Assembly (NCBI GenBank): GCA_963971425.1
Contig: OZ020524.1
Location: 4,435,773-4,499,772, forward strand
Origin: Bryoerythrophyllum caledonicum
Taxonomy: Eukaryota > Streptophyta > Bryopsida > Pottiales > Pottiaceae
Length of the DNA stretch: 64,000 nt
Direction: 5' to 3'
In this document: positions 1 to 64,000 of the stretch, in pieces
Numbering within the stretch: the first letter of the stretch is position 1
Layout of the letters: each line of letters begins with the position of its first letter
Translations under genes and position numbers: made by a program
The notes under the pieces: generated by a model
What the model saw: only the letters and a program-made list of their open reading frames with translations
Database searches by the model: none
Told to the model about the DNA's origin: nothing

Positions 1-25
1 GGTACCTCAGGAGTTAAGGGGTTAA

Positions 26-915
26 GGGCCGGTTTATACTTGGGGCCAGATTGAGGGCCGGCTGGAACTCTCCAAGTTTCAACTAATAGGGTCTTTCAAT
101 CTCTCAAAATCCAACCCAAGAGCTTTATACTTGGGGCCGGCCGGAACCACATTTCATCCTATGTGTCATCTTAGGTGGCATGGTTTTGGCGCCAAACCAT
201 CCGGCCCCAAGGGAGCAATCGAGACAAGGTTTGGGGTGGCCCAAACTCCCATCTAGGGCCGGACTCGGTTCCTCCGTTGAATCCTTCAAAACATTTACCG
301 TCAATTAATATAGTTTTAAAAAAAAAAATTAAAATTAAAATTAATTTTTTTAAATTTAAATTTAAATTTTGAAAAAATAAAAATACTCCTTCCTTTCGGA
401 TATGCACCCCAAAAAAGGATTTGGTCAAATAAAGTAAATAAGACTCTATTTTACAATAGTCAAAATAGGAAGAGGAATTTAAAGTTGCATACATGTGAAA
501 AAGAGCTCTCTTTTATTTTAGACCTATTAAAAATAAGAGAAAAAGGAAAAAAATTATGAAAACATAAAAAATACTCTTATTTAAAAAAAAAATTTAAATG
601 TCGTAAGGAAGGAAAACACATGAAGTAAATATGTGAAACCTATTTTTCTTCAAACTAGGAAAGCAACAAAGACAAAGGCTTGACATATGTGCTTCTATAA
701 TTTTTAGTTGAGCCTTATAAAAGACTAAGACACTTAAAAATTGGAAATTTGGCCCTAGAATCCGGCCCCAACACTTTACATTGACTAGGGCCAAGATGAT
801 GAATTTGAAATCCGGCCCTAGAATCCGGCCTCAATGCTTTACATTATTTGGGGCCGGATTGAAGGTAAATCCGGCCGGCCTTCCATCCGACCCCAACTCT
901 GATGTAAACCGGCCC
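26..915. mobile_element. PIF/Harbinger-type MITE, copy 1
   Basis: The element has terminal inverted repeats beginning GGGCCGGTTTA and is flanked on both sides by TAA (23-25 and 916-918), the 3-bp target duplication of PIF/Harbinger elements. No transposase is visible, so it is non-autonomous. A second end-like motif near 126 and repeated 'ccctagaatccggcc' blocks near 760 and 810 suggest internal duplication or a nested copy. A palindrome TTTTGGCGCCAAA near 184 recurs in the two related elements at 15392 and 17685. Confidence 0.75.
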
Positions 916-980
916 TAAGTAAGGGAAAATATCTTCTATAGAGCAATGCTCAAATGGTACGCCAAGATCCACACATCACA

Positions 981-1398
981 AGGCCGATGCACATGACTAC
1001 CATATGGGGCTTCATCTCCCACATATGGTCCCTAAAAGCTTGGGTTTGGCTCCTCATGCCCACATGAGTTTCACAGTAAAATCCAAAGTGGTTCCAAACC
1101 AAACCATTTGGTTACCGTCTTCTTATTTACCTATTTAACCACATTATTACCACAATGTTCCAAGTGCGTTCCCAATGAGTTCCCGTGTTGTTCCCCAAAG
1201 TTCCCACTGCGTTCCCCAATGTGTTCCCACGGTTCCTAATGCGTTCTCCGTGTTCCCAAAGAGTTCCCAATGCGTTTACATGTGGGAACCAATTTACATA
1301 TTTAAAATTTATCCAAATTTACCTTTTAATATGTGGGGCCCACCACCAATTGTTGGGGTTCCCAAGCGGAGGCTCATCCGCACCATGTGCGTCTTACT
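981..1398. mobile_element. Candidate small insertion in the MP-1 promoter
   Basis: The promoters of MP-4 and MP-5 run straight from 'cacatcaca' into 'gtgagtcatgg', whereas MP-1 has about 420 extra bases here. The ends are weakly inverted (GATGCACATG and CATGTGCGTC) and ACA lies at both edges, as a 3-bp target duplication would. The superfamily is unknown and the boundaries are approximate. Confidence 0.4.
1150..1280. repeat. Degenerate tandem GTTCCC repeat
   Basis: About ten irregular copies of an 11-13 base unit built on GTTCCCAATGC lie inside the candidate insertion at 981-1398. The frame-open translations over it are low-complexity shadows and not genes. Confidence 0.6.
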
Positions 1399-1484
1399 AC
1401 AGTGAGTTATGGTCGAAGCCAAAAACCTTGTCTTCATTGTTCCGTGCCTATTGAATCGTCTTTAGAGCAAACCCAAAGAGTTTA

Positions 1485-1696
1485 AGCTTAGTTGCTGCCT
1501 CGCCGAACTAGCTTCCACGACGTAGCAGGAAACATTCCGAGAATGATCTTCACTCAGTCGGTAAGCAATTGTCCAAGTCGACAGAGACATAGATGCACGT
1601 TGACCAGAACTTGAAGGGCACAAGTTCAGAAATCAGGCAGGCACCTCTAGCATCGGAGAGCGCATGTGCAGTAGACAGAATTCTAGTGTCAAGGAT
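1485..1696 (+). promoter_or_regulatory. Conserved leader of MP-1
   Basis: About 200 bases upstream of the MP start are conserved in every full cassette. Shared blocks include CATTCCGAGAATGATCTTCA, an ATGCACGTTGACCAGAAC block, and ACAGAATTCTAGTGTC just before the start. It is probably 5' untranslated sequence containing short upstream reading frames. No TATA box is asserted. Confidence 0.45.
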
Positions 1697-2257
1697 ATGG
1701 AGTGCGCTCGCAAGAGATCAGTCCTTCCACAAGACTTCCACGAGATTCATGTATCATTGACGGGCGTTGGAACAATCGCTTTGCGGTATGAGCGCCTCCG
1801 CTTCGCGCTTCTAGGCAACAGCAAGTGGTTCCCCAAGGTGCCTTTGGGAATCTTGGTCTGGAGTGCGCTCCATGTGCTGCTCGTCGTGGGCGGTGCTTCT
1901 CTCCTGCTCCTGCCCTTGGTGCCCGCTGTAGCCCTTGCAGTGGCTGCGGACTGCATCCTGGGCACCATTTCCGGGCTGTACACTCTGATGTCTGTTCCCT
2001 TGGGTGCCCTTGTATTGATCGTGTTCAGCCTCGTGCTGCTTTGCAACGGCGAGGGAATCAGATGGGTGTGTCATTTGATTATGGTGTCCTGGAGAGATTA
2101 TATGAATCTCCCAGGAACGTGGTACCTCTATCTTACGGGCAGGTTGACTCGGGAACTTTTCAATGAGTGGTACCTGCCGAGGTTCCGGCCTGGTTGGAGA
2201 TTGGTGGGCAGGTGGTGTGAGGAGGTTGTGCACTTGCACGACACCTTTGTCATATAG
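1697..2257 (+). CDS. MP-1, small multi-pass membrane protein
   Basis: The protein is 186 residues from the family start MEC, which all paralogues share; an in-frame ATG at 1664 would add 11 residues. I do not recognise the family. Seen in order: a basic N-terminus (MECARKRS), a conserved EIHVS block near residue 16, YERLRFALLGNSKWFPKVPLG at about 31-51 broken only by small changes between copies, hydrophobic stretches at about 50-83 and 97-116, a variable region, and a conserved end GWRLVGRWCEEVVHLHDTFV. Two or three membrane spans are likely, with the Cys/His-containing tail on one side. There is no cleavable signal peptide by eye. It is a single exon. The closest relative is MP-4 in block B. 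The function is unknown. Confidence 0.7.
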   Translation: MECARKRSVLPQDFHEIHVSLTGVGTIALRYERLRFALLGNSKWFPKVPLGILVWSALHVLLVVGGASLLLLPLVPAVALAVAADCILGTISGLYTLMSVPLGALVLIVFSLVLLCNGEGIRWVCHLIMVSWRDYMNLPGTWYLYLTGRLTRELFNEWYLPRFRPGWRLVGRWCEEVVHLHDTFVI

Positions 2258-3147
2258 TTCTTGCACTTGCAATTCAAGGGAAGAGACGACGAGGGGACAA
2301 GAGATAGTTTAGACCTTCTTGTACATTCCGTTTTGAATGATTTAGTGATAAGCAACATGTTTGAGTGTGAAGCGGCAGGTTTGCTAGAAGTGGGTTGAAC
2401 CCTAAGCTCATGGTGATTTTGAACATGTTGAATCATGTTCCCGCAAACTTGATTTTCAATCGTAAGAGTGGATGTTTCGGGGAAATTTGTTATCCTTTTT
2501 CACTTAAGGGAAGGAAGCATTTTGAGTAGCGAACTTGTATGATAAGGGGATCGCATATGGAGCATTCCATCCAGGGTTGTAGATTTCCTTGCAATCTCAA
2601 AGACGGAGCTTTGTGGTATTTATGATTTTGGAGTTTGAATTCAGAGTGGAAAAGTCATTCGCGTGGAGAAGCTTGTTGTAGAGTTTTCAGGCATGAGACG
2701 GAACTCAGGCTTTAAGCGCAGACAGAGTATTTGCCGATGATGGTTTTAGAGTTTCTGGAAAATCTAGGGTTGGGCACGAATTTCGCACAGCTGGAATTCA
2801 GAGTTTCTTCAGAATGATCCGTTTGCGGTTTCGGAAGTCCTGTTATACTTCCGAAATGAGCATCAGATTGGATTTGTGAATGCAGATAGCCTTTGATTTG
2901 AAAGTCGAATGAAGACATTGTAGTGCTTCGAAAGATTAGGTTTAGACACGAATTTCGCGTATGATGAGTGTTGCTCGAGTTCAAAGTTGAAGTGGTCCGT
3001 GTAGACAGTTTTAGCTACATTTATGAAGGGAGTGTCACGAGACTGGATTCTGGGATTTGAATACTCTTTGAATGCCAAGTCGAAGAATAACATCTTAGTG
3101 TTTCGTAAGATAAGGTCAGCCTAGACATTTCGCGCTGCTGATCAAGG
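2258..3147 (+). repeat. Cassette tail with about 175-bp internal repeats
   Basis: The region downstream of MP-1 recurs after MP-4 nearly base for base and, more diverged, after MP-2, MP-3, MP-5 and in the MP-6 chimera. Within it a unit of about 172-177 bases repeats at least two and a half times; the landmark 'cacgaatttcgc' occurs near 2777 and 2948, and a weaker form near 3127. It contains no supported gene and is probably 3' untranslated or spacer DNA. Confidence 0.6.
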
Positions 3148-4154
3148 ATGTCAGGTGACGGAGCCACTCAAACAGCTGACTCCGACGGCTACATCTCGGC
3201 GTCGGAGCTGCACCACCGCATGCTGGAGACAAAGAAGCAGTTCCGAAAACCGGAGGTTGCGAGAGGCGCGTATGTCAACGTCTAAAGTGGAGGTGCTCGA
3301 GCACCCTCCAGGCCCCAACTCTCGTCTCACCTCGGGCGACCTGCAGAACCAGGTGAGATGGGTGCTGCCGGACGTCGAGAATCCCAAGTGGGTGTTCGTG
3401 AAGAACAAGCCGCTGGTGAGGAAGGTGGTGATGGTGCGCATGCCCGCGTGCTTCCAGAGCCTGACGCGATGGTGCGGCGCCCAGTGGCGGGAGGGGCGAC
3501 TGTGGAGGCCCTGTTGAGTTGCCCGGCGAAGACGACGACGAGCATGGATCCGTCCTCCTCGACACCCTCCTGAAACCCCAAACCCGATCACGAACTACAT
3601 CACGCAGTATAGCGGCATCACGGCGGCCATGCTGGTGCCCGTCGCGACGGCCCTGGCGCAAGTCTAGACGCACATGCTCGCCCTGGTGCACACGGACACA
3701 ATTCCCGTGGGCAACTCCCTGGGGAACAAGCTGGCGCACGCACGCATCATCGACACGGCGGTGCTGTACGAGAGGCGCCACAAGCTCGAGGTCCGGGCGC
3801 TCATCTCCCGGCATCTGCAGGGCTCGATCCAGGGCGACGACCACGGCCACGATACACACGCTCGCCGCCATGGACCTGGCTCTTTTGAAGATCCGCAGTG
3901 GTTCGGGTTTTCCCAGTATTGCGAAGCCCAAGTGTGAGAGCCTGATTCTCGTGCTGGCGCGTCGCGGTCGCCGAACCGTGGTCGTTGATAGACGCGAGGA
4001 GGTGCAGCAGCACGCCATGAGTTCCTGCGATGCGGTTGCGGTAGCTTCAGACGACGAAGTTTGTGTGAAGGTGGTGGAGGAAGTGGGGAGAAGTTGGGTG
4101 GATGTCGTGTGGCTCAGTTCCGGGACGCGGATCAAGCGTTGGAGGATCGGTTGA
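3148..4154 (+). pseudogene. REX-1, broken REX1/SDN-type 3'-5' exonuclease
   Basis: Translations in several frames match a plant DEDDh RNA exonuclease in order. They are an EF-hand-like loop (DSDGYISASE), the block RGAYVNV, WVLPDVENPKWVFVKNKPL, VLLDTLLKP, ILVG-type 'VGNSLGNKLAHARIIDT' near 3706, and then MDLALLKIRSGSGF with a C-terminal domain (VDRREEVQQHA, SCDAVAVASDDEVC). The stretch that should hold the first catalytic motif (DxE in ALDCEM) is absent. An in-frame TAA lies at 3280-3282, and the frame changes at least three times. It has no introns. It is a non-functional host gene remnant, present in nearly identical form at 41597. Confidence 0.75.
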
Positions 4155-4404
4155 GGAGAGTGTAAGAAAATCACAAGTAGCCATTTCTCCTGTTTAAAAA
4201 CACATTGGATTTGAGATTCTCACTCCAAGATGCAGGTGTAGATATTCTTTTCATTGAGAATGTGAAAAAGGTGCCGTTTTCTTGGCCTCTGTGACCAGAT
4301 TTTGACTTACTTGCTTCGAAAATTCTTGAAGTAGTAAGTGAAAATTGATACTCGGTTAGCCTCTAGTTCCGAACCTACTCGCCGGAGTGGGTTTCGACGA
4401 TGGA
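4155..4404 (+). other. Spacer between REX-1 and the MP-2 leader
   Basis: This matches the sequence after REX-2 (42610-42815) up to 'tactcggttagcctctag'. It then joins directly to the MP-2 leader, while block B has about 1.6 kb more here. MP-2 therefore lacks the distal promoter present upstream of MP-5. Confidence 0.5.
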
Positions 4405-4598
4405 CCCGAGAACATTCCGAGAATGGGCTTCACTTAGTCGGCAAGCATTTGTCGGAGTCACCGAAGAAACAGATGCACGTCGACCAGAACGAGAAAGGCA
4501 CAAAAACCAGGCAGTCTGAGAAAGCTGAGCACCTCAAGTCCAAGAGAGAGCATGTTCGGTGGCACTCGAGGTGCAGACAGAATTCTAGTATCTAGGCT
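4405..4598 (+). promoter_or_regulatory. Conserved leader of MP-2
   Basis: It shares the family leader blocks (ACATTCCGAGAATGGGCTTC, GGCAAGCATTTGTCGGAGTC, ACAGAATTCTAGTATCTAGG). An alternative frame reads GADRILVSRLWSALAR across the MP start and is also open in other copies. Confidence 0.4.
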
Positions 4599-4979
4599 AT
4601 GGAGTGCACTCGCAAGAAATCAGACGCTCCACATCAAGCATGCGAGATTCATGTATCATTCACGAACTCGGCTTCGGGGTATGAGCGCCTCCGCTTTGCG
4701 CTTCTGGGCAACAAGTGGTTCCCCAAGTGCCCTTCAGGAATCCTGCTGTGGAGTGCGCTCCATGTGCTGCTCGTCGTGGGTATTGCTTCTCTCCTGCTCC
4801 TGGCTTCGGCGATCATGATATTTGAAGGACTGGTAGTGGACGCCTTGGTTATCTGTATGGACGGTCGAGGTGCTGCTACTTCTAAACATGTCAAAGCTTG
4901 TTGGGGGTTCCCTGTTTGGAGATCGGTGGGCAGGTGGTGTGAGGAGGTTGTGCACTTGCACGACACCTTTGTCGTGTAG
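4599..4979 (+). CDS. MP-2, short membrane protein of the MP family
   Basis: The protein is 126 residues from the MEC start. It keeps the family N-terminus (MECTRKKSDAPHQ, EIHVSFTNS, YERLRFALLG, KWFPK), one long hydrophobic region (GILLWSALHVLLVVGIASL, continuing for about 20 more residues) and the conserved end (WRSVGRWCEEVVHLHDTFVV). Compared with MP-1 and MP-3 it lacks about 60-70 residues between the hydrophobic core and the tail, so it may have only one or two membrane spans. The nearest relative is MP-5. The function is unknown and no break is seen. Confidence 0.65.
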   Translation: MECTRKKSDAPHQACEIHVSFTNSASGYERLRFALLGNKWFPKCPSGILLWSALHVLLVVGIASLLLLASAIMIFEGLVVDALVICMDGRGAATSKHVKACWGFPVWRSVGRWCEEVVHLHDTFVV

Positions 4980-5881
4980 TTGTTTTCACTTGCAATTCAA
5001 GGGAAGAGAGTGACTTACGTCAGGGGGATAGTAGATAGTTTAGATATTCTTCTACGTTTCGTTCTGAACGATTTATGGTACGCAACATGTTTGTGAGAAG
5101 CGGCAGTTTTGCTGGAAGTGGGTCGAACTGGAAGCTCATGGTGACGTTCAACAAGTTGATTATGTTTCCGTCAACTTGATTTCAATCGTAAGAGTGGATG
5201 TCTCAGAGGAATTTCGTATGCTTTTTATTCAAGGGATGGGAGCATTTGGAGTAGTGAACTTGTATGATAATGGGATCGTATATGAAGCATTCCATCCAGG
5301 GTTTTAGATTTCCTTGCAATCTCAAAGATGGCTCAACTTTGTGGTTTGTTTGATTTGGAGTTTGGAATCACAGTGCAAAAATCATCTGCGTGGAGAATCT
5401 AATCTTCTAGTCGAGTTTTCAGGCATGGGATTGAATTTAGGCTTTAGATTCTAAGCGCAGACACAGTTTTGTCGAAGGAGAAGATGATTTTAGAGTTTCT
5501 GGAAAATCTAGGGTTGGACACGAATTTCGCACAGGTCAATTTCAGAGTCGAAGACATCCGTGCGTAGTTTCGCAGACCTGTTACACATCTGTTGCATCAG
5601 TTTGGATTCCGGGATATAGATAGCGTATGAATTGAAAGTCGAATAAAATCATCCTAGTGCTTCGGAAGGTTAGGGCTAGACATGAATTTCGCACATGGTG
5701 AGTGAAGTTCGAGTTCAAAGTTCAAGAGGTCCGTGTGGAGAGTTCCTGCTACATTTGTGAAGGGAGCGTCACGAGACTGGATACAGAGATCTAGGTTGCC
5801 TTTGGATCTACAGTCGAAGAAAAACATCTTAGTATTTCAAAAATTAGAGTAAGAATAGAAATTTTGCGCTGCTGCTCAAGG
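4980..5881 (+). repeat. Cassette tail after MP-2
   Basis: This is a diverged version of the tail after MP-1 with the same landmarks ('cacgaatttcgcaca' and the degenerate repeats). No gene is supported within it. Confidence 0.55.
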
Positions 5882-6080
5882 ATGGCAGTTGACGGAGCCG
5901 CTCCCATAGATCCGGACTCTCATTCCGCCGGCTCCATCTCGGCGCTGCACCACCGCGCGCTGGAGAAGAAGAAGCGGTCCTGCGAACCGGAGGACACGAG
6001 AGGCGCGTATTTTGACATCTAGGGGACGGAAGTGAAAGCAGAGGTGATCGTGCAGCGCCCAGCCCCAACTATCGTCCCAC
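5882..6080 (+). pseudogene. REX N-terminal fragment
   Basis: It starts with the same ATG context as REX-1 and reads SISALHHRALEKKKRSCEPE, then DTRGAYFDI. A TAG stop follows, and then GTEVKAEVIVQRPAP in the same frame. It is cut off by the TA-flanked MITE at 6081. Only the EF-hand-like and RGAYFD portions remain. The loop is more degraded than in REX-3. Confidence 0.6.
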
Positions 6081-6082
6081 TA

Positions 6083-6548
6083 CACTAATTCTCAATTTTA
6101 GTGTAGCGCTGGCACAATAGTGCTTTGTTGAGAATAAAATATATCATGTCAAACCTATCGTCTCACTTCGCTACACCAATGAAATGCTTTGCAATCAATG
6201 TTCTTGGGCCCTACCCCATGCAAGCTAAAGCTCCCCCATAGTACCCAAGGTTGACCAATAGTTCCCCCAAACCTTTCCCAATGCAAGACACCATGTGCAT
6301 GTGGTCCCGGTTACTAACATAAGACCCTAAGATTCGGGGTACCTATCCAATGTACTTTGGTGACTTTCAGGAAAACTCAAACTGCACACAAAAAACACTT
6401 CGAAACAGTTAATTTTAGTGCGATGAGTAAGAAAGGAAACAAACACTTTTATTTCTAGGTGAGACCATAAAATCTCGAGCTTGACAGGATATTTTATTCT
6501 CAACAGTGCACTATTGTGCCAACGGTACACTAAAATTGAGAATTAGTG
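6083..6548. mobile_element. TA-flanked CACTAA MITE, copy 1
   Basis: Long terminal inverted repeats of about 60 bases begin CACTAATTCTCAATTTTAGT and have only a few mismatches. TA flanks each end (6081-6082 and 6549-6550). Part of the interior (about 6370-6480) is the inverted copy of 54930-55020. No coding capacity. The TA target points to Tc1/mariner-type mobilisation, although the CACTA start also fits CACTA elements with a 2-bp duplication. Confidence 0.6.
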
Positions 6549-6554
6549 TAACCA

Positions 6555-6735
6555 CACTAATTGATTTGTAAATGCTATAAGTTTTTACTTTAGGTGGAGG
6601 TTTTTACTATGAGCATAACTATTGATACTCTTCAACGAGGTGAATCACAGTAAACATCCTTGGTAAAAAAATTCATCACGAGTAAAAACTTATAGTAACA
6701 TTTTAAATAATTTTCTGTGCTTAACACTAATTCTC
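6555..6735. repeat. Small inverted-repeat insertion
   Basis: Imperfect inverted arms (ATAAGTTTTTACT and AGTAAAAACTTAT) face each other about 110 bases apart. The right side borders another 'acactaattctcaattttagtgtagtg' end at 6725. It is probably a small MITE or a solo end left by one. Confidence 0.4.
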
Positions 6736-6755
6736 AATTTTAGTGTAGTGCTGAT

Positions 6756-7065
6756 CACTTAAACCCCATTGATATGATAAATCTTTCTCCTTCGACCCCA
6801 CAGTCATTGCAGAGGATGATAAACATGTTCCGTTCCGGCTCGCCGAACGAGCTTCGACGAAGGACGAGAGAACCATTCCGGGAATGATCTTCACTTAGTC
6901 GGCAAGCAATTGTCGGAGTCACCGAAAATACAGATGCACGTTGACGTGAACGTGAAAGGCACAAGATCGAATACCAGGCAGTCTGAGAGAGCAGAGCGCC
7001 TCAAGTTCGAAAGAGCGCAAGTTTAGCGGCACTCGTGGCGCAGACAGAATTCTAGTATCTAGGCT
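6756..7065 (+). promoter_or_regulatory. Conserved promoter and leader of MP-3
   Basis: It is nearly identical to the region before MP-7 (about 55197-55504), including 'gctgatcacttaaacccc', the GGATGATAAACATGTTCCG block and the shared leader with ATGCACGTTGACGTGAACG. Confidence 0.45.
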
Positions 7066-7662
7066 ATGGAGTGCACTCGCAAGAGATCCGGTGCTCCACA
7101 TCAAACGTACGAGATTCATGTATCATTTACCAACTCAGGCGTCCAATCAATCCCTTCGATGCACGAGCGCCTCCGCTTCGCGCTTCTAGGCAACAGCAAG
7201 TGGTTCCCCAAGGTGCCTTTGGGGATCCTGGTCTGGAGTGCGCTCCATGCGCTGCTCGTCGTGGGCGGCGCTTCTTCCATGCTCCTGGCTTCGGCGTTGG
7301 CGACTGCCTGGGGACTAGCATGGTACTGCGCCGCGTTCTTTGCGTATGCGGTCTTGACTCTGGCATATTTTCTGGTGCTTGCACCGTTTTGCTTGCTTTG
7401 GTTGTCGATGAGGGTGAGCTGGGCGCTGATGCTTGGCGATGGCGAGCACGGCGAGCGAATCAATGTGGCTTGGAAGGGCTTTCACGTCTGCTGGAAGGCA
7501 TGTTTGGATGCAGGTATGTTTTTGCAGGAAATATGTCATGTTGAAGTTGTTTGGGGACTTGTCCATATGACTAGTGACATCTTGAAGGTGTGCCCGGGTT
7601 GGAGATTGGTGGGTAGGTGGTGTGAGGAGGTTGTGCACATGCACGACACCTTTGTCATGTAA
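7066..7662 (+). CDS. MP-3, small multi-pass membrane protein
   Basis: The protein is 198 residues and is the longest intact member. It has the conserved MECTRKRSGAPHQTYEIHVS start, HERLRFALLGNSKWFPK at about 33-49, and a hydrophobic core at about 51-115 (VPLGILVWSAL through FCLLWLS) long enough for three spans. A cysteine-containing segment (WKGFHVCWKACLDAG) and the family end GWRLVGRWCEEVVHMHDTFVM follow. The stop codon TAA is created by the left edge of the MITE that inserted into the ancestral TAG. The closest relative is the split MP-7. The function is unknown. Confidence 0.7.
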   Translation: MECTRKRSGAPHQTYEIHVSFTNSGVQSIPSMHERLRFALLGNSKWFPKVPLGILVWSALHALLVVGGASSMLLASALATAWGLAWYCAAFFAYAVLTLAYFLVLAPFCLLWLSMRVSWALMLGDGEHGERINVAWKGFHVCWKACLDAGMFLQEICHVEVVWGLVHMTSDILKVCPGWRLVGRWCEEVVHMHDTFVM

Positions 7663-8206
7663 GGTAGAGGCACCCAATTTCGATCCGCCACCCAATTCCG
7701 ATCATTAGAGTATGCATGGCATGGTGCATGAAAATGGCAAATGCTTGAAATGGTACATGAAGTGACCCAAAACTGATAACTCAAAATTTGAAAACACCAG
7801 TCATTATTAGCATTGGGTCATGATGTGTGCAATTTTGGGTTGCTCCATGTCAATTGAGCTCTCGTTGGGGTATTGCCTCGAAAGTCGAACAAGGCCGATT
7901 GGTATTGGGTACCCTCCATGAGTTGGTAACCCATGGCATGTCTTGTATCTTTTTACTCACTCTCACTTACTGGCATTGGGTGAAAGAGGGCACCAAATCT
8001 CACCTACTCTAGAGTTTGATTATGGGCTTTGATGGTTTTTGGGCTTTTAAATTCTATATCAATTCCAAATCTCTGAGATTAAATGTGAAAAAATATTTGT
8101 TGAGTTTCATTCCTAATTCCGCATCGTTCTACATAAACGTTTTTGACATACAATGTCATTTGAGTCCCGAACTGGCTTAAGTGATCGGAATTGGGTACCT
8201 CTACCT
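7662..8206. mobile_element. TA-flanked MITE in the MP-3 stop codon
   Basis: The terminal inverted repeats AGGTAGAGG(C/T)ACCCAATT and TA on each side (7660-7661 and 8207-8208) define a Tc1/mariner-type MITE. Removing it restores the 'TAGTTGTTTTCAC' seen after MP-2. The same insertion lies after MP-7 (63063-63596), so it predates the block duplication. No coding capacity. Confidence 0.7.
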
Positions 8207-8208
8207 TA

Positions 8209-8574
8209 GTTGTTTTCACTTACAATTGGGAAGATAGTGACTTAGGTTAAGGACGATAGTAGAAAGTTTGGTTTAGTCCTTCATCCATGTTCGGTTCAAA
8301 TGAGTTAGGGAACAAACAACATATTTGAGTGAGAAGCGGCAAGTTAGCTAGAAGTGGGTTCCAAAGAGATTTGGTGGCGCCCTCTTTCTAGAATACATCT
8401 CCACTGGATCATACCTAACCCTTTGAGTAAATATAATCAGGACCAGAAGAATGTTAACCTTCACTTTTGACGTCACATTCATTAGAGATGATGATATACA
8501 TCAACAGAAGATAATTTTACTCCAATTGATGTTCTGGTTCTTATAAATTTTGCGATATTATCAACCTATCATGT
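8209..8574 (+). repeat. Cassette tail after MP-3
   Basis: The first half aligns with the start of the MP-1 tail ('gagaagcggcaagttagctagaagtgggtt'-type sequence). The second half aligns only with the end of this window (63740-63965). No gene is seen. Confidence 0.5.
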
Positions 8575-8576
8575 AA

Positions 8577-10945
8577 CACTATAAGAAACCCGTGTTTTTT
8601 GTTATGTCCTTAATCATGTCAGCGTGTTTTTTTAATGTCTTGGAGCTAGCCCGTAATGTCCCCGTGAACGTGAGGATGTCCACGCGTCAATAATGAACAG
8701 TGGAGGTGGGAGGGTCCCGAAACGCGCGTGCGAAATAGGAGACGCGACGATGTCTCCAACAACGCGCCCGTCTCCGTGGACGTCATCGAGGACATCTTGG
8801 GTGACGCAAAACTGCCACGCTGGCAGCGGACAAGCGTTTCACCTGGGGTAAGAATGTCGAAGTTACTGCTGTGCAAGGTAGAAAGCAGCCCAACGTTAAA
8901 AAAAACAACAAAACGGGCAGCGGTCTACAAGAGGAGAAAAAAAAAGGCACGAGCCTTATAAAACAAAAAATAAAAAATAAAAAATAAAAAATAAATAAAG
9001 TATATAAAATTGAAGAATATTCTGATTATATTTATTAACTTTGATCCTCTGAAATTTTTGATTTGTCCACTTCGTATCAAAATGGTTTCCAATATAAAAT
9101 TTAATTTTAAATATTAAAAATACAAAATATTAGTTAATATTATAATAATATTTTATAAAAACTGATTATTCTGTAATTAAAGCGGACATATTAAATTCAG
9201 TATTGTATATTTAAATATTAAATAATATTAATTAATTAATATAATATTAAAATACCACTTTTCTACCAAAACCAGAATTATAAGGAATTTAGGGTGATTT
9301 TGTAAAGTCCTTGGTGGCTTACCCATGTGGACATATTATATATTTTGTAGTTTACAGCACTTCATCTACATGGCAAACACAATTCTATGTCAGATAAGGT
9401 GACACGTCATTCTGTGTATAGGTCCACGTCACTTGAGACATCCAATTGAAGATGTCTCGAGTAACGTCTACATATCTTTGAGGACATCCTACAGAGACGT
9501 CTCTGAAAACATCAACAGTGTTTGGCAAAACATTGACATGTTCTGGAAAACATCATCGTGTCTTGCAAAACATAACCATCAAGTAGGATGAATTTCGTCA
9601 AGTTCATTGGATGAATAGAGGCGGCGAGGGTTAGCTGCTGCAGCCATAGTTAGGTCATGAGACCTTTAAGTAGAATTTGAGGTTGCACAAAGCTCACTTT
9701 GGCCTTCATTTCTCCAAGTAGTTAGAGTTTAGAATGTAGAGGTTGGAGTTTTAGAGTGTAGACTGAGTTTATAAGTTAGAATATTAGAGTTTAGAGTGTA
9801 GAGGTTAGAGTTTTGAGTGTAGAGGTTAGAGTTTAGAGTGTAGAGGTTAGAGGTGCAGTGTTGGACATGCAATGTGCTGTGAGCGACATATAGACATGAC
9901 CATGTTGTAGAAGACGTATGCCGCAACACTTAGGAAACGTAGGGACGTCTTTTGAAACATCCCCGTGTCTATGGAGACATTCCTGGACATGTTCACAAAC
10001 ACGACAATGTTTTAGGCTACGATGTTGTGACACTTTAGCAATGTTCAATTTTGAGTACAGTGTAGGCTGTATTCGTCTATGTAATGACTATAAAGTGGAA
10101 GGCATTCATATTTTAAATTGCGTGTATATCATATTACCACATTTGCAAGTAGGCCAGTAAGCATGAATTTGGATGAATGTACATGTTACATGTATGATGA
10201 GATATTCATGTCTTGTACTCATGTCTTGTACAACGTATTCATGTCTTGTACAACATCTCTCAATGTCCCTCCAAAACACCATCACATACACAGGGTCAGC
10301 AATACCATGCATCAGGGGATGTCACGTCAGACACGCATAAGTTCTTTGAGACGTCTGCGATGACACCCTCATTGCCGACGACCATGGGTCGACAACGTAT
10401 TGGAGGACGCGATCATGTCCATCGCCACGTCCTCTAGGGCATGGCGATGTTCAACAAAATCAGCATCAAAATCCAGGTAGCGTTGGCGTAGACGTCGAAC
10501 AGGACATCTCCACGTCAACCCATGACGTCTTAAAAAACATAGCCATGTTACCAATGACGTCCCCGCAAACACGAATCTGAAAAAAAAACCATGCAAATCT
10601 CTGCTGACATGGCCTGCCACGTCACTCTTTCCCGGGTCCAGGTCAGACGCCACGTCAGATTCCACGTCACCATTGGATCGGATGAAATTCCCGGCCATGT
10701 GGCATTGCCCGTCATCCTGCCGCTTAGGTGTCATCTACGTGGCGCCCAGTTGGCACCATTTCCAGCCTCCCAAAATCTCCGAAAATCGTCCCTGTCGTAG
10801 GGATGTCCTCGCGTTTTTGGTGATGTCCCTACGCGTTATAGCGTGTTACACGCGTTGGTACGTCAGAGGGATGTAAATTCGGATGTCTACATGTCTCTTG
10901 GGACATGATTCAGGACGTGACAAAAAACACGGGTTTCTTATAGTG
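8577..10945. mobile_element. Non-autonomous CACTA (En/Spm-type) element
   Basis: Terminal inverted repeats of about 30 bases begin CACTATAAGAAACCCGTGTT and end in TATAGTG, flanked by TAA (8574-8576 and 10946-10948). Subterminal regions are rich in short ATGTC/GACAT motifs in both orientations, as CACTA elements have. The empty site is readable at 63960-63980 in the partner cassette. No transposase-like protein was found, so the element depends on another copy. Confidence 0.8.
9724..9860. repeat. Tandem repeat inside the CACTA element
   Basis: Five to six irregular copies of a 20-23 base unit built on TAGAGTTTAGAGTGTAGAGG. It is low complexity and the translations over it are not genes. Confidence 0.65.
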
Positions 10946-10948
10946 TAA

Positions 10949-11089
10949 GGTGGAGGGGTGCACATGAGTGTAATATTTAGGCTCTTCATGGTTTGAGGTT
11001 TTCAAAACGAATGTTGCAAGTGTGGTGAAGAAGCTGCCATCATCGCTGCTATTCTTGTCATCAAATTAAATCTTCCATCGGTTCATGAG
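10949..11089. other. Junction between the cassette tail and Copia-2
   Basis: The first 30 bases continue the MP-3 tail, as the end of this window shows. The rest is not assigned. The left end of Copia-2 lies somewhere here and no left LTR is recognised. Confidence 0.4.
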
Positions 11090-11569
11090 ACCCACAATAT
11101 AAAAACAAGAGACCGCATGCGTTCTAAGGTACTTCTCTAGCACAAACGTCTTGGACACATCAATTTTAAGACATTGCATATTATGTCTCACCACGGTATC
11201 GTGAAGAGTTTACCCAAGTTGCCTTACGTCGTGCATATCATTTGTGAAACTTGCCAACAAGGCAAACAAGCGTGCGCTTCATTTTCCCAAGTATTTCCCA
11301 AACCACGGATATACTTCAGATTATTCATAGTGATGTATGTGGTCCCATTGAGAAACCATAATTGAACGGAGCTAGATATTTTGTTACCTTTACTTGTGAT
11401 TATAGTAAAAATTATGGGTTTCTCTTTAAAAAACCAAAGACAGAATCCTAGATGAGTTCAAAAAAATTTTAAACCCCGTGGAGAACCAAACTGGGAAGAA
11501 GATCATTGCACTGCGCACGGACAACGGCTCTGATCACATGTCTCTAACTTTTCAACAACTTCTTATTAA

Positions 11570-12683
11570 CCCCTAAAAGCCCAAGGCACTTTTCCTCATG
11601 AAACACTCCAAAACTGCCATCATCAACAAGTCGCAACAAAATCTAACATTTAAGTCTAATTTTAGACTTTTAACTCTACAATCTTGAAATGGACACGTAT
11701 TTGAACATGCACTACAAATTTGGTTGCAATCCACTGCACGGATGTGTAGATTATAGCGTTTGAAGTGCAAAGAAAAGTATTTTTCCCCCCTTGCCCGGCA
11801 AGGTCAGCCTACTTTGACTAGGCATATCTTCTAGTTTTTACATTGAAATGTGATCAAATCTTTTACCAATATGACTTGTATGTTGTTAGCTATTTGTGTG
11901 CAAAATTTGAGGTGAATTCGAGGGGTAATAGACGTAGAAATATACACTTTAGTGAAAGAGGGTACAAAATGATGACAATTACTACATAAGTGATATGAAA
12001 TTGTTTGTTTCATACAAGTTGTTGCATTTGAGAATCCCAATGGTGGAAACTTTCAATATATTTTTCACTAATTTTAGAAAAGGAAAAGACTAAAATTAGT
12101 AAAATCCATAATTTTCATGAATATATGGAATAAATAAAGCATTATGGGAAAGGGCAGTGCTTGAAATGGGGTGGCCATTGTTGACCGCCCCCGCAGCTGG
12201 ACGGAAAAGGGAGATTTTTTTTAAAAATTAAATTAAATTTTATGAAAAAGGTTTTTTTTTGGCGGGCCCACTTCTGGCACGGGACGCTAGTAGGCCAGCT
12301 GACGGCTGGTTGTTTGCTGTTTTTTTTAATTATTTTAATAACTCTTTTAATAACTTTCAATGCTTTTTCTACTTGGACTTCGTGCATAGAAGTCTCGATT
12401 CCTTTCCTCGCCCTCTATGTCCCAAAATTCTGCCCTTTTTTTCTCCTCAAATTGCATTGGTTGACATGGCTGCCCCTATAGTCCAGACTCCCCATTTTGA
12501 CCTTTGAATGCTAATAACTTTTGAACCAAAAGTCCAAAATCATATTTGAAAAATTCCCCATATAGATTTCATTAAGGACAATGCAGTGTAAAATTTTCAT
12601 AAGAATTGGAGTATTTTTTCCACTCAAAGATACATGCCAAAGATCCAAAATGTACGCCCCAAGTACACTTGGGCTCTTAGGGG
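11570..12683. mobile_element. TTAA-flanked MITE (piggyBac-like ends) inside Copia-2
   Basis: The ends CCCCTAAAAGCCCAAG and CTTGGGCTCTTAGGGG are inverted repeats. They are flanked by TTAA on the left (11566-11569) and TTAG on the right (12684-12687). TTAA targets and CCC starts are piggyBac features. The interior has no transposase. It inserted within the integrase region of Copia-2. Confidence 0.55.
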
Positions 12684-15037
12684 TTAGTACGAGCATTCAA
12701 CATGACCTGCCGCAGTACTATTCACTGCAAAGAAATAGTATTTCGGAACGCAAGAATTGATCCATTGTTAAGATGGTCCGTTGCCTATGTTTTCAAAACA
12801 ACATTCCCTCTCACTTATGGTGAGAGGCTATCAAGACATCAACCTTCATCCTCAATCAAGTTCCTACTTGCATTTAGTCATATATGACATCCAAAGAAGC
12901 TTTTTCCGGCATGAAACCTAATTATTACAGTTTCGTATATTCGGCACCCGTGTCTTCGTCCGCATCCCGAAAGAAAAAAGGTACAAATTGCCTCCAAAAT
13001 CCTCTACTTGTATCCTTTTTGGCCTAAACAAATCCACCAGAAGATACTGCTGTTATTGCCCTCGCACACATCAAATCCTCATATCCAATGATATCACAAT
13101 TGACAAGGACAAACATTGCAATATCTTCTCTGACATTTTTCAACCATATGTACTTAGACAAGACCAATTTAGACTAGTAATTTCTCAAATGGACCCGAGA
13201 GATGTATCCCTTGACGCAAGTACTATACACAAAGACTCGCTCCACCATTAGATCTCTTAGCTTCCATTGCCTTCACACACAAATCCCGCAACAACAATAG
13301 AGCCCGAACTTTCCTTAGACATCCCGCCAACTACCCAATCTAGTGATTTACCAGCCAGTCTCCCACCTCTACCACTTCGTTGTTCCAGTCGCACCACACG
13401 CCCTTCAGTACGCCTAGAAGGTTTCATAGGCAACAGAGAGGATTCGCATTTAACTTGTAAGGTTGCTTTAGATGGCCCCAATTGGGTTCAGATAATGCGT
13501 GAGGAAATAGAAAACTTGCAGGACATGAAAACATGGACACTTACCGCATTACCTCTTGGACATCACGCCATATCCTCCAAGTGGGAATTTAGTCTAAAAT
13601 CGGCCCAGGGCAACATACCTAAGAGATATAAAGCCCGTGTAGTTGCTTGAGGATTTCAACAACAGGAAGGCGTTGATTATAACAAAACGCTTGCATCAAT
13701 TGCCAAATACAACACTATAAAGGTAATTACCTCTTTAGCACACACCATAGGCTAGGACATTCATCATATGGATGTTAAAATGGCAACCTTAATAGTCATT
13801 TGAAAGAGAAAGTCTATATGCGTCAACCACCTAGACATATTGTCAAAGGAAAAGAAAATTTGGTACTATGTGAACTACACCAATCACTATATGGCCTTAA
13901 ACAATCCGCACGAAATTGGAATAAAAAGAAATTTAATAGATGGCTTCAAAAACACGGCTTTCAACCATCTCATGCTGACACGAACCTTTATATCCTACGC
14001 CATGGCAACTTGATCATCATTCTCATTATGAATGTTGATGACGTATTCCTCGCCGGCAACTTTAAGGTGAAAATTTCATGGCTTCGAGAAAAGTTCTGCT
14101 CACGTTCAAGATTACTTATCTTGGTTTTGTCTCCAAGTTTATGAGCATACAATACGCACCATTCCCCCTCGTAATCAACATTCATCACACCAAATATGTG
14201 GAATCTATTCTTATCGAAGATGGAATGCAGGATTGCAATCCAACTCAAACGCCACTTGCCGCTGGCTTCACGACTTCTGCTCGAACCGGCACACCAAACG
14301 TTGATTCCACTTGTTACCGGTCTCTCATCGGCAAACTTTCTTTTCTAACCACTACACGTCCATATATCATCTACTTTGTCAACCTCCCATCAGGATACAA
14401 TTCTGAACCTCAAACCACCCATTTTCAGGCAACGAGGCAAATTCTAAGGTATCTGTGGGGGACAATTTTTGAAGGCTTGTTTTATCCCTACTCCAACAAT
14501 TTTAATCTTATTGGCTATAGCGATGCTGACTAGGGGGGGTCTTGACCAACGCAAGTCGACTAGAGCATATATCTTTAAGATAAATGGTACTCCAAATACT
14601 TGGAACACAAAAAAGAGACATGTATTGCATTATCAGCAACTAAATCCGAATATAGGTCTCTTGTCCATGCTACAAAAGAGGCAAGATGGATTTATATTCT
14701 ACTCCAAGAGTGGGATTTGACAAGAAAGAACCTATTCAAATCATGTGCGACAATCAAAGTGCAATCAAGATATCCGACGATCCACAATTCCACTATAGAA
14801 CCAAACACTTTGAGATTCATCTTAATTTTGCTTGAGATATGGTTGAAAAAGGTTTAGTCAACATTCTTTTCACTCCTACTGACCGAGAACCGGCCAACAT
14901 CTTAACCAAAGCATTAGGCCGCATTCAATTCACTTCATGTATGCAACTTCTCAATTTCAACCCGACACATACTCTTTCAACATGAGACGTTGTTTTACAA
15001 CAATCTATACAATATCTCTGTCCGGATTTAGGGAGGG

Positions 15038-15294
15038 TGTTGTTAATATAGAATCCTTGTTCAATACTTGTATAGTAAAAATATTTGTTAGGTTAGGATT
15101 AGATCTAGATCTCACATTCTTTGTAGTGCCTTTGCTGTTCAACGGCGCCTTGTTAAGCCCTCTATTGTACTTAAGGGCTTTGTTCCCTTGCAATAAATAT
15201 CTTTCTGCTGAACACATCTATTAGAAGCCGAGAATCTCCTGCTGCTCCATTCCAAAATTTCCATCACTAGCATTATCTAATCACTGACATAACA
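15038..15294 (+). repeat. Copia-2 3' LTR
   Basis: It starts TGTTGTTAATATAG directly after the purine tract GGGAGGG and ends CATAACA, with TG..CA ends. No matching left LTR is found in the window, so divergence cannot be measured. Confidence 0.5.
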
Positions 15295-15391
15295 ATTAAT
15301 ACCATGTAGAAATCCTAAACAACCCACGTGCCTCACAAGACCGACATTGAATTTACCATCACCAACACCTAATTACAATTACAAGAACTTA

Positions 15392-15935
15392 GGGCCGCTT
15401 CACACCAAATCCAAGGTCAAGAGTCCGTCGGTTTCCACCAATGAGATAGCTTGAATGGCCAAAGTCCGGCCTCTCGGCCTTCACATCAAAGGCCAAAGTT
15501 CAAAGGCCGTCGTCTTCCAATGTGCCTACATAGCACTACTTTTGGAGAGTTTTGGCGCCAAGGCGACATACTCTTGAGCAAAACTTAGGTTGCTATTTTT
15601 AGTCAACCCAAACTTCCTTCGAGAGTCAGTCGACCTTTTCAACAAAATAATCAAAATCTAACAAGATCTGGACCGTTAGATGAAGGAGGCCGAATTTTTT
15701 GGGTGATTTTTTTTTTGGTGATTTTTTTGGCCAATTTTTATTGGCTGATTTTTTTGGCGTAATGATATGGGGTTTAGAATTTGGACTTGGGCTTTGGGGC
15801 TTCACACCCCAACTGCCCAAAGGCTTCAATATATAAATTTTATTTATTTTTAATCCAAAAGTTTGGACTTTTGCCATAGTTTGGGCAGAAATTTTGACGG
15901 ACGGACTCTCGACTCGACTCGGTGTGAAGCGGCCC
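15392..15935. mobile_element. PIF/Harbinger-type MITE, copy 2
   Basis: The terminal inverted repeat is GGGCCGCTTCACACC, flanked by TTA on the left and TTG on the right. The interior shares a TTTTGGCGCCAA palindrome and a 'gaccgttagatgaa' block with the element at 17685. No coding capacity. Confidence 0.7.
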
Positions 15936-17684
15936 TTGTACTCCTCATCACCCCAAGTGCCTAATGTACCCAACATTTATATCCAATTGCAAATTGGTAG
16001 TCTTTGAAGGAATGAGCCGCACAAGCATCGGAAAGAAACAATGAGCTCAAAATAAAACTACTCTACGCTCTGGGATATGCCATGTTGTCGCTGAAAATCC
16101 TCTAAAAATATGTGACGTTCATTACAATGTCTAATCCTTGTTGATGTGACCACTTGTTTGTTTCTTCAAACCGTTGACGAGCTATATGCAAAGTATAATG
16201 CTGCCTCGAAGAGCAGACACGACATGAAGCCAAAGCTGAATACAATGAGAGAGACCATAGCCAAGTAGCACTAGGCAAAGAGCGTGACAGAGCTATGTCG
16301 GCGAAGAAAGACGAGTGTAGAATCCATTTTGAGAAAATGGAAAGCAGCAAGAATAATGGAAAGAAGAGCGGCAACAAAAACAAGCCGTAGTGGATGTAGT
16401 CGCACCAACGTTCATCATCATTCATCCAATCATCAAGAAAATCCACGTGGATGGGAACAATATTGTTTTTATATACAATTTATATTAAAAATACTTCTCT
16501 GGGTGTTTTATCATTTCCATACAAAATTTATTTTGTTTGCATATTGTAAAACTTGTTGTATCGTTATCGCATAGAATTTGAATCACCAAATTTTGATGCA
16601 AGCTTTAAACAAATAATATATTAATATATAAAATCCATATAAAATTTGATTGATATCAGCACTATATAAAATCTTAAAATTACTATTAAACTTCAAAATG
16701 TCACAGAAAGAAATTTATCTCCACTTGTCCTCAGGTCAATTGAGCTCTCATGATCTATGAACCATTTTGCACGAGCGGAACAATTGATATTGGGGTGTTT
16801 TCCTAAGGACAACACTCAAATTCGAACTTGTCACCTACGTGGTCACTTAGTGAGTTCTTCATTTACGAGTTCAAGGAGTTAGCAACTCGCACGTCACGGT
16901 GTTGCTCAACTTCGCCTTTGTGTGTGCTTGAATGCTTTTTTGAAGCAATTAAATGAGTATGGCTTGTATTGTTGTTTGCAACAGTAATTGACTATGATTG
17001 TTGGAATCACCATGTTATGTGCAAAAACCTTTTAAAAAGTGCCAATCTCTTATCAATGACATTGCAGCCCTCGGATGGAAAGTGGAGCTCCTTATTGTCA
17101 TCGTTGTTGGAGCTAAAGCTACCACCTTCATCCCATCTATGAAAAGTCTCAAAAAAACATTCAATACCTCCATTAATCAAATCAAAAGACATTCACAAAA
17201 ATCAACACGATTGCTATCCAACATGTGATGTCCATTCTTCTTCACAAACGGAAAATTGAAAATAACCAAATTCTCCCCGAACTTAATGATACCATCTAAA
17301 TAAATTATATTAAAAAAAAAACCCTCCCAAAACACACACCTTAGCTCCCGCATGTTGTCTCGTCATAAGTTATAACATGCCTTGTGACTTTGATTTGGTC
17401 CTAGGATTATGGTGACTGGTGACTAGTTACTGGATACTGGCCACGTATTTTTGGTTCATAGTGTCTACCCTTGAGAGGGGGGAGTAGTCCATACTACTAA
17501 ATCTATGTCTGGTGGACATTGGTTTGGTGGTGGAACGAACAAACACTTTATTCACTACGGCCCCATCAGCAAGGGCCGGAGTTCTTCTTCTTTGTGCAAA
17601 AACCATACCATGCACAATTGAAGTGATTTGACAACTTTCAATTTCAAATGTCAAAGCTCAGCATGTCAAACTATTTCAAACTCA
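15936..17684. other. Intergenic, no supported gene
   Basis: AT-rich sequence with short open frames only. Apart from a weak reverse-transcriptase-like remnant near 16990-17290, nothing was recognised. Confidence 0.5.
16990..17290 (+). other. Possible LINE-type reverse transcriptase remnant
   Basis: A translation reads LINDIAALGWKVELLIV and then TTFIPSMKSLKKTF. In another frame it continues INTIAIQHVMSILLHKRKIE. The layout is reminiscent of the C-terminal end of non-LTR reverse transcriptase ORFs, but no catalytic motif is present. The call is weak. Confidence 0.2.
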
Positions 17685-18250
17685 GGGCCGCTTCACACTT
17701 GGTGGCCAAATCGAGAGGCCGTTGATTTCCAGCAATGAAATTGCTAGAATGGCGAAAGTCCGGACTTTGGGCCTTCACACTTGTGCCCAAACTCCAAAGG
17801 TCGTCGTCCTACATGGCAACACTTTTGGGTTGTTTTGGCGCCAAAGCGACGGCCTCTCAAGAAAAACTTGGGCCGCCCATTTTAGTTGACCCAAACTACA
17901 ATCGAGAGTCCGTCGATTTTTTATACTAAAATAATAAAAAACTGACAAGATCTAGACCGTTAGATGAAAGAGACCGAATTTTTGGGCTGATTTTTTTTGG
18001 CTGATTTTATTTGGCTGATTTTTCTTGGCTGATTTTTATAGCTGATTCTTTCGTGCTGATTTTTTTTGGCGTGATGATGTGGGGTTTGGACTTTGGACTT
18101 GGCCTTTGGGGCTTCACACCACGATCGGCCAAACCTTCAATCTATATTGTTTAATGTATTTTTTTGGCAAAATAGTTTGGCCTCTCGCCATACTTTGGCC
18201 ACTCATTTTGACGGTCGGCCTCTCGACTTGGGCATAGTGTGAAGCGGCCC
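17685..18250. mobile_element. PIF/Harbinger-type MITE, copy 3
   Basis: The ends GGGCCGCTTCACACT and AGTGTGAAGCGGCCC are inverted repeats. The flanking triplets TCA and TCT match imperfectly. It is the same family as 15392-15935, with a shared interior including repeated 'ggctgatttt' units. No coding capacity. Confidence 0.65.
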
Positions 18251-18480
18251 TCTGCCTAAAACATTTCAGAAGAACTCTGGATCCTTTTCACCAAATTTCC
18301 AAAGTCTAGTCTCACACCAAAAGCTCTACCTTTTGGAACAAAAAAAGATAACGTTTATAAAAAATAAAGTTTGAAACAGTGCACATAAAATTTCTTTGAC
18401 AACTATACATAGTATTATTATATAATTGATACATAAATGGAAAATATATGTACAGTACAATGAGAAATTTTTTTTGTTAA

Positions 18481-19423
18481 CCCCTAGAGGACCAAGTGTC
18501 AAAAATGGGCTTTTTGAAAGCTCGATCAGGTTCCTATGGTGTCAATTTCCAACAGTCCTCTTTGAAATTTTTACTGTAGAAAGGCATTACCTAGACCTTA
18601 GTGGGAAAATAATTTTCTCCTAAATTGGACATTTAATGAAAAAGTTATAGGGTTTTGAATTTCAAATGGGGAGAGCGGGCACCTCGGGCACCTCCAAATA
18701 CTTTTGCTAGGACACTATTGAATGTGAGATTTTCAGCACTAGCAAGTAATATTATTTCCTTTCATATTGTCAAAAAAAAGTTCTTGTCTTTAGTGAAAAA
18801 CAACATACCAACCCAAGTCAAACATTTTTACAAATTGTCACTCATTGTCAGGCAAGGTACCAAAAAAATTCTTCTTTTCCACATAAAACCTAGATGTCAT
18901 TATATTTTTCACTTTTTATTTTTTCCACAACAATATGTGGTGTAAACCTTCTTATTGACCATTCAGATTATCAATCTAAAACATATTAAGTTCACAAAAA
19001 ATTTAAGTGTGAATTAACAAATTTTGAACCTCCACTCCTTGCACAGTTGTTTTGAATATGCTACACCCGTCCTCTACCTCTTAAAAATGGAGTGTAAGTA
19101 ACTAACATCATCCTTAACAAGATGGTAATGGATTTAGACCTTGTGTAATGCAAAAATTTGACACCAAGTGAAGTCAAAGTCTACTGATCCACTGGACTCA
19201 GGGAAGAAAATGAACCATTTGCTTCACTTGAAACACTATAATCTTTCATTCCATGCGGTCAAAGTTTATGAAATTTTGTGAGTATACCACTGAATGAGTC
19301 TTAATTGAGATCCTACGGTCAGAAGAAGAAATCAAGGTTAATGTTTCGTTCTTTGTTCATTGCACTAGAATCCAAATTTTTTTGAAGTGTTTTTGATGTA
19401 AAACTGTCACAGTACCTTAGGGG
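18481..19423. mobile_element. TTAA-flanked MITE (piggyBac-like ends)
   Basis: Perfect TTAA lies on both sides (18477-18480 and 19424-19427), with inverted ends CCCCTAGAGG and CCTTAGGGG. The right third (about 19165-19410) is related to 54796-55030, showing a dispersed family. No transposase is seen. Confidence 0.6.
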
Positions 19424-19427
19424 TTAA

Positions 19428-20466
19428 AGATGAAAAATATATTATGACGTACAACATTTACATTCAAGTGTAATATATGTAAACATAGTAGACATTGAAT
19501 ATTTGTTATTATTGTAATTTTTCATATATTAAGTTCTCAATACATACATAATATTAAATTTTACCTATATGGAAACTATATACATTCACGATAAGTACTA
19601 TACTCTATTTTAGGTTAATATCACTACAATACAATAACATTTCCATATAACAATTATATAATTTTTTGCTAATTTTTTTGCTAAATTATATAATTGTTAA
19701 AAGATTGCATACAAATTTCATATCCTATTTGTACACAATGTCCTTCATATAAAGCTGTACATGTATGAAATACTATACAACATTCTTGTATTTTAAATAT
19801 CATTTTTCAATAACTACAGTATGAAAATTTTGTGATATAAAAACTATATGAAGCTTTTCATAGGTCATCTCCATCCATCTTTCATATAAAAAATTAGTAC
19901 ATATGGATTTGATATCGCACTTTTACATAATGAAATCAAATGATATAGAAATGATATTGGTTTGTCACCTTGAACGTATTAAATACTATAATCAAGTCGT
20001 ATAAAATTCACTTTGTATACAGATTATATGGTTACTTTTATTGAAACAATGGGCTCGAGCCTCCCTTTACTTGTGTAAGAAAAGAAAAGAAAATAAAAAT
20101 AAAAATAAAAAAATAAAAAGATAAATGAATAAAAAAACTAAAAATTCAAATATAAATATAAATATAAATATAAATAAAATATGTTCATTAAATAAATATA
20201 TATTAAAAAAAAAAAATTTTTTTTTTAAAAAAAATGGGCTCGGGTTTTCCTGATGACGCTCAAAAGTCGTTAGAGTGTTGACTTTTCTTTCCTCCAAGAT
20301 ACCGACTCTTTTCCAGTGGGTCTCGTTTGTCGGAGTTTTGGTAGAGTCACGAAGTGATGGATGCCATCTCTCTCGTGGTCGCTGAGATGAGCAGCTCTTG
20401 AGTTGGGGGCGGTGTTGGTGCTGAGGGTGGTGATGGTGTCGGTCGAGGCGCTGCGAAGGTGACGGA
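19428..20466. other. AT-rich intergenic DNA with a low-complexity tract
   Basis: No gene is seen. At 20084-20235 there is an A/T-only tract of AAATAAAA-type and ATAAAT-type repeats. It produces a phenylalanine-rich false frame on the minus strand. Confidence 0.5.
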
Positions 20467-21611
20467 TTGCATGCTGGTGATGGGATTAGCATGCACCTCG
20501 AGCTGGTACTCTATGGTTTTCTTTCCACGACTGTTTTCGCGGGAGATGTGCTCTTGTTTTCTACGACATGTGGTGGTAGGGATCCAAGCGTTGACGTTGT
20601 GAAAGGTGAGTGGGTGTGGAGTAGAACCTGTGGTTTGACAGGTGTGTAGAAGGTTTGGTTGATGTTAGGGTTTGATGAGCTAATGGTTGGTTTCCAGGGC
20701 TTATTGATTTCCCGCTGCCATGTCTGGTGCATTTATTGGAGTGTGATGGTCGCGGGTGGTGTGTTGGAGGGCAGTATTTGTGTCCGATGCATGGCAGGGG
20801 TTTTGCAATGTGGTGAGCAAGGGCTTGGAAAATGGGGATGTTGCTTGTGAGAATCGTATTTGCTCGGGGGGAGTAGGCATGTTGTGTATGTTGATCCAGA
20901 AGTGGTTTCTGCTGTTGATTCTGAGGCTCTTAGATGTCGACATGACGGTCCGCATTCGATGCCTAGTTTCTCCGTCATAGATGAGCAGAGCTTTTACTCG
21001 AGCGATGGCCTGTTTCCAGGGATCCAGCATCGAATTATGTGTGATTACAGTATTTTGGTGGAGCGGAGCTGCGCAAGAGCGGGGATCTCGATTCGAAAGC
21101 AGGTGTTTCTCATTCGGGATGGGTGGGTTATTTCCAAATGCCTTCGGATTCGCTCAGTTTTCTGATGATCTGGAGGTTATCACATCCGACTGCGAACACA
21201 GACGGTTGAGAAAGTGTCACCAACATCTCTGCTTCTAGGAGTCGTTAAATGGACAGTAACGAGCTAAGCATGAGCAGTGACTTCCATCTAAGAGCAGGTT
21301 TTTTTATCGTGAGACGGGTCAGTTCTATACCGAAGCTTCGATTTCGCTTAGTTTTAAATGGGCTAGAGTTTCCATCATCTTAGTTTGGATACACGTAAGG
21401 GCGTTTGGGTAAGAGGATCGAGGAGACGTAGTCGTCCATTCCGTATGTCTTGACTTCGGTTCAGTTGCCTGTGAGCGATTGACTACAGATTCTGGGCGGA
21501 TCCTTCCAATTATCAAGCAAAGATTTCTCTTGATAGCAGGACAGCATACTGCAGGATTTCGATCTTGTCGTGGCCCAGCGGTTGGTTGCAGCGCGGAAGA
21601 CAAGGCAGTAA
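20467..21611 (+). other. Presumed 5' region of the receptor gene
   Basis: It has a higher GC content than the preceding DNA and contains several short open frames of up to about 100 codons, none recognised. The first exon of the receptor gene must lie here or further left. The region could be promoter plus 5' exons. Confidence 0.35.
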
Positions 21612-24600
21612 GCAGCTGAGGGCTATTTCAACAAGTTACTTCGCCACCGGGTGCTCATCTTGGCGCGAGGATGGAGATGGATTCGGGGAAAGACTTACAT
21701 CTTGGTGTATGTGACTTGTGCATTTGCACTGTTGATTTATGTCGTGTCGTTTGTAGCATGCAAATCTCACACATGTGAGTCTAGTGTGATTTTGGTGCAA
21801 AACGCGTTTTTGTTGAATACTGTGACCCAGCATTGCCCAGGCGTTGCTGGACTTGGTGTGATATGTGGTTCATTTTTTCTGCAGTTGGGTAAAAGGAATG
21901 ATGAGGGCACGAGCCTGGGCGAGGATGGAAATTTGGACGACAGGTGAGGCGCTATATCATTCGATTGGAAACTCTAAATGGAACTTGGGAACAATATCAT
22001 GAGAGTGGGAATTTAGGCAGTGACTTAGTTGTAGCGGTTTTCGAACCGGATTAGGTTCTTGCAGAACTGCGTTTAACGCATGTAAACTCATAATGAGTGC
22101 TTGCATTTTGTTATGTCCTTGTGCTCAATAGTATTGACGTAGTTTCATGAAAAGCTTACTGAGAGCAAGTGTGTCGTGCTTCACAGACGAGTCACACATG
22201 TTGAAACTCTTTTGTATGGTGCAGATCATGCTGCCCTCATTTGCTTCCGAAGCACAAGATCTTTCTTAGTCACAGCGGGAAGCAAAAGTGGTTTGTGGAG
22301 AAGTTGTGTGAGGATTTGGAGGCTCGGCATCGTTTCCCATTCTTTGATAAGCGTCCATCAAGCTTGCCGAAGGGTGAGAGATTTCCGAAGTTGATATTGG
22401 AAGCTGCCGAACAATGTGAGATGGCGGTGGTGGTTGTGTCGGAGGAGTTCTTGACGTCGAAGTGGCCTATGATTGAGTTGAGTACGTTTGTGCGAGCATT
22501 GTCAGGACTCAATCGGGGATTGAAGATCCTTCCTGTCTTCTTTGGGATGTCAGTAAGTGACCTTGGGAGCGAATCAAAGCAGGGTGCATGGGTGAAGTTG
22601 TGGAACGAGTGGGAGAGGAATGATCCGCGGATCATAGCAGCGGAGTTTGAGAAGGCATTGAAGGTGATGCGATCATTCAATGGCATTGTGTTCGATGGAG
22701 ATGTGAGTAATGTGAGCGATGTTTGGGACTACGAGAGGGATGTGGTGGACAATATTTGTCGTGTAGTTGGTCCGGCTGTAAAGTGGGAGGATTCACCTAT
22801 TCAAGGGCGCTCAACTCTATGTCGGGTATGTTCAAGCCTTTGTATCACACGCTTGTTCTATTGCTTGTGAATAACATTTAGCAAATGAATTGGATGATGA
22901 TTTTGTGAATGGTTTTTGAATGACAATATCAGTTGTACTTGCATGGCATGACCAAGAGTCATTCCTGGTGGATGTGGTATCGTGTAGGCAACTCGAGAAA
23001 AGATGAAGGAGATCAAGCCCTCCGAGAATGGAATACGTGTGTTGGGGTACTATGGTGTGGGCGGCATTGGGAAGACGACAATGTGCAAGACATTGTGTAA
23101 TGAGTTGTCTGAGTTTTCGGGCAAGGTGTGTCACGTTGAACTTGGAGGCACTCAAAGTACCGAGATAGTGCTAAAGGAAGTGTTGAGGACGTTGACAAAC
23201 ACAAGTGAAGAGGTGTTGCATAGGTTGGGCGAGGGTGAGGTAAAGGCATTTGATCAAGTATTAGACTGTGGTTGTTTGATATATTGAGCTTTATGTGCGA
23301 TATGTGGTGTTGGTGTTGTTTGGATGAGGTATTGCATGGGCATGAGCATGACATGTGGAATGTGCACATGTGTTTGTATTCATTACAAGAGTATTGATGA
23401 TGGATGTTGGAAGTAGTTGTTGATGATTGACGAGCTTCTATGTTTTTCAAGCATTGGTTATTGAAATGATATTGAAAGTGATGTTGAAAATGGCCACCCT
23501 CTTAGAGGCAATGAGAGCCAAATATTGAGTATGGTCTATGTGTGCGCACCATAAGATGGTATTTGGTGTAATCTAGTTATGCATGGATTAAATGGTAGAG
23601 GTTGCAACTTGATATGTCAAATACTTTCTTGTTTCTTATAGTATGATGTACTTGTCGATGGCTTGGTTAGGCACCACTTCACACCATCTTGAATAGAAGA
23701 TTGGATGGATGCTTGAATGGTGATGAAAGCATGCAAAGCTCGTGATCATGAATGTTTTGTATGTGCAGTGTCGAAGCATCTTGAAGGATCGTAGTTCTTG
23801 GAGGCAAAGGACATTTTTGGCAATTGATAACGTGTGGGACGACTACGAGTCAATGGTGCAGGCAAAAATGCTTTTGCAGGACTTGGCTTTTTATGAAGGC
23901 AGTGTGGTGATGGTGACGAGTCGTTGTCGATGTACGCTGACGCGTGTTGGTGTAGAGGAGTTGCATTGTTTTGAGGTGCCGGAACTTGGGGAAGTGAATG
24001 CTAGGAAGTTGTTTTTGCATCATGCTGGAGGAGGGAAACAATTTAACAATGAGGACAATGTGGTGATTGACCAATGCATTGCACGTTGTTGGTTTCGGAA
24101 GAGCAGGGTACATGGTTATCATTATCTTCCGTTAGCCTTGAAGGTGTTGGGTATCCATCTGGGATTTGTGGGAAGTAGTCCAGCGGAATGGTTGGAGAGG
24201 TTACCGGAAGTGAGAGATTTCAATCGGTTTGAGGGGGATAATCCAGTGTTTAGCATTATCAGGTTGAACTATGATCGGTTATCAGTGGAATTGCAAGCAC
24301 TATTCATGGATGTTGCTATGTTCTTGCGGAGAAATTCGAGGCAGTTTGGAGGAGGTACACATGGTTACTTTGTTCGGTTGAGTGAGGTCCATTGGCAAAC
24401 GTTGCAAGAGACTCAAAGCCAGGTATGATTATCACCTCATACACACGCATGTTAGGAGTAGGTACGTGCTTGTGGCAAGGATAGCACTTTGGTTAGAACG
24501 GATGTGGTAGTTATCACAACAATGGTATGATGGGTGAGGAATGTGCTTAAGAGTGTCATGACAATTGTGTGTGGGGTCTATGAGATTGCAGTTGCAACAA

Positions 24601-25989
24601 TTGAAGGAAAGGGGTTTGTTGGAGAATGTGGACATGGTGTTTGAGAGTGTGAGCATGCACGATCTATATAAGGAGTTTGCGGAGATGGAAGCAAAAGGGA
24701 AGCTCAACAGTTCCTTTGGTTTGAACAATCGTAAGTGGATGTACTACGAGGGATCGTATTCGTCGGATTTGGCAAGGACTCCAGGTGGTGGATGTTGGGA
24801 GAGCTTGATTCGGTTGCGTTTCGAGATGGGTTTTATCAGGCCAACAGATTATGCTTTCAACTTTCTGGGAATCCAGTGGAAATATTTTGCAAACGTGGTT
24901 GTGTTGAGTGTGCGTGGAAGCAGTGAAGTAAGAGGGGTTTTGAACTTGGAAGGGCTTGGATGTTTGAGAAGCTTGGCGTTCCAGGGTTTCAAGGGAGTGG
25001 ATGGAGTTGATGGCCTGAAAGACCTGAGCAACCTTTTACATTTCTCTTGGGATGGTGAGGGTGGGTGGAGTAGATGGGCATTTTTGGGACAATTGTCCAC
25101 ATCCTTGAAAATTCTGGAATTGCTGGAGCTCAAGGTCTGCTCTAGGAGCGCCATGTTGGAATGGTATACAAAGATGTTCTGCCTCTCACTAGAGTCATTT
25201 TCAGTAGCACGTGGTCGCATCGATTTGAGGCAGTGCTCATCTCTACGGAGTGTCCGCCTGAATAAGATTATTGGGTTGCAAATGTTGTTGGTTCACTCGA
25301 CAAGATTACAATCTTGCTTGCTATCACTGCAGATAGTGCGTTGCAAGCAATTGAGTTGCATCTTGGGGTTAGGTGACCTGGTTCGCTTGGAGTATCTTCA
25401 ACTACTCGAAAATAATTTGTTGATGGAGGTTCCCAATCTTCAGAAGCTTACTAGTTTGCAAGTCCTGACTGTTATTTTAGGTCTCGATAGAGCACGGAAA
25501 TGCCAAATTGCGAAGTTGCGTGGTCTTGGTAGTCTTGAACAACTTCGGGAGCTCCGATGTTGGCGCTTGGATGCAAGAGAGCTTCCCGACCTCAACGCAT
25601 TGAAGCACTTGGAGGTTTTGTCTGTTACATGGTGCGAGGAGATGATTCTTTTGAATGGAGTGGAAAGTCTTACTGCATTGCGACATGTTGATCTCCGTGG
25701 ATGTCGGTTGTTGTCGCGGTTGCCAGACTTGAGCAACTCAAGAAAGCTGGAGAACCTTTATTTGTCCTGGAGCGGAATTGAGTTGCATGAGGATGATGTT
25801 GACATGCTTGCTGCATTGCCGGAGTTGCATCCGGTTGGAATTGGATGTACTCTTGAATCCTGGGGTAGGAGTGTTAGTTTGGACCCGGCGAGGCGGAAGG
25901 TGTTGCTTTATGATCAGTTTGACTCTAGGGTGGTGGATGAGAGAGATCTCGAATCCCTTCCAATCCAACTCCGTGAATATACCTTCTGA
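21612..25989 (+). CDS. TIR-NB-LRR immune receptor (TNL), several exons
   Basis: The exons follow GT-AG rules with matching phase: up to 21942, 22225-22825, 22988-23239, 23769-24422 and 24592-25989 (stop TGA). The first listed exon has no in-frame ATG, so an upstream exon is missing. It encodes a hydrophobic segment (YILVYVTCAFALLIYVVSF). The second encodes a TIR domain (HKIFLSHSGKQKWF, VVVVSEEFLTSKWP). The third has the P-loop GVGGIGKTT. The fourth has kinase-2 (FLAIDNVWDD), RNBS-B (VVMVTSR) and GLPL-like LPLALKVLG. The last has an MHD-like SMHDLYKEF followed by about 12 leucine-rich repeats. TNLs sense pathogen effectors; the TIR is an NADase in this family. Parts from 22225 onward total about 963 residues. 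The membrane-spanning exon is the least certain part. Confidence 0.8.
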
Positions 25990-28528
25990 TCACCCAAATG
26001 TGATAGTTGATCATTAGTTTACTGGTTGGAATTGGGTTTGATTCTCTTCATCAATAGTGCGGTGGTTGACTATTGGTGATTTATTGAATCTTTATCGATT
26101 GTGGATTTTTGCTCTTGCCGAAGACATTTTGGATGAAGAAGATGTTGGCGAAGAAGCTGAGGGAGGACCACCCTATTCTTGATGCGCACTGACCACACCA
26201 TCATGTCGGTATTCAAAATACTATTGAATTTGATTGAAGATGTAGAGTTGAGGAATGGAGATGGGAAACTACTGTGTATGAGATATTTTGTATTTTGTGT
26301 GATTTAGATGGTCTATCTGTGATACTCATCATTGCTTTCAATTAGTGCAAGTGCACAGAACTAAGCTTGGTGTGTAGGCTAGTTGAGGTATGCAGTCCAG
26401 AATGTAGTTTAGAGTGAGTGTGTGACTGAGCACGACTCCTATGTTCGAGTTGTGCAATTGTCATGTTTGTCGCTGCACATTGATGTGCTTGTGAGGCTTG
26501 TTCCACCATGACAACCCATGAATGAGGTTTGGAGTAGGGTTTTCTAATCTTCCACAAACGATATTCATTTGACAGGGGGAAATTAGTGACTGGACATTGA
26601 TAACACTTGACTTATTGAGTATAAAATACTTTTTGTTCTCCGAATGTGTGCTTGTGTTCTTGGACTTGACGTGGTGGTTCACAGGTTATTTCACTAGCAT
26701 TTGTAGCTGTAGTAGGAATGGATTTCATCAATGATCTTCTTTTAACATTTCTAAGATAATGCTTGGTGAATGCTTTCTTCATCATCAGAACTGTACATGT
26801 GGGTCGCTATAACCAACTCCTTGTGATCAAGGTAATGGAAGTGTTGACAGAACCGTAGGACATAACTATGAAGCATTCTCTGAAGCTTAACCTTAAATTT
26901 TAAAAGTGGAACCGTCAATCCGCACAGAACCGCCCAAGATGACGGATTCGGCGCAGAACATGTCGCCTTCGCCAGGCCATAACCGCTGCTTCACTCCTCA
27001 GCTCCACCTTGGGACGTGACCGAACTCATGCAGCCCATGCACCTCCCGTTCTTCGTAGCTGAGCTCACTGATTATCAATCTCCGCTCCCTAGCTTGCAGC
27101 TGCCAGTGCCTGCCAATCACAGCCACCGCTAAACACATCCACCAAAGTATTAGAAATTCCATCATATATTATGAGCACTCTCCTCTGATAATAATATCAA
27201 CTTACAGCTACTTTAGACCCGGCAAATTGAGATTATATCCTGATATTTATGGATTGAGAGATGAAATCCAGGTTCTCGAATTGCGTATTCTGTGATAAAC
27301 AGCTCCCTCGCACATCGCTGTAACCTTACCCTTTCGAGGAGAGCTCATGAGGTTTGAGATCATGTCCAGGATTGGTGTGGTTGGGAGTTGGATTGGCGCA
27401 CTGAAAGAGAGGATTAGCGTTGCTGGTTGGGTGTCGGTGTTCCTGCGAAGAGCTCCGGGAGCTAGGGTTTCGGCGTTGTTAGGGTTTGGATATGAGATGG
27501 AAGGGGTTTGAGTCAGGGTTTCATATACCCGGAGTAGTTACATCTTTTGCGTGGGAGTCGAAGAATTCGAGTTGTTGTTGTTTGCGGCATTTCCCAGTGT
27601 TGTGTACGATCGGCTGCTTTTGAAGTTTTAGCAGAGGGGTTGGGTATAGGGTTTCAGTGTCATGTTTCCGACGAGTTGATGGCGAGTTGGGGCAAATTAT
27701 AGGCGTGGGGATAGAGATGGAGAGACTCACGGGTGCGACATGATTCTTCGGGACGAGATCCACGACGTGCTCCTCGAGTCACGGTTGAATTAGGTTGACA
27801 CTGAAATGAGGTCTCACGTGAATCATGACTTCCTCTGAGTCGGAGTTAGAAATTCATAGCAGAGACTTACGCAATCGCCCAGGATGCGCTCAGCTTCTTT
27901 TTCGCCGCCTTCGAGCCGCTTCGGTTAGTGTAAGCTTATTCCAAACTCAGAACTTCCACTTCAAAGTTGTAGACAGGAGCTGAGTTAGATTGCCAAAGAC
28001 ATGATGAAATCGTCATTGCACAGCCTTGGATGAATCAGTGCGGCCATTATGAGCAACTTCAGGTCGCACCCCTGAAATCGGACCCATGGCCAACCCAGGC
28101 ACAGGGTGGGCCCTCAAATTCACGGAGCCCCTGTGGCTCTCCTCGCATGGTATGTATAACACGTTGCCTTAAAAAAGCTTGTGGCTTCTCCAGTTCAATT
28201 ATGCTAGACTCAAATTAGGTCACAAGGAGCCCTATATTCGGTGAATTTTGTGCTTACAATCCTTTCTAGATGCAACCTCGGAAGTGCAATGAGTTTTCTG
28301 AGACCCTGTCATATCCGAAAACTTTTCCATGTTGCATCTTCTTTTACTGGAGATTCACAAGCTGGCCTCTCTCTAGAAGTTTCGAGTGATTCACTTGAGC
28401 TGGATGATCAGCAACAAGTGAGACTTTGTGAGCGTACAATCATTACATTCCGTTTCGGTTCTGTGCCTTCATCACTACCACTTCGTGTCTGAGTCTCCAG
28501 TTGGGGATGCGTGCAGGTAGACGCGCAC
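25990..28528. other. Intergenic between TNL and Sfi1-like gene
   Basis: No supported gene. The stretch 26900-27900 is GC-richer and may be the promoter and 5' untranslated region of the next gene. Short frames at 28030-28490 show no recognisable domain and are not followed by a convincing join. Confidence 0.45.
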
Positions 28529-31500
28529 ATGGCCGGGACTTCTGGCTACGCCGGCGCGTCATTGAGGCGCACGAGTCCACTGGGCAGAAACAAGACGGTG
28601 GCGTTCAGCAAGCCCGTCGTCCGCGGCGACAGCCCAGATCCATGCAGATCCATGCAGCAGCAGGGGCCGTTCACACCCCAGTACCCGCCGGGACAGCACC
28701 AGTCTACGCTGCGCGTGGGGCCGCGCCTGCGCGCCGAGGGGCTCATGGTGCCGCCCGCGTCCGACGCCGCCACTCTGCGCCGCCAGGTCGCCGCGCTGCA
28801 GATCGACCTGGAGGCCCACATCGACGGCGAGCAGCGCCTGCAGAGCATCAACCAACAGCTCCGAGAAAGGTACTGATTACTCTCAATCCGAGATCCATCT
28901 TCCAACAGCAAAATACTGCATCATTGTACAATTCCTGGCGATGAAACAGACTAGGATGCGAATCTAGTGCAGGCGAGATTCTATATTCCAACAGGCAAAG
29001 TATGCATCCTTGTGCAAGTCCTGTGCACAGGTGGTGGTGAAATAGACTAGGTTACGTTCTAGAGCAGGCGCTCGAGATTATGGAATTCGATCGCAAGTCG
29101 AAAATACTCACTGTGCTCCAACCTCGCCTGAGATCGGCTTCCATACTCTTACCTGCTCTAGAGTCACGGGATATAAGGATGAGGTTGTTAATCATTATGA
29201 ATTGTTAGTCAATGTCGACGTAGAACTTAGATAGTTTGCTCGTTTGGTTAACAGGCTGGAGCTCTACATGAAGCAGAACCATGAAAAGGTGGAGCGAGCT
29301 GAGGGCGAGCTCAACACTCTCCACGAGATATGGAGGAGACCCTTGAGCTGCAGCGTCGATTAGCGGAAAGGTGAGAGAGCGAAGATTACATGAATCACTA
29401 ATCACTGCTGTTGACATGATGGTGCATTCATACAGGTATCCAGCATGAATTACTGACTTTGTGATACGTGCTCTTTTTAGTTACGTGACATTGGTTGTTG
29501 CTCTCATGTGACCATGTTCTTGATGCCAGGGCCACGGCCCTTGAGAAGGAGAAGAAGGAAGTGGAGAAGACGCTTCAAAAGAAGGTCGGAGAGTTTGAAA
29601 CAGAGAGGGCCGCTCTGCAGGCTAGCATCCAAGACATCGGTGAAGGTCTGAAGGAAAAGGCCGAAGCTCAGGAGAGAGTTAATCAACTCCAGGTGCATAA
29701 TTCTAGATCATCTCTCAACTTGATGCGATAATCGATGCGATATTCGATGTGATAATGGATGTGCTTGTGCAGACGGAGTTGTTGACTACTGTGGAAGTGA
29801 AGACCAAGCTTGAGGACCAACTTGCAGCTTTCGAGGAAGAAACGGATTTTCTGAAGAAGAAAGCTGAAGACTACTGCAATGAGCTCCAACATCTCAATCT
29901 CAAGGTACAATTCTTTCTTCAGATATAGTAGAAATCACCCCCTCTTTTACTACTCTTTTAGGTTGACTTTAAATGTGAGTTTTAACAGGAGCAGTTGGAG
30001 CAAAAACTGGACGGAATGGGTCGAAAAGCAGTGATGCGGCGCGGCTTCATAAACCTCGAGAAGGGCGTGCGGGAGCAGTTGATCGACAGAGCCAACGCGG
30101 TGCGCGCCGTGCGGCACTTCAGGCAGCACGGCTGCCGGAAGATCCTCTACTACTTGCAGATGGCCTCGTACCGGTCGTGCTTGATTCGGCGAGCATTCAA
30201 CAGGAATTCCATGGTATCTGAATTTCAAGTACATCGTGTATGTGATTAGTTGTTCGCGCTTATGAACCAACCTCGTCTATACACGTGATGATTTCGCAGG
30301 AAGCGTTTCTGTCATGTTGGACGTTTTGGAGGTCGTGCACCATCGCCAGACGGCGCGGTAAGTGGCAACAACAGAAGCAAGCCGCGGCGCGGGCGCGCGA
30401 CGGGATGCACGCGTGGGTGGCGTACATCATCCGGCTGCGCCTCAGCCCCGGCCAGTACGTCAAGGCGGTGAACCACTGGCACCGCAAGTGCCAGGAGAAG
30501 TGCTTCAAGCACTGGAGCTGGCTCGTCATCCAGTGGAGGTGGGAAGAGAGAAACTACATAATCTCGCACTCCAACCTCTACAATATCACCAGCTCGGGAT
30601 CCACTGCCACATGTCCCCACTGAGAAGATGCCATAATGAAGAACCACCTTCGAACCGATTCGGAATGTTTGTGACTCTCCTTCACATCACTATTATGAGG
30701 ATATGCTCTGGATCGAGGGTGACGTCATGTTATAGGAGGTTGCACCTCCTACAATATCACCACACCCTCGAACCAGAGCGTATCCTCATAATCGTGATGT
30801 GAAGGAGAGTCACAGACATTCCGAATCGGTTTATTATGGAATCTTCTCAGTGGGGACATGTGGCAGTGGATCCCGAGCCGATGATAATGTAGAGGTTAGA
30901 GAGCGACATTCTGAAATTATATAGTTAGGGAGCCGGCCATAATGACGCGCGGAAGTACTAATTGTGTCAACATTGTTATCCTCCAGGGTCCCCCCGAAGG
31001 AGGAGAAGCACCTGGTGAGCAAAGCCCTGAAGCACCGCAACAGGATACTATCGCACAGCTACTTCCAGTTGTGGCGGAGCTGGCTCAAGGCGTATGCGCA
31101 GCCGAAGCGGAAGAAGTTCGCCACCGTACAGGCGCATATCAATAAGATGACCTTGAAGCAGACTGTCGCGGCTTGGAGGTGTCTCATTCATATGAACTGG
31201 GTGCGCAGAACGAAATACGAGGAGGCTGAGGGCGTTAGCAGAGATTTGTGCCAACGACGCATGTTCCACAGGTCATCATACTCTTCCACTCCCATAATGT
31301 GCACGCTGCCCCCGCTTATGAGGTGTAACCTTGTTGGTATAGGATTATTTCATACCCAGGGGCTGCTTGCACGGTACAGTTCTAATGATCCAAGAGAGTA
31401 ATTTAGCTCTTGTACCATCTCTAGAATGTATATATTAATCTGATGCGACCTTTTTTGCAATTGTTTGTGTAGGTGGCAAGATGCTCTCCGTGAGCTAAAG

Positions 31501-31860
31501 ATCACCACTGAGCTGCGCATCACCCAAGCGATCCAGTACAGAATTTGCAGACAAGCACACATAGTGACATTGAAGTGCTGGCAAAACTTTCTTCAACGTC
31601 AGATGCACTCGCGAATCTACAAACAAATGGCATTTCGCCATTATCTGCAGTCACTCTCTATCTGCAGTCACTCTCTATCTATCTCAGTGAGTTATCTCAT
31701 TTTCCAGATGCTTCAACTTTTCTTGTGGATGCTCTTGTCTTTAAAGTAATGACTATCCAGTTCCGGACTCGACTGTAGTGTTTTCTTGAGAATTTTTATG
31801 GCCTTTCTTTTTCATCAGCTTCTGAGAGTGGCCATTCGGACTACAAAGTTTCCGTCATGA
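28529..31860 (+). CDS. Sfi1-like centrin-binding repeat protein
   Basis: Nine exons fit GT-AG rules: 28529-28869, 29255-29370, 29530-29692, 29773-29904, 29989-30213, 30300-30538, 30987-31271, 31473-31686 and 31819-31860, about 586 codons. The N-terminus is Gly/Pro/Arg-rich and disordered, followed by a long coiled coil (QLRERLELYMKQNHEKVERA; LEKEKKEVEKTLQKK). The C-terminal half repeats a tryptophan-centred helix typical of Sfi1 centrin-binding motifs: WTFWRSCTIARR, WHRKCQEKCFKHW, YFQLWRSWLKAY, AAWRCLIHMNW, WQDALRELK, LKCWQNFLQRQ. Such proteins bind centrins at centrioles or basal bodies. One base is missing in exon 2 near 29328, because phase and coding only agree if one nucleotide is added. 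This could be an assembly error or a real lesion. The last exon is short, so the 3' end is less certain. Confidence 0.7.
30565..30905. repeat. Long intronic inverted repeat (hairpin)
   Basis: Two arms of about 150 bases face each other inside intron 6 of the Sfi1-like gene with few mismatches. Landmarks are GGGATCCACTGCCACATG at 30597 and its reverse complement near 30860. The loop lies near 30720-30765. The transcript would fold into a long hairpin. It may be a foldback MITE or a small-RNA precursor. Confidence 0.75.
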
Positions 31861-32223
31861 TGCTGCTACGCATGTGAACAATTTCACACCAAAAACTGTG
31901 AGATTGGAGTCTAGAAAATCCAAGAGATTCCAAATGTGTCGCTTTTCTCTCACCGAAAACCCCCAAAAGGTTGCTCTTCTGTGTCTCTCGTGACGAAGCT
32001 CTGTGTTCAAAACCTCGTTACAAGAAGACATTAAAAACATTTCGTTATCGGAATTTGAGATACATGCATTTGAAGAGTGCCATGTGGTTCTTTTCTTCCA
32101 TGTTTGGACGAGATGAATGTACTTTGACTCAAGGTAATGACTTGTTTTCTTGCTGCACATTGAATAGTTTTAATGAAAATATGTTCTACCTCGTGTTAGG
32201 TCATTGCATGCCAAACATCACTA
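31861..32223. other. 3' flank of the Sfi1-like gene
   Basis: No domain or repeat was recognised. Presumed 3' untranslated and spacer DNA. Confidence 0.4.
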
Positions 32224-32403
32224 CACTAAACACTGAATATAGTGTAGAGGGATTATTGATGTAGATCACTCACACTAATTTCCATCAAAGCATGTGCATG
32301 CCAAGTTCTGATTGGGTATTTCTTCTCAAGCAAGTGTGTGTCAGTCAACAATTGCCTGTAAATTTTCAAATAGTTTGATCTACACTATATTCACGAAACG
32401 GTG
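32224..32403. mobile_element. TA-flanked CACTAA MITE, copy 2
   Basis: The 180-base element has inverted ends that share GAATATAGTGTAGA and is flanked by TA (32222-32223 and 32404-32405). It is related in ends to the elements at 6083 and 43823. No coding capacity. Confidence 0.55.
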
Positions 32404-32423
32404 TAGTTGCAGAGGTGTTTAGG

Positions 32424-32916
32424 ATAAGAGAAATGGACTTGCAATGACTAGGGGTATTGAAAGTAGCCATTTACATAGGAAAACAATTTTATCTTTTGAA
32501 TAGAGAAATAATTGTTGGACAAAAAATCCGATCAGTGAATAGAGTTATCATGCGTTATTCTAATAATACAAAAAACTAGTTAAGAGAAAAGTAATATCCT
32601 TACCACTATACCTTATCAAGTAACAAACATGAAGGATGCCAAGAACTTTCCTTCACTCCTACCCGCTTCAAAAAGTGCAATAGTCAATTCTACGATACTA
32701 CTATTCAACTCTATAACACCCTACCTAGCTGCCCTAAACACGAGCTTTTGATGGTTGAAGCACAATAACTTTTTCTCCATTAGTCCAAAAAAGAGAAACA
32801 AAGTACATCACCTCAAAAATAATCCCTATTCTCACTAAAATTTTCAAAAAGTTATTTTCAAAACTTGATTATTAAGAACGTGCCCAAAATAAATTTGTAC
32901 CCATGTCCTGTAGGGG
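32424..32916. mobile_element. Right end of a third TTAA-type element (partial)
   Basis: The sequence TAGGGG followed by TTAA (32917-32920) matches the right ends of the elements at 11570 and 18481. No left end is found, so the extent is a guess. It abuts the block B cassette start. Confidence 0.3.
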
Positions 32917-32924
32917 TTAAATAA

Positions 32925-33016
32925 GTGAAAATATCTTCTTTAGAGCGATGCTCAAGTGGTATGCCAACACCCACACATCACAGTGAGTCATGGTCAAAGC
33001 CAAAAACCTTGCCTTC
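32925..33016 (+). promoter_or_regulatory. Distal promoter of MP-4, cut by Copia-1
   Basis: It matches the start of the MP-1 promoter ('gaaaatatcttctatagagc'). It continues on the far side of Copia-1 at 38223, where 'ccttcattgttccgtgcc' resumes. CCTTC is the duplicated target. Confidence 0.6.
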
Positions 33017-33305
33017 TGTTAAGAGATGTGAAGCAAACATACCAGATGAACAACAAGAATGAATTGTCTCTATGAGCACAGGCCTTGGTTTATTTATCTT
33101 GAGGCATTAATGCCTCGGGATTAACGGTAGGTTCACTTAGTTGTGAGTTAACTGCTGGTAGCTGGTGGTTAATGCCTCGGGATTAACGGTAGCTGGTGGT
33201 TAACTGCGTGTTAACTAGAAGGTCTACCTAATCCAGGTAGATGAGTTGAATGCTCCTGATTAAGAACCCCGGAGTGAATGGATGTACATTCATCCTATTT
33301 TAACA
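33017..33305 (-). repeat. Copia-1 3' LTR
   Basis: It begins TGTTAAGAGATG and ends TTTTAACA. Given the minus-strand orientation it is the downstream LTR. Confidence 0.9.
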
Positions 33306-33368
33306 CTCCTCGAACGATGATCTTCCTCATTAAAAAAACTTCAAAAATATGAAGGAAAAAGAGTAAAG

Positions 33369-36300
33369 TCATTGTTCGGAATCTAATTCTCTCAGGGTTT
33401 TCATACCTGCTGTTGTGATTAACTTCCGGTGTTGGGGAGCGGGTAATGCCTTCGTCAGAACATCGGCAATGTTGTTAGTCGATGGGATCTTCTTGACCTG
33501 AATCTGATTAGTTTTGGTGAGGTCTTGTGTGTAACCAAAGATGTGGGGGCTGATGTATTTGACACGGTCAGCCTTGATGAATCCCGAAGACACTTGCTGG
33601 ATACACGCTACATTGTCTTCGGATATGATGGTTGCGTTGTTTCTAGGTGGGAATCCGCTCATCTGAAGAATAGCTTCTTGCATGGTGCGCAACCATATTG
33701 CCTCGCGTGATGCTTCGTGGAAGGCAAGCAGTTCGGCGTGGTTGGTGGAGGTGGCGGTGACCATTTGCTTGGTTAATCGCCATGATATCGGTGCAACGTT
33801 CTTGATGAAGATATAGCCAGTCTGGGACATGCCGGTCAAGGGATTGGTCTTGAATCTAGAGTCGGCATATCCGACTATGTCGCTTGGTGCATGTTTTCGG
33901 TAGTGAAGTCCAAGATCCTCTGTCCCGTGGAGGTATCGGAGGAGGTGCTTGATGCCTTGCCAATGTCGGGCCGTGGGCTTCTGGCTGTGCCGTGTAAGTA
34001 CACTGACTGCGAACGAGATGTCCAGCCTTGTGTTGGTGGCGAGGTATAGTAGGGCTCCGACGGCTGCTAGGTACTGGGATTTGTCGAGCTCCTCCTTGTT
34101 GTCTTCGGCCGGTCGATATGGGTCCTCTTCGATGCGACTTTTGCCGATCATGGGGGCGGACAGCGCGTTGGCATTCTATATGTTGAATGCACATAGCATC
34201 TTCTTGACGTAGGTCTGCTGATGAAGAAGCAAGTTGCCATCCTCGAAGTGTTTGATCTGTAAACCCAAGCAGTAGGATGTGCGACCTAATACTTTTATCT
34301 CAAATTTTTCGATTAGTAATGTTTCTATGTATTTACTTAACATTGATGTCCCTATTGAGTTGAGGTCATCAACGTATACCGCGAGGATCATGAAACCAAT
34401 ATTGTCCTTGAGGATGAATACACAAGATAGGGCCGGGTGGGTTGTAAATCCTCAGGTAAGTAGAAAGGACTTAAGGTGGTGGTACCATGTACGGCCGGCT
34501 TGTTTCAAGCTATAAAGGGCCTTGTGGATTCTCAATCCAGCAAACTTCCCGGGTTGGGGGGAGGTATCACCTGTTAAGAAGTCTGGTGGGGGTTTAATGT
34601 GAATCTGGGTGTCTAGGTCACCATATATGTATGATGTAACGATGTCTAATGGACGTGTTTCGAGGGTTAGCTGGACAACTATGCTTAGAAGGTAACGAAA
34701 AGATGTATTGTCCATTACGGGGGAGTAAGTTTGCTCAAATTCTATCCCTGGTTTCTGTATGTACCCTTCAGCTACTAGCCTGAACTTAAATCTAAGGACT
34801 TTACCGTGCTCATCTTGTTTGCGGGTAAATATCAGTTTGTGCCCTATGGGTTTGGTTGTGAGGTTGGTCACTAGGGGTCTAAAAACTTCACGTTTTCTAA
34901 GGGATTTATATTCGTTTTGTAAGGCTTTCTTCCAATGTGGCTACTCTGGGCTAGTCTTGGCCTGGTCTAGTGTAGTTGGATCCGCCTCGGGGTGGGTGAG
35001 GAATGATTGAAAATCATCCCACGGGATTTCTACAGTCGGCTCTGATGGGTTGTAATGCATGTGCATGGCTGCACGTGCTCGAGGGGTCGGGTTCGTTTTT
35101 TGTTTCTTGGTAGGGGTCACTCGGACCGGGTTACCTGAACCAGGTATGAGACTTCTAATGATCCGGGGTCCTGAGTGGAATCCATCAGGGATGTTCTCGG
35201 CCAGGTTCTGTAGGTTTATTAATTTTCTAACCTCAGTTTCAGCTAGAGCAGTCCGTGGGTCTGGGTTTTGAGTCAAGATTTCTAAATCCTTGAAGTTCAG
35301 GGCTTTGTAGGTCGCTAGGTTTGGGGTGCCTGGGAATTTTTCTATAAATTTACAGTTCTAAAATCTAGCCTTGTAAATATCGTCACTCTTGGGGAGTTTG
35401 TATCAAATGATACTTGGGGAGTCATATCCAAGGTATATGGTTCTAATTCTGCGGGGTGTTAAAGTCTTCTGTTTCGGGTCACAAATAGGGACCCATACTT
35501 TGCAGCCAAAGGTGCGTAAGTGGGCGATATGAGGTATTCTACTGGATGCTAGTTCGAGCGGGCTTTGGGTTTGTAGAAGCGTTGGTGTGAGCCTAAGTAA
35601 TATAGCGGCATGTAAAACAGCATGACCCCACAAGGTGGGCGGTAGGTTCGCATGAAATAAAAAGGGTCTAACTATGAGCTGAAATTTTTTGATATAGGCT
35701 TCTGCTAGACCGTTCTTGGCGTGTTCATATGGAACTGAGTAACTTAATTCTATCCCGGACGCTACACAAAAATCTTCGAAGGCTTGGGATTTGAATTCCA
35801 AGGCGTTATCCATTCGAAGATAACAAATCTGATTATCAGGAAAATGGTTCCGGAATCTAATAAGGATCGCTAAGGTTTTAGGGAAGACCATATTTTGGGT
35901 TGTAAGCAATGAAACTTCAACATATCTCCCAGATGCATCAACAAGCACAAAGAAGTATTTAAACTGACCGGATTGAGGTGTGATGGGACCGCACCAATCG
36001 CCATGGAGGCGGTGTAAGGCGGCTAGCATCTCTGTCGGGAGCTTCCACCTCGACGGCTGTCTTATCAGCTTCGCTTATATGCATGCGGGGCACTCATCTA
36101 CGTGCTCCGCGTCGTTGGTCCACAGGTCATGGCCTGTGAGCTGAGGGATCATCTTCCTCATCATCGTCGTTCCCGGATGGCCTGGCCGGCGGTGCCACAT
36201 GTTGGCCTTGCTGCTGGTGGCTAGGAACGATGATATCATGCCCCTAGGGGGTAGGCGCTAATGACACGCTCCAAGGCATCCATCGGCCTCTTCCTCACCT

Positions 36301-36824
36301 TTGTAGGAGGGCTCGACTTGCTTGATAGTAAGCTCGTATAGGCCGTTGGCTCCCGCGTGTGCGGTGGCGAGGATCGTCGGCCCTCTCCTGAGCACCAGCA
36401 CCTCTTCATCGTTCTCACGCGCAGTGGAGACGTGGATATTGTTGGCCCGTAAGTCAAGATAGCTAATCAGGCTACGTGGGGCGTCTGGGGCATACATAGC
36501 CTGTGCACAGGAGAGGGGGGCTCCCCCGGGCAAAACAATCTTTGTCCGGCCCTCATGGAACTTGAAGTTCCTCGTGCCTGCAATTGAGACTATGTCACAA
36601 CTTTGCCACGGTTCGTTTCGAGTTTTAAACTCGAAGTACGACGCGTCTTGTAAAATGGTGTGAGTAGAGGCGCTGTCTAGCAAGGCAATTTTGGTTGTGT
36701 TGACTAGCGCTACACGCTGGACCATATAGTTTTCTAGGTCTAACTCACTGAGTGTGAGGAAGGGTGCATCGAGGGTGTGTTTTTCCCCCTTGCCCTTCTT
36801 CAGTGACTGCAACTCTTTATACAT
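33369..36824 (-). pseudogene. Copia-1 pol region (fossil)
   Basis: Copia landmarks read on the minus strand from 36824 down: an aspartic protease-type segment (ALLDSASTHT), integrase core (GRYVEVSLL, YAKNGLAEAYIKK-like), reverse transcriptase (ALYSLKQAGRTW; LAVYVDDLNSIG) and RNase H (GYADSRFK, NHAELLAFHEA). It is broken. Confidence 0.8.
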
Positions 36825-36836
36825 CTCACAGACATA

Positions 36837-37742
36837 CTAGGAGGTACGACATTCCTTGGCGTAATGACCGAGGCGACCACATTTATGACACATGCCTTTG
36901 ACTGTCCTAGTGGATGACTGAAAAAATGTTTTGTTTTTGGGTTTATGCTCATACCTCGGATTTCGGAAATTCCGATTCCACTCTTGCTTCGGCTTCCAAC
37001 TGCCCTTCGGTTTTCGGCATGGTGCTTCAGAAATGTGTGACTCCCGATTGCCGTTGCCTTGTGCTGGCTTGGAGTTGTGTGTTTTCGCCAGATTCGAGGT
37101 CTGCGGTTGACGTTGTATTTCGCTTGTATGGATCTCCTTGGCTGGGCGCGATTCGGCGTTCTTCAACAGCAGTTGTTGTTGCTTCTCAGCTAAGAGCAGG
37201 TAAGACATGAGTTTGACATGCGTCGTAAACCTCATCTTGTCGTATTGCTGGGTTAAGATAGCGCATGGAGGTGGAAACGTCGACAATGTCTTGTCAATCA
37301 GTTTGGTGTCTGTTGATGTGTTGCCGCAAAGTCGGAGTTGTGCTACGATTCTATGGAGCTCCGAGTTGAATGCAAGAAAGTTGGGGAAGTCCATGACACG
37401 GAGAGCGATCCACTCGCTACGGGCTTGAGGTAAAAATATGGTCTCCTCGTGTTTGAATCGGGCCTCCAAAGCTATCCACAGTGCGGCGGGGTCTTCTACC
37501 CAGATAACCTGCTGTCGAAGTGAAGGATCAAGGTGATGTCGAAGGAGAAGAAGTGTCTGCCATTTGTATGTAGCTGGAATCTCCTCTTCGGGTGCTGGGT
37601 TTAACATGACGTCTAGTTCCTCAGTACATAAGTATGTCCGCATGTCTATGTTCCAACCTAAATAGTTCGATCCATCGGATTCTAAAGGTTCAAAGATGAG
37701 AGGTTGTATGCGGCTATCGCGGGGTGGGCGATGTGCTGCCAT
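36837..37742 (-). pseudogene. Copia-1 gag (fossil)
   Basis: An open stretch of 301 codons with a typical Copia gag layout: LESDGSNYLGWNIDMRTYL near the N-terminus, and a CCHC zinc knuckle (CHKCGRLGHYAKEC) at the C-terminus. It belongs to Copia-1, which is broken overall. Confidence 0.8.
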
Positions 37743-37926
37743 AGCTATGACTTCTATGGTTTTTACAACAGGTTTGGCTTCGAGTGTCTCTGTCTATAAA
37801 GCTGGCTGTCTAAACAACAAAAGAGAGAAAAAGAAAACTTCATGTATGTCTATACAAGCGGAGGATGATGAAGAGAGCAAAAAAATAAAATAAAACTGAA
37901 AGACATGAGTGAAAATGCTGATAACG

Positions 37927-38222
37927 TGTTAAGAGATGTGAAGCAAACAAACCACATGAACAACAAGAATGAACTATCTCTATGAGCACAGGCCTTGGTT
38001 TATTTATCTCGAGGCACTAATGCCTCGGGATTAACGTCGAACGGTAGGTTCACTTAGTTGTGAGTTAACTGCTAGTAGCTGGTGGTTTATGCCTGGGGAT
38101 TAACGGTAGCTAGTGGTTAATTGCGTGTTAACTATGAGGTCTACCTAATCCGAGTAGGTGAGCTGAATGCTCCTGATTAAGAACCCCGGAGTGAATGGAT
38201 GTACATTCATCCTATTATAACA
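37927..38222 (-). repeat. Copia-1 5' LTR
   Basis: It pairs with 33017-33305. Just inside it the minus strand reads GTTATCAGCA, resembling an initiator-Met tRNA primer site. Confidence 0.85.
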
Positions 38223-38482
38223 CCTTCATTGTTCCGTGCCTATTGAATCGTCTTTAGAGCAAGTCCAAAGAGTTTAGTTGCTGCCTCGCCGAACCAGCGT
38301 CAACGACGTAGCAGGAAACATTCCGAGAATGATCTTCACTAAGTCGGTAAGCAATTGTCCAAGTCGACAGAGACATAGATGCACGTTGACCAGAACTTGA
38401 AGGGCACAAGTTCAGAAATCAGGCAGGCACCTCTAGCATCGGAGAGCGCCAGTGCAGTAGACAGAATTCTTGTGTCAAGGAT
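38223..38482 (+). promoter_or_regulatory. Proximal promoter and leader of MP-4
   Basis: Nearly identical to the MP-1 leader (1430-1696). The upstream frame beginning ATGCACGTTGACCAG at 38379 stays open past the MP start. Confidence 0.5.
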
Positions 38483-39126
38483 ATGGAGTGCACCGCAAGA
38501 GATCAGTCCTTCCACAAGAAAACCACGAGATTCATGTATCACTGACCAACTCGGGCGTTGGAACAATCGCTTTGCGGTATGAGCGCCTCCGCTTCGCGCT
38601 TCTAGGCAACAGCAAGTGGTTCCCCAAGGTGCCTTTGGGGATCTTGGTCTGGAGTTCGCTCCATGTGCTGCTCGTCGTGGGCGGCGCTTCTCTCCAGCTC
38701 CTGCCTTTGGTGGCCGCTGTAGCCCTTGGAGTGGCTGCGGACTGCATCCTGGGCACCATTTCCGGGCTGTACACTCTGATGTCTATTCCCTTGGTTGCCC
38801 TTGTATTGATCGTGTTCTTGATGAGGCTGAGCTGGGCGCAGACGCTTTGCGACGGCGAGGAAATCAGAGTGGTGTGTGAGTGGTTTATGGTGTTCTGGAG
38901 AGATTACATGAATCTCCCACGAACGTGTTACCTCTGTCTTAAGGGCAGGATGACTCGGGAAATTTTCAATGAGTTGTACCTGCCGAGGTGGCGCCCTGGT
39001 TGGAGATCGGTGGGCAGGTGGTGTGAGGAGGTTGTGCACTTGCACGACACCTTTGTCATATACAGTGGCAAGCACAAGTATTCGGACAGAGAGGCATCTC
39101 TCATAAATATGTCCATTGTAGCGTAA
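38483..39126 (+). pseudogene. MP-4, MP family copy with lost start frame and lost stop
   Basis: The protein core is intact and close to MP-1: HEIHVSLTNSG, YERLRFALLGNSKWFPK, hydrophobic core, and GWRSVGRWCEEVVHLHDTFVI. Two changes affect it. One base is missing just after the family ATG (GCACCGCAAG against GCACTCGCAAG), so ATG at 38483 is out of frame with the rest. A Tc1-like element also sits in the stop codon, so translation runs on through the transposon end as YSGKHKYSDREASLINMSIV and one more residue. Compared with MP-1 it keeps a RLSWAQTLCDGEE segment. It may still be expressed from a non-AUG start, but most likely it is a pseudogene. Confidence 0.65.
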
Positions 39127-40706
39127 TTAATGGGTTGGTAAGATATTTTTTGGGCTTGCTTTAATTAACACACCACATGGCACCTAATTAACATTGATTC
39201 CTATAAAATTTGACACTTGTAGAGATTATACATGCAAAGATCATGAAGAGGTGTGTACGACTTATTATGCTCACAAGATGTGCACACCACAATCTTCTCA
39301 TTACATGTCCATTTATAAAGCTTTTTGTTGTGAATTTTTTTTGTAAGATTTGGAGAGGCCCTTGGAGAGTAGCCATGGCTCCTAGAAGATGTGAGAATGA
39401 TCATAGAATAATTCTTGAAATGAATGAGCGAGGGAACTCATATAGAGAGATTTCAACCGTTTTGGGCATTCCTCAAAGCACTTGTTCTGACATAGTGCAA
39501 AGGTTTGGTGAGAGAAAGACCTTGAAAGACAAAGCTTCACATGGTAGACTAAGAATTCTTGATAAACGTGGTGACCGTGACGTTGTGAGGAGGTTAAATG
39601 ATCCACATACTAGTATAGCTGCAGCTATAGGACGTGCATTACGATCTGAGGGTATGCGATTGAGTGATGATACGGTGAAAACAAGTCTTCGGAGGCAAGG
39701 GCTGAGAGCATGTGTGAAGACCAAGAAGCCACTTTTGATAAAGAAGCATCGAGCTCGTCGTTTGCAGTGGGCAAAGAAGTGCAAACATGCAACTTGGGAA
39801 TTTTGGAGTCATGTCATTTTTTCTGATGAGTCCAAATTCAATCTTTTTGGCTCGGATGGACATCAATATTGTTGGAGAAAGTGTGGAGAGCATCTTTTAG
39901 ATCAGCACGTGCAACCTACAGTTAAATATGGGGGAGGAAGCATAATGGTTTGGGGTTGTATGAGTTGGGAAGGAGTTGGCAAACTTTATTTGATTGAAGG
40001 GAAGATGGATAAATTTGTATATAGCAATATTTTAGAGATGGAACTTGTGGGCACTATACAAATGCAAGATTTAGAAGAAGATCATGTTTTTTTTCAACAC
40101 GACAATGATCCAAAACACACTGCACATTATGTTGTAGATTGATTGTGTGCTCAAAAGTTTATCACTATTGGGCATCCTCCACAATCACCTGACCTCAATC
40201 CAATAGAACATCTTTGGATTGAAGTAGATCGTCGTATGAGAAGGTCTGAGAGGAAACCTACTTGCAAAAGTGACATGTGATAGAAGATTCAAGAGATTTG
40301 GTACAACATAGAGGTTGATGTTGTTAGGAAGTTGATACGCTCTATGTCTCAAAGAGCTCTTGATGTCTACCAAGCAAAAGCTAGATATACACGCTGGTAG
40401 CGCTTGTGAGTACTTAAGAGCTAAATCATTGAGTAATAAAGTTATATTCTAACTTAATATCTTGTTTTCTATAGTTGGTATACAATAAAAAGGATTCGTG
40501 CATAAAGAGTTGGACAAGCTTGTTGCACATACGAATTATTGTGTGTTTTTCTAGTTCATATTTTCATTGAAAACTTTGTGTTTTATATTTGTTGCATCTA
40601 TATGCTCTGGTGGTTATATTCTTACTATTTTATGACAATTCATGTGGATGTGGTAGCTAATTTTCTAAAGAAGCTTCTCTTGTACAACTATTTATGCTTG
40701 CCACTG
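39063..40706 (+). mobile_element. Tc1-like DNA transposon, copy 1
   Basis: The terminal inverted repeats begin CAGTGGCAAGCA (12 perfect bases, then imperfect to about 26). TA flanks both ends (39061-39062 and 40707-40708), and the CAGT terminus is typical of Tc1 elements. It is 1644 bp long with one transposase gene in forward orientation. The MP-1 cassette shows the empty site. Confidence 0.9.
39375..40400 (+). pseudogene. Tc1-like transposase (DD34E), inactivated
   Basis: From ATG at 39375 the frame reads a helix-turn-helix DNA-binding region (SYREISTVLGIPQST), then the catalytic triad D151 (VIFSDESKF), D243 (FFQHDNDPKHTA) and E278 (SPDLNPIEHLW). There are exactly 34 residues between the last two, as in Tc1 transposases. 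GGSIMVWGCM is also typical. Stops interrupt it at 40140-40142 (TGA, probably from TGG) and 40278-40283 (TGA TAG), so it is not functional as read. The full length of about 341 codons is usual for the family. Confidence 0.85.
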
Positions 40707-40708
40707 TA

Positions 40709-41596
40709 GTTCTTTCACTTGCAATTCAAGGGAAGAGACGACGAGGGGACAAGAAATAGTTTAGACCTTCTTGTACATTCCGTTTTGAATGATTTTGTGA
40801 TAAGCAACATGTTTGAGTGTGAAGCGGCAGGTTTGCTAGAAGTGGGTTGAACCCTAAGCTCATGGTGATGAACATGTTGAATCATGTTCCCGCAAACTTG
40901 AATTTCAATCGTAAGAGTGGATGTTTTGGGGAAATTTGTTATCCTTTTTCACTTAAGGGAAGGGAGCATTTTGAGTAGCGAACTTGTATGATAAGGGGAT
41001 CGCATATGGAGCATTCCATCCAGGGTTGTAGATTTCCTTGCAATCTCAAAGACGGAGCTTTGTGGTATTTATGATTTTGGAGTTTGAATTCAGAGTGGAA
41101 AAATCATTCGCGTGGAAAAGCTTCTTATAGAGTTTTCAGGCATGAGACGGAACTCAGGCTTTAAGCGCAGACAGAGTATTTGTCGATGATGGTTTTAGAG
41201 TTTCTGGAAAATCTAGGGTTGGGCACGAATTTCGCACAGCTGGAATTCAGAGTTTCTTCAGAATGATCCGTTTGCAGTTTCGGAAGTCCTGTTATACTTC
41301 CGAAATGAGCATCAGATTGGATTTATGAATATAGATAGCCTTTGATTTGAAAGTCGAATCACGACATTGTAGTGCTTCGAAAGATTAGGTTTAGACACGA
41401 ATTTCGCGTATGATGAGTGTTGCTCGAGTTCAAAGTTGAAGAGGTCCGTGTAGACAGTTTTAGCTACATTTGTGAAGGGAGCGTCACGAGACTGGATTCA
41501 GGGATTTGAATACTCTTCGAATGCAAAGTCGAAGAATAACATCTTAGTGTTTCGGAAGGTAAGGTCAGCCTAGACATTTCGCGCTGCTGATCAAGG
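40709..41596 (+). repeat. Cassette tail after MP-4
   Basis: Near-identical to 2258-3147 with small indels, resuming exactly at the TA target after the Tc1-like element. No gene is present. Confidence 0.7.
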
Positions 41597-42610
41597 ATGT
41601 CAGGTGACGGAGCCACTCAAACAGCTGATTCCGACGGCTACATCTCGGCGTCGGAGCTGCACCACCGCATGCTCGAGACGAAGAAGCAGTTCCGAAAACC
41701 GGAGGTTGCGAGAGGCGCGTATTTCAACGTCTAAAGTGGAGGTGCTCGTGCACCCTCCAGGCCCCAACTCTCGTCTCACCTCGGGCGACCTGTAGAACCA
41801 GGTGAGATGGGTGCTGCCGGACGTCGAGAATCCCGAGTGGGTGTTCGTGAAGAACAAGCCGCTGGTGAGGAAGGTGGTGATGGTGCGCATGCCCGCGTGC
41901 TTCCAGAGCCTGACGCGATGGTGCGGCGCCCAGTGGCGGGAGGGGCGACTGTGGAGGCCCTGTTGAGTTGCCCGGCGAAGACGACGACGAGCATGGATCC
42001 GTTCTCCTCGACACCGTCGTGAAACCCACGAACCCGATCACGAACTACATCACGCAGTATAGCGGCATCACGGCGGCCATGCTGGTGCCCGTCGCGACGG
42101 CCCTGGCGCAAGTCTAGACGCACATCCTCGCCCTGGTGCACACGGACACAATTCTCGTGGGCAACTCCCTGGGGAACAAGCTGGCGCACGCACGCATCAT
42201 CGACACGGTGGTGCTGTACGAGAGGCGCCACAAGCTCGAGGTCCGGGCGCTCATCTCCCGGCACCCGCAGGGCTCGATCCAGGGCGACGACCACGGCCAC
42301 GATACACACGCGCGCCGCCATGGACCTGGCTCTTTTGAAGATCCGCAGTGGTTCGGGTTTTCCCGGGTTTGCGAAGCCCAAGTGTGAGAGCCTGATTCAC
42401 GTGCTGGCGCGTCGGGGTCGCCGAAGCCTGCTCGTTGATAGACGCGAGGAGGTGCAGCAGCACGCCATGAGTTCCTGCGATGCGGTTGCGGTAGCTTCAG
42501 ACGACGAAGTTTGTGTGAAGGCGGTGGAGGGAGTGGGGAGAACTGGGGTGGATTTCGTGTGGCTCAGTTCCGGGTCGCGATCAAGCGTTGGAGGATCGGT
42601 TGAGGAGAGT
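41597..42610 (+). pseudogene. REX-2, broken REX1/SDN-type exonuclease
   Basis: This is the near-identical partner of REX-1. It shows the same order of motifs (DSDGYISASE, RGAYFNV, WVLPDVENP-type block, the 'VGNSLGNKLAHARIIDT' block, MDLALLKIRSGSGF, VDRREEVQQHA, SCDAVAVASDDEVC). The same stop after the first block and the same loss of the first catalytic motif are present, so these lesions predate the duplication. One segment is better preserved than in REX-1: KPTNPITNYITQYSG, read from the KP codons near 42023. Confidence 0.75.
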
Positions 42611-42972
42611 GTAAGAAAATCACTAGTAGCCATTTCTCATGTTAAAAAACATATTGGATTTGAGATTCTCACTCAAAGATCCAGGTGTAGATATTCTTTT
42701 CATTGAGAATGTGAAATAGGTGCCGTTTTCTTGGCCTTCCGTGACCAAATTTTGACTTACTTGCTTTGAAATTTTTTGAAGTAGTAAGTGAAATTGATAC
42801 TCGGTTAGCCTCTAGAGTTACTTAGGAAATAGATCACTAGATTTTTAGGTCAGTGAGGTGCTACAAATCCTTTGGTTTGGGCGATGATTTCTTTAATGAA
42901 ATAGAAGAGCTTCTTTTACCCTGTTTGCAAAGTCCTCAGAAGAGTAAGCAAGTAGCAATAGGTTCACTATTA
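42611..42972. other. Spacer after REX-2
   Basis: The first 200 bases match 4155-4365. The rest, up to the Harbinger MITE, is unique here and holds no recognised gene. Confidence 0.4.
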
Positions 42973-43623
42973 GGGGCGGTTTACACTATAGACCAAGAGC
43001 TGTGACCAAGGAAAATGGATTAATTCCATGGTCACACTTCATGGTCACACTTCCATGGTCACACTTCATTGTCACACTTCCATGGTCACACTTCATAAAA
43101 ATGTCATTTTTAAAGCCCTTGGGCCTCTCACTAAGTGTAAACCAAACTTGGACCGGGAGGAATGACCATGTACTAAAAGTGGGTGTGCTGGTTTTTTTAA
43201 TGAATGCCGAAAAAGGAAAATATTGCCTAAAATAACAAAGAAAATAAAACAAGCCAAAAATACAAAAAGGGTGGCCGCCATTGTATCTATAGTAACGTTG
43301 GGCCCCCTCCCAAAAAATAAATAAATTACTATTATTATTAAAAAAACAATTTAAAAATAATAAAGCAACATTTTAGGCCCAGGGTCTCCTCGTTTCAGCA
43401 ACAAGAGAACCCATTTAGCCTCTCTCACCGCAAAATCCGGGGACCCTCCAACATTATCCATTAGGCCTATTTCTAGGCCTTTTGAGGACCTCAACTCCTT
43501 TGGTCACTTTTCTTTTTTCCTCTTAGTGTTAAACCCAAGTCATCCCGGGACGAGTTGATGGAGCCAATCACAGATTTTAGAGAGTCATGGGACGAGTTCT
43601 TGGTCCAAAGTGTAAACCGCCCC
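42973..43623. mobile_element. PIF/Harbinger-type MITE, copy 4
   Basis: The ends GGGGCGGTTTACACT and AGTGTAAACCGCCCC are inverted, flanked by perfect TTA (42970-42972 and 43624-43626). The ends extend imperfectly through 'gaccaagagct'. No transposase. Confidence 0.8.
43025..43098. repeat. CATGGTCACACTTC tandem repeat
   Basis: Five copies of a 14-15 base unit lie near the left end of the Harbinger MITE. Subterminal repeats of this kind can be transposase-binding sites. Confidence 0.7.
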
Positions 43624-43822
43624 TTAGTGTTGGATGTATGGCTCTCTGCTATGAAACACAACCATCGAATGCATATCCACTCATTATGTGCGAGCACAAA
43701 AGACGACATTCTGTCATATTGACTAAAGCTAGTAACCAATCTTCTGCACAACCAAAAAAAGTTATTCAAGATCATGGATATTGAGAAGGTGATCAAATTT
43801 ACTATCTCATTGAAAATAACTA

Positions 43823-44139
43823 CACCTAAAATCACATATAGTGTCGTCTACACTAAATACGAACCCTTACACTAAAAGGAAGAATTACAATTAGTGTAAC
43901 GACACAACATTACACTAAATGTGAAACTTTACACTATATGTGAATTGCAGTAAAAATGGGTGGTTTTTTTTTTTACTTGTGCACAATTAGTGTATGAAAA
44001 ATCTTGCCACAGTGAATAAAATCACTATTAGTGTATGAAAAAGCTTGCTGCAACTAACACTAATTGTGAACAAGTTCGCAAATAGTGTAGTAGGGTAATT
44101 ACACTATTTGTGTGACTACACTAAATGCAATGTTTAGTG
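43823..44139. mobile_element. TA-flanked CACTAA MITE, copy 3
   Basis: TA flanks both ends (43821-43822, 44140-44141). The interior is packed with about fifteen ACACTAA/TTAGTGT motifs in both orientations. It lies just before the MP-5 promoter ('gagcgatgctcagatggtacgcc'-type block). No coding capacity. Confidence 0.5.
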
Positions 44140-44141
44140 TA

Positions 44142-44623
44142 CTACAGAGCGATGCTCAGATGGTACGCCAACATCCACCCACATGTCATAGCGAAATATG
44201 GTCAAGACATAAACCTTACCGCCATTGTTCCGTGCATTTATCTGGCCAAACATGAGACCTTCCAGTCAAGTTTTATGTTGAAAGTGCTCACAAAACGTGT
44301 CTGTGCTAAAGGAATCTCCTACTGTATAAAACATCTTATTCTCAACAGTGCACTACTGTTACAGTTCTCACAGCTGATCAACTAAACTAACCCCATTCAA
44401 TATAATCAGGGACCACCACTGTAGCACAACATTGAAAGAATGAACCTTCTCGTTTGTCCCCACGTTCATTGGAGAGGATGATCCGAACCTGCTCGCGGGA
44501 GTGTGATCGGAGAACATTCCGAGAATGGGCTTCACTTAGTCGGCAAGCATTTGTCGGAGTCACCGAAGAAACAGATGCACGTCGACCAGAACGTGAAAGG
44601 CACAAAAACCAGGCAGTCTGAGA
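44142..44623 (+). promoter_or_regulatory. Promoter and leader of MP-5
   Basis: It contains the distal promoter block also seen before MP-1 and MP-4, 'cattattctcaacagtgcac'-type sequence shared with MP-7, and the conserved leader. The distal part is missing from MP-2. Confidence 0.45.
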
Positions 44624-45079
44624 ATGCAGAGCACCTCAAGTCCAAGAGAGAGCAAGTTCAGTAGCACTCGAGGTGCAGACAGAATTCTAGTATCTAGGCT
44701 ATGGAGTGCACTCGCAAGAAATCAGACGCTCCACATCAAGCACGAGATTCATGTATCATTCACGGACTCGGCTTCGGGGTATGAGCGCCTCCGCTTTGCG
44801 CTTCTGGGCAGCAAGTGGTTCCCCGAGCGACCTTTAGGAATCCTGCTGTGGAGTGCGCTCCATGTGCTGCTCGTCGTGGGTATTGCTTCTCTCCTGCTCC
44901 CGGCTTCGGCGATCATGATTTTTGAAGGACTGGTAGTGGACGCCTTGGTTATCTGTATGGACGGTCGAGGTGCTGCTACTTCTAAAAATGTCAAAGCTTG
45001 TTGGGGGTTCCCTGTTTGGAGATCGGTGGGCAGGTGGTGTGAGGAGGTTGTGCACTTGCACGACACCTTTGTCGTGTAG
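44624..45079 (+). CDS. MP-5, MP family protein with a leader-derived N-terminus
   Basis: A 151-codon frame starts at ATG 44624 inside what is leader in other copies. It reads STRGADRILVSRLWSALARN before entering the family core (HEIHVSFTDSASGYERL, RFALLGSKWFP, one hydrophobic region, WRSVGRWCEEVVHLHDTFVV). The join comes from a 2-base deletion relative to MP-2 (CAAGCACGAG against CAAGCATGCGAG). That deletion puts the family ATG at 44701 out of frame. It may encode a protein with a new N-terminus, or be a recent pseudogene. Confidence 0.5.
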   Translation: MQSTSSPRESKFSSTRGADRILVSRLWSALARNQTLHIKHEIHVSFTDSASGYERLRFALLGSKWFPERPLGILLWSALHVLLVVGIASLLLPASAIMIFEGLVVDALVICMDGRGAATSKNVKACWGFPVWRSVGRWCEEVVHLHDTFVV

Positions 45080-45568
45080 TTGTTTTCACTTGCAGTTGGG
45101 ATTTTTCTATTTGTTACTTTTAGGTTCAGTGATTCGATGTTTGGTGCCGTGTCTGTACACATCATATTAGAGACTCAGGTCTTGACAGGAAAGTAAGTGA
45201 ATTTAGACTTCAAGACATCCGAGGTAGCTAGCTCTTATATGTTACTAGCAGTAGACATGAGTGGGCCATGACTTGTGCAAACATGAAGGGTTTCTATTAA
45301 ACACGAGTTTTCATGGTAGAGTCTACATTTTGGGGTACCGATGCTGTATCATTTTACTGAGTGTGCATTACTCTTTTCTCTCGAGTTTGCAACTCTCTGA
45401 ACAAAATGGATCTTTTTCTAAAGCATGGATTCATGTATATTCTGGTTTTTTTCACCAGTTTTTCTCAATGGACCCTATCTTGTGTTTATCAGAGTTAAAG
45501 ACATGCGTGTGCAGTTTCGCAGTCCTGTTACACTTCTGAAAATGAGCATTCGAGTGGATTTAGGGATG
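45080..45568 (+). repeat. Cassette tail after MP-5, left part
   Basis: It begins like the MP-2 tail. About 45100-45510 is then unlike the other tails, and the family sequence resumes at 'gcagtttcgcagtcctgttacac'-type sequence before the second Tc1-like element. No gene. Confidence 0.4.
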
Positions 45569-45570
45569 TA

Positions 45571-47270
45571 CAGTCCCCGGCAATATGTCTTGTAACCTGA
45601 CATGCATTCTCACAGTCCACACATTGTGACGTTTGGGTTTGTAAATTACATCACACAAATGATGTTAGCACGATATTGCAAGATCTGGGTAGATTAGACC
45701 TATCCAGATAAGTGATGATTCACGAACTTCCAAAAATAGAAACTTCATGAATGAACACGTTCAGTTCGTGAAGTTGCTTGGTTACTTAAGAGAATACATG
45801 TTAGTGATAGAATCACTAGAGAGGACAGATTTCAGTGATTTCTATGTTGCATTTGTGGTTGTGAGGATTGGCTTGAGTGAACCCAATGTTCTGGTGGTTG
45901 ATTTGAGTACTCATTACCTAGACGTTTTGGTAGTAAAGCTTTCAAATTTGCTGTAGTTGTGTGTATGCAACATTGTTAGTCACTCTGACTTCAAGAATTG
46001 TGTCCAATTTAGTGTGTGACTCTTCATTGACACTATGACTGGGAAGTACTTGACTGAAGTAGAACAAGCCACGATAGTTGGGATGAGTAAAGGTGGCATG
46101 TCTATGACTCAAATTTGAGCCGAAGTTGGGAGACCAAAAGCTACAGTTTCAAGAGTTCTAAAGAGGTATCATGAACGTGGCACATTGGGACCTGCAGACA
46201 AGTGCGGAAGACCACGGAAATTGACGGATGCTGACGTGCGATTTCTCAAACGGGAGCTTGTGAAGAATCGTCGTGTACCTCTTGCTGAACTTGCAGGTAA
46301 TGTCTACACAAGTTGGTGTCAGGACCTTGCGGAAAGAGTTGCATGAACTTGGCATTAACAATCGTATAGCAGTTAAGAAACCGTTTCTTAACGTTAAACA
46401 TAGGGCAGAGAGGTTGGCCTTTGCAAGAGAATACTTGGATTGGACAGTTGAAGATTGGAATAACGTCATTTGGACTGATGAGGCATCTTTTGAAGTTGGC
46501 AAGCATTCACGTACAATTCGTGTATGGCGAACTGCTTATGAAAAGTATCAATGGGACTGCTTAGCGCCCACTTTTAAATCTGGGAGGACTTCAATTATGG
46601 TATGGGGTGCTATTACTGGCTCTAGCAAGTGTTATTTGGTGTTAACTCCTTCAGAAAAACGTATTGCTGAAGATTTTGTAGAGGTAGTGTATGAGTCTAC
46701 ACTACAACATTATTACTACCACCATGACAACTATGAGTGCTTCATTTTGATGGAAGATGGTGCACCAGTACATCGCAACAGTCTTTCAAAACTTTGGAGG
46801 GAAGAAGTTGGAATAAGGAAACTTAAGTGGCCAGCAAACTCACCTGATCTCAATCTTTTAGAGAATTTATGGAAGCAATGCAAAAATCAAGTACAACTTA
46901 AAAATCGGCCAAGGAACAAAGACGAAATGTGGGCTTCAGTGAATAGGGCATGGGAAAATATATCTCAAGAGGCTATTAGCAAGCTTATTTCCACAATGCC
47001 AGATCGAATGCGAGCTGTTGTGCAAGCTCGTGGTGGTAGTACTCGATGGTAGGGGGTACATGACTTTGGTGCAGTTTAGTGGATAATTTGTAGCAAGAGA
47101 GATGGAATTGTTGTTGCAGTAGGCTTCTACAAGCTAGTAGCTTTCCAATGATATGCTGAATGCTTGTTGTTATTCTAAAATTGTGAAGTTCTATATATTT
47201 ATTTTTTCTCCTGTGAGTGTGTGTCGGAAACCAAAAGTCCAAAGGTTACAAGACATATTGCCGGGGACTG
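45571..47270 (+). mobile_element. Tc1-like DNA transposon, copy 2
   Basis: Perfect 28-base terminal inverted repeats begin CAGTCCCCGGCAATATGTCT, with TA at both ends (45569-45570 and 47271-47272). It is 1700 bp long with one transposase gene forward. The flanks rejoin into normal cassette tail. The perfect inverted repeats suggest a recent insertion. It is a different family from the element at 39063. Confidence 0.92.
46035..47052 (+). pseudogene. Tc1-like transposase (DD34E), nearly intact
   Basis: From ATG 46035 it reads a helix-turn-helix region (VGRPKATVSRVLKRYHERG) and a GRPRK motif. From about 46300 a long open frame holds the catalytic triad: D in VIWTDEASF, D in ILMEDGAPVH and E in SPDLNLLENLW, with 34 residues between the last two. 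The end is MRAVVQARGGSTRW. There is one TGA at 46116-46118 and one single-base frame change near 46300. Only these two lesions separate it from a full frame of about 339 codons. Confidence 0.85.
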
Positions 47271-47272
47271 TA

Positions 47273-47535
47273 CATAGCCTTCACATTGACAGTCGAATAA
47301 ACACATTGTAGTGCTTCGGAAAACTGGGGTTAGGCACTAATTTCGCATATGGTGAGTGAAGCTCGAGTTCAAAGTTCAAGGGGTCCGTGTAGAGATTTTC
47401 TGCTACATTTGTGAAGGCAGCGTCAGGAGACTGGATTCAGGGATTCCGGTAGCCTTTGAATGCAAAGTCGAAGAAAGACATCTTAGCGTTCTGGAAATTA
47501 GGTGTAGTCTGGAAGTTCCGCGCTGCTGATCAAGG
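47273..47535 (+). repeat. Cassette tail after MP-5, right part
   Basis: Matches the last repeat unit of the tail before REX in the other cassettes. No gene. Confidence 0.5.
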
Positions 47536-47636
47536 ATGCCAGGTGACGGAGCCGCTCCGACATAAAGTGGACTCCGACTCCGACGGCTACATCTCGGCGT
47601 CGGAGCTGCACCACCGCGTGCTGGAGAAGAAGAAGC
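47536..47636 (+). pseudogene. REX-3 N-terminal part, split by Copia-3
   Basis: This short piece encodes a canonical EF-hand loop, DSDSDGYISASE, followed by LHHRVLEKKK. It has the best-preserved loop of all copies. It is interrupted by Copia-3 at the GAAGC target and continues at 52965. Confidence 0.65.
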
Positions 47637-47809
47637 TGTTGAATTCTCCTGCGTCTTCCTTCCATCAACTGCTGTAGCACTGTAGCATTGTAGCATCTGT
47701 AACTTCATTCATCTTGACTTTCGGAACTGTGTATAATCAGGGCGATGCCCTTCATAATCCATGCAGTATTAACACACGTTTGTGTCGCTTGTTCTTGATG
47801 AGTCCAACA
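47637..47809 (+). repeat. Copia-3 5' LTR
   Basis: Starts TGTTGAATTCTCC and ends GAGTCCAACA. 173 bases, with one extra copy of an 8-base repeat compared with the 3' LTR. Confidence 0.9.
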
Positions 47810-48099
47810 TGGTATTAGAGCGATTAGACAGATGATCAGAGTTTTTAGACTAGACTAGAACAACATTGACTGGTAGTGTAGCCTTGGTCCTACCCAAACA
47901 AAGCAAGAGAGAAATAGTTACAGAAAAGAGAGAACGTAGACATGACAAAAAGCTTAGTGATCAGAGAGACAGACAAGCTAAAAGGCTTGTCTAACTATCA
48001 CATATGGAGTACCAAGAATGGAGCGATCTTGAGATCGAAGAGACTCTGGAGTCTCACTGAAAACGAGTGTACACTAGCACCTGATCCGTAGATAGTCGA

Positions 48100-51000
48100 T
48101 GTCAATCAGGAGCTAGATGAGGAACTAGAAAGGAGAAAGGCAATAGCCTATGAGCTCATATTGATGTCTGTATCTGATGAGGTTATTGAACTGATTGTAG
48201 AATGCATTGACCCGGCTGGCGCTTGGAGGACACTACGTGAACAGTATCAATCTGGTGATCAGTCGCTGATACTCACACTCACCAGTCAGCTCACCAACAT
48301 GAAGATGCAAGAAGGAGGCTCAATAGAAGATTACCTGAGAAGAATCGCTTGATTAACATGGGAGAGAGCATCACAAACATGAGCATGAAACCAGTGGTGC
48401 TCAATGGACTTCCGCGCTCATATGATAGTACTATACAAAACTTGGCACAACAAGATCCAGACATGACGTTTGACTGCCTCAGCTCTAAACTTATGTCTGA
48501 GTTTTACAGGAGAGAGCACAAGAATCTTCTTCATGGAGATGACGAAGCTTTGTCTGCTACATTCAAGAAACAGACAAGTACGTCCCATGGTAACCAGGCG
48601 CAAGGCTACCAAGGTCGAGGACGAGGGCGTTGGGGCCGTGGGAGGAGTCGTTATCATCAAGGACGAGGCAACTGGTACTTTGCTGGAGCAAACTCCCAGT
48701 CGCTAGGTGTGAACGCGCAGTACAATGGGAGTTGCGGCTCTATTCCAACACGAGGAACTCCAGGTCGATGGTCACCATACGATAGTGGACGAGGAAGCTT
48801 TCTCTGTTACAACTGCGGCATTCCCGGGCATTTTGCACGCAACTGCAACATGCCACCTGCACCAACGACACCTGAAGTTTTCGCAAATTCGGCCGAAATG
48901 TTTGATGATTATTACGGATATTACAACCAACACGGCAATGGCCCTTGGTATTTTGACAGTGGTGCCACAAGTCATATTGCAGCTGATACACAGAAATTAG
49001 ATGCACAACCAAGTTCTTCAAGAAATAGTCATGATGTCAAGACAGGTGGTGGTGAATCTCACCCTGTGAGAGGCACCGGCTCTTCCACTTTGCATACCAA
49101 CAGTGGTGAAATAAAGTTGACAAATGTTCGCTATGTGCCTAGTATGAAGAAAAACCTTATTTCGGTCGGATCCATTGCAGATTCAGGGCATGTCATTATA
49201 TTCACAGCTTCTCATTGCTATGTTTATGACAAAAATCACCCCACTATCATACTTGCAGCAGGATCTAGAGACCCGACAAACGGTTTATATTGTTTTCATG
49301 GGAACATACAGGCACATTCAGTAGAAGTAAATGATACTGCAAAGCTGTGGCACAAACGATTAGGTCACTTAAGCTACGCCGGCTTGAAACTATTATCATC
49401 CTCACATGAAGTAGAAGGTATACCAACTATTGATTGCACAAATCGAATTTGCGAATGCTGCCTTGTTGGACGACAACATCGAGAGCGCTTCCCACGAAAA
49501 TCAGATACAAGGTCATCAAAACCAGGGTAGCAAGTACATACGGACGTCATTGGACCTATGCCTCATATGTCTCTTGGAGGATCACAATATGCTCTTGTAT
49601 TTACTGATGACTTCTCACGCAAGAGTTGGATTTATTTTTTGCGACACAAAAGCGAAACTTTCAGCAAATTCCGTATCTTCAGAAGCATGCTTGAACAACA
49701 GACAGGGAATAAACTCAAGAATTTGAGATCTGATCGTGGTGGTGAATATTTATCTCAACTATTCATTGAATATTGCAACCACGCAGGCATTCAACGTGGA
49801 CTTACTCAAGCACTCACTCTACAATAGAATGGCGCAATAGAATAATTATGGAACGTGCAAGGAGCTTAGCAGCTGACGCAACTTTACCAACATATTTATG
49901 GAGTGAGGCGTTGGCAACAACCACATATCTCATTAATAGGAGCCCAACTCGAGCCAACTCTGGAACCCCGCCAGAAAATAAATTTGCAGGTACCAAATCT
50001 ATTTTCAGGTACCAAATCTGACCTTCATCATCTTAAGATATTTGGTTGTCTGGCATATGTCCACGTTCCCAAGGAAGACAAAAACAAACTTGACAGCAAG
50101 ACACAGAGGTGTCTATTTGTAGGATATGACCTTGAAACTAAAGCTTACAGACTTTATGACCCAAGATGGCGCAAGATTATCTTAAGCAGAGACGTCATCT
50201 TTGATGAAGGGAAGGTTGGATACCATCACCTTGACCAAGCACAGGTAGAGACCACGTCAATCTATGACATAGGACCACCATCCCATACAATTCCCACTGA
50301 CGCACCAGACATGCACACGCTTGAAGTCAGAACGATAGTCAATACAAGTCATGCCCACACTAATGCATGGCAAGAATCAATTAATGCGGGGGGCATGGAG
50401 ATAGACTCAATGAACACTGAGATCAGTCCCGGCGACCTAAGCTGCAATCTGCCTAGCATGGGAGGGCTTCTTTACGGGGAGGGTGGGTACCCCGAGGGTA
50501 TCAAGCCCATGGGAGGGACACATGAACTCCAGCCCCAAAACCCCATCGAGCTCCATGCAACCCCGAGACCCGGCTTATTGGAGGGAGCCGCGGCAGTACC
50601 TCATCTTGTGGCACCATTGTCAACCTTGCAGGTCGATCATCAGATTAATTCTCCTCGCCGCAGCTTCAGAGATCGGAGACCTTCAGTAAAATTGAAAGAC
50701 TTCTGGACACTTGCGGCGGAAACACCTTCAGAACCCCAAACCTACGATGAGGCAATTCAAAACAGTGAATGGCGAACAACTATTGACCGCAAAACAGGCT
50801 CAGTCTTAAAGAACAACACTTGGGAAATAATTGATCGTCCAGTGCACAAGAAGCCTATCACAGCAAAATGGCTTTTCAAACTCAAGTAGACAGGAAATAT
50901 CATCAAATGCAAGGCACGTATTGTTGCACGCGGATTTCAGCAGCGTGAAGGAATCGACTATCATGAAATTTTTGCCCCTGTCGTTTGTTGGTCCACTATT

Positions 51001-52250
51001 CGGACAGTCCTATCATTGGCCACCAAGAACAACTGGTCCATATATCAGATGGACGTCGTAACTGCATTCCTGAATGGACATTTAAAAGAAGAAGTTATCA
51101 TGGAAATCCCTCCCGGTTTTCCATCTGCCAATGATCCTCGCAAAGTATGTCGCTTGAAGAAGGCACTTTACGGACTGAAACAAGCATCCAAAGCATGGGG
51201 TGATGAAGTTGACGCATGGATGCGTAAACAAGGCCTCACACGTAGTGCACACGATCCCAATCTTTACTATGCAACTATCGATGGCAATCGCGTCATACTA
51301 CTTCTATACGTCGACAATCTTCTCATCACGGGCAACAACGCAGTTGAAATCGACCGTTTACGAGATGCTTTCTATAGAGACTACGACATGACAGATTTAG
51401 GTCTGGCTCGAATATACCTCAATGCTGAACTCACACGAACTCAGGCTGGAATCTTTCTCACTCAGAGAAACTACATCACACATCTACTCAAGAGATTCAA
51501 CATGTCCCACTACAACCCTTGCCGCCTTCCCATGGATCCTAACCTTCAACTACAACGACACACTAATACAAGTCCTGTAGACACTTATCTCTACCGTTCA
51601 CTTGTTGGCAGCCTCATTTATTTAACAAACACCAGGCCTGATGTATGTTATGCGGTCAGCACCATCTCTCGCTACATGGATGCTCCTGAAGAAGCTCACT
51701 ATCAAGCTGCCAAAAAGATCCTACGTTATCTCCAAGGGACAATCGATTATGGCCTCTTCCTACCTGTAGGAAATTCAGATAGTTATTACACCTATAGCGA
51801 TGCTGACTGGGGCCAAGATTTTGATACCAGAAAATCGACATCATGAATACTACACAAAATCGGTAATGCAAGCATCGCATGGAGCAGCAAACTTCAACCA
51901 ACAGTTTCCTTATCTAGTACAGAGGCTGAATATCGTGTCCTCACCGATGCTGCAAAAGATATCATTTACTATCATAGACTTCTCAGGGAACTTGGATTTG
52001 ATCATGATCAGCCAACACAACTACTAAGCGACAATGAATCATGTATAAAACTAGCTCAAAATCCAGTTCAACATTCCCGTACCAAACACATAGATATTCC
52101 GCAACATTTTATTTGAGAAGCATCTCACAATGGAGAAGTACAAGTCCTGCATATTCCCACCACCCTCCAACAGGCTAATTTTCTGACCAAACGAGTGGCA
52201 TACTCGAAATTCATTGCCAACCGAACTAGTGCAGGCATCCTTTCTTCCGC
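48100..52250 (+). pseudogene. Copia-3 gag-pol region (fossil)
   Basis: Gag with CCHC knuckle (CYNCGIPGHFARNC near 48805), protease (WYFDSGATSHI), integrase (LWHKRLGHLSYAGL; LRSDRGGEY), reverse transcriptase (ALYGLKQASKAW; LLYVDNLLITG) and RNase H (YSDADWGQDF) follow in Copia order. It is broken. Confidence 0.85.
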
Positions 52251-52794
52251 ATCTAACCCTACAGCCTATCCTTGATCCACTGAGGAGTATACCAGCCATC
52301 AACCCACAATGCTCGCTTAGTCTTCTTATGTCGAAAGTCCGGTGCTCTTGGATTGCTCTTTGCTGCGCGGTTATCATACCACTGAGTCGGATCCTCAAAA
52401 TACGACAACCAACAAGACTCCGTCGAAGTCTCCTCGTCCACACGTCCCTCCTGCATCACGACCTCTTCCTCTTCATATGCCCTGCCACCTTCCATCTCCT
52501 CCAACCGCCTGGCCCTAAACATCCAGAACCAACAAGTATCCAACACCCAATCCCAAAACCGACGCATCAGCAGACCGCACTCCCACATCATCAAAAGAAT
52601 AATCTGCGCCTGCACCCACCAAACCCTCGTTATTATTCATTTCGACATTCCTCCTACAACTCAAGAAAGAACCACTCACCGTAGAAAGCCGCTCTATCTG
52701 CTCCCACAAGGTCATCGCAGTTCCTAATGCTCGTCGCTGCACCCTCACCATCCCTCTTGAAGTGGCAAATTATGAAGTCGCAGTCGAGGGAGGG

Positions 52795-52959
52795 TGTTGA
52801 ATTCTCCTGCGTCTTCCTCCCATCAACCACTGTAGCACTGTAGCATCTGTAACTTCATTCATCTTGACTTCCGGAACTGTATATAATCAGGGCGATGCCC
52901 TTCATAATCCATGCAGTGTTAACACACGTTTGTGTCGCTTGTTCTTGATGAGTCCAACA
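52795..52959 (+). repeat. Copia-3 3' LTR
   Basis: Pairs with 47637-47809 and is preceded by the purine tract GTCGAGGGAGGG. Confidence 0.9.
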
Positions 52960-52964
52960 GAAGC

Positions 52965-53285
52965 GGTCCTGCAAACCAGAGGTCACGAGAGGTGCGTATT
53001 TCGACTTCTGCGGGACGGAAGCGATCGTGCACCCTCCAGGCCCCCAACTCTCGTCTCACCTCGCGCGACCTGCAGGACCTGGTGCGATGGGTGATTGCGG
53101 ACGGCGAGAACCCCAAGTGGGTGTTCGTGAAGAACACGCCGCTGGTGAGGAAGGTGGTGATAGTGCACGTGCCCGCGTACTTGCAGAGCCTGACGCGATG
53201 GTGCGGCGCGCCGCGCCGAATCGCGGGAGGTGCGGGTGTGGAGGCCCTATTGAGAAGACGACGAAGAGAGCAGGTGGAGGAGTGA
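52965..53285 (+). pseudogene. REX-3 continuation after Copia-3
   Basis: It reads VTRGAYFDFCGTEAIVHPPG, then frames matching LTSRDLQDLVRWVIADGENP and WVFVKNTPLVRKVVIVHVP. It ends before the exonuclease catalytic domain. Frame changes are present, so it is not functional. Confidence 0.65.
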
Positions 53286-53969
53286 TCGGGAGCATAGTGT
53301 AAGTCGCCAGAATTGGCCGTCTCTTGTTCTTCCTGCTGCTCGCGAGAATCAAGCATCACCTCTTCCTTCCTGCGGGAGTCAACTATCATCTCTTCGTTCT
53401 GCTTGCGAGAATGAGCCATCTGAACCAGGCAAGTTCAGAACCAGGCAGTCTGAGAAAGCAGAGCACCTCAAGTGCAGAACAGAGCAAGTTTTGTGACGTT
53501 CAATCAAGATGATCATGGTTACAATTGTAGTAGTGGATGTTTTGGAGAAATTTGTTATCCTTTTCATTCAGGGGATGGGAGCATTTGCAGTAGCGAACTT
53601 GTATGATAATGGGATCGCATATGGAGCATTCCATCCAGAGTTTTAGATTCCTTGCAATCTCAAAGACGGAGCATAGTCGTTTTTATGATTTTGGAGTCTG
53701 AATACAGTGTGAGAAATACATTCTCGTGGAGAATCTTCTAGTCGAATTTTCAGGCTTGAGATTAGACTCAAGGCTTTCGAGTTTAAGTGCAGACAGAGTT
53801 TTGTCGAAGAAGAAGATTTCAGGGGTTCAAGAAAATCTAAGGTTGGTCACGAATTTTGCACGGTTCGAGTTCAGAGTTGAGGACATCTCAAAGGAGGCTA
53901 TTTGTGTGTAAATTTTTCTGTAAATGAAAATAAGTTTTGAATTGAACTCGGGCATGACAATAATCGCTT
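53286..53969 (+). other. Chimeric junction: REX end, leader piece and tail piece
   Basis: After the REX fragment comes unique sequence. A short leader-like block ('aaccaggcagtctgagaaagcagagcacctcaagt'-type) follows near 53430, then a tail segment from about 53520 ('gaaatttgttatcctttt'). The order differs from normal cassettes, indicating unequal recombination between units. No gene. Confidence 0.5.
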
Positions 53970-54258
53970 CGGTCCACGAGCGCCTCCGCTTCGCACTTCT
54001 TTAGGCAACAGCAAGTGGTTCCCCAAGGTGCCTGTAGGAATCTTGGTCTGGAGTGCACTCCATGCGCTGCTCGTCGTGGGCGGCGCTTCTTACACGCTCC
54101 TTGCTTCGGCGATGGCGATTGTGGCGGTACTGTTTTCGGTCTCTCTCATGGTCTATGCGATCCTAATCTGCATGCCTCTGGTGTTTTTTCTAGTGTTTGC
54201 ACCTTTGATACTTGCTTTCAATCGAAAGACTAGATGTTTCGGGGGTATTTGTGTGTAA
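53970..54258 (+). pseudogene. MP-6, 5'-truncated MP family fragment
   Basis: It starts within the core (HERLRFALL in one frame, then extra bases shift to SKWFPKVPVGILVWSALHAL). Hydrophobic segments through FFLVFAPLILAF follow, and it ends at an unrelated tail (TRCFGGICV). The conserved N-terminus and the WCEEVVHLHDTFV end are both missing. It is fused to tail sequence upstream. Very likely a recombination relic. Confidence 0.6.
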
Positions 54259-55084
54259 TGGGAGTGTATATAGAGCCATACATGTATTTGGTATTTGCTA
54301 CTAAATGGTTTATGCTCTGAATCTGGGATTCATGTCTCATTAGAACCCCTTTCTCTGTACATCTCAAATCCATTTTAGAGATTTAATATAATTCAAAGAT
54401 TTCAAACAAACATGAGGATACACGTTGATTGATAGGAACTGCAAATTATGCACTCCATAACCAAAATATTACCAATGTTTCAGTCCCTTTTGTGAGCTTA
54501 GTAAACTTTGCTGTGTATTTGTAACTTGTGGTTCCTGCCACTCACAGCCTGGTCTCTTTAGACAACTCATGTGCATCAATCAACTGAGGCAGGTTACGAG
54601 CTCTTGAAGCCGATTGTGATTTATTTAGAATGCGAGTCTAGACTCTTTGTAGATTCTCATGATTCTAGTGCGATGGGATTTGAGCAAGGAGAAGAATCTC
54701 CGGTTTTGTACCGACGTGAATTAACTCAGTTTCATTCTTGCATTAACACAAGGTTCCATTCTTGCATCTGCTGTGAAGATCAAGTATGTTAATCAAGTGA
54801 AGTCAAAGTCTGCTGATCCACTGAACCCAGGGAAGAAAATGAATCATTTTCCCTACGTCAAACACTATTATAATCTTTTAATTAAGAAATTTTGTGAGTA
54901 TGTTACTATGTAAACTTGTCGTAATTGAGATTCTATGGTCAAACCTAGAAATAAAAGTGTTTGTTTCCTTTCTTACTCATCGCACTAAAATTAACTGTTT
55001 CGAAGTGTTTTTCGTGTGCAATTGTGTACAAAATTCGGGGTTGATCTGGCGAAACATCAGACTTTCCGCTCGAGCATTGTATTT
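54259..55084. other. Spacer with a dispersed repeat
   Basis: No gene. The stretch 54796-55030 is related to the right part of the TTAA-flanked element at 18481 and, inverted, to the interior of the MITE at 6083. Confidence 0.45.
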
Positions 55085-55504
55085 ATAGTGCACGCAATAC
55101 TTCTCCGAGCTAAAGGAACTCCAGCTTTACAGGTATTTTATTCTCAACAGTGCACTATTGATATGTCAAATCTTTCTCCTAAACAGTGCACTATATGTGC
55201 TGATCACTTAAACCCCATTGATAAGATAAATCTTTCTCCTTCGACCTCACATTCATTGCAGAGGATGATAAACATGTTCCGTTCCGACTCGCCGAACTAG
55301 CTTCGACGAAGTACGAGAGAACCATTCCGGGAATGATCTTCACTTAGTCGGCAAGCAATTGTCGGAGTCACCGAACACACAGATGCACGTTGACGTGAAC
55401 GTGAAAGGCACAAGTTCGAATATCAGGCAGCCTGAGAGAGCAGAGCGCCTCAAGTTCAAGTTCAGCGGCATTCGTGGTGCAGACAGAATTCTAGTATCTA
55501 GGCT
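55085..55504 (+). promoter_or_regulatory. Promoter and leader of MP-7
   Basis: Close match to the MP-3 upstream region, here without the MITEs. It contains the full leader with ATGCACGTTGACGTGAACG at 55383. Confidence 0.45.
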
Positions 55505-55628
55505 ATGGAGTGCACTCGCAAGAGATCCGGCGCTCCACATCAAACGTACGAGATTCATGTATCATTTCCCAACTCAGGCGTCCGATCAACCGCTTCGGTG
55601 CACGAGCGCCTCCGCTTCGCGCTTGTAG
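55383..55628 (+). other. Leader frame overlapping the MP-7 start
   Basis: An 81-codon frame from ATG 55383 runs through the leader and about 120 bases past the MP-7 start in another frame (MHVDVNVKGTSSNIRQPE, then GADRILVSRLWSALARDP). Parts of this frame are conserved in other copies. It may be a regulatory upstream ORF or chance conservation forced by the MP frame. Confidence 0.3.
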
Positions 55629-55693
55629 GCAACAGCAAGTGGTTTCCCAAGGTGCCTTTGGGGATCCTGGTCTGGAGTGCGCTCCATGCGCTG
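55505..55693 (+). pseudogene. MP-7 N-terminal part, split by Copia-4
   Basis: Reads MECTRKRSGAPHQTYEIHVS, FPNSGVRSTASVHERLRFAL, VGNSKWFPK and GILVWSALHAL, then enters Copia-4. It is the partner of MP-3. The remainder of the gene lies at 62652. Confidence 0.75.
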
Positions 55694-56054
55694 TGTTGTA
55701 AATATGAGTTTCAGATGGGAAAAGAAACAAGTGTCATGAGGCAAAACACACACTAGAGATTGTCACTCAACGGTATCTGTATTGCATGGCATCAACTGCA
55801 GGAACTGAGTACAATCAGACTTCACTCTTCTGATGAGAAGAGTCATGTGTTTCACTCTTCTAAATGCCTTGGAAAACATCCTCTCTTGCTTCCCCTAAAT
55901 AGTAGTCAGGCAGGTGTGAAACGACCTAACAAACTAACAAACTAACAGATCATGATGCTTCCGTTGAGGATGTTTTCCACATCATAATATTTGCTCCCCA
56001 GCGTGTCGCTCCACGTCGGTTGAGCTCCAGCGTTACGTCTCCATATCTTCAACA
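55694..56054 (-). repeat. Copia-4 3' LTR
   Basis: 361 bases with TG..CA ends, pairing with 62291-62651. Confidence 0.9.
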
Positions 56055-57141
56055 CTCCCCCTCAGACTGCGAGCGTCCAGTGTGAGCAGGCTGAAAAGGC
56101 ACTGGAGACGAAAAAATATCAAGTATCGAGGCAAGGAAGAAGGCCGATCGCACTGCGGAGATAGCAAAACCGGTCGGTAGGTAAAGGCTTCGTAAAAATG
56201 TCGGCCAGTTGATCAGTAGTGGGGACGTAGCAGACGTTGATGTCACCGCGCTGTTGGTGATTCCTGATGAAGTGATAAACATTGTCGATGTGTTTGGTGC
56301 GGCGGTGAAACTCCGGATTGTGCACCAGTCGGATAGCACTGTGATTATCAGATAACAAGGGTGTGGGAAATGCTTGAGGAAAACCAAGATTTCCCAGTAG
56401 TCTGTGAAACCATATAACATCTTTGGTGATAGAGCTGGCTGGGACATATTTAGCTTCAGTCGTGGAAGTAGCGACACAAGCCTGCTTCTGACTTCCCCAA
56501 GAGACAGGTGCATGATCAAGCAGTAATAAGGTGCCGGAGCGACTCTTCCTATCAACGATGTCGCCACCATAATCAGCGTCTGTGTAAGGAGACAGAGTGT
56601 TGGTGCCAGCATGCCCGTCGTAGCATAGAGCTAAATTAACCGTACCGGCCAAGTAGCGAAAAATGCGGCTAACTACGAGAAAATGGGGTCGCTGAGGATT
56701 TGCGGAGAATTGTGCGACTCGGCTGACTGCGAAACTAATATCAGGTCTCGTAAGAATCTGCACAAATAAAAGACAGTCGACGGCGGCCAAGTAAGCAAAG
56801 GTAACTTCTTCAGGTGGATCGTCGACGTCGTCCAAAGGCGTGTTCGGATCAGCTGGAGTAGAGGTCAGGCGGCATCCGTCAAAGCCAAAACGAAAAAGCT
56901 CGGGGGGTGCACCTTTCATTAAAACCTAGAATCACGTGCATGCGCAGCCTACATTTAAAACCCCCTATATACAACTTTCTTTTGGTGAAAGGAGGTAATA
57001 CACATACAATTACAACAATAAATATACAAGTGACAATATGTATACACAAAAAAAAATCCATTCATATATAGTCATTAACATAAGTATACAAATATACTTT
57101 TGAACAAAAATCAACCCCTATAATATGTATAACAAAATATT

Positions 57142-57759
57142 CTAACTTTCATCAGCAAAGTCGTTGAAAACTTTTTCATCACCTGGATGTAACTCATAAA
57201 CATTTAATTCGGCAATATATGTCATTGTAGCCAATGCAATTATTGTCTCTAAGTCTACCATCAAATGATCAGTAAGATCATATGTCCACTTGTTGTTAGT
57301 CCCTTTTTGATACCAACATAAACCAATCTCCACATTTGATGGACGGTCCATCAAGTCAATTGGATCCCTCTACTCCACCCAACGATTACCAAACTTTCTC
57401 CGCATCCTATAAACCCTTCCAACAAACCAAACCTTCACTTGAGTAGATTTTTTTGGCCTCCCTCGTTTTTTCACAATTTTAGCTTCAGGTGTGTTCAAAA
57501 AACACAGACCACTGTCACAACCAAGCTTTAGCAAAGTATCATGGCTTCCGGGACTAAGGAGTTTAGGCTTCATATACAATATGCCAGCCTTAATTCGAGT
57601 CAACCGATCTTTAGACAAAGAAGGATTGCCATTCAATTGACTAACAAGTGTACTTTTAAAAATTCTAGACTCCCCTACCATTACATAAGCCACACTTGAC
57701 TTTACATTTGATAGAGAGGAAATTTCAGCACCTTCATGTTCATCAACAAGAACATCCAA
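57142..57759 (-). pseudogene. Unrecognised gene inside the nested element
   Basis: Two frames lie end to end on the minus strand, separated by a single TAG after NRWVE. They read VAYVMVGESRIFKSTLVSQL, an AT-hook-like KKRGRPKK, KVWFVGRVYRMRRKFGNRWV, and then DPIDLMDRPSNVEIGLCWYQ to FNDFADES. Codon-like structure and the AT-hook suggest a chromatin or DNA-binding protein piece. It may belong to the transposon or be a captured host gene. I cannot name the family. Confidence 0.4.
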
Positions 57760-58002
57760 AGTATGTCGAAGGATTTAAAAAGGTAAATTCGGGCATGCCA
57801 CTAAGGGCAGCCCATGATTGCCAATAATTGGTGCAAATTTTTCCACTTAAATTTGTTTAAGGTTGTCTAAATTCGTCCCAACCCACATGCCACTACTTCA
57901 TGATTTTTTACTCTACCCAATTCTACCTAATATCATGTCACGATTTGCATGTGACTACTCTAATTGAACTAGTGATTGGTTGAAGGCTTTTGTTTTAAGC
58001 CT

Positions 58003-58104
58003 TTAATCTTCTCTTGGCTTAATTTTTCTCCTTGGCTTTATGCCTAATTGTTCTTCTCTCTTATGTTTTCTTTTTCTTTTATCTAATCTTATTGATCTAG
58101 CCAT
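58003..58104 (-). other. Short basic frame inside the nested element
   Basis: From an ATG on the minus strand at 58104 it reads MARSIRLDKRKRKHKREEQL and continues for 14 residues (to ...KPRED) before a stop. It is highly basic and could be the 5' exon of the gene at 57142-57759. Weak support. Confidence 0.25.
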
Positions 58105-61100
58105 AGTGAAACAAAGCCATACGACGGAGAAACAAGAGAAACAAAGAGAAACAAAGCCATACTTGAACTGTCGAAGCCAGCCTAAAACCACAGAGCCTTG
58201 GAACGTTGAGGAAGCACAATGAACGCACAGCAACGAGCGACGAGCGAGCGCTCAAGCAAGCGAGACAGCGGCGGCCGACCAGAGTAGAAAACAAAAACCT
58301 AAGCGAGCGCTCAGGCAAGTCGAACAGCGGCGGCCGACCACAAGATAACGAATGAGCTTAACGAATCGTCCTAAAACCCTAATACTGCCTTTTTGCCCGA
58401 TATTACCCTGATGCAAGTACATTGCTAATGAAAATCATTCATCCTAGTTTCATCCAATATGAAAACTTATCCTATGTAGTATGGTAATGCTACCATACAA
58501 GTACAACTGTTGTATACTTCTTAAAGGCCTTTCATATATGTACGTAGTTACAATATATAATATATATACCATATGTATACGTAATACGGCAAGGTTCTAA
58601 TCAATACCCCTCCTGTGCACTCACGTATACTCGTACATGTTTAGTACAGTGCACCCCCCGAGCGAAAAAGGATGCGGTGCAAATAGATGGCTTGATGAAC
58701 ATATATGAGGCGGCGGTCTTCTGATTGGTGAATATGTAATCCTACATATAGATCAATAGAGGTGCGGGTTGTGGAAAAACGGCTCTCCATATATGACATG
58801 AGCTGATCCAAACGTTCGTTTGCAGGACTGCAAGCTAAACCGTCGTCGACGAAAAGCGTAACAATAAGAATCGGGGAGGAGCGCGAGATGTAGACACATG
58901 GATCAGCCTCGGTAGGTTCAAGCTGAAAATTGAGTAGGAACTCATGGAAGGTTTTATTCCAAATCCTTCCTGACTGCTTGAATCCATAGAGGCTTCGAAA
59001 GACCAGGCATACCAGTAGCTGTCTGTCAGAATTGTGAACTTCAAATCCAGGAGGTTGGTACATGTATAAAACTGTGTCAATGAGGCCATTTAAAAACGCC
59101 ATTTGAATGTCGAATTGGGTCATGTGCATGCCCTGTTGAGCAGCGATGCTGAGAACGGCCCTGATAGCATCATATTTAACTACAGAGCTGAAAGTTTGGT
59201 CATAATCCACGCCTTTGGTTTGAGTACAGCCTTGTGCCACCAACCTGGCCTTGTATTTTGAAACGGAACCATCTGGATTCGTCTTCACACGATAAATCCA
59301 CTTGCATTTTGTTGCCTTTCGCCCCTGTGGAAGTTGTATAAGCTTCCACGTTCCTGAATTTATTAAGGAGTCATAATCTGTCTGCATGGCTGCCTGCCAC
59401 TCTGAAGCTTGTGGACTGCGCATAGCTTCGTTGTACGTGTCAGGATCTTCTGGAATGTGTATCATTTCACTAGAAGAGGAGGCCACACGAGTCGAGTTAG
59501 AAGAGCGGGCGATGCCAGCAAAAGACTTGGGTACATAGTAATCGATGTACCTGGTGGGAGCACCACGTATGCGGTGTGGCCGGGTTTGATGATGGTTTTC
59601 TGCCTCAGGATGGATGCTTTGGATTTTGTCATGATCTGCTACAGGCGAAATCCCGGCTGGACTGCTTTCTTCCGCCACAAGTTCGTTTGAAGCTTGGTCC
59701 TCAACATTGTCACCTTGTAGCTCGGTGTTCGACTGAGAGATCGTGTTGTTCGTAGGCGGAGCGTTGTCGGGGCAGATCGTGGAAGTACCATGAAGAGAAA
59801 AAAGACCTGAGATTGCGTCTGTAGCCGGTGCAGTGGGAGATGAAAACTCATCAAAGATCACATCACAGCTTACAATAATCCGTCGTTGGCGAGGATCCCA
59901 AAGTCTGTACGCTTTTGTGTAACTGCAATAACCGACAAAGAGGGTTTTGATACCTTTCGGTTCTAACTTGGTCCGTCGTGCTTTTGATACGTAGACGTAC
60001 GCAATACTCCCAAACACCCGCAAATGACCAACTGCTGGTTGCCGCCCTGTCCACATCTCGTACGGTGTCTTTGAGCAGAGGCGAGATGCAGATCAGTTTA
60101 ACAGATACGCTGTTGTTTGAACCGCCTCACCCCACCATCGAGTACTCAGTCCCTTTGCATGCAGCATTGTGGGGACGCATTCCACCAATGTTCGATTTTC
60201 GCGCTTAGCAACTCCATTTTGTTCCGACGAGTATGGACTGGTGAGTTCATGCATGACGTTTTGGCCGGCAAGGAAAGTGCCAAATGCTTGACTTACATAC
60301 TCCCCTCCTCGGTCGCTGCGGATCTTTTGAATCTGGTTCCCTGTCTGAAGAGATACTAGTGGACACAAGGTTCTGAAGCATTCTATGACTTCTGATTTTT
60401 CTCTTACATAGAAAACAAATCGGAAACCAGAGTAGCCATCTTTGAACAAGATGAAATACCTCGCGCCACCAATCGACGATTGTCGCATTAGACCACATAC
60501 GTCTGTGTGAAAGAAAATCCCGGGCCTATCAACTCGGGGCGTTGTGCTCTTCTTTGGAAAAGGCTTTCGGAAACTCTTTCCAACCGCACATCCTTCACAT
60601 GGACTTTGTGGCAATGTAGGGTTTTGGAGATCCAATCCGTCTACCATTGCCTGAGCATGCATTCAGACGATTTGAACGTAGTTGACATGCCCGAATCTCT
60701 GGTGCCAGAGCGTCAATCTCGGTGTCTGCATCAACACGGGCTCCGGGCTGGAAGCGATGACCACGTTTGCGTGACTGGTAGGAAGAGTGACTCGTATCCT
60801 CAGTTCGTACAACTTCGTCGTGCGGGCTCCTGTCATCACCACGCTTTCGTTTGCTGTAGTAAAGTAACTCGCTTTTCTTGTGTACGTCGTGACATAGCCT
60901 CGGTCGGTGGCTTGTCCTACCGAGAACAAGTTTTTCTTCAACTCAGGGACAAATAGCACCCGTTCAAGTTTCCTGTCCAACCACTTTCCTTCAACAAAAC
61001 ATTGGACGTGTATTGTGCCTGTGCCTCTTACCCACAGACGCCTGTTATCGCCTATCATCGCAGGCCATTTGCCTTCGGCGACCTCGTTCAAGGTCTGAAA

Positions 61101-61222
61101 CCATTCGATGCAGTCGCTCATGTGCTCGGTCGCTCCGCCGTCCATGAACCAAGTATCCTTATCTTGCATGTCACATGCATGTACCACAAAGGCAGAGCTG
61201 TCTTCTTCGTCTGCATCTTCGC

Positions 61223-62350
61223 TTATAACAGCATTTGCTTCGCTTTCTTTGGTGCCTGGTTTCTTCTCAGTCTTGGTCTGCGCACCTTCTTTCTTGTTCT
61301 CCGGGCACTCCGCATCTTTCTCCCAATGTCCCTTTCGACCGCACTTGTTGCACTTCGTTTTATTCTTAATTTCTGCAATCTTGGCTGCACGCTTCTTCTT
61401 TTCTTCGATCGATGCTGACGTTTGACTTCCGCCGGAAGACTGTCCTCGAGAGAAAAAAACGCTTTATCCCCTTTTGCATCGACTTCATCTTGCATGCAAT
61501 TTCTCTTCTCCTCTTTGAGCAGCCTCAGTGTCAAAGATTCGATTGTCTGCTAATCACGTGGGACGTTGTCCCATGCAGCAATAAGGTACCGAAAGCTTTG
61601 TGGAAGTGAAGAAATCACTTTACACATCACAGCTTGTTCGCTAACGGGCTCCCCTAGATCAGTAAGCTGGTTTCCCAGCTGCTCCACCGTGCTAATGTGA
61701 TCCATCACATCAGGGCCCGGTCGCATCTTGAGATCAAAGAACTGTTGCTGCAGAAGCTGAATGTTCTCAGTTGCGTTTAGTTCGTACACAGTGTTCAATC
61801 TGCGCCACATTTGGTGAGCCGTTCGGCATGTCATGAGTCTGCGCAGAAGCTTAGGGTCTACTGCAGATATAATGATGGATTGACAAATCGCGTCTTTGTC
61901 AGCCCACTCGTTCATGTCATCGCAGGCTTCCATTCGCAAACTACCATCTATGATCCCTATTAGCTTTCTGGCTCGAAACATTATCATCATTTGGAACTTC
62001 CATACGCTGTAGTTTTCGCTGGTGAGCTTTTCCACATGCGTGGTCAGACTTACAGACTCTTGTCTAACTGGAAAAGACACTTGAACTTGAGACTGACTGC
62101 GTTGATCATCTGTGACTTCCTCGACTAAAGGTGTGTGTGTCTGGACACGATTACCAGCTCCAAGGCCGGTTGTGAAATCGTCTGGGTCCATGACAGGTGA
62201 AATCTTAAAGGTGCTACAACTAATGTAGACAGACACGACACTTGTAACCAAAAAAAACTCTATCTGTACCCACGAAGTGGGCCCATAACCTGTTGTAAAT
62301 ATGAGTTTCAGATGGGAAAAGAAACAAGTGTCATGAGGCAAAACACACAC
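61223..62350 (-). pseudogene. Copia-4 gag (fossil)
   Basis: Minus-strand frames include LTSENYSVWKFQMMIMFRAR, WRRLNTVYELNATENIQLL and, further on, a zinc-knuckle region near 61330-61360. The layout is typical Copia gag. It is broken overall. Confidence 0.75.
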
Positions 62351-62651
62351 TAGAGATTATCACTCAACGGTATCTGTATTGCATGGCATCAACTGCAGGA
62401 ACTGAGTACAATCAGACTTCACTCTTCTGATGAGAAGAGTCATGTGTTTCACTCTTCTAAATGCCTTGGAAAACATCCTCTCTTGCTTCCCCTAAATAGT
62501 AGTCAGGCAGATGTGAAACGACCTAACAAACTAACAAACTAACAGATCATGATGCTTCCGTTGAGGACGTTTTCGACATCATAATATTTGCTCCTCCGCG
62601 TGTCGCTCCACGTCGGTTGAGCTCCAACGTTACGTCTCCATATCTTCAACA
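62291..62651 (-). repeat. Copia-4 5' LTR
   Basis: 361 bases, nearly identical to 55694-56054. Confidence 0.9.
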
Positions 62652-63063
62652 GCTGCTCGTCATGGGCGGCGCTTCTTCCATGCTCCTGGCATCGGCGATG
62701 GCGGTTGCCTGAGGACTAGCATTGTATTGCACCGTGTTCTTTGTGTTTGCGGTCTTGGCTCTGGCATATTTTCTGGTGCTTGCACCGTTTTGCTTGCTTT
62801 GGTTGTCGATGAGGGTGAGCTGGGCGCTGATGCTTGGCGATGGCGAGCACGGCGATCGAATCGAAGTGCCGTGGAAGGGCTTTCATGTCGGCTGGAAGGC
62901 ATGTTTGGATGCAGGAGGTATGTTTTTGCGAATATGTAATGTTAAAGGTGTTTGGGAACTTGTCCATATGACTAGTGGCATCTTGAAGGTGCGCCCGGGT
63001 TGGAGATTGGTGGGTAGCGGGTGTGAGGAGGTTGTGCACCTGCACGACACCTTTGTCATATAA
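62652..63063 (+). pseudogene. MP-7 C-terminal part after Copia-4
   Basis: It continues the MP-3-like sequence: LLVMGGASSMLLASAMAVA, a TGA stop at 62710-62712 (MP-3 has TGG), GLALYCTVFFVFAVLALAYF, LVLAPFCLLWLSMRVSWALM, and GWRLVGSGCEEVVHLHDTFVI. The tail has SGC where others have GRWC. The TAA stop is formed by the same MITE insertion as in MP-3. Split and stopped, so a pseudogene. Confidence 0.75.
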
Positions 63064-63596
63064 GGTAGAGGTACCCAATTCCGATTGGCCACCCAATTCC
63101 GATCAATAGAGTAGTGCATGAAAATGGCAAATGCTTGAAATGATACATGAAGTGACCTAAAGCTGATAACTCAAAATCTGAAAACACCAGTCATTACCGG
63201 CATTGGGTCATGATGTGTGTAATTTTGGGTTGCTCCACCTCAATTGAGCTCTCTTTGGTGGCATTGCCTCGAAAGTCGAACAAGGCCGATTGGTATTGGG
63301 TACCCTCCATGAGTTGGTTATCCATGGCATGTCTTCTCTCTTTTACTCACTCTCACTTATTGGCATTGAGTGAAGGAGGGCACCAAATCTCACCTACTCT
63401 AGAGTTTGATTATGGGCTCTGGTGGGTTTTGGGCTTTTAAATTCTATATCAATTCCAAATCTTTGAAATTAAATTTGAAAAAATATTTGTTGAGTTTCAT
63501 TCCTAATTCCGCATCTTTCTACATAAATGTTTTTGACATACAATGTCATTTGAGTCCCGAACTGGCTTAAGTGATCGGAATTGGGTGCCTCTACCT
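63063..63596. mobile_element. TA-flanked MITE in the MP-7 stop codon
   Basis: Orthologous insertion to 7662-8206: the same TIR AGGTAGAGGTACCCAATT and the same TA (63061-63062 and 63597-63598). Shared by both blocks. Confidence 0.7.
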
Positions 63597-64000
63597 TAGT
63601 TGTTTTCACTTGCAATTGGAAAGATAGTGACTTAGGTTAAGGAGGATAGTAGAATGTTTGGTTTAGTCCTTCGTCTATGTTTTGTTCAAATGACTTAGTG
63701 TACAAGCAACATATTTGAGTGAGAAGCGGCAGGTTAGCTAGAAGTGGGTTCCAAAGAGATTTGGTGGCGCTCTCTTTCTAGAATACATCTCCACTGGATC
63801 ATACTTAACCCTTTGAGTAAATATAATCAGGACCAGAAGAATGTTAACCGTCACTTTTGACGTCACATTCATTAGAGATGATGATACACATCAACAGAAG
63901 ATAATTTTACTCCAATTGATGCTCTGGTTCTTGTAAATTTTGCGATATTATCAACCTATCATGTAAGGTGGAGGGGTGCAGTACATGAGTGTAATGTTAA
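63597..64000 (+). repeat. Cassette tail after MP-7, with CACTA empty site
   Basis: Aligns with 8209-8574 and then directly with 10949 onward, at 'tatcatgTAAggtggagggg'. It therefore shows the site before the CACTA element inserted. The window ends here. Confidence 0.65.

Follow-up and report, generated by a model that had tools for sequence, protein, structure and literature searches.

PrpS of Papaver and SE of Ipomoea represent a type of protein that is described as about 20 kDa in size, with several TM segments, without a known domain, polymorphic and lineage-specific (PMC13033167). The RPW8/HR genes of Arabidopsis form a tandem cluster that acts with the NLR RPP7; their products are not NLRs themselves, associate with membranes and differ in some of their parts (PMC6684095). 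The wtf meiotic drivers of fission yeast are predicted TM proteins that change rapidly and undergo nonallelic gene conversion (PMC6526906). The family of membrane proteins analyzed here, MP, was found in a 64,000-nucleotide stretch of a 437-Mb plant genome (the window, on contig C12). Going by this description, MP shares with PrpS and SE a small size, several predicted TM segments, the lack of a known domain, strong variability and lineage restriction (PMC13033167): MPs have 186-198 aa, about 65 hydrophobic residues and no Pfam family. They differ, however, in forming a multi-copy tandem family, some of it next to TNLs, and in carrying fixed signatures at both the N- and the C-terminus. Similarly to RPW8/HR (PMC6684095), MPs are tandem, membrane-associated, variable and non-NLR, and are in part linked by gene position to an NLR; but in MP it is the long hydrophobic core that varies, versus the C-terminal repeats in RPW8/HR, and there was no RPW8 match. 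With the wtf genes (PMC6526906), MP has in common the predicted TM segments, rapid change and nonallelic gene conversion, whereas it gave no Wtf match and is encoded by a single open frame, where most wtf genes have five or six exons.

The MP protein (186-198 aa, with a short form of 126 aa) has a conserved tail at the N-terminus, followed by about 65 hydrophobic residues, an amphipathic C-terminal part and the conserved end ..WCEEVVHLHDTFV[IMV]. Both ends are kept, and the variable core runs from the end of TM1 through the loop and TM2 and includes a second loop. Pfam searches returned 0 families for four MPs of the window and, for 13 members, one chance-level match (MIB_HERC2, E 0.17). Pfam contains an RPW8 model and a Wtf model, and neither was among the MP hits up to E 1. 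A sequence profile of MP had no match in the PDB, and two Foldseek runs with two AlphaFold2 models (pLDDT 66.3 and 77.4, pTM 0.41 and 0.48, the higher values belonging to MP-3) gave no match at E 0.001 or better. Among viral contigs and prokaryote genomes there were pattern hits only, none confirmed as MP relatives, and no paper on the family was found in the moss, NLR and tandem-array literature, subscription papers aside.

Seven MP copies lie in the window in one orientation, as the sequence-only reading had stated; all are on the + strand. MP-1 (1697..2257, 186 aa, defined by its ATG..TAG frame and the family alignment), MP-2 (4599..4979, the short form of 126 aa) and MP-3 (7066..7662, 198 aa) are open from ATG to stop, and the other four are broken. 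In MP-4 (38483..39062) the conserved ATG is out of frame and the stop codon is disrupted by a Tc1 insertion; MP-5 (44701..45079), a short form, carries a 2-base deletion relative to MP-2 and hence a frameshift; MP-6 (about 53945..54260) is a fragment with a broken frame; and MP-7 is split by a Copia element into a 5' part (55505..55693) and a 3' part (62652..63063) that contains the C-terminal box. The array is larger than the window: related copies extend across C12:4.38-4.67 Mb, a second array is located at 6.60-6.77 Mb of the same contig, and there are a few stray copies. The ATG-to-stop frame was open in 15 of the 16 MP copies checked. A tandem repeat carried by a transposable element was rejected as an explanation, since the protein matched 41 and 42 places in the genome, mostly in the two C12 arrays. 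RNA genes and tRNAs were also searched for, and none was found.

Judging from its codons, the MP core is under diversifying selection, with amino acids changing far faster than neutral DNA. In five paralogs of the 6.6-Mb array, an amino acid was changed in 56 of 194 codons, and only 3 showed a silent change alone. Omega of the core was 5.8 (MG), 7.3 (MGK) and 7.4 (GY), with 2dlnL 20.9 and p 4.7e-6, and that of the ends was 1.7, with no difference from 1 (p 0.45). The variation was concentrated at codon positions 1+2 of the core, variable at 57/222 sites versus 55/643 in flanking DNA (about three times as often; Fisher 1e-9), while position 3 (10/111) equalled the flank rate (p 0.86); the pairwise differences at the three positions numbered 137/156/43. 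Translation in another reading frame was rejected, as it cannot explain a pattern in which positions 1+2 are elevated and position 3 remains at the flank rate. These tests compare paralogs within one assembly, where gene conversion violates the assumption of a single tree, and S6765 was excluded because its core is identical to that of N6639. The set of seven from the window array, assembled without M6604, the short forms or any 6.6-Mb copy, gave omega 1.57 for the core (p 0.007) and 0.45 for the ends (p 9e-4). In the pairwise comparisons, N-terminal values for MP-5 were set aside because they included residues upstream of the frameshift. Smaller sets gave p 0.018 (G/K alone, with one noncoding 400-bp bin of this pair at 95.5%) and, below significance, p 0.054 (MP-1/A/MP-4, omega 2.3). 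In the window, the K2P distance between MP-1 and MP-4 was 0.103+-0.018 in the core and C-terminal part versus 0.033+-0.004 in the tail.

Could such a pattern arise with no adaptive cause, through relaxed pseudogenes, a mutation hot spot or conversion from diverged donors? Conversion is evident among the copies, and four of the seven in the window are broken. On the other hand, positions 1+2 vary at three times the flank rate, to which position 3 keeps, and a diverged donor would bring numerous silent changes with it (core dS of distant MP copies 0.43-0.59), which the close pairs lack. We consider this explanation quite improbable.

Amino-acid change this far over the neutral rate in gene families usually reflects direct molecular contact in conflict. 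The sequence-only reading had called a conflict role for the array conceivable, and codon evolution lends it strong, if indirect, support. By analogy with PrpS/SE or RPW8/HR, MPs are probably determinants of recognition in a conflict; we put this at roughly 60%. The MP genes would then encode small integral membrane proteins whose variable end of TM1, loop, TM2 and second loop may touch a changing partner (a pathogen molecule or the protein of a rival or a mate), with the fixed ends touching constant cellular machinery. A more specific version, self/non-self or mating recognition, would make MP an atypical receptor of the kind known from poppy (PrpS) and Ipomoea (SE), with specificity residing in the core. 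The diversified core and the build of MP agree with it, the latter on the PrpS/SE description (PMC13033167). An S-locus, however, is a single multi-allelic locus, which a tandem array with at least 15 open copies does not resemble, and we regard this version as unlikely.

MP copies also swap parts at the conserved C-terminal box. The gene G4515 is a K-type gene fused at this box to an MP-1-type tail, and N6639 and S6765 have identical cores in flanks that are 93% and 96% identical. Conversion between copies, along with the growth of the array, the many dead copies and the absence of orthologs of these TM proteins from the genome set examined, would also suit selfish killer genes like the wtf spore killers of fission yeast, which are small multi-TM proteins with arms-race change and nonallelic gene conversion; the traits agree with those given for wtf in PMC6526906. 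Against this stand the lack of a Wtf match in Pfam and the constant C-terminal end of MP, and killer genes seem to us an improbable answer.

The window also contains a TNL region (20217..27245, + strand), with TIR at 22205-22867, an NB part at 23727-24425 and LRR at 24562-25986. The TIR domain is present (Pfam TIR_2 7.9e-15, TIR 6.7e-11); NB-ARC reached E 0.035 and 13.8 bits versus a cut-off of 23.5, its N-terminal portion not being located, and LRR_14 had E 5.1e-8, with a score of 32.5 bits where the cut-off is 40. Copies of this 7-kb region with 92% identity were found at C12:4505628, 4585368 and 4653103, each upstream of a further MP block, so that the TNL region and an MP block occur together on one strand in four modules (window, 4.51, 4.59 and 4.65 Mb). 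This indicates that TNL and MPs were amplified together: a part of the MP family is co-amplified with the TNL, which is more than a separator, and the earlier view of a block split apart by the TNL was wrong in that part. In the modules delta and zeta, dN and dS were 0.005 and 0.016 for the TNL LRR, and 0.104 and 0.015 for the MP core. A conserved TNL beside a varying MP core would be expected if MP were an immune component paired with an NLR, as RPW8/HR is with RPP7: MP would vary so as to detect pathogen molecules or act as a decoy for them, and the response would be triggered by the TNL. However, co-duplication alone could explain the linkage, and MP has no RPW8 match in Pfam. In addition, among the 19 of 4116 candidates scored in the search for TNL copies, no TNL of this type was seen at the MP-1..3 block, the 4.426-Mb block or the examined parts of the 6.6-Mb array; the linkage is thus facultative and may reflect passive hitch-hiking. 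We hold the paired role as a tentative possibility. For recognition determinants in general, the conserved TNL may read out the state of MP in those modules that have one. It is somewhat doubtful, yet conceivable, that the TNL-MP modules constitute an undescribed two-part recognition system, in which the conserved TNL would read a hypervariable membrane partner, the TM/loop core would carry specificity, and the C-terminal box would serve as a recombination handle reassorting cores between expression contexts. The fast-changing part in and around the membrane segments, in a family without known relative of which a copy travels with an immune-receptor gene, opens two questions to direct test: what MP recognises, and whether membrane partners are used by plant TNLs outside the seed plants.

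Duplication of a multi-gene block is supported. The best pairs are MP-1/MP-4 (91% identity over 846 columns; tail 96% over 2.1 kb), MP-2/MP-5 (97%) and MP-3/MP-7 (94% and 92%), in the same order in both blocks, as previously proposed, and a tree of 21 rows (5' region plus N-terminus; 7 of 18 inner branches open) grouped the copies by type and not by block. The noncoding K2P distances of the MP-1/4 tail (0.033+-0.004) and the 5' side of MP-2/5 (0.033+-0.014) agree, but MP-3/7 is more diverged (0.047+-0.013 on the 5' side, 0.060+-0.008 in the tail; z about 3 for tails). The expected similar divergence of all three pairs was therefore seen in two of them. Block members recur at 4.426, 4.437, 4.474, 4.515, 4.620 and 4.663 Mb, and together with the higher divergence of MP-3/7 this speaks against a single two-copy event. 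The MP-1 tail is present four times on C12 rather than twice, counting itself and three copies at 96%. Nor is the pairing exclusive: compared over 600 bp, MP-4 is closer to a copy outside the window (95% identity) than to MP-1 (90%).

An exonuclease (REX) remnant, said by the sequence-only reading to follow most MP copies, was located after four of the seven (MP-1, MP-2, MP-4 and MP-5) and not found after MP-3, MP-6 and MP-7. The tails are all on the + strand. That of MP-1 (2258..4366, 96% identical to 40707-42815) holds an SDN1/REX-like remnant at 3275-4112, detected by tblastn of a 600-aa frame on C15, and that of MP-4 (40707..42815) has one at 41724-42562. Shorter exonuclease fragments lie in the MP-2 tail (4980..6080; fragment 5945-6070) and in the MP-5 tail pieces (47274..53254; fragment 53040-53228), which are split by Copia-2 (47637-52959); the MP-3 tail (7663..8576) is 92% identical to 63063-63966. 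The C15 frame matches RNase_T (2.9e-9), and its best match among PDB chains is 5z9x (Small RNA degrading nuclease 1). The exonuclease pieces themselves had no Pfam RNase_T or PDB match, and their identity comes only via this frame. Residues 167-280, the segment bearing VDCEMC, are missing from the four larger remnants, which thus do not provide the catalytic DEDD motifs. The exonuclease in the tail is a dead passenger of the SDN1/REX type without the catalytic segment.

The Copia and Tc1 elements were inserted later, in line with the earlier proposal that inserted elements came after the duplication. Copia-1 (33017..38223, - strand; LTRs 33017-33306/37927-38223, K2P 0.065, 5-bp duplication) lies upstream of MP-4, and its insertion site is empty upstream of MP-1. 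The Tc1-type transposon (39063..40706, + strand; frame 39207-40142), with inverted ends, interrupts the stop codon of MP-4 at a TA. Copia-3 (55694..62651, - strand), inside MP-7, has 361-bp LTRs that are 98% identical (K2P 0.020).

The core of the small membrane proteins (MPs; end of TM1, loop, TM2 and second loop) was analysed for diversifying selection. For the five paralogs of the 6.6-Mb array, pairwise NG86 estimates over the core gave dN of 0.09-0.17 and dS of 0.01-0.05, and maximum-likelihood omega was 5.8 to 7.4 depending on the model (against omega 1: 2dlnL 20.9, p 4.7e-6), while their ends gave 1.7, indistinguishable from 1 (p 0.45). Variable positions clustered at residues 60-98 and 150-167. 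In the seven-row window set, omega was 1.57 for the core (p 0.007) and 0.45 for the ends (p 9e-4), and the core of MP-1, MP-4 and a further copy, A, gave 2.3 (p 0.054). With flanking DNA as the neutral yardstick for core codon positions, variable sites numbered 57/222 at positions 1+2, 10/111 at position 3 and 55/643 in the flanks. Modules delta and zeta, each an immune-receptor gene (TNL) with an MP, differed by 24 nonsynonymous and 1 synonymous changes in 105 codons of the MP core (binomial p 0.018), and by 6 and 5, respectively, in 474 codons of the TNL LRR; TNL identity was 97-100% in each 250-bp bin. The noncoding bins beside this core were at 99.7, 99.8, 95.5 and 98.1%, and therefore divergence was also raised in one noncoding patch, that at 95.5%.

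We take the MPs to be recognition proteins that vary in the core and stay constant at both ends, and consider it fairly probable (about 0.6) that they have a role in a conflict of some kind. They would work like PrpS/SE, whose described build is similar (PMC13033167), or like RPW8/HR (PMC6684095); Pfam placed them neither in RPW8 nor in wtf (PMC6526906). The Pfam search returned no family for the MPs, and PDB sequence and fold searches returned no match. The frame was open from ATG to stop in 15 of the 16 copies checked (126 or 186-198 aa), the remaining one having TTG where ATG was expected. In alignments of 13 and 16 rows, parts of the N-terminal R.LRFALL..KWF.K.P.G.L.W stretch and of CEE..H.HDT.V at the C-terminal end were invariant, and a frame on contig C14, 32% identical to MP-3, kept both ends around a short core.

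MP protein searches of the genome (437 Mb, 894 contigs) at E 0.001 found 41 places in one case and 42 in the other, each place being a piece and not a gene. Most lay at C12:4.38-4.67 and 6.60-6.77 Mb (the window being C12:4435773-4499772), with stray pieces on C3, C4, C6, C12:19.57, C14 and C774. MP-2-type copies stood at 4.430, 4.440, 4.480, 4.520 and 4.622 Mb, and the MP-1 tail had four places, its own and three at 96%. On C6, the places at about 14.14, 14.46 and 14.53 Mb (L047, L048, L049) were limited to the C-terminal box of the MP and short stretches of its tail. Contigs C5 and C13 had no match among the matches listed in the own-genome searches, though the queries included abundant transposons.

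The window self-comparison recovered the seven MP copies, all on the plus strand, and the pairs MP-1/MP-4, MP-2/MP-5 and MP-3/MP-7 proposed in the sequence-only reading. MP-1, MP-2 and MP-3 were open; MP-4 was broken (conserved ATG out of frame, a Tc1 element in the stop codon), MP-5 carried a 2-base deletion, MP-6 was a fragment and MP-7 was interrupted by Copia-3. Noncoding divergence was 0.033 and 0.033 for two pairs and 0.047-0.060 for the third. Thus, the proposed single block duplication held in part: the blocks were duplicated, and the copies grouped in the tree by type rather than by block, yet one event does not fit all pairs because the third differs in divergence. Long open frames overlapped the MP frame in MP-1 (antisense, 1811-2308, minus strand) and MP-3 (+1 frame, 7056-7544, plus strand); codon-position counts gave no support to either. 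Copia-1 (33017-38223), upstream of MP-4, was missing at the matching site upstream of MP-1 and should therefore postdate the block copy. However, its LTR divergence (K2P 0.065±0.016) exceeded the block divergence (0.033±0.004), at odds with a younger Copia-1; the discrepancy could arise if silenced elements change faster or if the blocks were homogenised later.

Exchange between copies was apparent in G4515 and K4663, the MP pair of the modules delta and zeta, which matched at 82-100% per 40-bp bin across the coding region. At the stop, G4515 departed from K4663, and from there it tracked the tail of MP-1 at 92-100%; the shared stretch was the C-terminal box. Synonymous sites of this box were conserved as well: distant copies differed at 0-2 of 11-13 such sites, which is what exchange through the box would give. 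Two further C12 copies, N6639 and S6765, were identical in the core, with flanks at 93.1% (5ʹ) and 95.8% (3ʹ).

The exonuclease part of the tail found 3ʹ of some MPs is a passenger older than the block copies. A 600-aa frame on C15 matched RNase_T (2.9e-9), and its top hit in PDB was Small RNA degrading nuclease 1 (3.5e-28). The remnants at 4.427 Mb, MP-1, MP-4 and 4.516 Mb spanned at most residues 62-166 and 281-482, and residues 167-280, including VDCEMC, were gone from all four.

The 7-kb TNL region had 92% copies at C12:4505628, 4585368 and 4653103 (among the best 19 of 4116 candidates). The next MPs downstream, at 4515828, 4620591 and 4663346, followed after 3.1, 28 and 3.2 kb, respectively; a fifth TIR + LRR copy lay at 4834341-4838111 on the minus strand. 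In the window, 11 kb separated the TNL end from MP-4, 5.2 kb of it Copia-1. No TNL of the window type preceded MP-1 or the 4.426-Mb block among the matches listed (best 19 of 4116), and tblastn in the 258 kb searched found TNL frames only in the window's own gene. TIR-type receptors are numerous in the genome (150 scored of 299 candidates); together with the Copia elements and the SDN1-like gene, they are the grounds for calling it a plant genome. Among the matches listed, about two dozen TIR places on C12:3.75-9.9 Mb were 79-100% identical to the window TNL, many standing in a row at 4.93-5.33 Mb, where no MP was listed. The window frame at 30946-31401, called Sfi1-like in the sequence-only reading, had no Pfam match at E 1, and the stretch was absent from the other TNL modules among the matches listed (best 19 of 4116). 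The stretch at 27702-28817 had a 97% copy at C12:4611178.

Two Tc1-type transposons (39063-40706 and 46264-47052; HTH_Tnp_Tc3_2, DDE_3) gave 127 of 3538 and 146 of 4026 candidates scored as places in the genome. Dozens of copies of 341-343 aa scored identically, and this suggests that a burst of Tc1 occurred recently in this plant genome.
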